This document shows, piece after piece, positions 1 through 37,063 of a stretch of 37,063 bases of DNA. The notes below the pieces were generated by a model. That model did no database searches and was not told the DNA's origin. It saw only the letters and a list, made by a program, of their open reading frames with translations. The stretch lies in IMG/VR virus record IMGVR_UViG_3300037586_005480, positions 1-37,063 of that record; one strand, given 5' to 3'. Source of the stretch: a virus. The translations under genes and the position numbers were made by a program. Within the stretch, counting starts at the first letter, position 1. Each line of letters starts with the position of its first letter.

Positions 1-38
1 GCCACTAGAGTGAGGTACATGTAGTAGGCTGTTGAGTC

Positions 39-353
39 ATGCTCATTCTTCTCGCATGCATGTCCAGCCAGCCAGACTGTCTAATGATAGACGACATCAC
101 CGAGAGGTGGTGGGAGATAACGAGTCCAGAGGGGATAAGCGACAGCTGCTACCTCTTCACCGATGATGGACTGCTCATAGAGGAGAGGCCTGATGGAACA
201 AAGGTGTTCCTCACCACGTGGACGACAGAGGATGAGGAGTGCCTTAGCCTTATATCATCTCCTGACGGGGACCTCGAGGTAACAGGAGCTGAGCAGGGTG
301 GTTGTGTGTTGGTCTCTCACGAGGGTGTCGACCTCACTCTGTGTGAGTGTTGA
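39..353 (+). CDS. Short lipoprotein-like hypothetical protein
   Basis: Unrecognised acidic protein of 104 aa. The N-terminus reads MLILLAC, which looks like a lipobox (LLAC), but the signal is unusually short with no basic n-region. An in-frame stop lies two codons upstream of the ATG, so it cannot be extended within the window. The body is rich in D/E with several cysteines and ends LCEC, so it may be an exported beta-rich protein. No copy of the promoter used by the genes downstream precedes it, so its promoter may lie before the window. It could instead start at an internal Met as a cytosolic protein. No function assigned. Confidence 0.5.
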   Translation: MLILLACMSSQPDCLMIDDITERWWEITSPEGISDSCYLFTDDGLLIEERPDGTKVFLTTWTTEDEECLSLISSPDGDLEVTGAEQGGCVLVSHEGVDLTLCEC

Positions 354-360
354 TGCGTAT

Positions 361-604
361 CATCTAGCACCCGAGCGAGCGCCCGTGACACGTGTCTCAT
401 CCAGCACCCGCGTCGTCTAGCACCCGTCATCACGCCTCATCTAGTGCCCGTGTGTCATGTCATCGAGCGCCCGTGACGTAACGTTTATCTAGCTCCCGGC
501 TATGTGTCATCTAGCGCCCGGGTATATCGCATCTAGCACCCACGACACGTGGCTAATCCTCATCGAGAACCCACGTCTGGCACCCGGGTCACATCGTGCC
601 CTCG
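361..604 (+). repeat. Array of about 12 degenerate 13-bp direct repeats
   Basis: Non-coding stretch with repeated CATCTAGCRCCCG-like units. Copies start near 361, 375, 398, 414, 438, 461, 486, 508, 530, 561, 573 and 592. Spacing is mostly 22-25 bp, about two helical turns, and all copies face the same way. The best copies (361, 414, 438, 508, 530) share CTAGYRCCC. Spacers are not conserved. The layout suggests iteron-type protein-binding sites for replication or regulation. No CRISPR structure is present. The remainder up to the promoter at 704 holds nothing I can support. Confidence 0.75.
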
Positions 605-703
605 AACACGGGATTATCCGCGTCTACCGTTCTACACCACGAGGTCGGGGAATCTGAAGAGTACGTACCTCTTAGCCCCCACACAAACACGAGTAACTTT
701 TGT

Positions 704-732
704 GTGTAAAACGAGCACCGGTGTGGTATTAT
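704..732 (+). promoter_or_regulatory. Early promoter copy 1
   Basis: GTGTAA, 17-bp spacer ending TGTGG, TATTAT. It is the first of 18 related promoters and one of two with an altered -10. It drives the basic protein at 752. Confidence 0.8.
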
Positions 733-751
733 AGTAGCATAAGGGAGGCCG

Positions 752-1099
752 TTGAAGACAGTGCCGAGGTCGAAGATCAACAGGGGTAGAGAGCGCCGCG
801 GCGAGTTACGCAAGCGAGCGGAGGAGATGGCGAGTGAGAGGGCGAAGAGATCTCCAGAGGATCAGATCTCCCTACTCGACGCTCGGCTAGGAGAGGGAGC
901 GGGTGCCGCGAAGGAGCGAGCGCGGCTGGCATCCGAGATCGACGGGAGAGATGAGCGCGCTCGACGCGGGAGCAAGACCAAGAAGGTCGACAAGAAGGTT
1001 GTCGAGGGCGGACCTGAGCGTCGAAAGGCGAAGGAGCGAAGGCGAGCATCGAGGTCGAAGTCGAGAAAAGGAGGTCGTGATCGACGCGAGGTCGACTAG
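752..1099 (+). CDS. Highly basic, charged hypothetical protein
   Basis: 115 aa, dominated by Arg, Lys and Glu, with no hydrophobic segment. A central segment (about residues 34-60) has an RLGEGAGAAKERARL motif that resembles short helical motifs I recall in other phage small proteins. That is recognition from memory and not a family assignment. GGGAGG at 743-748 precedes TTG 752 by only 3 nt. GTG 761, in frame 12 nt downstream of it, is an alternative start. The basic tail suggests nucleic-acid binding or association with acidic host proteins. It is expressed from the promoter at 704. Confidence 0.6.
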   Translation: MKTVPRSKINRGRERRGELRKRAEEMASERAKRSPEDQISLLDARLGEGAGAAKERARLASEIDGRDERARRGSKTKKVDKKVVEGGPERRKAKERRRASRSKSRKGGRDRREVD

Positions 1100-1182
1100 A
1101 GGTCGACAAGCCCTCGTAATGGGGGACTGATCTTTGACAGATATAATCACACGCATACGCACGCGGGGGGTGGTCGCTTGGA

Positions 1183-1211
1183 GTGTAAACCCGACCTGGC
1201 TGTGGTATAAT
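1183..1211 (+). promoter_or_regulatory. Early promoter copy 2
   Basis: GTGTAA, 17-bp spacer ending TGTGG, TATAAT. The ATG at 1210 overlaps this -10 and cannot be the start of the gene it drives. Confidence 0.88.
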
Positions 1212-1254
1212 GGTAACACGGACGCCGCTGCTGGTGTCCCTCGGAGGTGTGACA

Positions 1255-1947
1255 TTGGAGAAACAAAAAGGTTCTGGACCAGGATGGATCGTTGTTCTAT
1301 TCATCGGCATGGCGCTAGGGTGGCTCGTGGCGAGGAGGAAACCGGAGGGTGAGATCAGCCCAACGAAAGAGAAGCCTGAGACAGAGGATCTCGATGAGAG
1401 TGGAGACCACCCTCTTCATGATTATCGTGATTCCGGGACTCTTGGTCGCAATTATGAGGAGGAGCCTGAGAGACCGACGGGAGAATCAGGAACAGGACCT
1501 CCCACGCTAGTGCTCGTCGAGGGCGATGATGAGGATGAGCTAGAGGAGGACATGCTCGCCAGCTTTCCTCCCGTGGCAAGCGTTCCAGTCCACGAGCAGG
1601 TGGCGAGGGAGGTTGGGCTCACGAACATGGAGTACATCACGTTCAAGATGCAGGAGTGCCCAGGAGAGTCGCAGCGATTCTATAGGGGGAACCTGTACCG
1701 TTATCACAACGGAGTGTTCCAGTCGGATAACTACGGACAGTACTTCAGGCGAGGGTCCTCGTATAGAAATAGCCTGTGGGTTGACCGCGCCACTAGAGAC
1801 GTCGTCGACAAGATGCCGTCGAGCGGGCTGACCACGAAACCGAAGAGGGGTGAGCTACACCTGACGCAGACTGGATGGGAGTTCGCCAACAAGGCGAGGG
1901 TGAAGCTGGGCATGGAGGAGCTACCGTGGTCGATCAACCTCGAGTGA
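1255..1947 (+). CDS. Single-pass membrane protein, unknown
   Basis: About 230 aa from TTG 1255, chosen because GGAGG (1243-1247) sits 7 nt upstream and because the in-frame ATG at 1210 lies inside the -10 of its own promoter. An N-terminal transmembrane helix (about residues 11-25, WIVVLFIGMALGWLVA) is followed by ARRK, so the body is probably cytoplasmic. Then comes an acidic, low-complexity linker with DDEDELEED, and a C-terminal domain of about 110 aa rich in aromatic and basic residues. No family recognised. It may tether an early factor to the inner membrane. Confidence 0.75.
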   Translation: MEKQKGSGPGWIVVLFIGMALGWLVARRKPEGEISPTKEKPETEDLDESGDHPLHDYRDSGTLGRNYEEEPERPTGESGTGPPTLVLVEGDDEDELEEDMLASFPPVASVPVHEQVAREVGLTNMEYITFKMQECPGESQRFYRGNLYRYHNGVFQSDNYGQYFRRGSSYRNSLWVDRATRDVVDKMPSSGLTTKPKRGELHLTQTGWEFANKARVKLGMEELPWSINLE

Positions 1948-1955
1948 TCGGGCGC

Positions 1956-1984
1956 GTGTAACCTGGCCTGCGCTGTGGTATAAT
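1956..1984 (+). promoter_or_regulatory. Early promoter copy 3
   Basis: GTGTAA, 17-bp spacer ending TGTGG, TATAAT. The leader is about 12 nt before AAGGAGG and ATG 2004. Confidence 0.88.
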
Positions 1985-2003
1985 ATTTTTACAAGGAGGC
2001 ATA

Positions 2004-2231
2004 ATGCTCTGGCAAAAGTTAATGGAAAACACCGGTGATCATCGAGTCCTCAGGTACGCGTTCCGCATGCTCGATGATGACCACGGTCTTACAGAGAAAC
2101 AGTACTTCGCTCTTCAGGAATACGTCTATGACGAGCTCGGACCGACGGCGGAGATGCAAGATCTCTTTGATCGAGTGAGCACCCGAGCAGAAGGCAGCAG
2201 GTACTACATCAAGAAGGCAGACACTGTCTAG
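2004..2231 (+). CDS. Small hypothetical early protein
   Basis: 75 aa. AAGGAGG lies 4 nt before ATG 2004. The sequence is mostly helical and mixed-charge, with a DDDHGLTEKQYFALQEYVYDE segment predicted as helix. No membrane segment, cysteine pair or known motif. It is the only gene between promoters 3 and 4. Function unknown. Confidence 0.72.
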   Translation: MLWQKLMENTGDHRVLRYAFRMLDDDHGLTEKQYFALQEYVYDELGPTAEMQDLFDRVSTRAEGSRYYIKKADTV

Positions 2232-2235
2232 CGCT

Positions 2236-2264
2236 GTGCAAATCGAGCGCCACTGTGGTATAAT
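2236..2264 (+). promoter_or_regulatory. Early promoter copy 4
   Basis: GTGCAA, 17-bp spacer ATCGAGCGCCACTGTGG, TATAAT. The whole block from GTGCAA to the -10 is identical to copy 5 at 2542, which points to recent duplication. Confidence 0.9.
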
Positions 2265-2287
2265 ATACATACCAACCAAGGAGAGAC

Positions 2288-2530
2288 ATGGAAAACTTCA
2301 AGATTCACATCACATTCAGCGGCGGCAGCACCCACGTTGAGGACCACACAGAAGAGACACTTGTCTCTGCTATCCAGCGGTTAGTCCGCGGTCCGGCAGC
2401 TGTTAGCGGCATCATCACCGAGGTGAAGGTCGTCGACTCAATGGACTGCACGAATTTCCTCGCACGCGACGGTAAGATAATCTTCCCCACACGACAGGAT
2501 GTCGCAGCCCACGCTCTACGTTCGACGTGA
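2288..2530 (+). CDS. Small hypothetical early protein
   Basis: 80 aa starting MENFKIHITFSGGSTHVED, with a GGAG site 5-8 nt upstream of ATG 2288. The first half looks like an alternating beta pattern, followed by an Ala/Leu helix and a short basic C-terminus. No motif recognised. It is the only gene of its unit. Function unknown. Confidence 0.72.
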   Translation: MENFKIHITFSGGSTHVEDHTEETLVSAIQRLVRGPAAVSGIITEVKVVDSMDCTNFLARDGKIIFPTRQDVAAHALRST

Positions 2531-2541
2531 AGATGGGCAGC

Positions 2542-2570
2542 GTGCAAATCGAGCGCCACTGTGGTATAAT
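2542..2570 (+). promoter_or_regulatory. Early promoter copy 5
   Basis: GTGCAA, 17-bp spacer ending TGTGG, TATAAT, identical to copy 4. It starts the unit 2598-3416. Confidence 0.9.
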
Positions 2571-2597
2571 GTACCTACCAATAAACAAGGAGAGAAA

Positions 2598-2891
2598 ATG
2601 ACAGCTAGTGAAATCAGAGGAAACCTACACCTGCTCAACGAGTCAGAGCTCAGCGAGTTGAATCGAGCGGTGTGCCGCCAACTCAAATCCGTTCGTGATC
2701 GAGAGTGCAGGCAGAAGCGACACATGTTCAGCTCAGGAGACGTGGTCTCCTTCGACGGCCGACAGGGATACACTGAGGGAACCGTCGTCCGGGTCAAGCG
2801 GAAGAAGGCCATCGTTCGCGTTAACGCAGGAAGTATGCGGATGGTCAACTGGGACGTCCCCCTCAACATGCTTTCGCTCGTGGGGGAATGA
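2598..2891 (+). CDS. Small protein with KOW/SH3-like beta barrel
   Basis: 97 aa from ATG 2598, placed after promoter copy 5 and AAGGAGAG. A longer in-frame reading from 2499 would run through the promoter and is rejected. The N-terminal half is helical. Residues about 44-95 (FSSGDVVSF, YTEGTVVRVKRKKAIVRV) have the GD-V...G-V-V pattern of small SH3/KOW or Tudor-like barrels, which often bind RNA, DNA or RNA polymerase. A role in host transcription or translation takeover is possible but inferred. It overlaps the next gene by ATGA. Confidence 0.75.
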   Translation: MTASEIRGNLHLLNESELSELNRAVCRQLKSVRDRECRQKRHMFSSGDVVSFDGRQGYTEGTVVRVKRKKAIVRVNAGSMRMVNWDVPLNMLSLVGE

Positions 2892-3241
2892 TGGGAATCA
2901 GAGAGAACGTGAAGCTCGCGGACATCGTGGTCAAACACGGAATCACCCTTGATCAGATCAGGGAGCTCAATGCTGCGATGCAGTCCACGTGGTCATCGAT
3001 CGCATACGACATCGCTGAGTGTTTCGGGGGCGGAGATGGTGGGGGCTGGGGTGAGCTCTACGGTACCTACAAGGATGAGGCTGAGATGATCGCTGAGAAC
3101 ACACTCGACGCAGATCGCGTGGTCACGTTCAATAGCGACCTGGACCTGGAGTGGGTCTACGTAAATGGTGACGGGAGCCACCGCTTGAACGTCATCGAGA
3201 TGGGTGAGGAGATCTTGCGGGCGCACACGAGCCGCTGGTAA
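2888..3241 (+). CDS. Hypothetical acidic early protein
   Basis: 117 aa, overlapping the previous stop by 4 nt, so translational coupling is likely. The sequence holds a glycine-rich loop (FGGGDGGGWGELYG, about residues 46-59) between a helical N-terminal half and a mixed C-terminal half. ATG 2891 is an equally possible start. No recognised domain. Second gene of the operon from promoter copy 5. Confidence 0.68.
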   Translation: MMGIRENVKLADIVVKHGITLDQIRELNAAMQSTWSSIAYDIAECFGGGDGGGWGELYGTYKDEAEMIAENTLDADRVVTFNSDLDLEWVYVNGDGSHRLNVIEMGEEILRAHTSRW

Positions 3242-3254
3242 TAGGAGGGAACGA

Positions 3255-3416
3255 ATGACATTTGATGAACTGTACAAGGCAATCCTAGAGGTGTGCCCCC
3301 GTGCTCAGCTAGGCGAGGACAATGAAGGACAGATCGTGGTCTACACAGACCTGATGATTGACGCCTACGAGGGCACTGACAACGTCGTGCCTTACGTTGA
3401 CGTAGATGCTGAGTAG
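3255..3416 (+). CDS. Small acidic hypothetical protein
   Basis: 53 aa from ATG 3255, preceded by AGGAGGG. The in-frame reading from 3204 starts inside the previous gene without a ribosome-binding site and is rejected. Strongly acidic (ends VDVDAE). Third and last gene of its unit; the next promoter begins 7 nt after its stop. Small acidic phage proteins often mimic nucleic acid or bind basic host proteins, but nothing specific is visible here. Confidence 0.66.
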   Translation: MTFDELYKAILEVCPRAQLGEDNEGQIVVYTDLMIDAYEGTDNVVPYVDVDAE

Positions 3417-3423
3417 GCGCGGC

Positions 3424-3452
3424 GTGTAAGTCGAGTTAAGCTGTGGTATAAT
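3424..3452 (+). promoter_or_regulatory. Early promoter copy 6
   Basis: GTGTAA, 17-bp spacer ending TGTGG, TATAAT. It drives 3482-4358. Confidence 0.9.
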
Positions 3453-3481
3453 GTACCTACCAACTACCAAGGAGTCACACA

Positions 3482-3706
3482 GTGGCAGAAAATATGATGG
3501 TCAACGGAGGGGGATATCCCTTCAAACCCAACCAGAACAAGTGTGAGTGCTGCGGTGAGCAGAACTTGCCAGAACCCATCGTGTTCGCACAGCGCTCGCG
3601 ACTGGATAACACCTACGTCTGCGGACAGTGCTACGCTGACCATAGCTACACGATTATGCTCGAGAAGAACACAGAGCTGTTTGACTCGCTGAGAGGTGAC
3701 GCATGA
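3482..3706 (+). CDS. Zinc-ribbon-like early protein
   Basis: 74 aa from GTG 3482 after ACCAAGGAG. Two Cys pairs, CECCGEQ (about residues 21-27) and CGQC (about 47-50), lie about 25 residues apart, as in treble-clef or zinc-ribbon folds. A HNH nuclease is excluded because no His-Asn-His pattern follows. Probably a small zinc-binding protein that contacts nucleic acid or RNA polymerase. It overlaps the next gene by ATGA. Confidence 0.74.
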   Translation: MAENMMVNGGGYPFKPNQNKCECCGEQNLPEPIVFAQRSRLDNTYVCGQCYADHSYTIMLEKNTELFDSLRGDA

Positions 3707-3954
3707 GCCTGGATCGAGAAGTCAACTCAGAGAATGCAGAAAGCCCATACGTCCACGGACCCTATGTGGTTCTCAGCGACGCCTCCACCTTCGACGGTGC
3801 TGACGGGTGTTGTATCGTGTATGTTACAGCTGAGGGGAATGAGGAGCTCGAGGCCTGCTCGGACTTCAAGGCTGTTGAGGATAATCAGATGGAAGTCATC
3901 ACACTTTCAGATCTGATGGACGCCTACGAGAAGGTTCACGGCGTCAAGCTGTAG
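3703..3954 (+). CDS. Small acidic hypothetical protein
   Basis: 83 aa, very acidic, start ATG 3703 overlapping the upstream TGA. The C-terminal segment (ITLSDLMDAYEKVHG) looks helical and resembles the LMIDAYEG segment of the 53-aa protein at 3255, so the two may be distantly related. No other motif. Function unknown. Confidence 0.66.
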   Translation: MSLDREVNSENAESPYVHGPYVVLSDASTFDGADGCCIVYVTAEGNEELEACSDFKAVEDNQMEVITLSDLMDAYEKVHGVKL

Positions 3955-3962
3955 GAGTAATC

Positions 3963-4358
3963 ATGAAGACAATCAGACGTGACACGATTAGGAAGGTTTA
4001 TCGAGAGGGGATGCTTCAGATCTTCGGCTGCGGCGATAAGGATCTCGATAAGGATCTCATCCACTCGATGAAGAAGGACATGCACATCGCCGGCCAAGCA
4101 CCCGGCTCGTGGGTCGGTGACGGAGCGGTCCTTGAGATATACTGTGAGAGCGGGATCCCGAATGCGACTGACATCAACGACTTCAGCTGTTATGCCGCTG
4201 AAACAGGATGTGACCCTTCAGAGCTGGTGAGCTACAATTCCGACAAGTGGTACCAGCTGGACGAGTACGTGAACCTCTACCTGAAATCGGTCGGGCGCCC
4301 AGAGCGAGTGCACCACGAGCCGTACAATGCAGCGGTCATCGGGATTTACTGGAGCTAG
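3963..4358 (+). CDS. Hypothetical protein
   Basis: 131 aa, third gene of the unit from promoter copy 6, 8 nt after the previous stop with an AGGAG site. The N-terminus is basic (MKTIRRDTIRKVYREG), but it does not match the tag seen after 10,766. The centre has several Cys and Asp residues without a clear zinc pattern. Function unknown. Confidence 0.66.
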   Translation: MKTIRRDTIRKVYREGMLQIFGCGDKDLDKDLIHSMKKDMHIAGQAPGSWVGDGAVLEIYCESGIPNATDINDFSCYAAETGCDPSELVSYNSDKWYQLDEYVNLYLKSVGRPERVHHEPYNAAVIGIYWS

Positions 4359-4363
4359 CACCC

Positions 4364-4392
4364 GTGCAATGTGCGCGGTGGCATGGTATAAT
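4364..4392 (+). promoter_or_regulatory. Early promoter copy 7
   Basis: GTGCAA, 17-bp spacer ending CATGG, TATAAT. CTAGCACCC just upstream (4355-4363) matches the core of the repeat array at 361-604. Confidence 0.85.
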
Positions 4393-4428
4393 AACAAAGC
4401 CAACCAACAAAAAACCAAGGAGTTGAAA

Positions 4429-4809
4429 ATGGCGGATAGAAAGATTGTGATCAGTGACCTCATCGTGGACGGTGAGGATAAGAAGGGGAACCCCGTCTTC
4501 GAGGCGAGTGGGACTCTCAACGAGAACGCCTTCGTGGCTCGGACCATCCAGTATCAGGATGAGCCGATCTTCAAGCTTCAAGAGGGCGGCGAGCACCTGA
4601 AGATGGCGGAGAGCCAGTACACGCGCGGTGATCGGATCGCGGTGGCTCGGGCATGTAAGGCCATGCGACTGGAGCTCTTCGGCTCCGGTCAGAAGGCCCT
4701 CGTGGATTCCGAGCTGGAAGCCGGTGAAACGGTGGAGCTCGTGGCCGACCTCGAGGAAGAGGGGACTCAGGACGAGCTCTCCGATTCGGAGGTCGAGGAA
4801 CAGGGATAG
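4429..4809 (+). CDS. Paralogous early family, member A
   Basis: 126 aa from ATG 4429 after ACCAAGGAG. It shares a conserved core with the proteins at 5273 and 9585: a beta-rich first half, then F(K)L..G, and a YTRGDRIAVARACKAMRLEL signature (about residues 65-84). The acidic C-terminal tail (ELSDSEVEEQG) is unique to this member. The RG-RI-x-IAR-x-CKA motif is basic and could be an OB- or beta-barrel-linked nucleic-acid-binding element. Each member has its own promoter and a downstream hairpin, suggesting abundant expression. Function unknown. Confidence 0.78.
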   Translation: MADRKIVISDLIVDGEDKKGNPVFEASGTLNENAFVARTIQYQDEPIFKLQEGGEHLKMAESQYTRGDRIAVARACKAMRLELFGSGQKALVDSELEAGETVELVADLEEEGTQDELSDSEVEEQG

Positions 4810-4910
4810 AGGCAGCTTGACCGAAGGGGTTCGATTCCCCGACTGAGTAGGACAAGGTCGAGCAGCGGTGTATTCGGGACGATCCCCCAGGATCTCTACG
4901 AGCATTGGAA

Positions 4911-4944
4911 GGGAGCGGCTGGGGCTGCTCCCTCCTCTTGTTTT
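4911..4944 (+). terminator. Rho-independent terminator
   Basis: A 9-bp stem (GGGAGCGGC / GCTGCTCCC, one G-U pair) with a TGGG loop, followed by a T-rich tract (TCCTCTTGTTTT). The 100 nt between the stop at 4809 and this hairpin contain a GGGGTTCGATTCCCC T-arm-like hairpin (4826-4840) but no gene I can support. Confidence 0.75.
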
Positions 4945-4951
4945 CGGACGC

Positions 4952-4980
4952 GTGTAGGTTTCAGGTAGCCGTGGTATAAT
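4952..4980 (+). promoter_or_regulatory. Early promoter copy 8
   Basis: GTGTAG, 17-bp spacer ending CGTGG, TATAAT. It lies directly after the terminator. Confidence 0.82.
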
Positions 4981-5000
4981 GGTGGTACAAGGAGGCACTC

Positions 5001-5216
5001 GTGGCCAAGAAAAACGGAAGTAGAGCGGCTGATCGTCGTCAACGTAAAATCATCGAGCACGTCAAGGCACAACGCGGTCTTGATCGAGAGCAGTTCTTCG
5101 ACGAGGGTGGCGAGCTCTGTCGCTGGCGCGGGATGAAGACCGTCGAGGTCGACCGCAAGAAGAAGGCGAACAAAAATGCATGCCGTAAGTTTAACCGGCG
5201 TAACGTGCAAGGTTGA
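5001..5216 (+). CDS. Small basic hypothetical protein
   Basis: 71 aa from GTG 5001, with AAGGAGG 5 nt upstream. Rich in Arg and Lys at both ends (KKNGSRAADRRQRK and DRKKKANKNACRKFNRR), so probably nucleic-acid or ribosome binding. The next promoter's -35 lies inside its last codons. No family recognised. Confidence 0.7.
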   Translation: MAKKNGSRAADRRQRKIIEHVKAQRGLDREQFFDEGGELCRWRGMKTVEVDRKKKANKNACRKFNRRNVQG

Positions 5217-5233
5217 GCTAAACCTGGTATAAT
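5205..5233 (+). promoter_or_regulatory. Early promoter copy 9
   Basis: GTGCAA, 17-bp spacer ending CCTGG, TATAAT. It overlaps the end of the upstream gene and has a leader of about 33 nt before ATG 5273. Confidence 0.82.
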
Positions 5234-5272
5234 ATAAACACCAACAACGGACAAACCAAGGAGAAAACTAAA

Positions 5273-5569
5273 ATGGCCCGTTTCAAAACCGTCGTAAGCG
5301 ACGTAACTCAAAATGATGACGGCAGCTTTACCGCTACCGGCACCATCCGCGACCTGGTCGGTAAGACCAAGACCAAGGTCTTCACCGCAACCACCATCGA
5401 TTGGCAAGGTGCTCCCATCTTCAAGGTCGAAGGTGCTGGCAATCTCGCTGACCGTCGCTTCAAGCGTGGTGAGCGTATCTCAATCGCTCGGAAGTGCAAG
5501 GCTGCTCGCCTTGAGCTTGAGGCCGCCGCACTGGAGGCCGCTAAGGCCGCCGCTGTGGATGCTGCGTAG
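5273..5569 (+). CDS. Paralogous early family, member B
   Basis: 98 aa from ATG 5273. The smallest and plainest member of the family shared with 4429 and 9585. Residues 1-50 look beta-rich (FKTVVSDV, FTATGTIRD). The FKRGERISIARKCKAARLEL signature follows (about 63-82), then an Ala/Glu helix. The codon usage is clean and the coding looks strongly expressed. A perfect hairpin follows at 5586. No named family matched from memory. Confidence 0.8.
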   Translation: MARFKTVVSDVTQNDDGSFTATGTIRDLVGKTKTKVFTATTIDWQGAPIFKVEGAGNLADRRFKRGERISIARKCKAARLELEAAALEAAKAAAVDAA

Positions 5570-5585
5570 CGAGCTGTAGGTTGAC

Positions 5586-5606
5586 CCTGGTTGCTTTGCA
5601 ACCAGG
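5586..5606 (+). other. Perfect 9-bp hairpin after paralogue B
   Basis: CCTGGTTGC-TTT-GCAACCAGG. No U tract follows, so it is either a weak terminator or an RNA-stabilising 3' hairpin. The rest up to 5661 contains another GTGCAA at 5638 without a -10, and no gene. Confidence 0.6.
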
Positions 5607-5661
5607 TCGCCTATGGGGTAAGGCAGGCGTCGACGCCGTGCAAACCAGAGCTGAATCTGGC

Positions 5662-5690
5662 GTGCATGGTAGACCCGTCTGTGGTATAAT
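5662..5690 (+). promoter_or_regulatory. Early promoter copy 10
   Basis: GTGCAT, 17-bp spacer ending TGTGG, TATAAT. Confidence 0.86.
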
Positions 5691-5711
5691 AGGGGTACCA
5701 AGGAGGTAAGC

Positions 5712-5906
5712 GTGGCAAATCTTAGAGACGACGGATATCATGTGGAAGTGGATGAGGAGGGCATCGAAAAGGCCTTTCGAATCTTTGAAGGGTTGGGTAA
5801 GCTGACAAGCTACCGGTCGACTGACAGGACGTTCTGGTCCGGCATCGAACAGCTGGGTGCATTCGACCTGTGGGGCAACCTGGTCATCTACCACAACCAG
5901 CTGTAA
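5712..5906 (+). CDS. Small hypothetical early protein
   Basis: 64 aa from GTG 5712, 5 nt after AAGGAGG. The sequence looks like a compact alpha/beta protein (GYHVEVDEEGIEKAFRIFEG..., LWGNLVIYHNQL). No cysteines or membrane segment. Only gene of its unit. Function unknown. Confidence 0.68.
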   Translation: MANLRDDGYHVEVDEEGIEKAFRIFEGLGKLTSYRSTDRTFWSGIEQLGAFDLWGNLVIYHNQL

Positions 5907-5909
5907 TCC

Positions 5910-5938
5910 GTGCAATACGACCGCAGCTGTGGTATAAT
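5910..5938 (+). promoter_or_regulatory. Early promoter copy 11
   Basis: GTGCAA, 17-bp spacer ending TGTGG, TATAAT. Confidence 0.9.
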
Positions 5939-5962
5939 GTACCTACCAACCAAGGAGATAAC

Positions 5963-6199
5963 ATGGAATTGACCCCTCTAGAGATTGAACAGATCCGCGC
6001 TTCGAACGTCGCGGTGGGCCTACAGGTGCACGGTGAGGTGTGGCAGCTGGTCGTGCGCGGAAACGAGTGCTCGATCGGAGTCTCGGATGAGACGCTCCCG
6101 CGGGAGGTCCGCCTACAGGCATTGCAGGAGATGCGTGAGATCAACGCCAGCCTCGGTGCGCTGGGCGAACTGCTGGGAGAGGCTGGGATCAGCGCATGA
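5963..6199 (+). CDS. Small hypothetical early protein
   Basis: 78 aa from ATG 5963 after ACCAAGGAG. A longer in-frame reading from 5870 crosses the promoter and is rejected. It has a helical N-terminus, a short beta hairpin (VWQLVVRGNECSIGV), then a Leu-rich helical C-terminus with a possible short coiled coil. The stop overlaps the next start (ATGA). Function unknown. Confidence 0.7.
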   Translation: MELTPLEIEQIRASNVAVGLQVHGEVWQLVVRGNECSIGVSDETLPREVRLQALQEMREINASLGALGELLGEAGISA

Positions 6200-6369
6200 T
6201 GTCACTCTACGTAGTGCGCTGGAAGGTGAAGGGTGTGACTGGAACCTCGCCCATGCTGCGCTGGGATCTCGCATGGTCCTGGCGGAACCAGATGAACAAG
6301 CATCACGGAGAGGGCACCCACTGGATCGAGCGCCACGTGTGCAAAGGCGACCCGGGTGTGGTACAATAG
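6196..6369 (+). CDS. Small Trp-rich hypothetical protein
   Basis: 57 aa from ATG 6196, coupled to the preceding gene by a 4-nt overlap. The sequence is Trp- and Arg-rich (LYVVRWKVKG, LRWDLAWSWRNQM) and reads through the next promoter: its last codons GTG GTA CAA TAG contain that promoter's TACAAT. The unusual -10 of that promoter may be a compromise with this reading frame. Function unknown. Confidence 0.55.
   Translation: MMSLYVVRWKVKGVTGTSPMLRWDLAWSWRNQMNKHHGEGTHWIERHVCKGDPGVVQ
6339..6367 (+). promoter_or_regulatory. Early promoter copy 12, inside a reading frame
   Basis: GTGCAA, 17-bp spacer ending TGTGG, TACAAT. It is embedded in the 3' end of the gene at 6196. Confidence 0.8.
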
Positions 6370-6387
6370 GATTGTAAGGAGGAAAGG

Positions 6388-6600
6388 ATGAACCTTTCAG
6401 ATAGAGACATCGCGCTACTCATGGTGGCATGTAATAATACGAGTGCTGGACTTCGCGAGGCCGTTCGACGAGGTGCAGCGGACCGATGCCAAGATGAAGC
6501 GGAGGGACTCGATGACCTGTACAACCGGCTCAACAACGAGCGCGTCGCCCGTGAGGAGGAACTTCGATATGCTGCTGGCAGGCCATGGGAGCATAACTAA
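6388..6600 (+). CDS. Small helical hypothetical protein
   Basis: 70 aa from ATG 6388 with AAGGAGG upstream. Almost wholly alpha-helical and charged (LREAVRRGAADRC, LDDLYNRLNNERVAREEELRY), likely a two-helix hairpin or short coiled coil. No family recognised. First gene of a unit that continues with the zinc-ribbon gene at 6629. Confidence 0.68.
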   Translation: MNLSDRDIALLMVACNNTSAGLREAVRRGAADRCQDEAEGLDDLYNRLNNERVAREEELRYAAGRPWEHN

Positions 6601-6628
6601 AATGATCTACTATCAAGGAGGAAGCCAC

Positions 6629-6832
6629 ATGGCTGACAAACTCACCTGCATTGACTGCGGGAAAACGGGAGCAGATGTTCAACCCACAACCACCCCAGAC
6701 CGTCGGGACTTCAAGACGTTCGATAGGTGTCCGCAGTGCTTCGACAAGCGACTCAAGAGTGCTCGACAGACGATGAATCGGTACCCTGAGTCGTTCATGG
6801 GTCGCTGCCCCCTCGACTATCCGGAGTGGTAG
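6629..6832 (+). CDS. Zinc-ribbon early protein
   Basis: 67 aa from ATG 6629, chosen because AAGGAGGA lies 6 nt upstream; the longer in-frame reading from 6443 overlaps the previous gene. Cys pairs CIDC (about residues 6-9) and CPQC (about 33-36) form a CxxC-x23-CxxC zinc ribbon like those in small RNA-polymerase or ribosome-associated proteins. The C-terminal half is basic and helical. Confidence 0.75.
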   Translation: MADKLTCIDCGKTGADVQPTTTPDRRDFKTFDRCPQCFDKRLKSARQTMNRYPESFMGRCPLDYPEW

Positions 6833-6903
6833 TGGAGGCCACGGTACTTCTCATATGCCTCGTGTTGATCTGCATCCTCGCGGGGGTGAGCTGTCTCTGG
6901 TGA
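6832..6903 (+). CDS. Putative 23-aa membrane micropeptide
   Basis: GTG 6832 overlaps the preceding TAG (TAGTG), a typical reinitiation arrangement. The predicted peptide MEATVLLICLVLICILAGVS is almost entirely one transmembrane helix and ends SCLW. It is too short for composition tests; support comes from coupling and the similar TM micropeptide at 8223. It could alter membrane physiology or inhibit superinfection. Confidence 0.42.
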   Translation: MEATVLLICLVLICILAGVSCLW

Positions 6904-6910
6904 TCAACCC

Positions 6911-6939
6911 GTGCATTGCGCTGCGCGCTGTGGTATAAT
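6911..6939 (+). promoter_or_regulatory. Early promoter copy 13
   Basis: GTGCAT, 17-bp spacer ending TGTGG, TATAAT. Confidence 0.88.
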
Positions 6940-6959
6940 GTAGGCACCAAGGAGGTAAG

Positions 6960-7184
6960 GTGTTACCAGTAGAAAGATATGTCCTCGTCCAGAGGTATGA
7001 GAGAGATTCATCGTGTGTTTATGACATGACACACGAACAGCTTCAGGTTCTTCTCGGCGAGGTGGGAGAGATGGAGCCCATCATCGACGCGATCAACGTG
7101 CTGAATGGCGCAAGTGTCGAGCAGCGGGCTCGGGATATTGGGTGTGACCCGGAGGACTTCGCATACGAAGTTCAGGGATTCTGA
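6960..7184 (+). CDS. Small hypothetical early protein
   Basis: 74 aa from GTG 6960 after AAGGAGG. Acidic and mainly helical after a short beta N-terminus (RYVLVQRYERDSS). The last segment (ARDIGCDPEDFAYEV) recalls small helix-turn-helix segments but is not convincing. Only gene of its unit. Function unknown. Confidence 0.68.
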   Translation: MLPVERYVLVQRYERDSSCVYDMTHEQLQVLLGEVGEMEPIIDAINVLNGASVEQRARDIGCDPEDFAYEVQGF

Positions 7185-7186
7185 TC

Positions 7187-7215
7187 GTGCAAAGGGATGG
7201 GTGCTGTGGTATAAT
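7187..7215 (+). promoter_or_regulatory. Early promoter copy 14, driving a non-coding RNA
   Basis: GTGCAA, 17-bp spacer ending TGTGG, TATAAT. It is followed by about 360 nt without a supported gene. Confidence 0.9.
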
Positions 7216-7221
7216 GGAGAC

Positions 7222-7555
7222 ATAAGGAGGCTGGCTGCGACGGTAGCCAGAGCCGGTGGGAATCGGCAGTCAACGTAGATAAGGCCTCGATCTGGTTAAG
7301 CTAACTCAGAACCCAGATCTCGCCGAGAACATCATCTGTAGTTAGTGATGATTGATGTTCGTACCGTAGCAGACGGATTCCCACCTCCTCCTTCTCTTTT
7401 CAAACTTGTGGGGGACACAGGCCAGAGAGATTTGGATAGATCACCGGGCACTTCGGTGGCTTGCCGGTTGAAGCCAAACTCGTGGTTGCGTAAGCGTGGT
7501 CGAAGTACTGACCTTACAGGCTGTGTCTAGATAGGGAAGTCGGGAACCCTATCAC
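7222..7555 (+). ncRNA. Structured non-coding RNA of about 330 nt, unknown class
   Basis: A transcript from the promoter at 7187 can fold into two closed domains. Domain 1: AAGGAGG 7224-7230 pairs with CCTCCTT 7387-7393, and GGTGGGAATC 7255-7264 pairs exactly with GATTCCCACC 7376-7385. Inside lie hairpins CTGGCT/AGCCAG (7231-7250) and GATCTGG/CCAGATC (about 7289-7319). Domain 2: GACACAG near 7414 pairs with CTGTGTC near 7521, enclosing ACCGG/CCGGT and TTTGG/CCAAA. A GATAGGG/CCCTATC hairpin (about 7531-7554) follows without a U tract. The AAGGAGG of domain 1 looks like a ribosome-binding site but is buried in the stem and has no start codon nearby. The 87-aa gene at 7578 follows and may be on the same transcript. 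Confidence 0.68.
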
Positions 7556-7577
7556 CATTTACAACAAAGGAAACATC

Positions 7578-7841
7578 ATGAGCATTCAAGACATTTACGA
7601 GGCAGCAGGCCTCACCCAACCTGAGATCGACGCCATCGACCGGTGCCTTGACAGCGACTGTCAGGACAGCGAAGTCGAGCAGTCAGGCTTTTCCAAGCTC
7701 CAGCATCACTTCTGTGAGACTGAGGAGATGCCATATGCTATCGCAACCCAGTCCAGCTGGCACCCGGAGAATACTGACACTCCTGATGAGTGGATTGTTG
7801 AGCACCTCCAGATGTGTAATATGACCCCGGCTGTGGTATAA
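7578..7841 (+). CDS. Small acidic hypothetical protein
   Basis: 87 aa from ATG 7578 after AAAGGAAAC. Acidic with several Cys and His residues (CLDSDCQDS, LQHHFCET), though spacing does not define a known zinc motif. Its final codons GTG GTA TAA are part of the next promoter: the TAA stop lies inside TATAAT. Its expression depends on reading through the RNA element at 7222, which could be a long regulatory leader. Function unknown. Confidence 0.68.
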   Translation: MSIQDIYEAAGLTQPEIDAIDRCLDSDCQDSEVEQSGFSKLQHHFCETEEMPYAIATQSSWHPENTDTPDEWIVEHLQMCNMTPAVV

Positions 7842-7842
7842 T
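7814..7842 (+). promoter_or_regulatory. Early promoter copy 15, overlapping a stop codon
   Basis: GTGTAA, 17-bp spacer ending TGTGG, TATAAT. The upstream gene ends within the -10. Confidence 0.88.
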
Positions 7843-7851
7843 GTAGGTACA

Positions 7852-7935
7852 AGGCAGGGACACTGCTCGCGTTGCCTCCCCATAGGGAACAAGGTGACCG
7901 TCTGGAGCCTACGGGCTAGGTCCCTCCTACGCTTT
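7852..7935 (+). promoter_or_regulatory. Possible structured leader of the 7949 gene
   Basis: The leader here is about 100 nt, against the usual 20-30. AGGGAC 7856-7861 can pair with GTCCCT 7920-7925, enclosing smaller possible helices (AGCC/GGCT near 7907-7916; alternative AGGCA/TGCCT at 7852-7877). It ends just before AAGGAGG. It may gate translation or carry a small RNA. No known riboswitch class recognised. Confidence 0.42.
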
Positions 7936-7948
7936 CCAAGGAGGAATC

Positions 7949-8140
7949 GTGAGATTCAAAATAAGAGACAGGGTAGTGCACAAGGATTACCCTAGCATCA
8001 AGGGAACTGTAGTCGATAGGCGTCCCAGCCTGGGCTTTCTTCTCGTCGCGTGGGACAGCCGTCCCGACCCACGAGGTGGACCGCCTCTCTATCTGCCGCC
8101 TAGCCGGCACATCGACTCAGCACTCATGCCGGCGGAGTGA
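7949..8140 (+). CDS. Small SH3-like hypothetical protein
   Basis: 63 aa from GTG 7949, preceded by AAGGAGG. The pattern FKIRDRVVHKD, IKGTVVDRR, FLLVAWDSRP is that of a small five-stranded SH3/KOW-like barrel with a GTV turn. A Pro-rich loop follows. Such folds recur in this window (2598, 17014, 19447). Likely a binding module; partner unknown. Confidence 0.68.
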   Translation: MRFKIRDRVVHKDYPSIKGTVVDRRPSLGFLLVAWDSRPDPRGGPPLYLPPSRHIDSALMPAE

Positions 8141-8142
8141 CT

Positions 8143-8223
8143 GTGAGAGAGCAGATATACAATCATGTCCTGCGCTATGACTTTCGCGGTGGATGGTACG
8201 TCGAGTTCCGGTGGAGGTGGTGA
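8143..8223 (+). CDS. Putative 26-aa aromatic micropeptide
   Basis: GTG 8143 follows the previous TGA by 2 nt and could be reached by reinitiation. The peptide MREQIYNHVLRYDFRGGW ends in a Trp/Arg cluster. Its TGA overlaps the ATG at 8223. Support is only positional. It may simply be a coupling leader for the next micropeptide. Confidence 0.35.
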   Translation: MREQIYNHVLRYDFRGGWYVEFRWRW

Positions 8224-8309
8224 TGTCATATGTTCTCTCATTCCTGACAGGATTCGTCATAGTGTGGGTGGTCCTGTGGATCTCAGACCCGCGTGCCAAT
8301 CGGCGCTAG
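8223..8309 (+). CDS. Putative 28-aa single-pass membrane peptide
   Basis: ATG 8223 overlaps the preceding TGA, and GGAGGTGG at 8213-8220 is a good ribosome-binding site. Residues 3-20 (YVLSFLTGFVIVWVVLWI) form a transmembrane helix followed by a basic end (DPRANRR), giving an N-out, C-in orientation. The end overlaps the next promoter. Function unknown; membrane micropeptides of this kind can act in superinfection exclusion. Confidence 0.5.
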   Translation: MSYVLSFLTGFVIVWVVLWISDPRANRR

Positions 8310-8321
8310 GCATGGTATAAT
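8293..8321 (+). promoter_or_regulatory. Early promoter copy 16
   Basis: GTGCCA, 17-bp spacer ending CATGG, TATAAT. The most diverged -35 of the set. Confidence 0.78.
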
Positions 8322-8343
8322 GGATACATCAAGGAGAAACCAC

Positions 8344-8514
8344 ATGATTAAGGTAGCACTTGGAGCGCTCTGCTCCTTTCTTATCCCGGGACTGGGACAA
8401 TTCTTTTACGGTAAGTGGGCCTGGGCTGCGCTCTGGCTTGTTCTTGCCATCTGTGCGGGACCGGTGATCAACATCGCGGCAGCCGCCCACGTCGTCTTCA
8501 TCGGCGTAGACTAG
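8344..8514 (+). CDS. TM2-domain-like two-helix membrane protein
   Basis: 56 aa from ATG 8344 after CAAGGAG. The first helix is followed by IPGLGQFFYGKWAWAALW, matching the PGxGQFYxGK signature of TM2-domain proteins, then a second helix. TM2 proteins are small integral membrane proteins of generally unknown role. The length equals a minimal TM2 unit. A longer in-frame reading from 8293 crosses the promoter and is rejected. Confidence 0.72.
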   Translation: MIKVALGALCSFLIPGLGQFFYGKWAWAALWLVLAICAGPVINIAAAAHVVFIGVD

Positions 8515-8522
8515 GAGTACAC

Positions 8523-8873
8523 ATGATCTTCGCACACCCGCCCATCGTGGTGCACAACGGTTCCTCTGTCTGCGTCTGCTTTCGGAAGGGAAAGAAGACG
8601 GTAAGCCTCGCTCTGGACGACAGCTGCGGAAGCCGGGAGGTCCTGAGCCGCGGAACGATTGACCTGTTTGTCGAGGGGGAACGTGACCCAGTTACGCCTG
8701 TGGTGTTCTCTGACCTGGCTCACGAGGAGGACACGGAGTGTAAGTTCCTCGTCGTTCCTGCAACCGTTGAGAACTTCATGAGGGCGATGAGGTGGGCGCA
8801 CTATGACTTCGACGGCTGGGCAAAGGACGCGGAGCGATACCTCGGAATAGAGCGTGCAAACAGACCACAGTAG
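8523..8873 (+). CDS. Hypothetical early protein
   Basis: 116 aa from ATG 8523, 8 nt after the previous stop with AGGAG upstream. The longer reading from 8415 lies inside the TM2-like gene and is rejected. It has a beta-rich N-terminal half (IVVHNGSSVCVCFRKGKKTVSLAL) and a helical C-terminus. The next promoter overlaps its end. No domain recognised. Confidence 0.68.
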   Translation: MIFAHPPIVVHNGSSVCVCFRKGKKTVSLALDDSCGSREVLSRGTIDLFVEGERDPVTPVVFSDLAHEEDTECKFLVVPATVENFMRAMRWAHYDFDGWAKDAERYLGIERANRPQ

Positions 8874-8882
8874 TGGTATAAT
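8854..8882 (+). promoter_or_regulatory. Early promoter copy 17, inside the 3' end of a gene
   Basis: GTGCAA, 17-bp spacer ending AGTGG, TATAAT. The -35 is within the last codons of the gene ending at 8873. Confidence 0.86.
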
Positions 8883-8908
8883 GTAGGCACCAACCAAGGA
8901 GGCCCACA

Positions 8909-9190
8909 GTGGCAGAACTCAAAATCTACACAGCCCGGAATCAACCCAGTATGCAGAGGTGGCGTGAGTCACAGGAGGCCGGCCTGAAGCTGGTCGAATA
9001 CCTCGTCCCAGTTGAGTGGTGGGCGTATGCCGATGACCGCCTGGACGGACGCGGTGACGCCGTGAAGAATGAGGCCTTCGTGGCCGTGAAGGCATACGAT
9101 GCCCTGGAGGCCAGGGGACTGGTGTGGCGTGAGTGGGGAGATATCAGCGGCTGCCGAGTCGGGGACGCGAAGATCAGGGAGGTGAAGTGA
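8909..9190 (+). CDS. Small hypothetical early protein
   Basis: 93 aa from GTG 8909 after AAGGAGG. Mainly helical with several Trp residues (VEWWAYADDRL, LVWREWGD). No cysteine pair or known motif. The stop overlaps the next start (TGATG), so the pair is co-translated. Function unknown. Confidence 0.68.
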   Translation: MAELKIYTARNQPSMQRWRESQEAGLKLVEYLVPVEWWAYADDRLDGRGDAVKNEAFVAVKAYDALEARGLVWREWGDISGCRVGDAKIREVK

Positions 9191-9501
9191 TGAAGCTATT
9201 CAGAGTCAGCAGGCCCGAGGGCGATAAGATCGATTACGACGAGTTTGACAGCTTCGTCTGCGCAGCACCGGAGAGCGCAGCGGCACGTCGACTACATCCC
9301 CGCGGACGTTACGTGTGGAATGAAGACACCCGCGGGTGGCACTGGGTGAACAGAGACACCGACGTGCCGGAGGAGTCGAGGTGTGAGGACCACAGCTGGA
9401 CGTGTGACATCGATAGCCTGGAAGTCGAACTCATCGGTACGTCGCCTCGCCCGGGATACCACGGAGCTGTGGTCATCCTGGCATCTTTCAATGCTGGGTA
9501 G
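9190..9501 (+). CDS. Hypothetical early protein
   Basis: 103 aa from ATG 9190, overlapping the preceding TGA by 1 nt, with AGGGAGG about 10 nt upstream. The longer reading from 9133 lies inside the upstream gene. A WNEDTRGWHWV segment (about residues 42-52) resembles short WxxxTxxWxW beta motifs. Two C-x6-C cysteines follow. Function unknown. Confidence 0.65.
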   Translation: MKLFRVSRPEGDKIDYDEFDSFVCAAPESAAARRLHPRGRYVWNEDTRGWHWVNRDTDVPEESRCEDHSWTCDIDSLEVELIGTSPRPGYHGAVVILASFNAG

Positions 9502-9502
9502 C

Positions 9503-9531
9503 GTGCATAGCGCAGCAATACGTGGTATAAT
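9503..9531 (+). promoter_or_regulatory. Early promoter copy 18
   Basis: GTGCAT, 17-bp spacer ending CGTGG, TATAAT. Last copy I find in the window. Confidence 0.84.
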
Positions 9532-9539
9532 GTAAACAC

Positions 9540-9558
9540 GGAAGGAATAAATCCTTCC
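9540..9558 (+). promoter_or_regulatory. 5' leader hairpin of paralogue C
   Basis: GGAAGGA-ATAAA-TCCTTCC, a perfect 7-bp stem right at the predicted 5' end of the transcript. It may protect the mRNA 5' end. The strand contains AAGGA, but the true ribosome-binding site is further down. Confidence 0.5.
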
Positions 9559-9584
9559 ACTGGACAAAAACCAAGGAGTCCATC

Positions 9585-9956
9585 ATGGCAGTTGCCAACA
9601 GTAGTTACGAATTCGAAATCACCTCCACTGAGGCGCGCGACGGCGCCCACCCGAAGTCCGGTCTCCTGACCGCGGTCGTGCAGGGAACGTGCACGGACAA
9701 GGACGGCAACGTCTTCGACTTCATCGCCACCAACAACCTCGACCAGCGGTACCCCGACCGCTTCAAGGTGAACTGGAACGGCTCGAAGGCTCGGATGCCT
9801 GAGGTCGTCGGCTTCGGCATCGCCGAGGACGTTCGCGAGGGGACCAAGGTCTCCGACGAACTCTACTTCACCCGCGGCGCGCGAATCGCAATTGCACGTA
9901 AGTGCAAGGCGCTCTTTCCGCTGGCTCGGTTGACCCCCGCCGCCGACGCCAGCTAG
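9585..9956 (+). CDS. Paralogous early family, member C
   Basis: 123 aa from ATG 9585 after ACCAAGGAG. Related to the proteins at 4429 and 5273 through the FTRGARIAIARKCKALFPL signature (about residues 95-113) and a beta-rich first half. It is longer in the middle, with an extra loop between the beta segment and the signature, and ends in a short Ala/Pro tail. A hairpin precedes it and a perfect inverted repeat follows. Function unknown. Confidence 0.78.
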   Translation: MAVANSSYEFEITSTEARDGAHPKSGLLTAVVQGTCTDKDGNVFDFIATNNLDQRYPDRFKVNWNGSKARMPEVVGFGIAEDVREGTKVSDELYFTRGARIAIARKCKALFPLARLTPAADAS

Positions 9957-9974
9957 GCGACTCGGCACAACATC

Positions 9975-9999
9975 GGCGGTCCGGGTAACCCGGACCGCC
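9975..9999 (+). terminator. Perfect 11-bp inverted repeat after paralogue C
   Basis: GGCGGTCCGGG-TAA-CCCGGACCGCC, a very stable stem with a 3-nt loop but no U tract. It may terminate inefficiently or protect the 3' end of the paralogue C mRNA. It is also a possible site for a dimeric protein. Confidence 0.5.
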
Positions 10000-10025
10000 A
10001 CCGCCCTTACACACGAGGACACAAT

Positions 10026-10166
10026 ATGCGTTACGACATCTACGTCGGAAAGACACTGTATCACTCCACCTACTCTCTGTCCGAGGCATTCGCCATGTTC
10101 CGTCGGTGGATCGGTGGTGGTCTCAACGTCAATATGAGGTTCAACCGGGTGAATCTGCCGCGGTAA
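10026..10166 (+). CDS. Small hypothetical protein
   Basis: 46 aa from ATG 10026, preceded by GAGGACACAAT. The sequence MRYDIYVGKTLYHSTYSLSE then AFAMFRRWIGGG resembles small beta-beta-alpha early proteins, ending in a basic tail. No early promoter directly precedes it, so it depends on read-through past the inverted repeat or on an unseen promoter. Function unknown. Confidence 0.5.
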   Translation: MRYDIYVGKTLYHSTYSLSEAFAMFRRWIGGGLNVNMRFNRVNLPR

Positions 10167-10252
10167 TAAATAAAAACACAAGAGGGGTATACAGCCACAT
10201 AGGAGACTGTAGTATTCCTGTCTTTACGCAACTCAATCAGGAGAGGAGAACC

Positions 10253-10336
10253 ATGTCAGTTATCGGAGCATCAGCTTTCGCTGGCCTGTGGTGTATGGCG
10301 TTGGTAGCTATGGCCAACGAAACATTCAGGGACTAG
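10253..10336 (+). CDS. Putative 27-aa membrane micropeptide
   Basis: ATG 10253 has a strong AGGAGAGGAG site upstream. The peptide starts MSVIGASAFAGLWCMALVAM, a single hydrophobic helix, and ends NETFRD. The in-frame reading from 10106 overlaps the 46-aa gene and lacks a ribosome-binding site. Another membrane micropeptide in the early region. Function unknown. Confidence 0.5.
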   Translation: MSVIGASAFAGLWCMALVAMANETFRD

Positions 10337-10733
10337 CACGAGTCAGACATCCTTGGGGCCGGGGGCCCTTTCTGTGGGGCTAGGAATGGGCTGCAGAGGG
10401 GGCCTCTACGCTCGTGCAAAGGGGCTGGAGGGGGCCCCTCTCTAGAGACCCAAAATGCCCTGGGGGGCACGCCCGGGGCGCGCCCTGGCCCCCTTAGGGG
10501 CTGCAAGCTCAGCCCTGCCGGGGGCCCTTGGGAGCGGGGTTTAGTCTACTTACCAATTTCCGGAGTTTTGAAAACCTTTGACTCAGCTCTATGTGTGTCT
10601 GCAGGGAGGGCAACAAGGGTACTACCTCTCCTGGTCCAGGACACGTGGTAAACAAAATTCCGAAACCACACAGAAAAGAAAAAAGGCTAATTTTACCCAA
10701 AAAATTCCGGAGAAAATTTTGCTACGATTCAAG
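10337..10733. other. Non-coding boundary with G/C tracts, then AT-rich repeats
   Basis: No supported gene in about 400 bp. The first 200 bp carry repeated GGGGGCC or GGGCCC blocks (near 10363, 10398, 10432, 10520) and runs of G on the plus strand at 10358-10390 that could form a G-quadruplex. The second half turns AT-rich and repeats AATTCCGGAG-like segments (near 10547 and 10703). Base composition changes here from GC-rich to AT-rich for the rest of the window. It may be a module boundary, an origin or a transcription stop; the sequence does not decide. Confidence 0.55.
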
Positions 10734-10742
10734 ATAGTTATA
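10734..10742 (+). promoter_or_regulatory. Candidate non-early promoter element (ATAGTTATA)
   Basis: ATAGTTATA ends 23 nt before the first tagged gene. The same 9-mer occurs at 14322 and 15782, and ATAATTATA variants at 17250 and 36920. Resembles a late-type -10-only promoter; inferred. Confidence 0.45.
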
Positions 10743-10765
10743 GAGGTATAGGGGACATAGTATCC

Positions 10766-11113
10766 ATGAAAATCACAAAGAGGCAGCTTAGACAGCTTAT
10801 TGTCAGTGAGGCCTCATCTTATCAAATGGCAAAGTATGATGAACAGTCGAATAACATCATGATGTTGACTGGTATCATTATGACAGGCATGCAGATGCAA
10901 ACGGGTAGCGAGCTAGATGAGGACGACGAGTATGAGTACGGTCAGGAAGTTAGATATCAGCTTGAAAAGTATCCAGCACTTACAGATTTTCTAGCCGGAG
11001 TATTTACGGAGATTAAATCAGGTGGTCGATTTCCTGTAACATCTGGTGTAGAAGATGTCGAAGCTGAAGATGAGACTCGTATGGATCTAGGCTATAAGGG
11101 AGACTATTCATGA
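10766..11113 (+). CDS. N-terminally tagged hypothetical protein
   Basis: 115 aa starting MKITKRQLRQLIVSE, the first of a long series of proteins sharing this N-terminal tag. After the tag the sequence is unrelated to other members: a hydrophobic helix rich in Met (IMMLTGIIMTGMQMQ, about residues 31-45) and an acidic second half. No clear L/I-x-E cleavage site follows the tag closely, except IVSE itself. Probably packaged or targeted by the tag. It overlaps the next gene's ATG by 4 nt. Confidence 0.72.
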   Translation: MKITKRQLRQLIVSEASSYQMAKYDEQSNNIMMLTGIIMTGMQMQTGSELDEDDEYEYGQEVRYQLEKYPALTDFLAGVFTEIKSGGRFPVTSGVEDVEAEDETRMDLGYKGDYS

Positions 11114-11757
11114 AAATCACAAAGAGACATCTAAGAAGAATCATTAAAGAGGAGCTATCATTACTTGTAGAGCAGATCGATCAAAAGACCGGTCGTGAAC
11201 TATACTATCCGCCAGGTGAGCCAGGGAGTGGTGTGGGTGATCGGAGGCTTACATATATTCGTGATCAATTTAAGTCGTTGGGCTTTGACGTAGAGGATAG
11301 AGCTACGAGAGAGACATCAGGATCCCCGATAATATATGTTTTTGGTCCACCAGCAGGATGGGAGTGGTACTTCATGGGGCCTGATCAGGGTGTTCCCAAC
11401 TATCAAGTCACAATCGGTAAGTCTTCTGAACCCTGTGAAGGCTACGACAGCAAATCACCCAACTGGGGTAAAGTCCGAAAAGAGTGCTTTGAACCCAGGG
11501 CACGTGCATTTGTTGATAAAATTGCAGAAATCATGTCTCGCCTGGAATTCAAGGCTAAGTCATTTGATAGAGACACAAGAGTAGACGAGGCACCGCACTA
11601 TGCCATATTCTACGGAGCGAGCATAGAGGGATCATCGAAACCTAACAGCAGTAACATCTTAATGACGATATTTGCAGCCGGCGGGAACATGGCGACGAAC
11701 GCTAGAATTTCATTTGAATTAGTAGGGGAGCCATCAGCCTTGAGGCCGGAGGACTGA
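11110..11757 (+). CDS. N-terminally tagged hypothetical protein
   Basis: 215 aa. Tag MKITKRHLRRIIKEELSLLVE with a possible prohead-protease-type site LVE|Q at residues 19-21. The remaining 190 aa form an alpha/beta domain with no recognised family. Residues about 80-120 (FGPPAGWEWYFMGPD) are Gly/Trp-rich. Two Cys flank a GYDSKSPNWG loop. Second gene of the operon at 10766. Likely a virion-internal or injected protein, by tag only. Confidence 0.72.
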   Translation: MKITKRHLRRIIKEELSLLVEQIDQKTGRELYYPPGEPGSGVGDRRLTYIRDQFKSLGFDVEDRATRETSGSPIIYVFGPPAGWEWYFMGPDQGVPNYQVTIGKSSEPCEGYDSKSPNWGKVRKECFEPRARAFVDKIAEIMSRLEFKAKSFDRDTRVDEAPHYAIFYGASIEGSSKPNSSNILMTIFAAGGNMATNARISFELVGEPSALRPED

Positions 11758-11782
11758 TGGCAACGTATAACTGGACAACTAC

Positions 11783-12157
11783 ATGAAGATAACACGGCGC
11801 CAGCTAAAGAATATCATAAGAGAGGAGACAAGACAGTCACTCTTAGAGTCACACGATGACTATCACTTTGGCTTCGGTCCTGAGGAGAGGTACGAGGTGA
11901 CAGGTGAGGAATCTCCAGACGTAGACCTATCAGATCGTGTTAGAGAGTTATACGATGCCTGGACCCCTCAGACCCCGGAGGGAGTAAGGTATAAGGTGCA
12001 GTTAGGTGAGCTCATAGGCATACATCCTGAAGAGGAGGAGGATGTATCTGAGGAGGAGCTAGAGGATATAGAGCCTATCCGGCTCTCCGCGCCCAAGTCC
12101 CAGGCAGAAATAGATCGTCTCGCCTATGGAGTGAGAACTGGTCGCTGGAGGAGATAA
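11783..12157 (+). CDS. N-terminally tagged acidic protein
   Basis: 124 aa with tag MKITRRQLKNIIREE followed by SLLE|S. The body is acidic (EEEEDVSEEELEDIE near residue 80) and ends basic (GVRTGRWRR). The tag is basic and amphipathic, contrasting strongly with the body, as expected of a removable propeptide. Function unknown. Confidence 0.7.
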   Translation: MKITRRQLKNIIREETRQSLLESHDDYHFGFGPEERYEVTGEESPDVDLSDRVRELYDAWTPQTPEGVRYKVQLGELIGIHPEEEEDVSEEELEDIEPIRLSAPKSQAEIDRLAYGVRTGRWRR

Positions 12158-12160
12158 CAC

Positions 12161-12469
12161 ATGAAAATGAGGAGACATCAGCTAAGTGAGATCATAAGGC
12201 GGATCATCCTTGAGCAGGATGCGCAGCATACAGTTCCTGCCACACACCTCATACTTGTCGGTACTCCTTGTGATGCCATCTCTGGATTACCAAACATGTG
12301 GGTGCTTGAGGCTCGTGTGACTACAGTAGAGGGTGGCACCATTGTTGACACACAAAGCGTAAGAGGTGCAACTAGCGCGGAAGATGCCATTGCAAAGATA
12401 CAGCCATGGGTAGAGCAGATGAAGACGAAATATCCCCAGGCTAAGCTAGCAGATCCAGAAGCACCTTGA
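12161..12469 (+). CDS. N-terminally tagged hypothetical protein
   Basis: 102 aa starting MKMRRHQLSEIIRRIILEQ, with IILE|Q as the likely processing site. The body is a compact alpha/beta domain: THLILVGTPCD, WVLEARVTTVEGG, EDAIAKIQPWVEQM. This resembles small double-psi or PepSY-like folds but no family can be named. Spaced 3 nt from the preceding stop. Confidence 0.7.
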   Translation: MKMRRHQLSEIIRRIILEQDAQHTVPATHLILVGTPCDAISGLPNMWVLEARVTTVEGGTIVDTQSVRGATSAEDAIAKIQPWVEQMKTKYPQAKLADPEAP

Positions 12470-12483
12470 TGAGGAGATAGTTA

Positions 12484-12897
12484 GTGAAGATATCAAAGAG
12501 CCAGTTAAGACATCTCATACTTGAGGATATCCACATGCTGACAGAAACAGCAACTAGCGTACCGGGTGCTGTTGAGATACCTCTGTCAAAGGTTCCTGGT
12601 ATGGACTGGGATGACATGGAGATACTACCTGCCGGTGTCGTTGGGAGATATCTATTAGATTTTGACCAGCGCATACGAAATATTGAAAATCACATAACTT
12701 CTGACCAGATGCAGATGGCCAGGCCTGCCAATCTCCCGGAGGCAACCCACATAGTGCGAGAGACGATCCGTGAGCTTCCGGACGGGAGGTATAGGTTAGT
12801 ATCTAAGGCGGGTAAGAACCTTGGAACGTATGACACTAGAGAGGATGCAGAGAAACGTGAGAAACAGGTGAATTACTTTAAGAGTAAAGACGACTAG
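12484..12897 (+). CDS. N-terminally tagged hypothetical protein
   Basis: 137 aa from GTG 12484, with GAGGAG 10 nt upstream. Tag MKISKSQLRHLILEDIHMLTE with LTE|T at residues 19-21. The C-terminal part RYRLVSKAGKNLGTYDTREDAEKREKQV (in pieces about residues 101-130) looks like the GRYRLVSKKGKVLGTFDTKEKAEKREKQV motif I recall from many phage and bacterial small proteins. Last gene of the first tagged operon. Confidence 0.74.
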   Translation: MKISKSQLRHLILEDIHMLTETATSVPGAVEIPLSKVPGMDWDDMEILPAGVVGRYLLDFDQRIRNIENHITSDQMQMARPANLPEATHIVRETIRELPDGRYRLVSKAGKNLGTYDTREDAEKREKQVNYFKSKDD

Positions 12898-12990
12898 CTA
12901 GCTCTACGTTTTACTGTAAAAATTTTTCAAGGGCCAAAAATTTTCGAATCCTCGCGGCGTAAATAAAATATAAAAACTATGATCTTTTTA

Positions 12991-13019
12991 TTATAAACCG
13001 CCCCCTATCTTGATATAAT
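12991..13019 (+). promoter_or_regulatory. Sigma70-like promoter
   Basis: TTATAA, 17-bp spacer, TATAAT with extended -10 (TGATATAAT). It does not belong to the early promoter family (no GTGYAA). It drives the gene at 13088. Confidence 0.55.
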
Positions 13020-13087
13020 TGTTTCAATTGGTAACGACTGCCAATATTGCTAGATTAATAACACAACAAGATAGGAGAAAATATAGC

Positions 13088-13297
13088 ATGTCATATAATA
13101 AGTCAAAGTCTACCAGGCGTTTTACGTACGGTATCAACAGTAACCCCACCGCCAAGAAGGCAGGGTCTAACATAGTAACGATCAGCACAAACAGTGATAC
13201 TGATCGCTACAGCGTAGGAACGTCCTCACTCACGATGACCTTCAAGGAAGCGCGAGCACTACAGGGATTCCTTAACACGAATTTCTCTACTGAGTAG
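13088..13297 (+). CDS. Small hypothetical protein
   Basis: 69 aa from ATG 13088 after AGGAGAA. The longer reading from 13019 starts at the -10 of its promoter and is rejected. Basic N-terminus (MSYNKSKSTRRFTYG), then a beta pattern and helix (LTMTFKEARALQGFLNTNF). Probably nucleic-acid binding, inferred only from charge. No tag. Function unknown. Confidence 0.68.
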   Translation: MSYNKSKSTRRFTYGINSNPTAKKAGSNIVTISTNSDTDRYSVGTSSLTMTFKEARALQGFLNTNFSTE

Positions 13298-13385
13298 ACT
13301 TATCTTATACCGCAGGGAGGCACGGGTTCATAGTGAGATAGGTGCCTCACACTCATAACACACACACACACGAAGGAGAATAAAA

Positions 13386-13589
13386 ATGGGTGAAAAAAAT
13401 AAAAGCGGGTACGAGCTCCGCACTGATTTGCTCGGGATGGCGATTGGCATCGTTTGTGATAAGGTTAACCGACAGTTTGAGAATGAACATCTCAAGCCAG
13501 AAGGTCAGCGTCAAGCTGTTGCGCCTTACACGACTGAAGATATCATCGTAGAGGCAGAAAAGCTTTATACTTTTGTACAAAGCAAGTAG
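13386..13589 (+). CDS. Small helical hypothetical protein
   Basis: 67 aa from ATG 13386, AGGAG upstream. YELRTDLLGMAIGIVCDKVN (about residues 9-28) is a helix like those in small conserved proteins of marine T4-like phages, as I recall. The C-terminus has a TTEDIIVEAEKLYTFV helix. The upstream 88 nt (13298-13385) contain a CA repeat and no gene. Function unknown. Confidence 0.7.
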   Translation: MGEKNKSGYELRTDLLGMAIGIVCDKVNRQFENEHLKPEGQRQAVAPYTTEDIIVEAEKLYTFVQSK

Positions 13590-13601
13590 AAGGTGTATAC
13601 T
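13573..13601 (+). promoter_or_regulatory. Promoter of the large non-coding RNA
   Basis: TTGTAC, 17-bp spacer, TATACT. It overlaps the last codons of the preceding gene and predicts a transcript start near 13608. Confidence 0.58.
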
Positions 13602-13607
13602 TCTATA

Positions 13608-14310
13608 GTTCTTTGAAAACTTATGTGACCCATGTTCTCGGGTCCAAAAATCCAGGTGGAGTTACTGGCTCCTGGACCTAAAGCCTTCGGGTGACGGGAT
13701 AGAGAAAACTCCGATGGAGAAGGTGGCGTTCTTACGTCATGCCGCTTCACTAAGAGGAGGAACGAGTCAAGGGAGGTGGAACTTCCGAAGTCGTTCAGCG
13801 ACCTGATGCATGAGTTCTCATTCCGCTGAGGAAGTGCTGCTGAAGGTATCCACGGACTTGTAGATTCATCGTGGAAACGGGACAAGGGCAAACCAAGAAG
13901 CCGAAAGGCTATAATGTCTTGGGAAGAAGGGTTAACTCTCTTCAGAATCTAACTGTCGGTGACAGAAGTCTCTCTGGTGGAATTGGCAACAAGACCACCG
14001 TCCCGAAAGGGGTCCTGTGGACATGCTCCCAAGGTCTTGGAAGCAGGGCGTGCGACCGCGAGGTGAAGTGTACAGCTCACTCAAGGGAACACAGAATGTC
14101 ATGGCGATAGTAGGGCGTGCTGTTCCGTAGGTATTACAGCCTAAGAACAGGGAGAAAGCTCGTGAACGGCTTTACAGGTCGGTGTGTGCACCTCTAACCA
14201 AAAGGGACAGCTTCGAATTCAAGCGGAGTTGAGGGTCACGAGAATGAAAAGCGAGGTATGCTGCGCTTTTCCCCATTTAAGGCCGGTCGAAAGACCGGCC
14301 TTTTTTTTTT
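13608..14310 (+). ncRNA. Large structured non-coding RNA of about 700 nt
   Basis: No reading frame here has a ribosome-binding site and codon pattern typical of its neighbours. It is bounded by its own promoter (13573) and a textbook terminator (14281). Many local helices are visible: GACCC/GGGTC (near 13627), CCAGG/CCTGG (13652-13675), CCAAGA-AGCC-GAAA-GGCT-TCTTGG (13892-13922), CTGTC/GACAG (13951-13965), GGTGG/CCACC and GTCCCGAAAGGGG (13976-14011). GAAA-type loops are frequent. Size, phage context, and promoter/terminator framing fit the giant ornate phage RNAs GOLLD or ROOL. I cannot confirm membership. RNase P, tmRNA and rRNA are excluded by missing universal motifs. Confidence 0.75.
14281..14310 (+). 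terminator. Strong Rho-independent terminator
   Basis: GGCCGGTC-GAAA-GACCGGCC followed by ten T. It ends the large RNA. Confidence 0.93.
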
Positions 14311-14321
14311 ACCCTAGCGAA

Positions 14322-14330
14322 ATAGTTATA
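14322..14330 (+). promoter_or_regulatory. Candidate non-early promoter element (ATAGTTATA)
   Basis: Same 9-mer as 10734 and 15782, here within ATAGTTATAAAATA just after the terminator. The fibre gene starts 125 nt downstream; the leader is otherwise featureless. Confidence 0.45.
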
Positions 14331-14455
14331 AAATAAAAGGTGAAATATTGTTTAAACATTTAAAAACTCTCTATTCATTTGATGCTTTACAGTAAACAGC
14401 CATTAATATAAAATAATTACAGTATGTGGTTGTGACTTAGCATTGGGAGTTTGAT

Positions 14456-15214
14456 TTGTCCATAAAGATAATATACACAAAGTTAAAAGGATTAATTCAA
14501 GAGACTGGTTCTGGTGTAGAGATAAATGGAAATACTTCTATGGTGGGAACCACTAAGATAGTAGGACCTCAGCCTCGCACAGGAACAAATCCGCAGACGG
14601 AGCCTTTAGCGCTAACTGTTTCAGGCTCTATGGGTGTCGAGGTTTCCAACAACTCTTCGTTTATTGTTCAGGTCCCTAGACAGTCTAAGCCAGCTATTCA
14701 CGTACGTGCAGACATTTCACATGTTCGAGTCGGCATAGGGTGTGAGCCCGCCACGAGCGTGCTGCACGTTTCATCATCTGCTGATTCCGGCGGAATGATG
14801 TTTGATGGTAATCCTGGAGATGCGACGTATCTCACATTCAGAAAGCAGGCAGCTACCTCCCCTGGAGGGCAGTGGTCATTTGTGCACAGGGGTGATTCCA
14901 CTCCCGTGTTTTGGTTTTGGGGCTATGATGGCTCTACATATAAAAATGCTTGGAAGTTTGACTATGATGCAGGCGAGATGTCATTTTCTTCTAATGCAGA
15001 TTATGGTGTGATCATAGGCGACACAGGAGTAGATGATACCGCCCAGCTAGAAGTAACATCAACGACTAAAGGATTTCTACCTCCCAGACTGACAACTACA
15101 CAGAGAGATAATATATCTTCTCCTGCGCCGGGCCTAATGATTTACAACACTACTTCAGATAAGTTAAATTTCTATAATGGTACAGATTGGGAAGAGGTTA
15201 CTTCTTCAACATAG
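14456..15214 (+). CDS. Tail-fibre or virion decoration-like protein
   Basis: 252 aa from TTG 14456 with GGGAG upstream. Ser/Thr/Gly-rich beta repeats through the first 190 residues, and a C-terminal segment (GFLPPRLTTTQRDNISSPAP, then GLMIYNTTSDKLNFYNGTDW) typical of phage fibre and neck-appendage proteins and of bacterial exported proteins that use the same trimeric module. No visible intramolecular chaperone domain. The N-terminus (YTKLKGLIQETGSG) also contains LIQE|T, so it may carry a degenerate version of the tag. Probably part of host recognition or the virion surface. Confidence 0.75.
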   Translation: MSIKIIYTKLKGLIQETGSGVEINGNTSMVGTTKIVGPQPRTGTNPQTEPLALTVSGSMGVEVSNNSSFIVQVPRQSKPAIHVRADISHVRVGIGCEPATSVLHVSSSADSGGMMFDGNPGDATYLTFRKQAATSPGGQWSFVHRGDSTPVFWFWGYDGSTYKNAWKFDYDAGEMSFSSNADYGVIIGDTGVDDTAQLEVTSTTKGFLPPRLTTTQRDNISSPAPGLMIYNTTSDKLNFYNGTDWEEVTSST

Positions 15215-15347
15215 AAAACTATTTGGTAATATCTTTGTCAATATTTAAAAGAGAAGAAAAAATAAATAAACTTTTTTAATAAAAAATTGAATGAAAGGCA
15301 GCCCTAAAGCTTTTAATATATGTAAGCATCATATATAGGAGTTTAAC

Positions 15348-15650
15348 ATGAAGTTTATGCTATTGGCTGCCCTGAGTTTTTTTGGAACTAGCTGTGCAGC
15401 ACACGCTCACACACCTGCTAGAACCGGAGTTTCGGTCAGCATTCAATCTGGGTGGATTTGGGTTCCTGGTTACTGGTCATATCTAAAGTACGGTGTAGGA
15501 AAAAATACTATCGTTAGAAAATATAGATGGAATGGAGGATACTGGAATCATAAAGCTCTTGGTAAGTCATATAGAACACACAAGCAGGGTCCCCCAGTCA
15601 ATAGACATCATCATGGGCAAAGGCATCGGCATCACCGTCACTTACGATAA
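15348..15650 (+). CDS. Exported His-rich YXWV/WVPGYW-repeat-like protein
   Basis: 100 aa. Signal peptide MKFMLLAALSFFGTSCAAHA, cleaved either after AHA or, as a lipoprotein, before Cys16. The mature part has WIWVPGYWSY and YRWNGGYWNHK, the pattern of small periplasmic WVPGxW/YXWG-repeat proteins, and a very His-rich C-terminus (HRHHHGQRHRHHRHLR-like) that could bind metal. Host-derived type of gene, so probably a moron. Periplasmic or outer membrane location inferred. Confidence 0.68.
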   Translation: MKFMLLAALSFFGTSCAAHAHTPARTGVSVSIQSGWIWVPGYWSYLKYGVGKNTIVRKYRWNGGYWNHKALGKSYRTHKQGPPVNRHHHGQRHRHHRHLR

Positions 15651-15781
15651 TAAATTGAATACTGACTCATTACTAGCAACTGTTCTTGGTGCACTACTTT
15701 TTATCGCATGGTAGGGACCCTATTCAGTTGTATAATGGTGTAATGGGCATGTTGACGTCATATTATTTCATGGCGAAGTAA

Positions 15782-15790
15782 ATAGTTATA
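15782..15790 (+). promoter_or_regulatory. Candidate non-early promoter element (ATAGTTATA)
   Basis: Same 9-mer as 10734 and 14322. It ends 25 nt before GTG 15816, matching the spacing at 10734. Confidence 0.48.
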
Positions 15791-15815
15791 TCTGAATTAC
15801 TATTTGGAGATAGCT

Positions 15816-16223
15816 GTGAGGATTACACAAAATGAACTTAGAAGAATTATTCTAGAGGCATTTGAAGAAATAGAGAGTGAAGAAGTCACAGATGAGACTG
15901 AAAGCTCTAATCTATTTGATGCTCCAGAGCCTGCAGCTCTTCAAGCTATGCAAAGACGTGAAGAAGAAATGAGATCTAAAGAGCGATGGGGATCTCTATC
16001 TGATGAGGCTTTTGATGTGTCTATTAATCTTATTCAATCTAGGACTCGTGGTTCAATTGATCCAATAGCACGGCTATATATGAAGGTTAGAGATATTGTT
16101 CACTCATCTGACACGGGTGAAGAAGCATGGCCTAGAGAAATAGAGATACAAGAAGGGTTTGATGCAGCCCTAAGCAGTATTATCCATAGAACTGTACTGG
16201 CGTATGATGAGGGAGAAATATAA
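15816..16223 (+). CDS. N-terminally tagged acidic protein
   Basis: 135 aa. GTG 15816 chosen over TTG 15804 because GGAG (15806-15809) lies 6 nt upstream of it and because the protein then begins with the tag MRITQNELRRIILEAFEEIE. The body is acidic and helical. A DPIARLYMKVRDIV segment lies near residue 83. Function unknown. It overlaps the next start by 1 nt (TAATG). Confidence 0.7.
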   Translation: MRITQNELRRIILEAFEEIESEEVTDETESSNLFDAPEPAALQAMQRREEEMRSKERWGSLSDEAFDVSINLIQSRTRGSIDPIARLYMKVRDIVHSSDTGEEAWPREIEIQEGFDAALSSIIHRTVLAYDEGEI

Positions 16224-16510
16224 TGAAAGTCTCTCAGAAAATGCTTAAGAGGCTTATTAAAGAAGTCTATGAGGATTCAGAGAGAGAATATGAAATTCTT
16301 CAAGCATCTGAGAATCTGGCTTCAACATTATCATCTGAGTGGAGTAAAGAAGAGGCATATAAGATTATAGTTTATGCTGCAGATATACTTAATCCTGGAT
16401 CATATAGTCCTAGTGAAGAAGAAAAAGAAGAATTTATGACAGAACCTTTTCCAGGATCAAGAAAAATTCCTGTCGGATCATTAAGCTGGAGAGATCGTGA
16501 GAGTAACTAA
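16223..16510 (+). CDS. N-terminally tagged hypothetical protein
   Basis: 95 aa starting MKVSQKMLKRLIKEVYED. No strong L/I-x-E site directly after the tag. The body is acidic and helical with a Pro/Ser-rich end. Coupled to both neighbours by overlaps (16223; 16497-16510). Function unknown. Confidence 0.68.
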   Translation: MKVSQKMLKRLIKEVYEDSEREYEILQASENLASTLSSEWSKEEAYKIIVYAADILNPGSYSPSEEEKEEFMTEPFPGSRKIPVGSLSWRDRESN

Positions 16511-17006
16511 AAAATATCTTAGAGAGATTATATTAAACGAGATTAACAACATCGTCACAGAGATGTGCGGTCCTTGTGCTGCTGGAGCTGAAGGTGATGG
16601 ACATGGTGATGTTAATCTTATGTCTAGAGTTTCACCTGACGTACTTCCTGATGATGGACCTGGTTCTCCACTTACAAAACAAGAAGCACTTAAGGCTGTT
16701 ATGGCTATAGCAAATGATACATCATGCCCTGTGACTAGATCTGCACTTGAAGATATTGTTAATAATCTTTCCAGTGAGCAGGAATATGAAGATCATGACT
16801 ATGATACGGGAATGGAAGTTCTCCACAGTGATCATGGCGGACAATCATGTGGTGAAGCACATCCCAGTGAATCTCATGATAGCTGGGTATCTGGGGGACA
16901 GGCGAGAGTTCCTAATTTAGGAAGCCTAGATCCTCATTCAGCATTTGGCCCGGGACATGGTGTGGGTTCAGGTGAAATAAATGACTACACTATCTCAGGA
17001 GAATAA
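16497..17006 (+). CDS. N-terminally tagged Cys/His/Asp-rich protein
   Basis: 169 aa from GTG 16497 after GGAGAG. Tag MRVTKKYLREIILNEINNIVTE with VTE|M. The body begins CGPCAAGAEGDGHGD and is rich in His, Asp and Gly (GDGHGDVN, DHDYDTGMEVLHSDHGG), suggesting metal binding. A short helical domain (LTKQEALKAVMAIANDTS) lies in the middle. Function unknown. Confidence 0.7.
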   Translation: MRVTKKYLREIILNEINNIVTEMCGPCAAGAEGDGHGDVNLMSRVSPDVLPDDGPGSPLTKQEALKAVMAIANDTSCPVTRSALEDIVNNLSSEQEYEDHDYDTGMEVLHSDHGGQSCGEAHPSESHDSWVSGGQARVPNLGSLDPHSAFGPGHGVGSGEINDYTISGE

Positions 17007-17013
17007 TATATAT

Positions 17014-17232
17014 CTAGATTTTATGAGGTGATATTAGTGTTAACCACTCTGATGAAACGCTATACTCTATGTCTCCTGCATAAAGAATTGTATAGGTTTC
17101 CTCTGGTTCAATTCTTTCTTTAAGATCTATAGGAAATCCAAGCCCTCCGCTTATAATTAAAGCTGAGGAATTATCAATTATTTTACCACTTGTGCTAACA
17201 ATTGCAACAAGATCTCCTGATTTGAACTTCAT
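17014..17232 (-). CDS. Minus-strand SH3-like small protein
   Basis: 72 aa on the opposite strand to its neighbours. Starts MKFKSGDLVAIVSTSGKI and has a ...GLGFPIDL... beta pattern and WLTLISP end, as in small SH3-like barrels. It resembles the 108-aa protein at 19447 in the opening MK-K-G-L--LV--G pattern. Both flank the 722-aa fusion gene. Function unknown. Confidence 0.62.
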   Translation of the reverse strand: MKFKSGDLVAIVSTSGKIIDNSSALIISGGLGFPIDLKERIEPEETYTILYAGDIEYSVSSEWLTLISPHKI

Positions 17233-17248
17233 TTTTGATATCCTTCAC

Positions 17249-17258
17249 TATAATTATA
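17249..17258. promoter_or_regulatory. Palindromic TATAATTATA between divergent genes
   Basis: Ends 23 nt before ATG 17282 on the plus strand and 16 nt before the minus-strand start at 17232. Its symmetry could serve both directions. Confidence 0.42.
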
Positions 17259-17281
17259 AGAAGTAGAGGCAATAAGAGAAG

Positions 17282-19450
17282 ATGAAAGTATCTGATAAAA
17301 ATCTTTATCTTATTATTGAGAGCTCTATTATAAGAGGCAGAAAGTTAGAAAAATACTCTACACTTCTGTCAAGAAAAATAGTTCAACTATTAAAAGATCA
17401 AGAGATAAGAGATACCTTATCATCTATTTCACCTGACAAAGAAATTCAACTCAAAAATCCTTTGGAAATAGATTCAATAATTTCTGATCTTGATAATATT
17501 AGAGATTTTTATATTGTTCTCTCAACAAACGATGAAAACTATGCTGACATAGCAGGAAACTATGTTTTTAATACGACTAATAGAGAAAATTCAGACTTTT
17601 ATATGGTTATTGATCTTCCAAGAGATTATGAATTTTCTCTATTTTCTATTTTAATACCTGAGCTTAAAGAAACAATTAGGCATGAGCTAGAGCATAGCTC
17701 TGATGACACAGAGACACTAAGCATTCCACCAGATGATAAGTGGAGCAGTTTAGAAAATCTATTAGATCACTTTATTAGTGAGGCTGAAACAAAAGCATAT
17801 GTGACTGGACTTTATAAAAAAGCAAAGATGACAAAAAGCTCAGCACTAGATGTGATTGATCAATATCTTTTAAATGTATACAATATTGCAATCAGCCTTG
17901 GTTATTCTAGAAATGATCTGGACCCGATTATGAAAAAAATCAGAGATAGGTGGGTAGATTATTTGATAAAAAGATATCCAAAAGCTAGACTAAATGAATT
18001 AGTCTTGCTAGAAGAAGATAAAAAATCTCCCGGTGCGGGAATTGTTGTTGTAAGAAAAATTGACAATGAATGGAAGGTATTGGGATTAAAAATATATGGA
18101 AGATATGATATTCCTAAGGGAAAAATTGAATCAGGTGAATCAAGCCTTGATGCAGCTGTTAGAGAGACAATTGAAGAGGCTGGAATATCGGATTTAAATT
18201 TTAGATGGGGACTTTCAAGCATAAAGGCAAATCATGTAACACTCTATATAGCACAGACATCACAAGAAGGTGAAATAAAGCCAAATCCAGAGACAGGAAT
18301 ATATGAGCATCACGGAATTAAGTGGATGTCTTGGGAAGATCTTCAATATAATATTCACCCATATCTTGCACACGCTATATCATGGGCAAAAGATATAGTA
18401 GAATCTCAGCTAACCATAAATGAAAGAAAAAAGAAAAAGAAAAAAGAAAAACTTAAAAAATCTGGATCTCATCCAGAAGAAGCGTACGAATTGGGAACTA
18501 AAAAAAATCTATATCTTGACAGACCAACATCGCATGGAGGTTGGCCCGAAGGTCCTAGTAAGAGCTTTACAAGCAACAAACCTGTGAATATTCAAATCTC
18601 TAGCTGGCTCAAAAATATGGGAATGATGGAAAAAAATGTTTTAGAGAAAATTATATCAAGAATATTAACAGAAAATATATCATATTTTGGAGGTGGGTTT
18701 GCTAACTTTAAATCTCTTATTGATTCTGGTATTCATCCTATTGAGGCTGCAGAAGAATCAGGGTTCAAGAGAGTACAGGGTGGATATAGCAGGTTTGTAT
18801 ATGAACATCCCACTGCCGGAGAATTTGTTCTAAAGATAGCACATGGAATGGGAAATTCATGGAGAAATGCTAATACATGGGCAGATGAAACAGCAGATGA
18901 GAATGCCGGAAATATAGATCTCGCTAGAAGAACAAATGTAGCAGAAGCTCAGAGTGGCAAGAATAGCTTATTTGACATATTTCCAAAAGTTTATCCAGGA
19001 GATCCCGAGGGTAATTGGATACTTTCAGAGAAAGTTAATACACTCAATAGCGCAAAAGAGATGTCAGAGTTCTTTCCGGAAATAAGTTTTCCGGCGGGCC
19101 AGATGATGTGGATACTTCTTTTAGATATGGGTTCTAAATACGCAAAAGAAATGAAGGAGCTTCATGATGTCGGTGACTGGGATGCAGAGCCGGATAAATT
19201 TAATAAGAGTGTTGAACAATTAAGCACCAATCCCATGGGACAGAAAGTTGTACAAAAATTTACAGAGCTATGGAAAAATCCCACGTTTAGAGAAGTTTCT
19301 AAAGCTATGTCTTACTTTGGAATAGCTCCACATGAAATGAGATATGATAATGTTGGATATGTTATGAGAGACAAAAAGAAGCAGTTTGTGATTCTTGATG
19401 TCAGTGTTGGTCTTGGAGGAGGCTCAAGTGAAAATACAACAGAGTTTTAA
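17282..19450 (+). CDS. Fusion: HExxH peptidase-like, Nudix hydrolase, internal tag, kinase-like domain
   Basis: 722 aa. The N-terminus MKVSDKNLYLIIESSII is a variant tag. Residues about 40-200 contain H134-E-L-E-H138 with a downstream EAETKAY that could give the third zinc ligand. Residues about 250-370 are a Nudix domain with an intact box G280-x5-E286-x7-R294-E-x-x-E-E-x-G301. A Lys-rich linker (about 380-400) follows. At residues 449-464 a second tag-like segment MEKNVLEKIISRILTE|N occurs. The C-terminal domain (about 470-722) has Gly-rich and Lys518 features (RFVYEHP, FVLKIA) and a late HEMRYDNVG...FVILDVS pattern (H684, N690, D706) reminiscent of protein-kinase-like folds. It may be a polyprotein cut at the internal site. 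Domain order and Nudix box are direct; kinase fold is tentative. Confidence 0.78.
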   Translation: MKVSDKNLYLIIESSIIRGRKLEKYSTLLSRKIVQLLKDQEIRDTLSSISPDKEIQLKNPLEIDSIISDLDNIRDFYIVLSTNDENYADIAGNYVFNTTNRENSDFYMVIDLPRDYEFSLFSILIPELKETIRHELEHSSDDTETLSIPPDDKWSSLENLLDHFISEAETKAYVTGLYKKAKMTKSSALDVIDQYLLNVYNIAISLGYSRNDLDPIMKKIRDRWVDYLIKRYPKARLNELVLLEEDKKSPGAGIVVVRKIDNEWKVLGLKIYGRYDIPKGKIESGESSLDAAVRETIEEAGISDLNFRWGLSSIKANHVTLYIAQTSQEGEIKPNPETGIYEHHGIKWMSWEDLQYNIHPYLAHAISWAKDIVESQLTINERKKKKKKEKLKKSGSHPEEAYELGTKKNLYLDRPTSHGGWPEGPSKSFTSNKPVNIQISSWLKNMGMMEKNVLEKIISRILTENISYFGGGFANFKSLIDSGIHPIEAAEESGFKRVQGGYSRFVYEHPTAGEFVLKIAHGMGNSWRNANTWADETADENAGNIDLARRTNVAEAQSGKNSLFDIFPKVYPGDPEGNWILSEKVNTLNSAKEMSEFFPEISFPAGQMMWILLLDMGSKYAKEMKELHDVGDWDAEPDKFNKSVEQLSTNPMGQKVVQKFTELWKNPTFREVSKAMSYFGIAPHEMRYDNVGYVMRDKKKQFVILDVSVGLGGGSSENTTEF

Positions 19451-19773
19451 TTAACTAGTTCTATATTTTGTTTAAAAACTTGCATAACATTTCCCCTTAT
19501 AAGCACACTATACACATCATAGTAAAACCAGTCTGGATCTAGCTTAACATTGTGCGGTCTTCCAATATAGTCTATTAAAATTGCAAGATCACCATGAGAA
19601 ACCTTTTCAGATCTTCCAATAAAGTCATTAGAAGAAGGGTATGTAGAGAGTCGTATGGTTTCAAAGATAGTGAATCCACCACAGCCGTCATTTCCCCCAG
19701 CAGCAAAGCCATCTTTTGTATACATCAATCCTTTTGTAACTAACTTTATTAATTGCCCAGGTTTTAATTTCAC
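19447..19773 (-). CDS. Minus-strand SH3-like small protein
   Basis: 108 aa from a GTG on the minus strand (19771-19773). Starts MKLKPGQLIKLVTKGLMY and continues with HGDLAILIDYIGRPHNVKL and YDVYSVLIRGNVMQVF, a typical small beta-barrel pattern with similar proteins in T4-like phages, as I recall. Its 3' end overlaps the stop of the 722-aa gene by 4 nt. Possibly a paralogue of 17014. Function unknown. Confidence 0.66.
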   Translation of the reverse strand: MKLKPGQLIKLVTKGLMYTKDGFAAGGNDGCGGFTIFETIRLSTYPSSNDFIGRSEKVSHGDLAILIDYIGRPHNVKLDPDWFYYDVYSVLIRGNVMQVFKQNIELVN

Positions 19774-19863
19774 ATCTATGTTCCTTCTCAGAGATGATAA
19801 GAAATAAAAAGTTACTTCCTACAGCTATTGAATACATATTATATGAACTGGAGATATTGAGAT

Positions 19864-20526
19864 ATGAGATTTATTGCCACGGCTATAATGATTTTAGTAG
19901 GTTGCGCACCACAGCTTGAAACTGGTGTAGAAGAAGAAACAGTAAGTGAAGAGGATGTCATTGTCGAAGAATCCTCAGAAGACACTGAAGATACAGTTGA
20001 AGAAGAGGAGCCAGTCGAGCCGGAAGGGTCTGATATACATGGAGGATCTCCTACAAATGTCACATGGAGTGAGTGTAATCAACAGGTGGGAAGTCATCCT
20101 TGTGATTTTTCACTAGTCGATCAATTTGGAGATACTTTTACACTTTATGATAATTTCGCAACAGTTATGGTAATAGATTTTTCCACGATGTGGTGCAGTG
20201 TATGTAAAAATATTGCTCCAGATGTTCAAGATTTTCAAGATGAATATGGACCTAATGGATTTTTATGGGTGACTGTATTAATAGATAATGCAACAGGCGG
20301 AGATCCAACTTTAGAGGATATTGAAAATTGGGCAAATACTTATGGTATAGAGACATCCCCGGTTCTAGTAGGAAGCAGAGACATGGTCGATCTTACAGCT
20401 CAAGATGGTTATCCAATTACCTCATGGCCCACACTTGTTGTAATAGATAGGGATATGAATCTTGCTTATGGAATAAATGGATGGAATGAGTCAGTTATTA
20501 GAGGGTGGGTAGAAGATACACTATGA
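19864..20526 (+). CDS. Thioredoxin-like (TlpA/redoxin) lipoprotein
   Basis: 220 aa. A lipoprotein signal MRFIATAIMILVGC (lipobox LVGC, Cys14), a long Glu-rich linker (residues about 20-58) and a thioredoxin-fold domain (about 70-220). The redox motif is W-C-S-V-C in FSTMWCSVCKNIAP, and the cis-Pro region is SWPTLVVIDRD. Such proteins reduce or isomerise disulfides in the periplasm. The acidic-linker lipoprotein architecture is common in myxobacterial-type proteins, which is a host hint, not proof. Likely a moron gene. No tag. Confidence 0.8.
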   Translation: MRFIATAIMILVGCAPQLETGVEEETVSEEDVIVEESSEDTEDTVEEEEPVEPEGSDIHGGSPTNVTWSECNQQVGSHPCDFSLVDQFGDTFTLYDNFATVMVIDFSTMWCSVCKNIAPDVQDFQDEYGPNGFLWVTVLIDNATGGDPTLEDIENWANTYGIETSPVLVGSRDMVDLTAQDGYPITSWPTLVVIDRDMNLAYGINGWNESVIRGWVEDTL

Positions 20527-20555
20527 AAATCACCAAAAGGAAGGCTCTAAAGTAG
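20523..20555 (+). pseudogene. Vestigial tag-only reading frame
   Basis: ATG overlaps the previous TGA, encodes MKITKRKALK and stops. The first six residues equal the tag. The nucleotide sequence ATGAAAATCACCAAAAGG is what a tagged gene would start with. It looks like the stump of a lost tagged gene, or a coupling leader for 20566. Confidence 0.5.
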
Positions 20556-20565
20556 GGACTATTTC

Positions 20566-20940
20566 ATGAAGATCACACGTAGACAATTAAGACAGGTAAT
20601 CAAGGAAGAACTAAGCATTGTGATTAATGAGGGCAATGATGAAACTACCTATAAACTTGTCACAGAAAAAATAATTGAAAAATTAGGCGAGCTAGCTGGT
20701 GAACAAGTACAAAAAGGTGCCTTTACATACGAAATATATAAAGGACAGAAGGGTAGCTACTATCAATTCAATATAGTTAATAAGCAATTTCATATGAAAG
20801 CACAACAGTCCGCACTTAAACAAAGCACAGATATCCAAAGAGAAGCTAGCAAAATTGTTAGAGAGCATTTAGATCTAGATGAATCCGATAAGCCTGTTTA
20901 CTATGGAACCAATGACTATCACTCTTGGAAGCTAAAATGA
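20566..20940 (+). CDS. N-terminally tagged hypothetical protein
   Basis: 124 aa. Tag MKITRRQLRQVIKEELSIVINE with INE|G at residues 20-22. The body is alpha/beta, Lys/Gln-rich (FTYEIYKGQKGSYYQFNIV), with a helix QSTDIQREASKIVREHL and a short C-terminal strand. No family recognised. The tag DNA is nearly identical to that of the next two genes. Confidence 0.72.
   Translation: MKITRRQLRQVIKEELSIVINEGNDETTYKLVTEKIIEKLGELAGEQVQKGAFTYEIYKGQKGSYYQFNIVNKQFHMKAQQSALKQSTDIQREASKIVREHLDLDESDKPVYYGTNDYHSWKLK
20575..20609 (+). repeat. Tag-encoding 35-bp repeat, copy 1
   Basis: ACACGTAGACAATTAAGA, then 6 variable bases, then ATCAAGGAAGA. Shared with 20946 and 21431. 31 of 35 positions agree with copy 2. 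Confidence 0.85.
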
Positions 20941-21422
20941 AAATAACACGTAGACAATTAAGACGACTCATCAAGGAAGAGATATCCCACCTTACCGAGA
21001 CCGAGCACGATGAAGGAGATGAGCCTTACAAGCCAGGCTCGTACAAGGCAAAGGGACACTGGGAAGAGCGCTCGCCAGGGACGCGGACATATGTTTCGCC
21101 TCCCCGCCCTGATCCTTCAAAACCTGAGCCCATCCCTATAGAGGAACTCACGTGGCAACCTGATAAGGACGGTAACATGAAGGTATCTGACGCCGGGGGC
21201 GGAGACTGGTGGAGTACACTCGACTCAGAGGATGACCTCCCACTGTGGAAAGAGCAGGTGGCCTCTCACGGCCCTGGCTCAACGGTGGTCTTTACCGGGC
21301 GACCAGAGCTGCCCGGTCTGACCGGCCGATGGACCTACCACTCCGGTCCCTGGGCCGAGAAGTCCCACGCATATCAGAGCGCGAAGGCGGCCACCCTTGC
21401 CAAGTGGGGAACCACTTGGTAA
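20937..21422 (+). CDS. N-terminally tagged protein in a GC-rich island
   Basis: 161 aa from ATG 20937, which overlaps the previous TGA. Four extra residues upstream (from 20925) are unlikely because the tag MKITRRQLRRLIKEEISHLTE starts here. LTE|T follows. The body is Pro/Gly/Trp-rich (TWQPDKDGNMKV, GRWTYHSGPWAEKSH), and its bases are clearly more GC-rich than those of its neighbours, hinting at a recent graft onto the tag. No family recognised. Confidence 0.72.
   Translation: MKITRRQLRRLIKEEISHLTETEHDEGDEPYKPGSYKAKGHWEERSPGTRTYVSPPRPDPSKPEPIPIEELTWQPDKDGNMKVSDAGGGDWWSTLDSEDDLPLWKEQVASHGPGSTVVFTGRPELPGLTGRWTYHSGPWAEKSHAYQSAKAATLAKWGTTW
20946..20980 (+). repeat. Tag-encoding 35-bp repeat, copy 2
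   Basis: 33 of 35 bases equal copy 3 at 21431. Confidence 0.85.
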
Positions 21423-21730
21423 TGCGTATCACACGTAGACAATTAAGAAGGCTCATCAAGGAAGAGGTTCAAGGTATCCTTGAGGCTGGAAAGGGCGGAT
21501 CAGCTGACGTAGCTTATCCGGGTGATCTTGGTATTCCAACTCCTGCAGGAGAAAATATAGACGAAGAGGACGCTGCAGCCCATGGAGAGGAAGAAGAAGA
21601 TGTTGATGATGAGATCCGAGCAACAACTGCAAAAATGCAAACCGACAAAGGAGCTCAAGCGACAGTTGACAGAGACCAGCTAAGAATGCTAACTCAAAAA
21701 CAAACTGACCTAGCTGATGTTTCAGGATAG
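21422..21730 (+). CDS. N-terminally tagged acidic protein
   Basis: 102 aa from ATG 21422, overlapping the previous TAA. A longer reading from 21245 lies inside the upstream gene. Tag MRITRRQLRRLIKEEVQGILE with ILE|A. The body is acidic (EEDAAAHGEEEEDVDDE), then helical. Likely a removable basic tag on an acidic cargo. Function unknown. Confidence 0.7.
   Translation: MRITRRQLRRLIKEEVQGILEAGKGGSADVAYPGDLGIPTPAGENIDEEDAAAHGEEEEDVDDEIRATTAKMQTDKGAQATVDRDQLRMLTQKQTDLADVSG
21431..21465 (+). repeat. Tag-encoding 35-bp repeat, copy 3
   Basis: Third near-identical copy. The distances between copies are 371 and 485 bp, so this is not a tandem array but gene-start duplication. Confidence 0.85.
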
Positions 21731-21819
21731 CAATTATTTGATGGAAAAATTGTAATAAATTTTATATGTATAAAGGACGTTGATCACTTTTAATCTTAAT
21801 CGAACTATATGAGGATAAA

Positions 21820-22089
21820 ATGAAGATTTCAAAGAAAAAATTAATGAGAATAATAAGTGAAGAAATTTCACTTATTAAGGAGTCTGGAGATCTAGAAGAG
21901 GGAAGGTTTGGCTCACTAGCAAAGGCTATCGCGACACCGCTAGTACCAGGTGGTAGATTTATTTCAGACTATTCTCAAGCTAGAGGGTTTGATGAATTAG
22001 AGGACTTTGCTGGGGATGCAGAGTCTAAACTAGCAGATCTTGAACAAAGGGTCGCTGCCATAGAGTCTCTTATACAGTCGGCTCCATAG
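21820..22089 (+). CDS. N-terminally tagged hypothetical protein
   Basis: 89 aa. Tag MKISKKKLMRIISEEISLIKE with IKE|S. Then a Gly-rich loop (LVPGGRFISDY) and a C-terminal coiled-coil-like helix (ESKLADLEQRVAAIESLIQ, residues 68-86). AT-rich codons again. Function unknown. Confidence 0.7.
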   Translation: MKISKKKLMRIISEEISLIKESGDLEEGRFGSLAKAIATPLVPGGRFISDYSQARGFDELEDFAGDAESKLADLEQRVAAIESLIQSAP

Positions 22090-22091
22090 TA

Positions 22092-22268
22092 ATGTCCTCT
22101 AAGAGCTTAAAATATCTTAAAGATATGACAGAGAGGCTTATAAGCTGTAATGAACCATGTCCTATGATTAGTGTTAAAGATTTTTTTGTGAAAAAAATAA
22201 AAAGTGATAAAACATCTCTAGAGGTTTCTAAAAAAATATCAAGTAAAAATGACGTGACAACAAATTAA
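22092..22268 (+). CDS. Small Lys-rich hypothetical protein
   Basis: 58 aa from ATG 22092, 2 nt after the previous stop. Basic (LKYLKDMTERLISC, VKKIKSDKTSLEVSKK). Two Cys pairs by CNEPC. No clear ribosome-binding site beyond coupling. Function unknown. Confidence 0.5.
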   Translation: MSSKSLKYLKDMTERLISCNEPCPMISVKDFFVKKIKSDKTSLEVSKKISSKNDVTTN

Positions 22269-22281
22269 TTCCAGGGGTATT

Positions 22282-22614
22282 ATGTCTAGTGATAATGAAC
22301 AAAATGGCTGGAATGAATGGTCAAGGCATGTCTTAAAAGAGCTTGAGAGGCTAAATGATAACTACGAGAGCCTTAGAATAACTCATGAGGAAATAAAGAC
22401 AGAGGTATCTAAAATATCTTCATTTAGGGGAGAGCTTGATGATATCAAGCTCTGGAAGTCAAGAATAGATGACGTAGCATCTCCTGCACAAATGAAGGAT
22501 CTTATTAATGAAGTTGACCGACTTAAGCAATTTAAAACAAAGTCAATAGCGATATTTTTGACAATTCAATTTATAATGGGACTTATATTGTGGTTAATGA
22601 ATGTAATAGGATAA
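22282..22614 (+). CDS. Coiled-coil protein with C-terminal membrane anchor
   Basis: 110 aa from ATG 22282. NEWSRHVLKELERLNDNYES and following heptads form a coiled coil (about residues 10-85), then a transmembrane helix (IAIFLTIQFIMGLILWLMNVIG) closes the protein. This layout matches small phage membrane proteins near lysis genes (XhlA-like, or spanin-/holin-associated). A lysis role is plausible given the downstream cell-wall enzymes, but it is inference. Confidence 0.72.
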   Translation: MSSDNEQNGWNEWSRHVLKELERLNDNYESLRITHEEIKTEVSKISSFRGELDDIKLWKSRIDDVASPAQMKDLINEVDRLKQFKTKSIAIFLTIQFIMGLILWLMNVIG

Positions 22615-22659
22615 TATTAATTAAAATAGATAATATGTATTATTCAGGAGTAATTTGAT

Positions 22660-23310
22660 ATGAATACAGTTGATGCAAATTCCAATTATATAAGAAAGAT
22701 CATACTAGAAGAAAAACAAATTCTACAAGAGCACGTCAGGCATAAAGAGGCATGCCTTAGAGAGGCCTGTAGAATGGCAGAGGAAGGATATACGCAACAA
22801 CAAATCAATGAAGGCATTTGGGACGTAATAAAGGGATTCGGCGGCGGATTCATTGAAACATTTAAATATGATATAGCTCAATGGATAATAGGAAAACTAG
22901 GGTTTGATGAACAAGGATTTTTAGCAAGAGTTGTTGCAAACCTAATTGAGAATACATCTATTGAAGAATTTAAAGATATGTTTACATCAGCTGGATGCCA
23001 GGTATTTGCTGATAACTTTATAGATGCTATAGCAGAAACTGGTGTCGAGCCTGTCATAAATAGTGTTATTGATGCACTAGGAATGGATCCCGATTCAAGA
23101 TTGAATGCTTCACTTAGAGAGTATCTCACAAATTCTCTTCTCAGGGGAGACCTAGCAGATGGGCTAAAAGAAAGAATTAAAAATATGGTCTGCGAATTTG
23201 ACGTGGGTGAGGCACTATCAGGAACAAGTGACGTAGCTAGCGGACTGTGGGATAGAGCAAAGAGCTTTTTTAGTGGTGAAGATGATAGACAGCAATCATT
23301 TAACTTCTAG
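22660..23310 (+). CDS. Tagged alpha-helical protein, unknown
   Basis: 216 aa starting MNTVDANSNYIRKIILEEKQ, a longer variant of the tag, with ILQE|H and then INE|G at residues about 50-52. The remaining part is a helical domain with amphipathic segments (FIETFKYDIAQWIIGKLGF, EPVINSVIDALG) and an acidic, Gln-rich tail. Possibly a virion protein that interacts with membranes. No family recognised. Confidence 0.7.
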   Translation: MNTVDANSNYIRKIILEEKQILQEHVRHKEACLREACRMAEEGYTQQQINEGIWDVIKGFGGGFIETFKYDIAQWIIGKLGFDEQGFLARVVANLIENTSIEEFKDMFTSAGCQVFADNFIDAIAETGVEPVINSVIDALGMDPDSRLNASLREYLTNSLLRGDLADGLKERIKNMVCEFDVGEALSGTSDVASGLWDRAKSFFSGEDDRQQSFNF

Positions 23311-23324
23311 CCATAGATATCATA

Positions 23325-23555
23325 ATGAAAAATATTGATAAAATTGTTAAGCTCGTGGTCGAAGAACTTGGCAGAATGGAGAAGAAGGCCTTTCACGGCT
23401 GGGGAACCGTTCAGCCACACTATAAACACTCAGATAAGCAGATGCTAGGTGACACAGGAAAAGAAGCTGAGGAAGAAGATGTTCTTAAAAATCCCGTAAG
23501 AGTTAGCAGGGCATTTGCTAACGTGACACCAATTGACGATCCTCAAGCATCTTGA
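23325..23555 (+). CDS. Small hypothetical protein with a tag-like start
   Basis: 76 aa starting MKNIDKIVKLVVEELGRME, a weaker version of the tag (hydrophobic VVxEE core). Then a His/Trp segment (FHGWGTVQPHYKHSDKQM) and an acidic tail. The gene's end overlaps the convergent minus-strand gene by 38 nt. Function unknown. Confidence 0.62.
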   Translation: MKNIDKIVKLVVEELGRMEKKAFHGWGTVQPHYKHSDKQMLGDTGKEAEEEDVLKNPVRVSRAFANVTPIDDPQAS

Positions 23556-24075
23556 TATAGTATTTTTCAAATCTTCTTGCCTGATCTTCTAGCCCGGATG
23601 AGAGGCAGGTTATATCCTGCCAGTAATGAGCAACCTCATGTGAAACTCTTAGTGAGGAAGCCTCGCTATTTTCAGATCTAGCTATAAACATAGATCCCCT
23701 TCCAATAGGCGAGAATATTGAGTCATAAGCACCAGTTATCCTATTGACTCCAAGAGATTCCCATCTCATAAATGACATGATAGACCTATCATTAATATCT
23801 TGATAGTCTATGTGATATACATCTAGATCTACAGTCTTACAGGTTTTTGTGCCGCTATTTAAAAAATCAGGAAGAATATCAATTGATCTTGAAATATGAT
23901 TAAATACCTCAGATGCCTCACTTGTTGACTGCCCATGATATGAGATTTCTACACTTGTGGAACCAATTGTTATAGTCCTTGTCTGCTCATGATTAAATTC
24001 AATATTAGACATAGCTATATCATGAGGAGATGCTAAAGCAGCTACTGTGCATAAAATAATGATTAAAATTGTCAC
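23518..24075 (-). CDS. Exported HExxH metallopeptidase-like protein
   Basis: 185 aa on the minus strand from GTG 24075, with GGAG in its leader. Signal peptide MTILIIILCTVAALAS. Zinc-site motif H146-E-V-A-H150 in RVSHEVAHYWQD; the third ligand may be in GLEDQARRFEKYY. Probably a small periplasmic or secreted gluzincin-type peptidase. It is inverted relative to the tagged operon, like the other metallopeptidase at 27678, suggesting a moron. Substrate unknown. Confidence 0.72.
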   Translation of the reverse strand: MTILIIILCTVAALASPHDIAMSNIEFNHEQTRTITIGSTSVEISYHGQSTSEASEVFNHISRSIDILPDFLNSGTKTCKTVDLDVYHIDYQDINDRSIMSFMRWESLGVNRITGAYDSIFSPIGRGSMFIARSENSEASSLRVSHEVAHYWQDITCLSSGLEDQARRFEKYYIKMLEDRQLVSR

Positions 24076-24173
24076 TTTTAACTCCTATTTAATTGTATAA
24101 TAATAAAGCCATCTTTACACGTGATTAAAAAATCATTTAAATTCTGAATAATTATGAAATGGAGGCCTCAAAA

Positions 24174-26249
24174 GTGAACATACATGAACAAAGGCTAAGA
24201 GCGCTAGTTAGAGAAGAGATTATTAAAAAGAACTCTAATGTGAGATCACATAGAATTCTCAATGAAGCTACACAGAGTGACATAATTGATGTACAAAATG
24301 CTCTTGGAATACCAGAGAATGGAGATGTCGGCACGGTGTGGGGTCCCTGGTGGGACTTTCTTCAGGATAACTATAGACAGTGGGTCTACGTAGATGGTCA
24401 AGATCTCTCTGGTCTAACAAGCGCTATACCTTCACTTCAAAGCGTGTATGATGACTGGGAGGATCAAGCTGATGATCTAGGTTACCCACCAGGTGATCCT
24501 AGCTCCATGGCGGAGTTTATTAGAGCAGGAGGTCAACCTAGAGCGGGTTCTCCTGCACATAATGAATATATTGAACGTATTGGTCCTGAAGAGGCCGAAC
24601 CCACTCTGAGGGGTACAGAGAATATAATATTTGATCAGGGTTTCGGGAGTGTTCAGACAGGTAAGGTGAAGGGAGACTGGGAGGTAAAGGGATCATCCTT
24701 CGAGGGAGCTGGTAAAATCATACTTACTTTTGATGAAAATGGATTCATTGAGGATAATTCAGAATGGTCTAAGATTATAGACGGTGTTAAAGATTCCCTG
24801 GCACCTTGGCAACTAGGTGGAAGAGATGATGATAGCATCTTTAGCACGTGGAATGTCATACAAGCGATCAAGGATTATAGCTTTTTTGACACAACTGAGG
24901 AGGTTGTAATTCTAGCGTTGGCTCAGCTAGATAAGGACTTTACATCCGCGGTGGGTCATTCAATAGCTGATGAACTAACTGACTGGAAAAATGCACTTGT
25001 CGGAAGCGGCGTGGGAGCAGATGCAGGCAGAAAAAGAGATAAGATGATACAGATTATGGGTGGTGTTGATCCTGGAGTCATAGAGGATGCGACAGAGCTA
25101 GCTAAGGCGGCACTGAGTCGCCTACGTAGAGGTGGTGAAGAGATCGGAGAGAGAGTTCCAGAGCTTCCTAGAGAAGCTGTTGCGGCGAAGAGAATTTTAA
25201 ACGTGATCAGATCTTCAGTAAGGGATGTTCTACTTGAAGGAACATTAGATACAAACACCAGAGATGTCCCACCTCGAGGCGGTAGTAGAGGATCACAGGA
25301 GGCAAGGGGTGACGACGACGACAGCGCTGTCGGCGACGATGACTGGGCTGACAACGGTGACGGCGCTGATGATGTAACTACAGCTGATGACACAGATGTC
25401 GACAATGACGGCACTCCTGACGTGGATGAGAGGCCAGGCGATCCCACATCAGATTCTGATACTCCGAGGTCTAGGAGGTATACAGATAGTAAATACTGGC
25501 CATCTCAGGTCGTAAAAGATATTCAGGCCATAGTTGGAGCACCGTCTTGTTCACGATCTAGGGGCTGTGACGGAATGTGGGGCCCTAGGACACAGGGGTC
25601 GTGGGAAAGTCACCTGGAGCGAAAATTTGAAGAGCTAGGTGAGGACTGGAAGGATATCTCACATAAAGCTATGTGGCCTGACATGTCCAGGGCTGTTTCT
25701 GTTATAGCAGGTGAAACATTTGCTGGCAATCCAGAAGGAGCATTGTTATTCTTAAGGCATATCGGAGGACTGCAATCGACAAGAGAGGCAGAGGTGGAGA
25801 CAGAACCGGTGCCGACAACAGTGGATACACCCCAGGGTAGTGGACCACTTGATAGAGAGGTGAGAAGGGATGCAAGTGGCAGGACAGTAGAAAGAGAATT
25901 GTTTCCAGGATCTGTGGCGAGCAGCAGCACTGAAGCAAGAGTTCACAGATACATTCCAAGAGTGCCAATAATGTACGACTATATGGGAAGTGCTCTCAGA
26001 GGTCCTGGACAATCTAAGCCAGAGGAAAAAATTAAAAGAGTGGTTGTCGTCATGGACACAAAGCTTCCACTAAACAATGAAACAGCAGGATTTAGCCCAG
26101 ACGGTTCGTGGGTTGGAAGTAATTCTGATGTGGCAGAAATTAGAATGTTTTCACCATTTATGAGAAGATATAGGAGAAACCATCCAGGCCATAAGGAACT
26201 TCTTAGGTGGATAAAAGATGAAATTGGCTGGGAACATTTCAACGTATGA
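24174..26249 (+). CDS. Large tagged peptidoglycan-binding-like virion protein
   Basis: 691 aa from GTG 24174, with GGAGG 8 nt upstream. ATG 24159 overlaps that site. Tag MNIHEQRLRALVREE, then ILNE|A near residue 32. A peptidoglycan-binding-like repeat follows at about 35-70 (IIDVQNALGIP...VWGPWWDFLQD). An internal tag-like helix ends VRDVLLE|G near residue 355. An Asp-rich linker with a thrombospondin-type-3 pattern DVDNDGTPDVDERPGD comes next, then a second peptidoglycan-binding-like unit (VKDIQAIVG...CDGMWGPRTQGSWESHL). The C-terminal domain (about 590-691) is unrecognised. Likely a virion protein that acts on the cell wall during entry. Confidence 0.75.
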   Translation: MNIHEQRLRALVREEIIKKNSNVRSHRILNEATQSDIIDVQNALGIPENGDVGTVWGPWWDFLQDNYRQWVYVDGQDLSGLTSAIPSLQSVYDDWEDQADDLGYPPGDPSSMAEFIRAGGQPRAGSPAHNEYIERIGPEEAEPTLRGTENIIFDQGFGSVQTGKVKGDWEVKGSSFEGAGKIILTFDENGFIEDNSEWSKIIDGVKDSLAPWQLGGRDDDSIFSTWNVIQAIKDYSFFDTTEEVVILALAQLDKDFTSAVGHSIADELTDWKNALVGSGVGADAGRKRDKMIQIMGGVDPGVIEDATELAKAALSRLRRGGEEIGERVPELPREAVAAKRILNVIRSSVRDVLLEGTLDTNTRDVPPRGGSRGSQEARGDDDDSAVGDDDWADNGDGADDVTTADDTDVDNDGTPDVDERPGDPTSDSDTPRSRRYTDSKYWPSQVVKDIQAIVGAPSCSRSRGCDGMWGPRTQGSWESHLERKFEELGEDWKDISHKAMWPDMSRAVSVIAGETFAGNPEGALLFLRHIGGLQSTREAEVETEPVPTTVDTPQGSGPLDREVRRDASGRTVERELFPGSVASSSTEARVHRYIPRVPIMYDYMGSALRGPGQSKPEEKIKRVVVVMDTKLPLNNETAGFSPDGSWVGSNSDVAEIRMFSPFMRRYRRNHPGHKELLRWIKDEIGWEHFNV

Positions 26250-26929
26250 ATGAGGAAATTCTAAGACAGATGATAAGAGAGGTTTTAATAACTGAGAAGC
26301 TAAAGAGTGTTTATGATACAGGAAGAGCGCCTGACAGACAAACAGCTTCAACCTCTACTAGTCGAAGGGAGTCTACGGGAGATGTGAAAATAAATAAAGA
26401 TAACATAGGAAATGGACCATCTGATAGCTCTGGAATACGAAGTGGTGTCAAAACTACTGACGCAATATTATCTGCGTGGAACTGGCTAAGGCCATTTCTT
26501 CCATCAGGTGCCATCATGACGTCAGGTGAGAGAAGTCAATCAGATCAAGATAGGACAATAAGAAATTATGCTGATAGAGAAAATATAACCTATAGTGATC
26601 TTGATGATGCTGTTGAGAAATTACGTGAAAAAGGTTTTGTCATAGCGAGACATGTTTCTACTGGTGGGGGCAGAGGGCATGGAACAGGATTAGCATTTGA
26701 TATATCTGGAGCAAGACTAGAGGACATAAAGAAGTCTATTGAGTTCGCCACTAACAATGGATCAATACATGTAAAATTTAATCCTTTCGGAAGTGGTGAT
26801 GATCCCTCTATAGTTGAAGAAACAAACAATGCAGTACATGCTGTTATAAAATCTGTTCAGGTATACAGCAATAGAGACATGGTGGCATTTGTAGACTCAG
26901 CAACAGGAGCCGATACAGCGACCGCGTAG
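26246..26929 (+). CDS. Tagged peptidase M15-like hydrolase
   Basis: 227 aa, overlapping the previous stop by 4 nt. Tag MNEEILRQMIREVLITE|K. A Ser/Thr-rich linker (about residues 25-60) leads to a hydrolase domain with SGERSQSDQDR and the GRGHGTGLAFDIS motif (about 137-149), as in M15 D-Ala-D-Ala peptidases (SxHxxGxAxD), and a later SIHVKF histidine. Likely cuts peptide stems of peptidoglycan, either in the virion for entry or at lysis. The twin tag at 26950 suggests the two act together. Confidence 0.72.
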   Translation: MNEEILRQMIREVLITEKLKSVYDTGRAPDRQTASTSTSRRESTGDVKINKDNIGNGPSDSSGIRSGVKTTDAILSAWNWLRPFLPSGAIMTSGERSQSDQDRTIRNYADRENITYSDLDDAVEKLREKGFVIARHVSTGGGRGHGTGLAFDISGARLEDIKKSIEFATNNGSIHVKFNPFGSGDDPSIVEETNNAVHAVIKSVQVYSNRDMVAFVDSATGADTATA

Positions 26930-26949
26930 CGGTCTTATCGTTTAAAATT

Positions 26950-27681
26950 ATGAATGAATATCTTCTAAGAAATTTAATACGAGAAGTTTTACTAACTGAG
27001 AAGCTAAAGGGTTTAGAAGGCTGGGTTCACGGAGAGGAGCGTGGATCGCTAGGGTATGAAGAAACATTTGAAGATGTCACATCAGATACAACAGATGCTG
27101 CACTTAATGCCGAACAGGAGCTTTCAAGCTGGGGAAATGCTGTAGAGACTGATCCGGAAGTTAGAGATACTTTAGTTAAGTATTGGAGAAATATTCCAGG
27201 AGAGGATCCAGATAGAAATATAGAAATTAGAAGACCATGGAGTGCTGCATTTATTTCCTGGATTCAGCGAAATGATCCAGAATTTCAGGGATCAAGGGGT
27301 CACAGCACATATATGAGACTGGCAAAGCAATCTAGAGATAGAGGCAAACATCATGGTGGATTTGTTGCATTTCAACCTCATGAGCTACCAGCAGGTCCGG
27401 ACAGAGGTGACCTTGTGTGCAGACCCAGAGATGGATCAGGAAATGGATGGGATCAAATAGGTAGCTTTAATCACTGTGACATATATACCGGCAATAATAG
27501 GATGATAGGAGGAAATGTCAATGATAATATTGACACAGTATCATATTCTCCTAGCAGAGCTACAATGATCATTAAAAAACTCAATCCAGCTGGATCCTTT
27601 GACATTTCAGAATCTGAGACTAGAGATATTATAAGTGAAATTATTTCTGAGATGCTTGACGAGGTATGCGAAAAGGTCTAG
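26950..27681 (+). CDS. Tagged DUF2272-like (NlpC/P60-like) cell-wall hydrolase
   Basis: 243 aa. Tag MNEYLLRNLIREVLLTE|KLKG, nearly the same as that of 26246. The body has RPWSAAFISWIQRNDPEF, SRGHSTYMRL, GPDRGDLVCRPRDG and FNHCDIYTGNNRMIGGN, the ordered motifs of DUF2272 proteins, which are related to papain-like peptidoglycan hydrolases. The C-terminal acidic helix (ETRDIISEIISEMLDEV) is unusual. Probably a virion-carried muralytic enzyme. 26930-26949 contains the hairpin ACCGCGTAGCGGT. Confidence 0.76.
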   Translation: MNEYLLRNLIREVLLTEKLKGLEGWVHGEERGSLGYEETFEDVTSDTTDAALNAEQELSSWGNAVETDPEVRDTLVKYWRNIPGEDPDRNIEIRRPWSAAFISWIQRNDPEFQGSRGHSTYMRLAKQSRDRGKHHGGFVAFQPHELPAGPDRGDLVCRPRDGSGNGWDQIGSFNHCDIYTGNNRMIGGNVNDNIDTVSYSPSRATMIIKKLNPAGSFDISESETRDIISEIISEMLDEVCEKV

Positions 27682-28100
27682 CGAATATTTCTATATACTC
27701 TTTCATATATTCTTTTTCTCTTAGGATGACTTTTAGCATAGAGCTTTATTAGTTCTCCTGCTCGAGCATTAGCTTCATCCTCTATGGGTCCACCTGCATC
27801 CCGGATGGGTCCTGAAAGCATTTCATTTTCATCTTGCATCATATGTGTAAGTTCGTGGGCTACTGATCTCAATATGTCGACAACAGCTCTATTTTTACCG
27901 TATACTTTTATTATTCCTCCGCCTATGTTGTAATAAGCAGTTGTTTGAATATTATGACTATCCCTGTCATCAACGACAAAAATTTGAAAATCTCCATCTA
28001 TAGGCAGCTCTGATGCACAATAATTACAAAAATCTCCAATAAGAAGAACTTTATCTTCTGGTAAGTTTAGTGATTTTGATATAAAGAGCTTTTTGGACAT
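27678..28100 (-). CDS. Cytosolic HExxH metallopeptidase-like protein
   Basis: 140 aa on the minus strand, no signal peptide. Zinc motif H82-E-L-T-H86 in RSVAHELTHMMQDE, and a downstream EDEANARA (E109) as the likely third ligand, the gluzincin arrangement of SprT/ImmA-type small peptidases. It overlaps the plus-strand hydrolase by 4 nt at their 3' ends. An ATAATTATA element (28132-28140, minus) lies 31 nt upstream of its start. Substrate unknown. Confidence 0.75.
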   Translation of the reverse strand: MSKKLFISKSLNLPEDKVLLIGDFCNYCASELPIDGDFQIFVVDDRDSHNIQTTAYYNIGGGIIKVYGKNRAVVDILRSVAHELTHMMQDENEMLSGPIRDAGGPIEDEANARAGELIKLYAKSHPKRKRIYERVYRNIR

Positions 28101-28253
28101 AAAATTTCTTGTAAATATGCTACTGATATTTTATAATTATTTCGTAAGATATGAAAGGGAGATATTTGATAATGTTTAATTATCTATAATAAGTAAGAAT
28201 ATAATATTAAGACGAGGTGAAGCTCTACAGGATTAGTAACCACTTTATTTAAA

Positions 28254-28547
28254 ATGTCTATAGTTAAAAGAAACATTACAGCAAAAATGAAGATGCTAGA
28301 AGCAGGAATTGTTCCGGCATTTACTGGACAAGAGCTTATAGAGATGCTAGCCTCCCTAAACTACCAAGAGAGAAGAATTGCAAAAAGAAAGTTTAGGAAG
28401 CTATGGAAAAGACTAGCAAAAGAAAATGACCTGGTATCTGGCATGTTAACATCTGGACCAGGAATGGATCCAACTAAAGCTCAAAAGAGAAATAGGTCAT
28501 GTGCAGTTGTTAGAACCATGATAGATATCTCAACTGATGATTTTTAA
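28254..28547 (+). CDS. Small basic helical protein
   Basis: 97 aa from ATG 28254. Basic and helical (KRNITAKMKMLEAG, RRIAKRKFRKLWKRLAKEN). No strong ribosome-binding site is visible. It converges with the serine-protease gene, overlapping by 4 nt. The 150 nt upstream (28101-28253) hold only the minus-strand promoter candidate. Function unknown; nucleic-acid binding is possible. Confidence 0.62.
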   Translation: MSIVKRNITAKMKMLEAGIVPAFTGQELIEMLASLNYQERRIAKRKFRKLWKRLAKENDLVSGMLTSGPGMDPTKAQKRNRSCAVVRTMIDISTDDF

Positions 28548-29341
28548 ATTAGGTCTATTCCTAGTTCTATAGATGCTTTTTCTAAAAACTCTATAAGACT
28601 ATTTTGACCAACTCCCATGGCTATAGAGTCAAATCCTCTTGCTGTCATTTGAATCATTCCTACTGCTCTTTTATTTTTATCAAAAACTATGCTTCCTGAA
28701 CTACCAAAGGTAGCTGGGATGGTATAGAAACATATATTATTTCTTTCATCACATCCTGAAAATTTTCCATCAAAGTGAAGAGCGACACCTTTTGATGAAA
28801 TTCCCAATGGAGAAGAAATAGAATAGACTTTTTCTCCTATCTGCGGCATAGATTCTGATATTTTTATCTCTCTAACATTTTGTATGCTAGACTTTACAAG
28901 ACAGAGATCAGATTCAATGTCAACAAATACTATTTCAGATTGCCACGCATTTCCATTTATATCAAATGACCATAAATCTACAGTAATAGTATCTGAAACA
29001 ACATCATCAAAATATGAAAATTCTGAATACATGTCTGGTCTACAAAAATGAGCTGCAGTTAAAATATAAGTTGAGTCATCTATAGATTTAAAGCCAAGTC
29101 CTGAGGCTGTAGCTTGTCTTTTAAATGCTTCATCATGACATTCTTCACCAGAATCTATTTCTAGACAAGTATTTTCTCTATATTGTGTCATTATTAAATT
29201 AAAGAAATTTTCTTTAGGAAGCTTCTCTCCGTACAGTACTGAGGATATTGTAAATATCAGTCCTATTACTGTTATTGAAAGAACAGATATTCTTATAAAT
29301 GATCTTTGAAAATTTTCATATTTTTTGGAGATTGTCATCAT
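28544..29341 (-). CDS. Membrane-anchored trypsin-like serine protease
   Basis: 265 aa on the minus strand. N-terminal membrane anchor (about residues 14-37, SFIRISVLSITVIGLIFTIS) and a periplasmic S1-type domain. The full triad is visible: H98 in ILTAAHFC, D145 in ESDLCLVK, S215 in ATFGSSGS. It resembles HtrA/DegP-like trypsin folds without a PDZ domain, so about half their length. It could cleave host envelope proteins or defend against other phages. Met2 is an alternative start. Divergent from the yeaH operon by 205 nt; that gap (29342-29546) is AT-rich with no other gene. Confidence 0.82.
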   Translation of the reverse strand: MMTISKKYENFQRSFIRISVLSITVIGLIFTISSVLYGEKLPKENFFNLIMTQYRENTCLEIDSGEECHDEAFKRQATASGLGFKSIDDSTYILTAAHFCRPDMYSEFSYFDDVVSDTITVDLWSFDINGNAWQSEIVFVDIESDLCLVKSSIQNVREIKISESMPQIGEKVYSISSPLGISSKGVALHFDGKFSGCDERNNICFYTIPATFGSSGSIVFDKNKRAVGMIQMTARGFDSIAMGVGQNSLIEFLEKASIELGIDLI

Positions 29342-29546
29342 TCTATCTTTATTAATTATTCTAATACAAAAAATTAATTAGATAAGAACTGAGACATCAA
29401 ATCATTTATCTATATAGAGGGTTCTTTAAATTAATATCAACCTTCTTCTAATATGTTTAATATTTATTTATAAATCTCTGATCCGGGAGTAAGATTATTT
29501 ATCTGCCTTGATTAAAAGAGAAAGTTAGAGGGTTCAAATTTAAATC

Positions 29547-30713
29547 ATGTCAATCTTCAGAAATCATAAAACCTCAGCTGATCGATCAGCAACAGATAGG
29601 AGCAGGCACAAGAAAAAGATACGAGATGCAATAAAAGAAGGTATTCATGATATAGTTTCAGATGAATCAATTATCGGTCAAGACGGAAAGAAGAGAATTA
29701 AAATACCAGTCCGAGGAATAAAAGAGTATAGATTTGTTTACGGAAATAATGAAAAAAACAAGAGTGCTGGATCTGCTCCAGGTAAAAATATAAGAAAAGG
29801 ACAGAAGATAGGATCAGGAAAGAAAAAAGAAAAGGACGGCGACGGAAAGGCAGGAAATAAAGAGGGTGAAGAGATTTATGAGGTTGAAATTACACTAGAA
29901 GAACTATCGTATTATCTTTTTGATAATTTAAATCTACCAGAGCTTGAAAAGAAAAAGTTTAAAGATATGGTGGGTGATAAAATAAAAAGAAAAGGATATA
30001 GGTCAAAGGGGATAAGACCTAGACTTTCAAAGAAAGAGACCCTCAAGAATAAAATCAGAAGAAAAAAGGCTACAGCATATACGGGAAGCCTAGATAGAAA
30101 TAAAGATGAGAGATTTCCATTTCATAAAAATGATCTAAAGTATAGACATATAGATGTAAAACCTAAGGAAAATAGTAATGCTGTTATATTTTTTGTAATG
30201 GACACCTCAGGGTCTATGACAAAAGAAAAGAAGTTTATGGCTAGGTCATTTTTCTTTTTACTTTATCATTTTTTAAGACACAAATATGAAAATGTAGAAA
30301 TTGTATTTATTTCTCACACTATTTCAGCAAAAGAAGTAAGTGAGAATGACTTCTTTAAGCGAGCAAGCTCAGGAGGCACATTACTATCTTCAGGAATTGA
30401 AAAGTGTCTTGATATTTCAAAGAAAAGATATCACCCAGATGCTTGGAATATTTATACATTTCACTGTAGTGATGGAGATAATTGGCCAGAAGATAATGCT
30501 AAATCCATAGATCTATCTCACACGCTAAAATCTATTTGTCAGCTTTATTGTTATATTCAGATTGTTCCAGAAACAGATAGAATCGCATGGACTGAGGGAG
30601 GAATGGCAACAGTATATTCTGAACTTGAAGACGCTAAGTTCAGAATTGTGAATTTAGAATCGCCAGATGATATTTGGCCACAATTTAAGAAAATTTTTGG
30701 AGGAAAGCAATAA
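29547..30713 (+). CDS. yeaH: YeaH/UPF0229 (DUF444) von Willebrand factor A protein
   Basis: 388 aa, full length. An N-terminal basic region with DESIIGQDGKKRIKIPVRG is followed by a Lys/Gly-rich stretch and a VWA domain with the MIDAS residues DTSGSM (219-224), a GGT and SDGDNW. In bacteria YeaH is encoded with the kinase PrkA/YeaG and SpoVR/YcgB and is expressed in starvation; its biochemical role is not settled. Here it starts a three-gene operon, unusual for a phage. Its stop overlaps the start of spoVR by 1 nt. Confidence 0.92.
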   Translation: MSIFRNHKTSADRSATDRSRHKKKIRDAIKEGIHDIVSDESIIGQDGKKRIKIPVRGIKEYRFVYGNNEKNKSAGSAPGKNIRKGQKIGSGKKKEKDGDGKAGNKEGEEIYEVEITLEELSYYLFDNLNLPELEKKKFKDMVGDKIKRKGYRSKGIRPRLSKKETLKNKIRRKKATAYTGSLDRNKDERFPFHKNDLKYRHIDVKPKENSNAVIFFVMDTSGSMTKEKKFMARSFFFLLYHFLRHKYENVEIVFISHTISAKEVSENDFFKRASSGGTLLSSGIEKCLDISKKRYHPDAWNIYTFHCSDGDNWPEDNAKSIDLSHTLKSICQLYCYIQIVPETDRIAWTEGGMATVYSELEDAKFRIVNLESPDDIWPQFKKIFGGKQ

Positions 30714-32020
30714 TGTCTAATTGGAATCTTGATGATTTAAGTGAGTGGGATGACAAGATTTGTAATCTTGCAGAAAAATATGGACTAGACTGGCACAAGA
30801 TAAACTATGAAGTCTGCGACTATTATGAAATGATTGGACACATGTCGTATCACGGTGTTCCTTCACACTACAATCACTGGTCATATGGAAAGTCATTTGA
30901 AAGAACTCATCAGCTATACAATGCAGGAGTGGAAGGATTGCCGTACGAATTGATCATAAATTCTGATCCATCAATAGCCTATCTAATGAAAGAAAATCCA
31001 TTCTATCTTCAGATACTAATAATGGCTCATTGTGTAGGACACAGCGATTTCTTTAAAAATAATAGAGCATTTAAAAATACAAGGCCTGATATTATTGTAT
31101 CCAGATTTAGAAATGCAAAAAAAAGAATCCAAGGCTATATTGAAAATCCAAATATAGGAATAGATTATGTTGAAACATTTCTTGATGCTCTTCATACTGT
31201 AAGATTTCAAACAGAGAGAAATAATATAAGGCGCCTATCTAAAAAAGAAATTGAACAAAAATATGTAAATATTATTAATAATGATAAAACTGAAAAGTAT
31301 AAAAATTTTGACATAGATAAAGATCTTCTAGAGCCAGATTATGATTTATTAGGGTTTCTTATAGAGCACGGAACACACTTTAAAGATTGGCAAATTGATA
31401 TATTGAATATCGTTAGAGATGAATCTCATTATTTTATGCCGCAGATAAAGACAAAAATAATGAATGAAGGATGGGCGTGCTTTTGGCACTATAAGCTATT
31501 AAATGAATTAAATTTACCACAGTCATGTCATATTCCATTTTTAAAATCTCACAATCAGGTTGTCAGGCCACATCTTGGAAAAATAAATCCGTATCATCTG
31601 GGTTTCTTTTTATTTAAAAAGCTTGAAAAAGACTTAGGAATAGATGAGTGCTTCTTTATAAGAGAAATTCATGAGGATGAGTCGTTTATAAGGTGCTATT
31701 TAGATCTCGATGCGTGTAGAGATTTAAACTTATTTACATACTCTACAAAAAAAACCGGAATAACAATAGATGATGTATCTGATGAAGAGAGTTGGATTTC
31801 TGTTAGAGACGGATTAATTAAGAATATAGGATTAAATTCAATTCCAAGGGTTTTTGTATCCGATATATCAACCTCAGGTGATTTAATACTGGAACATGAT
31901 CATGATGGAAGGGACTTGGAATTAGACTATGCAGAAGAAGTTGTTAGAAAAATACAGACAATCTGGCCCAAAGATGTTAAATTTTTTACTATTATTGAAG
32001 AAGAACCTTGGGAAATATGA
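30713..32020 (+). CDS. spoVR: SpoVR family protein
   Basis: 435 aa, slightly shorter than the usual 470-510. Family hallmarks are present: HWSYGKSFERTHQLYNAG, PYELIINSDPSIAYLM, MAHCVGHSDFFKNN and DESHYFMPQIKTKIMNEGWA. SpoVR was named for spore cortex formation in Bacillus but occurs widely next to prkA and yeaH in bacteria that do not sporulate. Start overlaps the yeaH stop (TAATG). A role with the kinase is inferred from conserved gene order. Confidence 0.93.
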   Translation: MSNWNLDDLSEWDDKICNLAEKYGLDWHKINYEVCDYYEMIGHMSYHGVPSHYNHWSYGKSFERTHQLYNAGVEGLPYELIINSDPSIAYLMKENPFYLQILIMAHCVGHSDFFKNNRAFKNTRPDIIVSRFRNAKKRIQGYIENPNIGIDYVETFLDALHTVRFQTERNNIRRLSKKEIEQKYVNIINNDKTEKYKNFDIDKDLLEPDYDLLGFLIEHGTHFKDWQIDILNIVRDESHYFMPQIKTKIMNEGWACFWHYKLLNELNLPQSCHIPFLKSHNQVVRPHLGKINPYHLGFFLFKKLEKDLGIDECFFIREIHEDESFIRCYLDLDACRDLNLFTYSTKKTGITIDDVSDEESWISVRDGLIKNIGLNSIPRVFVSDISTSGDLILEHDHDGRDLELDYAEEVVRKIQTIWPKDVKFFTIIEEEPWEI

Positions 32021-32042
32021 TATAATAGGTGTGGAGGAGTAG

Positions 32043-33971
32043 ATGAAGAAGAAAAGATTTTTAAATATTATTGAAAGTCAAAGAGAAGAAAAGTGTGATG
32101 AAAAGTTTGAAGGAACATTTCTTGACTATCTAGAGATAGTAAATGATAATCCGGAAATAGCTAAGCTTTCTCATAAGAGGCTTTATGATACTATTACTTC
32201 TCACGGAATCACTGTTATGTGTGATTCTAATCCTAGAAAGCGAAAGCTATTTGATGGAGATAATGTAAGAGTATATGAATATTTTCAAAATGATTTTTTT
32301 GGAATGGACAGAGTATTAGAAAAAGTCATGAGATTTTTACGATCTGCTGCCTTGAGAGGCGAGGAAAGTAGACAAGTTCTATTGTTAATGGGTCCCGTCG
32401 GAGCTGGAAAATCAGCACTCATCGAACATATAAAGAAGTCAATAGAAGGAGAAAAGTTTTATCATTTAAAAGGTGATCCCCAGAGAGGAGAACCCCTTCA
32501 GCTAATACCCAGAGGGTTAAGATCAAAATTTGAAGAGATGTTGGGAATAAAAATTGAAGGAGATATCAGCCCAGTTGCTAGATATAAGCTTTTAAATGAG
32601 TATGATGAAAAATATGAGACATTCCCAGTTCAGGAATCTACGTTTTCACAAAGAGCTAGAAGGGGAATAGCATCTGTTCCTCCAATGGACGCAAATAGTC
32701 AGGATGTTGGTGTACTTATAGGATCTGAAGATATATCAAAGCTTGATAAATACTCTGAAGATGACCCTAGAGTTCTATCTTTAAATGGCGCATTTAATGT
32801 TGGAAATAGAGGTATTGTAGAGCTTGTTGAGGTTTTTAAAAATGAGATAGAATTTCTTCATACAGTCATAACAGCCACACAAGAAAAGAGAATACCATCT
32901 CCTGGAAAGCATGATATGCTTTATTTTGACGGTGTTATACTTGCTCATTGTAATGAAGCAGAGTGGAATAAGTTTAGATCTGAACATACAAATGAGGCTA
33001 TTCTTGATAGAATAGTAAAAGTTAATGTGCCATATATTCTTGAACTTGATCAGGAGATTAAGATTTATGAAAAGCAATTAAGGAGATCAGACTTTAATTC
33101 TCATATAGCTCCTCATACTTTAAAAATAGCATCGATGTTTTCAATTTTATCTAGGCTGAGATATTCACAAAAGTGTGATATTCTAACAAAGCTAAAGATT
33201 TATAATGGTGAAGATGTAATTGAAAAAGGAAGAGTTAAAAAGATAGACATAAAGGACCTTAGAGATGAAGCTCGTGACGAGGGCATGGATGGAATCTCAA
33301 CAAGATTTATAATGAAATCCATAGATAGTGCATTATCAGATTCTGATAAGAATATGGTTACACCTAATGCAATAATGGAATCTTTAATACGTCAAGTAAA
33401 AGAACAGATCATATCTGATGAAGATAAAGATAGATATCTAGAAATACTTCAAAAAATAATAAGAGAAGAATATCTGAAGATACTTGAAAATGAGATAGCA
33501 AAGGCTTTTATAACTGCATATTCAGAACAGGCACAGTCATTATTTGACAGCTATCTAGATAATGCTGAATGTTACACTACAAGAACAACTGTAAAGGATA
33601 GTATAACAAAGGAAGAAAGAGAGCCTGATGAGCATTTCATGAAATCAATAGAGGAGCAAATAGGAATAACTGGATCGTCTGTTGACGGATTTAGAAGTGA
33701 TGTAACAGCATATATGTTTGCCAAGATGAGAAGAAAGGAAAAGGTAAATTATAAGAGCTATGGCCCGCTTAGGGAGGCGCTTGAAGGATACCTTATAATG
33801 TCTGTGAAGGATATTTCTAGAATAGTAACCAAAAGTAAGTCTAGAGATGATGAACAAAGAAAAAAGTATAGTGAAATGATAAGAACACTTATAGAGGAAT
33901 ACGGATATAATGAGGATTCTGCAGAGGAAGTTTTAACATTTGCTGCAAATAACCTCTGGAGAGATTCATAG
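32043..33971 (+). CDS. prkA: PrkA/YeaG serine protein kinase (AAA+ ATPase)
   Basis: 642 aa, full length. Walker A GPVGAGKS at residues 117-124. The PrkA N-terminal region with FFGMDRVLEKVMRFLRSAA, HLKGDPQRGEPL, and IPSPGKHDMLYFDGVILAHCNEAEW is typical of the family, as is a C-terminal helical domain. It is reported as a serine kinase or AAA+ protease in bacteria and responds to nutrient stress. It follows spoVR by 22 nt, with GGAGG upstream. As part of a phage operon it could keep the host in a state that supports replication during starvation. That role is inference. Confidence 0.94.
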   Translation: MKKKRFLNIIESQREEKCDEKFEGTFLDYLEIVNDNPEIAKLSHKRLYDTITSHGITVMCDSNPRKRKLFDGDNVRVYEYFQNDFFGMDRVLEKVMRFLRSAALRGEESRQVLLLMGPVGAGKSALIEHIKKSIEGEKFYHLKGDPQRGEPLQLIPRGLRSKFEEMLGIKIEGDISPVARYKLLNEYDEKYETFPVQESTFSQRARRGIASVPPMDANSQDVGVLIGSEDISKLDKYSEDDPRVLSLNGAFNVGNRGIVELVEVFKNEIEFLHTVITATQEKRIPSPGKHDMLYFDGVILAHCNEAEWNKFRSEHTNEAILDRIVKVNVPYILELDQEIKIYEKQLRRSDFNSHIAPHTLKIASMFSILSRLRYSQKCDILTKLKIYNGEDVIEKGRVKKIDIKDLRDEARDEGMDGISTRFIMKSIDSALSDSDKNMVTPNAIMESLIRQVKEQIISDEDKDRYLEILQKIIREEYLKILENEIAKAFITAYSEQAQSLFDSYLDNAECYTTRTTVKDSITKEEREPDEHFMKSIEEQIGITGSSVDGFRSDVTAYMFAKMRRKEKVNYKSYGPLREALEGYLIMSVKDISRIVTKSKSRDDEQRKKYSEMIRTLIEEYGYNEDSAEEVLTFAANNLWRDS

Positions 33972-33975
33972 ACGA

Positions 33976-35334
33976 ATGAATGTAAAGAGCATAGATTTTT
34001 CAGATATAAAAAGAAAAATTTCAAGAGATTTAGATGATATTAAAAAATCTGGAATATTAGAATCTAACTTACTTTTAACAAAGAATATGCTGACGTCTGA
34101 TATGGTTCAGTCGTACATATATTATAATCAAAGTGATCTTCACGATAGAATATTAAAGCCAATCTTATTGGATTCTGCTATAAAGTCTGAGTCGCTATCA
34201 GGAGGCTCGGGAGATACTTGCCTGAGATTGTCTATTTTTCTTTTAGATGAATCTATGAAGATGCTAAGAAGAAGCACACCTCATAGAGAAATTATCCATA
34301 ACTTAAATAAAAAAATAGACAATCTAATAAAAGATATTCAGATTGCTAGTGAAAGATCAGATAAAAGTGATATAGAGGTTGTAATCAATGAATTTTTTAA
34401 AAGTGAAACTCATAAAGAAATTGTAAATGAAATAATAAAAAACTCTCAAGCCGCATCTCCAATATTTGTAGAAAGATCAAACTTATCAGATACTGTAGTG
34501 GAATCTTTGTCAGGTTTTAATTTTAAAGTTAATATTTTACAAGAGTTTTTACCAACAAACAGATTGTGGAAAAGAGATGATGTAAACTGCCTGATTATTG
34601 ATGGAATCATAGAGTCAGTTGGAGAAATTCATCATCTTTTAGAATTTGCTTCAAGTTCAAAAGAATCATTTATACTATTTGTGAGAGGTCTATCTGATGA
34701 TGTCAAGAATACGATGCTATTTAATGTTAAGCGGGGAACTATAGACTTGATTCCAGTTTGTGTAGGATTTGATGAAAATACACTCAATATTTTAAATGAT
34801 GTATCTATCGCATGTGATTCTGATATAGTCTCATCATACAAGGGAGATCTAATATCTTCCGCAGCAAAAGGTCCATTTGACAAAATTAAAAGAGTATCAA
34901 TATCACAGTCAGGAATAGGAATATCTTCAAATTTTGATTCTAAAAAATTATCACAGCACATTAAATTTCTTAGAAAGAAAAGAGATATGTCTGAGTCTAA
35001 TGATTTAAAAAATCTCTTTGATAAGCGAATTAGATCATTATCTTCTAACAAGATAGCAGTTAGGATAGGAACAGAACTAATTAGTGAAAATTCACAGACA
35101 TTAGAATTATTTGATAAATTCTTTAGAGAGTTTAAAATGATAATTCAAAGAGGGATAATAACAAGAGATAAGATTAAAACGATATTTAAAAATGAAGATG
35201 ATATGTTAGAGATTATTTTTATCAAAGATAGATCAATTTTAACAACGTCGTCGATATGTACCGCTTTAAAAATATCATCTTCATGTGTTTCTTCTATTAT
35301 TTCTGTAGGAAATGTCATTCTAGAGGATCAGTAG
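33976..35334 (+). CDS. Divergent GroEL-like (HSP60) chaperonin
   Basis: 452 aa from ATG 33976. The longer reading from 33940 starts inside prkA. Order and spacing of segments follow GroEL: SGGSGDTCLRLSIFLL matches the GDGTTTATVL region, TPHREIIHNLNKKIDNLIKD matches NPMDLKRGIDKAV, FILFVRGLSDDVKNTMLFNV matches the apical [20 protein letters not shown] region, and the end ICTALKISSSCVSSIISVGN matches SALQYAASVAGLMITTE. D42 could equal GroEL D52, but the D87 position is Ser/Gly here, and the ATP-loop GPKGRN is missing. The C-terminal equatorial part is about 70 residues shorter. It may be a degenerate or specialised phage chaperonin, perhaps acting as a subunit or holdase. Confidence 0.8.
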   Translation: MNVKSIDFSDIKRKISRDLDDIKKSGILESNLLLTKNMLTSDMVQSYIYYNQSDLHDRILKPILLDSAIKSESLSGGSGDTCLRLSIFLLDESMKMLRRSTPHREIIHNLNKKIDNLIKDIQIASERSDKSDIEVVINEFFKSETHKEIVNEIIKNSQAASPIFVERSNLSDTVVESLSGFNFKVNILQEFLPTNRLWKRDDVNCLIIDGIIESVGEIHHLLEFASSSKESFILFVRGLSDDVKNTMLFNVKRGTIDLIPVCVGFDENTLNILNDVSIACDSDIVSSYKGDLISSAAKGPFDKIKRVSISQSGIGISSNFDSKKLSQHIKFLRKKRDMSESNDLKNLFDKRIRSLSSNKIAVRIGTELISENSQTLELFDKFFREFKMIIQRGIITRDKIKTIFKNEDDMLEIIFIKDRSILTTSSICTALKISSSCVSSIISVGNVILEDQ

Positions 35335-35382
35335 TTTACATTTTGATTTCATGGTTTACCTTTATGATAGTAGGAGAAAAAT

Positions 35383-35640
35383 ATGTCACTTGAAACAGAG
35401 ATTGGAAAGAGTGTATCTGAGCTAGTTTCATTTATTAAAGATAAAGTTTCATCAAATCTTGTAGAGTCTAGAAATCAGGGAAGCTTAGAAATTGATGACG
35501 TCACATTTGAAAGAGTTCTTAATTTAGTAGATCTTTCAACTTCACAGGGACTATCTCTGGGATATACGAATGTAGAGTCAGCTCTTAGTAAGGGTCTCAA
35601 AGACCTAAAAGATCCCAAAGATAAGAGAAAAAAGAAGTAA
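35383..35640 (+). CDS. Small helical hypothetical protein
   Basis: 85 aa from ATG 35383, AGGAG upstream. Helical, with a basic end (LKDLKDPKDKRKKK). No membrane segment and no known motif. It lies between the chaperonin-like gene and a zinc protein and may belong to the same transcript. Function unknown. Confidence 0.66.
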   Translation: MSLETEIGKSVSELVSFIKDKVSSNLVESRNQGSLEIDDVTFERVLNLVDLSTSQGLSLGYTNVESALSKGLKDLKDPKDKRKKK

Positions 35641-35655
35641 TATGAGTAGGTTAAG

Positions 35656-36126
35656 ATGGCAGGTATCAAACATCTAATTCAGTGTCACTGTATTCTTCCT
35701 CAGTATAAAAAGTTACCTGATCCAGTATTTCATAAGTTTGTCACATTTTCTTCAATAGACACTGATGGAGATGTCATTCCAAGTATAGCTAGATGTAATA
35801 ACTGTGGAGTTATTCATAAGATAGTAGATTTTTGCACATCTGAGTTTATTCACGGTATAGAGGATACAAATGCAATATCAGAGATTAAAGATATTAGATC
35901 TAATATACCGGAAAAAATTTCACAAATTCTTGAAGATAACAAGTGTGATGTCGCAACATGGCTCCAGGTCGACGATATATTAAAAAATGAAGAGTGGGGA
36001 TCCTGGGTGGTATTATCAAAAGAGTCGCTTGTTGGATCAACTCAGATAAAGCAATTAATTATAGACGGCATTGATAAACTAAAGATAGAGTCTCACTTAA
36101 GAAAAGATGAAATTTTTGGGGAATAG
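35656..36126 (+). CDS. Zinc-binding hypothetical protein
   Basis: 156 aa from ATG 35656. Likely zinc ligands: CHC at residues 10-12, then CNNC near 47-50, and H54 and C60. This CxC-x34-CxxC spacing with flanking His resembles a zinc ribbon. The second half is helical and acidic. I recall similar proteins in marine T4-like phages but cannot name the family. Function unknown. Confidence 0.7.
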   Translation: MAGIKHLIQCHCILPQYKKLPDPVFHKFVTFSSIDTDGDVIPSIARCNNCGVIHKIVDFCTSEFIHGIEDTNAISEIKDIRSNIPEKISQILEDNKCDVATWLQVDDILKNEEWGSWVVLSKESLVGSTQIKQLIIDGIDKLKIESHLRKDEIFGE

Positions 36127-36129
36127 ATA

Positions 36130-36357
36130 ATGAAAAAATATGGCAAATCTGAAGAGGATGTTAGAGTAGAGAAAAAAGCTACATCTAGAGAGATTGTTAA
36201 AGAAATTATTGACTTTGGAGTCAATGAGAATCAAAAAATTCAAATAATAAAGTTAATTTCAATGGAATTAGAAGATATTAATTTAATGAAGAGAATAATT
36301 AATTGTATTAAATTAATCAATGATAATGATGAACCTAAAAAATTGATAGAGGTTTAA
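36130..36357 (+). CDS. Small helical hypothetical protein
   Basis: 75 aa starting at ATG 36130, 3 nt after the preceding stop. Basic N-terminus (MKKYGKSEEDVRVEKKATSR), then a helical bundle (IVKEIIDFGV, IIKLISMELEDINLMKR). No motif. Co-transcribed with its neighbours. Function unknown. Confidence 0.68.
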   Translation: MKKYGKSEEDVRVEKKATSREIVKEIIDFGVNENQKIQIIKLISMELEDINLMKRIINCIKLINDNDEPKKLIEV

Positions 36358-36369
36358 CAGGAGAAAAAC

Positions 36370-36552
36370 ATGTCAGATCTATTAGATAAGTGGAGCGAGT
36401 TAAAGGTTTTGGTCGAGAGTCTTGACCTTGATCTTCATAAGAATGCAAATGGGAATAAGTCAGCAGGCGTAAGAGCTAGAAAAGGACTTAGACTTATTAA
36501 GAAGCAGGTGGGAGATCTTGTAAAGAGCTCCCTGTCTGTTGACAAAGAATAA
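36370..36552 (+). CDS. Histone H1-like (Hc1-type) small DNA-binding protein
   Basis: 60 aa from ATG 36370, AGGAG upstream. The pattern LKVLVESLDLDLHKN then GNKSAGVRARKGLRLIKKQV matches the GNKAAGxRxRKGLxxLKK core of bacterial H1-like Hc1 proteins (chlamydial Hc1, small Bacteroidetes H1). The protein is the size of that core without the Lys/Ala-rich tail. It probably binds DNA as a helical hairpin and could compact phage or host DNA. Its TAA ends 1 nt before the tmRNA. Confidence 0.78.
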   Translation: MSDLLDKWSELKVLVESLDLDLHKNANGNKSAGVRARKGLRLIKKQVGDLVKSSLSVDKE

Positions 36553-36553
36553 T

Positions 36554-36893
36554 GGGCCCGAAATGGTATCGACAGGGTAGCTAAGGAGTATAAGAGTGCA
36601 GGTGACCTCAGGGAACAGCTGGTCTAAAGAGCGGTTTCAAAAACCATAATTGCCAATAACAATTATTACGAACAGCGGTTAGCCGCTTAATCGGGTGGTT
36701 GTCTAAAACCATCTATCCAATTTAGGCTAAGTGAAGTAGCATCACTGAAATAAAATAATGCTCGAATCTCAGTCCGTGAATGAGAGGGTTTACCAGCGGA
36801 AATTTTGTTAGTTTAGAAAAACTGAATAAACCTGTGAATGACTTGATCCCAGAATTGCTTTGGACGCGAGTTCGACTCTCGCCGGGTCCACCA
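36554..36893 (+). ncRNA. ssrA: Transfer-messenger RNA (tmRNA)
   Basis: A complete tmRNA of about 340 nt. 5' GGGCCCG pairs with 3' CGGGTCC, followed by ACCA. The T-arm is GCGAG-TTCGACT-CTCGC (36866-36882) and a D-arm-like ATGGTATCGACAG follows the acceptor. The tag frame starts at GCC 36652 and reads ANNNYYEQRLAA, stopping at TAA 36688-36690; the LAA end is the ClpXP/ClpAP degron. CCA is encoded. Phages rarely carry tmRNA. It would release stalled ribosomes and tag their products during infection. Confidence 0.95.
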
Positions 36894-36919
36894 TTTTAAG
36901 AACATCTACTTGTAACATA

Positions 36920-36928
36920 ATAATTATA
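36920..36928 (+). promoter_or_regulatory. Candidate non-early promoter element (ATAATTATA)
   Basis: Lies 18 nt before the last tagged gene. It is the ATARTTATA variant seen at 17250. Confidence 0.42.
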
Positions 36929-36946
36929 GACAGAGATTTTTTTATA

Positions 36947-37063
36947 ATGAAAATCACAAGAAACCAGCTAAGGTGTCTCATCAAGGAAGAGTTGCTATCT
37001 GAGTGTGCCGGAGATAATTCACGGCTAGCAGACATCATGAATCCGATGTTTAACGTCAGGGAG
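36947..37063 (+). CDS. N-terminally tagged protein, truncated by the window end
   Basis: Starts ATG 36947. The visible 39 residues begin MKITRNQLRCLIKEELLSE, with LLSE|C as a likely cleavage site, and continue with an acidic loop. It shows that the tag family continues beyond the window, after the tmRNA. The rest is outside the sequence given. Confidence 0.72.
   Translation, partial: MKITRNQLRCLIKEELLSECAGDNSRLADIMNPMFNVRE

Follow-up and report, generated by a model that had tools for sequence, protein, structure and literature searches.

The window analysed here is a 37,063-nt stretch of viral DNA in which a preliminary description had recognized an N-terminal tag common to at least 17 proteins, naming 18 genes. 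All 18 translate from the start positions listed below, and 14 of them (those marked 'profile') lie above the 8-bit cut-off of an iterated 16-column profile, for which the top score among ~23,000 candidate starts in the reversed-sequence control is 1.2. The remaining four (17282, 22660, 26246 and 26950) have weaker variants; 26246 is recovered by a tag HMM and 17282 through its homologues, and 22660 and 26950 are recognized by motif only. The tagged genes are clustered, with 10 adjacent pairs vs. 2.7 expected. Each line gives the tag and the residue that follows it.

10766..10810, + strand: tag MKITKRQLRQLIVSE, then A, of a 115-aa protein (translation, profile)
11110..11172, + strand: tag MKITKRHLRRIIKEELSLLVE, then Q, of a 215-aa protein (translation, profile)
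11783..11848, + strand: tag MKITRRQLKNIIREETRQSLLE, then S, of a 124-aa protein (translation, profile)
12161..12214, + strand: diverged tag MKMRRHQLSEIIRRIILE, then Q, of a 102-aa protein (profile, score 14.5)
12484..12546, + strand: tag KISKSQLRHLILEDIHMLTE, then T, of a 137-aa protein, GTG start (translation, profile)
15816..15857, + strand: tag RITQNELRRIILE, then A, of a 135-aa protein, GTG start (translation, profile)
16223..16264, + strand: tag MKVSQKMLKRLIKE, then V, of a 95-aa protein (translation, profile)
16497..16562, + strand: tag RVTKKYLREIILNEINNIVTE, then M, of a 169-aa protein, GTG start (translation, profile)
17282..17320, + strand: diverged tag MKVSDKNLYLIIE, then S, of a 722-aa NUDIX-containing protein (clear tags on homologues)
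18638..18673, + strand: possible internal tag VLEKIISRILTE, then N, at residue 453 of the 722-aa protein, between the NUDIX and C-terminal domains (by eye, without profile score)
20566..20631, + strand: tag MKITRRQLRQVIKEELSIVINE, then G, of a 124-aa protein (translation, profile)
20937..20999, + strand: tag MKITRRQLRRLIKEEISHLTE, then T, of a 161-aa protein (translation, profile)
21422..21484, + strand: tag MRITRRQLRRLIKEEVQGILE, then A, of a 102-aa protein (translation, profile)
21820..21882, + strand: tag MKISKKKLMRIISEEISLIKE, then S, of an 89-aa protein (translation, profile)
22660..22710, + strand: variant tag MNTVDANSNYIRKIILE, then E, of a 216-aa protein (motif only)
24174..24266, + strand: variant tag NIHEQRLRALVREE...RILNE, then A, of a 691-aa protein, GTG start (profile, score 18.8)
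26246..26296, + strand: variant tag MNEEILRQMIREVLITE, then K, of a 227-aa protein with a weak VanY-like match (tag HMM E = 0.015; VanY E = 0.069)
26950..27000, + strand: variant tag MNEYLLRNLIREVLLTE, then K, of a 243-aa DUF2272 protein (motif only; DUF2272 E = 7.9e-12)
29547..33971, + strand: DUF444-SpoVR-PrkA genes, 55-75% identical to those of tagged giant phages (similarity)
36947..37003, + strand: tag MKITRNQLRCLIKEELLSE, then C, of an ORF truncated by the contig end (translation, profile)

The tag at 17282 is weak when taken alone; on its homologues in three other phages (G006, G012, G007) clear tags stop exactly where the common body starts. The suggestion that cell-wall enzymes are among the tagged proteins is borne out in part: the DUF2272 protein at 26950 is a clear case, and for 26246 the match to VanY is weak; searches of solved structures with the 24174 and 26246 proteins gave nothing useful. 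Because of the identity of its DUF444-SpoVR-PrkA genes, the fragment is placed in the tagged giant-phage lineage. Head genes are absent from the fragment.

The tag also occurs outside this 37-kb fragment. When tagged proteins were collected from its relatives, the large related viral contigs had 12-48 tagged genes each, and the carriers are a group of uncultured giant T4 relatives. The gp21-type prohead protease that the preliminary description called for is encoded in close relatives: an S77 (gp21-type) protease is present in 17 of the 30 tagged records, including every record of at least 140 kb, and a gp23-type capsid protein in exactly the same 17. In the other 13 both are missing, so that the absence of the protease tracks the absence of head genes and these records are taken as fragments. 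The head genes form a syntenic block in the order portal-x-S77-core1-core2-...-gp22-like-capsid. No tag is present on the portal, terminase, protease or capsid genes; the small core1 and core2 genes, which lie between those for protease and capsid, open with diverged tags. The core1 tag ends in IL-x-E before G, S or A, and in four phages core1 matches the tag HMM (E = 4e-4 to 0.03). The gp22-like scaffold is very acidic. The capsid protein has a conserved [VL]L[RK]E followed by A, S or Q, which in an alignment with T4 gp23 falls close to the T4 cut position, and this putative cut motif is the same as the I-[RK]-E before A or S of the tag. Contigs that carry capsid homologues have been binned into MAGs of several unrelated bacteria, and therefore no host call is possible.

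The tag is 14-22 residues long, in the forms MKITKRQLRRIIREE or MNLLREYIRELLxE, and basic (mean +3.7 over residues 1-10 vs. +0.6 in untagged genes). The L/I/V-x-E sites earlier quoted after the tags are present, and among the 267 tagged proteins pooled from relatives 164 have a downstream [LIV]xE within residues 16-32, vs. 65 ± 7 after shuffling. To candidate cuts at residues 19-22 is added one at residue 14, which was missed earlier: in 243 of the 267 proteins residues 12-14, at the end of the tag proper, read [ILVMF]-x-E. The presence of a second, downstream [LIVM]xE depends on residue 15, since it is found in 97 of 127 tags with Glu15 vs. 24 of 74 with Ala, Gly, Ser or Thr at this position (Fisher p = 1e-9); about a quarter of the Glu15 tags have no second site near residues 16-27. 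The members of one body family, GDVILTGRFKNKRT, have a type-1 tag in three phages and a type-2 tag in a fourth, and it is from this clear case that tag-type exchange is read, automatic sorting of type-1 and type-2 tags mislabelling some pairs. Some ORFs contain internal tags. At the level of sequence, the common tag, its spread, its co-occurrence with protease and capsid gene, the complementary cut-like motifs, the tag-type exchange and the internal tags are established.

The comparison with relatives supports the earlier proposal of a removable propeptide, and we consider it probable that the tag is a T4-type capsid-targeting propeptide that loads cargo into the prohead and is then removed by the S77 protease. 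The system would most likely be an expanded variant of T4 capsid targeting, new and greatly enlarged. In the mechanism we propose, the basic amphipathic tag helix would dock on the prohead core during head assembly, possibly on the acidic gp22-like scaffold, and tens of unrelated proteins would be enclosed together with the core. Cleavage by the S77 protease would follow [L/I]-x-E, at residue 14 or, where residue 15 is Glu, at the second site near residues 19-22. The cargo so released would remain in the head and may enter the next host alongside the DNA.

The tag could instead be a helix that docks proteins to the prohead core or to another phage assembly and is never removed, with L/I-x-E reflecting helix periodicity. 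An amphipathic, evenly spaced tag with hydrophobic positions 8, 11/12, 16 and 19/20 would suit a helix, the tag is modelled as helical (at low confidence) in one tagged protein, and the regular L/I spacing could in part come from periodicity rather than cleavage. Against periodicity stand a second motif that depends on residue 15 and is specific to Glu, the excess being absent for Q, K, S or T; the residues that follow it in Glu15 tags, where A (19/97) and Q (18/97) are over-represented, A, S and Q also being those after the predicted capsid cut; and homologous bodies that start directly after x-E. We regard an uncut docking helix as rather unlikely.

Less likely again, and in our view improbable, is that the tag routes proteins not to the head but elsewhere in the infected cell (to the membrane, to a replication compartment or, as a lambda-N-type arginine-rich peptide, to RNA). 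Its basic N-terminus would be suitable and much of the recognizable cargo resembles enzymes that could work in an infected cell, but the complete co-occurrence of the tag with the T4-type head module and the diverged tags on the genes between protease and capsid gene point to the head.

At the DNA level, the T4-type late promoter TATAAATA was not found upstream of tagged genes, and no part of these genomes is enriched in it. In all genomes tested, synonymous codons within the tags are identical more often than expected from codon usage (0.66 vs. 0.46 in G007, for example), which fits shared DNA ancestry and is also compatible with some constraint on the nucleotides. Recent copying of tags within a genome was considered and rejected: synonymous identity is about equal within and between genomes, and therefore only shared ancestry can be claimed. 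The same codon likeness is what would be expected of a conserved DNA or RNA leader element, a translation or recombination signal to which the peptide is incidental, but synonymous sites vary widely where residues are constant, type-1 and type-2 tags are unlike in sequence and have the same peptide pattern, and internal tags lie away from start codons, so that such an element is very improbable.

The tagged bodies had been described as unrelated, and for the most part they are; they form 207 clusters, 155 with a single member, and have unrelated Pfam domains; clustering of the genes notwithstanding, this diversity and the occurrence of homologous bodies with the other tag type or with no recognized tag make it barely credible that they are diverged paralogues of one family in which the N-terminus alone was kept. 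Nearly all bodies are of unknown function. Predicted cargo includes RNA-repair-type enzymes (polynucleotide kinase, HAD RNA-repair domain), a CCA-adding-like enzyme and HD hydrolases. A possible ADP-ribosyltransferase fold (model pLDDT 63; top Foldseek matches mostly of that class, none below E 0.04) is a lead only.

In T4, the internal proteins IPI, IPII, IPIII and Alt, a handful, have a capsid-targeting sequence that is cut by gp21, in IPII and IPIII between MKTYQEFIAE and A and in IPI between MKTFKEFTSTTTPVSTITE and A. The systems are alike in having a short N-terminal peptide, in short and long forms, on unrelated small proteins, its [L/I]-x-E end, and the S77 protease with a gp23-type capsid. 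They differ in the peptide itself (compared by eye with MKTYQEFIAE, the MK start and terminal [I/L]-x-E are common and the rest differs; likeness to this peptide is not a defining feature, and T4's own tags vary), in the 12-48 cargo proteins that a recognizable peptide predicts per large fetched contig against T4's handful, and in the two tag types on a homologous body and the internal tags found here. In SPN3US and phiKZ many inner-head proteins have N-terminal propeptides that the prohead protease cuts after x-E, as predicted here, but these are mostly >100 residues long (PMC5694885) and have no single short shared tag, whereas the tag described here has 14-22 residues. The N-terminal 30 residues of P1 DarB are enough to direct a reporter into the head (PMC9024508), a targeting role like that predicted here; the Dar N-termini are without consensus (PMC9024508), in contrast to the strong consensus of this tag. 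A short tblastn search for the tag among cultured phages returned one uncultured 484-kb record as its sole match, and no paper was found with the tag strings in a literature coverage that excludes most subscription papers.

A wider reading, conceivable although we lean against it, is a general delivery system in which one exchangeable peptide across tens of genes and inside ORFs would give heads carrying dozens of enzymes, some as polyprotein strings separated within the prohead by the same protease, with cargo acting before phage gene expression, for example against host tRNA-cutting defences. If the tag is a capsid-targeting propeptide, each particle may supply the infected cell with a large number of proteins made in advance, a simple tag search would single out many phage genes of unknown function as predicted to encode injected proteins, anti-defence and take-over factors likely among them, and the tag would provide a ready-made loading peptide for another phage group. 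The idea is testable now in a cultured relative, Flavobacterium phage immuto (NC_055915), whose capsid protein is 46% identical and which has an annotated S77 protease. The profile finds related tags in at least two immuto proteins, gp080 (MKKSQLRQIIKEA, E = 7.5e-7) and gp094 (MKKSQLREIIRKEL, E = 1.4e-4), with a weaker match in gp084; immuto differs in having fewer tags of the giant-phage type and another recurrent N-terminus, MKKQILSEQFxRMQxLAGIITES.

The window is the complete 37,063-base IMG/VR record, a linear fragment. All 18 gene starts listed in the preliminary description translate as described (18/18), and 14 of the 18 exceed the 8-bit cut-off of a 16-column tag profile, built from 12 window tags as seed and refined by iteration on the window plus ten related sequences. 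Among the others, the tag of 26246 is detected by an HMM (E = 0.015) and that of 17282 is supported by homologues in other phages, while those of 22660 and 26950 are assigned by motif. At 8 bits or more the profile finds 276 tagged ORFs in the window and the ten related sequences; the top score in a reversed-sequence control is 1.2. The HMM (E < 0.05) matches 298 of 2,589 N-termini versus about 17 of 6,722 internal segments, and several of these 17 are genuine internal tags. By eye, window 23325-23555 carries MKNIDKIVKLVVEELGRMEKK, a candidate further tag-like N-terminus absent from the original list.

The tag has two consensus forms, type 1 (MKITKRQLRRIIREE) and type 2 (MNLLREYIRELLxE), both ending in hydrophobic-x-E at residues 12-14 (243 of 267 proteins). 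The bodies are mostly unrelated: they form 207 clusters, 155 of them single. The tag on one body family, GDVILTGRFKNKRT, is of type 1 in the related contigs G004, G011 and G012 but of type 2 in G007, so that the two types look exchangeable.

Of 127 proteins with Glu at tag residue 15, 97 have a second [LIVM]-x-E near residues 16-25, against 24 of 74 with Ala, Gly, Ser or Thr there (p = 1e-9); a downstream motif ending in Q, K, S or T instead of E shows no such excess. In the window, the second site is present in almost every tag with E14 and Glu15 (in 24174 it lies at residue 31 only), and none is found in 15816 (Ala15) or 16223 (Val15). T4 internal proteins have 10- and 19-residue forms, MKTYQEFIAE|A and MKTFKEFTSTTTPVSTITE|A, with established cut positions. 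The I-[RK]-E of the tag is the same motif as L-[RK]-E at the predicted cut site of the capsid protein. There, ten capsid sequences share a block ENQA-x-Q-[VL]-L-[RK]-E, with minor differences; the next residue is A, S or Q, and the stretch beyond it varies. In an alignment of the G006 capsid protein with T4 gp23, residue 80 pairs with residue 91 (position 26 of the mature T4 protein), so the T4 cut lies 25 residues before the aligned point; the G006 motif ends 20 residues before it.

In G006, G012 and G007, the counterpart of residues 15-235 of the 17282 protein is a tagged protein of its own, 240-247 residues long. The N-termini of these three (...SLLFE|AVITGRKLDRY, ...LVISE|AIITGRKLDRY and ...TLLLE|KSLSGRNLERA, respectively), aligned with that of 17282 (...LIIE|SSIIRGRKLEKY), place the start of homology directly after x-E. 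The NUDIX part of 17282 is an untagged gene of its own in G006. At another locus (L269), a poly(A)-polymerase/CCA-adding-type protein has tag-like stretches both N-terminal and internal, and a HAD_SAK_1 protein there has tag-like junctions after it, together with a weak match to an acetyltransferase.

The gp21-type prohead protease implied by the preliminary description was sought in relatives: 17 of 30 tagged records have it (S77, PF03420), among them every one of at least 140 kb. A gp23-type capsid gene accompanies it in all 17; neither gene was found in the remaining 13. Of 11 untagged control records, 5 have S77 too, and the tag therefore marks a subset of S77 phages, although this base rate is rough because the control pattern, acidic-repeat DNA, may favour scaffold genes. 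The head genes run portal, conserved gene, protease, core1, core2, further genes, gp22-like scaffold, capsid. The small gene core1 typically starts M-A-K-[IL]-[ST]-[KR]-x-x-LK-x-[IL]-[VI]-K-ECLVEIL-x-E, with G as the usual next residue. The start of core2 is likewise tag-like, and the position of both is roughly that of T4's small core genes. Tag residues 1-10 have a mean charge of +3.7 and the gp22-like scaffolds charges of -28 to -69, which makes electrostatic docking of the tag on the scaffold plausible.

In T4 the targeting sequence is the sole conserved part of highly diverse internal proteins (PMC3012670), and gp21 removes propeptides of 10-20 residues (PMC5694885). The tag fits this description as a putative targeting sequence, with cleavage of the tag and packaging and injection of its carriers as predictions; its peptide is a different one, and the carrier proteins are far more numerous. 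A literature search for the tag strings, which misses most subscription papers, found no paper.

Most of the 161 tagged proteins scanned lack a Pfam match. Matches include Zeta/AAA kinase, polynucleotide kinase, HAD, RNase T, PAP2, tRNA ligase CPD, ribosome modulation factor, HD_4 and DUF192, to which the window adds NUDIX and DUF2272. In one tagged family we read YRG...S-W-[ST]...E-x-E as the pattern of ADP-ribosyltransferases; a model and a structure search weakly agree with this putative assignment. T4 Alt is an internal protein of the same enzyme class, which makes this candidate cargo worth testing.

Among the matches listed in a viral-contig scan with a degenerate tag DNA pattern, many contigs are of 100-293 kb. 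Fetched contigs of at least 100 kb have 12-48 tagged genes each, and other tagged records 2-29 (narrower profile); no tags were found in 11 large records not picked for tags. The window belongs to this tagged giant-phage group, since its PrkA, SpoVR and DUF444 proteins share 55-75% identity with their counterparts in G002, G004, G006, G007 and G011 and each of the seven tagged records larger than 240 kb has PrkA. Identity to PrkA of cultured phages is under 34%.

Other features of the window
700-9540, CGTGCAA-N~14-TGTGGTATAAT, at least 15 copies, promoter-like, before small genes
17282-19450, 23518-24075 (-) and 27678-28100 (-), HExxH motifs RHELEH, SHEVAH and AHELTH
28544-29341 (-), HtrA-like serine protease, weak match
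29547-33971, DUF444, SpoVR and PrkA genes (bacterial stress-kinase set), kept in these giant phages
36554-36893, complete phage-encoded tmRNA (Rfam, 101 bits), tag peptide ANNNYYEQRLAA

The motifs suggest that the three HExxH-bearing proteins are zinc metalloproteases. Window 700-9540 has a GC content of 53-61% versus about 30-50% elsewhere. G004 and G011 likewise have a tmRNA close to PrkA. The 484-kb uncultured phage LR756508 has about ten tags near an S77-like protease and capsid gene (L255:5000-28000). In Flavobacterium phage immuto (L256:25061-25456, L254:11675-12139), the N-terminus MKKQILSEQFxRMQxLAGIITES, which recurs and has ITE|S as its end, and a second, MENxFDLKKFLVEN, on two proteins are possibly that phage's own targeting sequences.

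Follow-up and report, generated by a model that had tools for sequence, protein, structure and literature searches.

A large pseudoknotted RNA encoded by a phage, of a probable new class, with a boxA-like motif at its 5' end

The window analyzed here, a 37,063-base IMG/VR virus record with PrkA, DUF444 and SpoVR genes and a tmRNA, contains a stretch of about 700 nt for which a first-pass annotation found no supported reading frame, and which it took for an ornate non-coding RNA with its own promoter and terminator, resembling GOLLD or ROOL or possibly representing a new class. Few RNA classes longer than 500 nt are known, and ROOL and GOLLD, large phage RNAs often situated near tRNA islands and forming RNA-only cages in vitro, are without known function (PMC12286853). 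The questions raised by this locus are therefore whether it really encodes an RNA, to which class such an RNA would belong and what it could do during infection.

A conserved fold in place of a reading frame

No reading frame conserved among copies of the RNA was found in the window and 19 others. The longest ORF within the RNA (13871-14110, 79 codons) differs little from the median of 74 codons obtained by shuffling and is frame-shifted and/or interrupted by stops in 18 of the 19 other copies, so the absence of a supported frame was correctly recognized. The single-sequence fold of the window RNA lies approximately 4 sd below shuffles (n=20), but the fold of a lone sequence is weak evidence and would also suit a non-functional intergenic stretch that merely folds well, therefore relatives of the RNA were sought. 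The first homologue (L090, 70% identity, E 7e-61) was the source of conserved blocks for exact-pattern scans, each match being submitted to a profile test, and whole records were searched with covariance models. Copies with about 53-93% identity were gathered from 29 further IMG/VR or MAG records, which together with the window makes 30 records. All 21 matches of one exact-pattern scan were genuine copies, and the pattern-scan matches L137, L141-L144, L146 and L221 were dropped as chance after profile tests.

A model of 176 pairs, pseudoknots included, was built with RNAalifold and covariation on an alignment of 20 copies. Canonical pairs occupy 96.4% of its cells, while slid controls are 38-46% paired. 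Two-sided compensatory change was observed in 114 of the 176 pairs, which are the covarying pairs among related phages that the first-pass annotation had proposed to look for. There are 551 compensated cells versus 154 +/- 13 in shuffles, and the covariation score is 0.531 in comparison with 0.245 for shuffles and about 0.1 for slid partners. None of 500 shuffles reached any of the measures; this control ignores relatedness, and the contigs are metagenomic with common ancestry, while the slid and held-out controls are not so affected. As the model was drawn from the 20 sequences, we tested it on five later copies outside model building (L222, L215, L219, L220 and L216, with 86, 72, 70, 53 and 53% identity to the nearest aligned copy, respectively). 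They keep 98.9, 89.0, 89.2, 71.9 and 71.9% of the pairs, the last two copies being alike and therefore amounting together to about one independent test. Each of the five has 23-53 doubly changed pairs and is 35-53% canonical when slid. Compensatory changes thus go beyond the controls, also in sequences that played no part in the model.

Table 1. Features of the RNA gene and its surroundings in the window
Feature	Position	Strand	Remarks
Whole RNA gene	13608..14309	+	boxA to end of terminator T-run; 20-copy alignment and covariation model; held-out test
Promoter-like TTGTAC-N17-TATACT, unproven	13573..13601	+	overlaps coding end of 13386-13589
boxA-like antitermination motif GTTCTTTGAAAA	13608..13619	+	5' end of RNA
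5' hairpin GACCC/GGGTC	13627..13644	+	loop 13635-13637 pseudoknots with 13704-13706
5' domain, two adjacent covarying stem-loops (13709-13759, 13760-13796)	13709..13796	+	helices 5-10 of model
Branched arm	13801..13847	+	helices 11-13 of model
Hairpin, loop 13861-13867 in 7-bp pseudoknot with 13945-13951	13849..13875	+	helix 15
Central multibranched domain	13952..14111	+	helices 18-28 of model
Stem CTGTTC/GAACAG, upper part covarying	14120..14150	+	helix 29; conserved GGGAG(A/G)AA segment next
3' domain closed by CTCGTGA/TCACGAG	14159..14242	+	helices 30-35 of model
3'-terminal hairpin	14245..14274	+	inner segment 14256-14261 pseudoknots with 3'-domain apical loop 14184-14189
Intrinsic terminator, 10-bp stem, GAAA loop, T-run	14279..14309	+	stem-loop and T8 at 14279-14302

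The alignment, the covariation model and the held-out test identify a large structured RNA gene on the plus strand (Table 1), and we regard the existence of a real structured RNA class as practically certain. The ornate non-coding RNA first suggested for this region is thereby strongly supported, and the reading of a non-functional stretch, refuted by the covariation and held-out tests within the limits of sequence evidence, keeps only a negligible probability. The extent has to be corrected: the conserved RNA runs from the boxA at 13608 to about 14309, and the start formerly placed at 13573 takes in the end of the upstream gene 13386-13589.

Three pseudoknots of the RNA covary. Two of the three pairs in the one nearest the 5' end vary as UA16/CG4 and CG17/GC3; the 7-bp pseudoknot is 100% canonical in the 20 copies with four of its seven pairs doubly changed; and in that of the 3'-terminal hairpin two positions show CG10/UA10 and a third has five pair types. 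The central domain includes an invariant hairpin CCC-GAAA-GGG (14002-14011), which could be a candidate for tertiary docking. A closing helix GTGACCC/GGGTCAC, proposed by the single-sequence fold of the window, was rejected because the relatives support the local GACCC/GGGTC and CTCGTGA/TCACGAG helices instead.

No homologue was found in cultured phages and plasmids by blastn with the window, L150 and L206 copies as queries, plasmid matches being short and confined to the terminator. In a pattern scan of cellular genomes (one per species, 84,980 species) the RNA was present in two MAG contigs only, PBIO01000025.1 and the 305 kb NHDW01000006.1, the latter of which also has a T4-type Gp23 gene. 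Where present, the RNA is single-copy per record, and it is missing from most related records searched, several of them 250-360 kb long, although those records may be fragments. Such patchy, single-copy occurrence is what one expects of an accessory gene that phages exchange among themselves. Many IMG/VR contigs, with lengths of up to 361 kb, carry relatives of the window's PrkA (69-81% identity), and in a close relative (L184) a T4-type Gp23 capsid gene lies 650 nt before the RNA copy, which is why we place the RNA in large T4-like phages. Judging from the named MAGs and from general knowledge of such samples, we take the carrier phages to be mostly marine.

The rest of the window has features of its own. 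The DUF444-SpoVR-PrkA triad, here in a phage, occupies 29547-33971. At least a dozen ORFs, among them 10766-12897, 15804-17006, 20566-22089 and 26246-27681, have in common an N-terminal peptide of the MKITRRQLRxIIxEE type, which resembles the cleavable sequence that targets T4 internal head proteins to the capsid; by this analogy their products may be packaged in the head. Three short paralogues (4327-4809, 5273-5569 and 9585-9956) have a common C-terminal segment of the RGxRIxIARxCKA type. Directly downstream of the RNA lies a tail-fibre-like ORF with a TTG start (14456-15214), the C-terminus of which matches tail fibre families.

Ends of the RNA and its neighbours

The promoter proposed at 13573 exists as a sequence, yet its occurrence is at chance level, with one site of the TTGTAC-N17-TATACT type in the region versus 0.9 expected in shuffles, and TTGTAC is part of the coding sequence for the final residues (F-V-Q) of the 67-aa product of the upstream gene. 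For both reasons we consider it unproven. The upstream regions of the 20 copies give a median promoter shuffle p of 0.28. L136 has a similar arrangement, TGTACA-N16-TATAAT, so a real promoter in the window is still conceivable. The claim of a terminator is confirmed: AAGGCCGGTC-GAAA-GACCGGCCTT followed by T8 forms a strong intrinsic terminator at 14279-14302, and in several relatives a T-run comes directly after the 3'-terminal hairpin. The RNA would be transcribed from its own promoter or jointly with an upstream tRNA.

At the 5' end of the RNA, in a fixed place before untranslated sequence, 24 of the 25 copies (19 of 20 aligned and all five held-out) have TCTTTNANA, an rRNA-type boxA. Several copies read TCTTTAACA and are thus identical to the core of boxA in the rrnB leader of E. 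coli (GCTCTTTAACAATTTATC). The motif is identified as boxA by its sequence and position; its activity is presumed. A motif this short might alternatively form one strand of the RNA's own structure, as RNAalifold pairs it with GGAGA, though without covariation. It is known that boxA directs NusB/NusE antitermination on untranslated RNA, and that in rRNA operons it recruits NusB-NusE and is situated shortly upstream of 16S and 23S rRNA (PMC4807359). By the same mechanism the boxA described here would load NusB-NusE onto RNA polymerase, which would allow a long untranslated RNA to escape Rho and to fold during its synthesis. We consider such boxA-assisted synthesis probable. In the literature searched (open-licence papers) no report of a conserved boxA for large ornate phage RNAs was found.

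The conservation of boxA among copies could also mean that the RNA is a decoy, in which boxA and perhaps other rRNA-like surfaces titrate NusB/NusE (S10) or ribosomal components and so turn the host's rRNA synthesis or its translation to the benefit of the phage. There are precedents for this, since lambda nutL RNA, when transcribed at a high level, reportedly titrates Nus factors and reduces the expression of rRNA (PMC4807359), and GOLLD has been reported to bind ribosomes in pull-downs (PMC12286853). However, a short boxA RNA would be enough for titration, which leaves the conserved 176-pair fold unexplained, and the position of boxA at the extreme 5' end is what a cis-acting leader predicts. 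We therefore hold a decoy to be unlikely.

In six of the 20 contexts a complete tRNA gene ends at most 50 nt upstream of the RNA profile match on the same strand, the tRNAs being Ser three times, Asn, Thr and Lys. Random placement gives 0.38 such cases even within 150 nt, and six were reached in none of 20,000 permutations. The later copy L222 also has a tRNA-Ser just upstream of the RNA. Neither the boxA nor these tRNA genes had been noted in the first-pass annotation. In the window itself there is no tRNA near the RNA, only a tmRNA 22 kb away (36554-36893, tag ANNNYYEQRLAA); tmRNAs are also found near the RNA in L180, L188 and L211. A location within 50 nt of a tRNA gene in six loci, together with an intricate conserved fold, could suggest a ribozyme, an intron remnant or a by-product of tRNA-precursor processing. 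This is very improbable: the adjoining tRNAs are complete, the majority of copies are flanked by protein genes with neither a tRNA nor an interrupted gene at the locus, and group I, group II, RNase P and all Rfam ribozyme families are without a match.

A gene family common to all contexts of the RNA was not found. About half of them encode, within 1 kb of the RNA, small proteins of one-TM or lipoprotein-like type, which have a single hydrophobic segment at the N-terminus and a low-complexity tail of acidic and Thr residues, and an FKBP-type isomerase is nearby in about six. These neighbours, and long invariant single-stranded segments which could serve as protein sites, are in accordance with a ribonucleoprotein scaffold that binds phage or host proteins, as OLE binds membrane proteins, the complex doing the work. 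The lack of a common family speaks against such a scaffold, and so does the fact that the same small proteins accompany P0002-family genes in L106 and L110, in which no RNA was found, in addition to the loci L178, L179, L181, L183, L185, L188, L208 and L210. Together with the P0002, P0001 and FKBP families they make up a cassette that frequently adjoins the RNA; we therefore assign them to this neighbouring cassette and have rejected them as a cognate small membrane protein. A scaffold of this kind seems to us rather doubtful, yet it is a more credible alternative than a decoy. In L184 (8744-9298) and L190 a zinc-finger protein with NUMOD-like repeats is encoded directly upstream of the RNA; it is a possible homing endonuclease and might help the RNA to move.

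Class, possible role and comparison with known RNAs

In the 20 copies Rfam 15, with GOLLD and ROOL included, gave no match to the RNA at permissive thresholds; apart from the neighbouring tRNAs, what appeared were weak matches attributable to chance, most of them to terminator hairpins. Introns, RNase P, riboswitches, HEARO and OLE were not found at or near gathering score inside the RNA. The covariance model of GOLLD (RF02032) had no match in the window and 19 further copies up to E 5-10, nor did that of ROOL (RF03087) inside the RNA in the 20 copies; in a positive control, run for the ROOL model only, the known pMP118 ROOL was recovered. Membership in either family, which had been considered at first, is thus not supported, whereas tRNA adjacency, phage distribution, size and pseudoknots all add weight to the likeness of kind, and the alternative of a new class has gained strong support. 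On the strength of these comparisons we assign the RNA to a new class among large ornate phage RNAs, outside the GOLLD and ROOL families and of the same kind. No prior description of it was found in the literature searched (open-licence papers).

We infer transcription, antitermination, stability and an architectural role for this RNA. The finished molecule would act in infection as a compact architectural RNA, either an RNA-only multimer or an RNP, and would work like ROOL and GOLLD, not in the way of guides, mRNA leaders or introns. This role, proposed by analogy, is tentative, though a real possibility. The lack of a gene family common to all contexts recurs in the RNA-only ROOL and GOLLD (PMC12286853). 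Overall, we slightly prefer the explanation that the locus is a gene standing by itself, which encodes a large non-coding RNA with pseudoknots; this RNA belongs to a new class patchily carried by large T4-like phages, would be made with the help of boxA and would have an architectural role. More speculative, and rather improbable, is that the phage makes this RNA as rRNA is made, with boxA borrowing the antitermination and folding machinery of the host, so that the RNA becomes very abundant and an RNA-only particle takes over from, or holds on to, components of the host translation apparatus in the course of infection. A further and unrelated class in large T4-like phages, again situated by tRNA genes and equipped with a conserved boxA, would indicate that phages resort to ornate RNAs as a recurrent strategy.

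Among known systems, rRNA leaders likewise place boxA shortly before a long, structured RNA that is not translated, in some cases with a co-transcribed tRNA, but the present RNA is not itself rRNA (no Rfam match) and no boxB, boxC or leader-trailer helix was identified here. OLE is also a large ornate bacterial RNA, and small membrane proteins are sometimes encoded near the present RNA; however, OLE has defined protein partners, in contrast to the lack of both a conserved partner gene and an Rfam match here. GOLLD is often longer than 800 nt, and its 3' region is conserved and its 5' region variable, whereas the fold described here is conserved along its whole length. The two have in common that they are large ornate phage RNAs near tRNA islands, a location which in our case is seen in the copies of relatives rather than in the window, and GOLLD too was first seen partly in aquatic metagenomes. 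From ROOL the RNA is set apart by the lack of nhmmer similarity to pMP118 ROOL and by its conserved boxA, none having been found before the one ROOL inspected. Like ROOL, it is an ornate RNA of about 600-700 nt with several pseudoknots, borne by phages or prophages, often near tRNA genes and without a known protein partner (PMC12286853).
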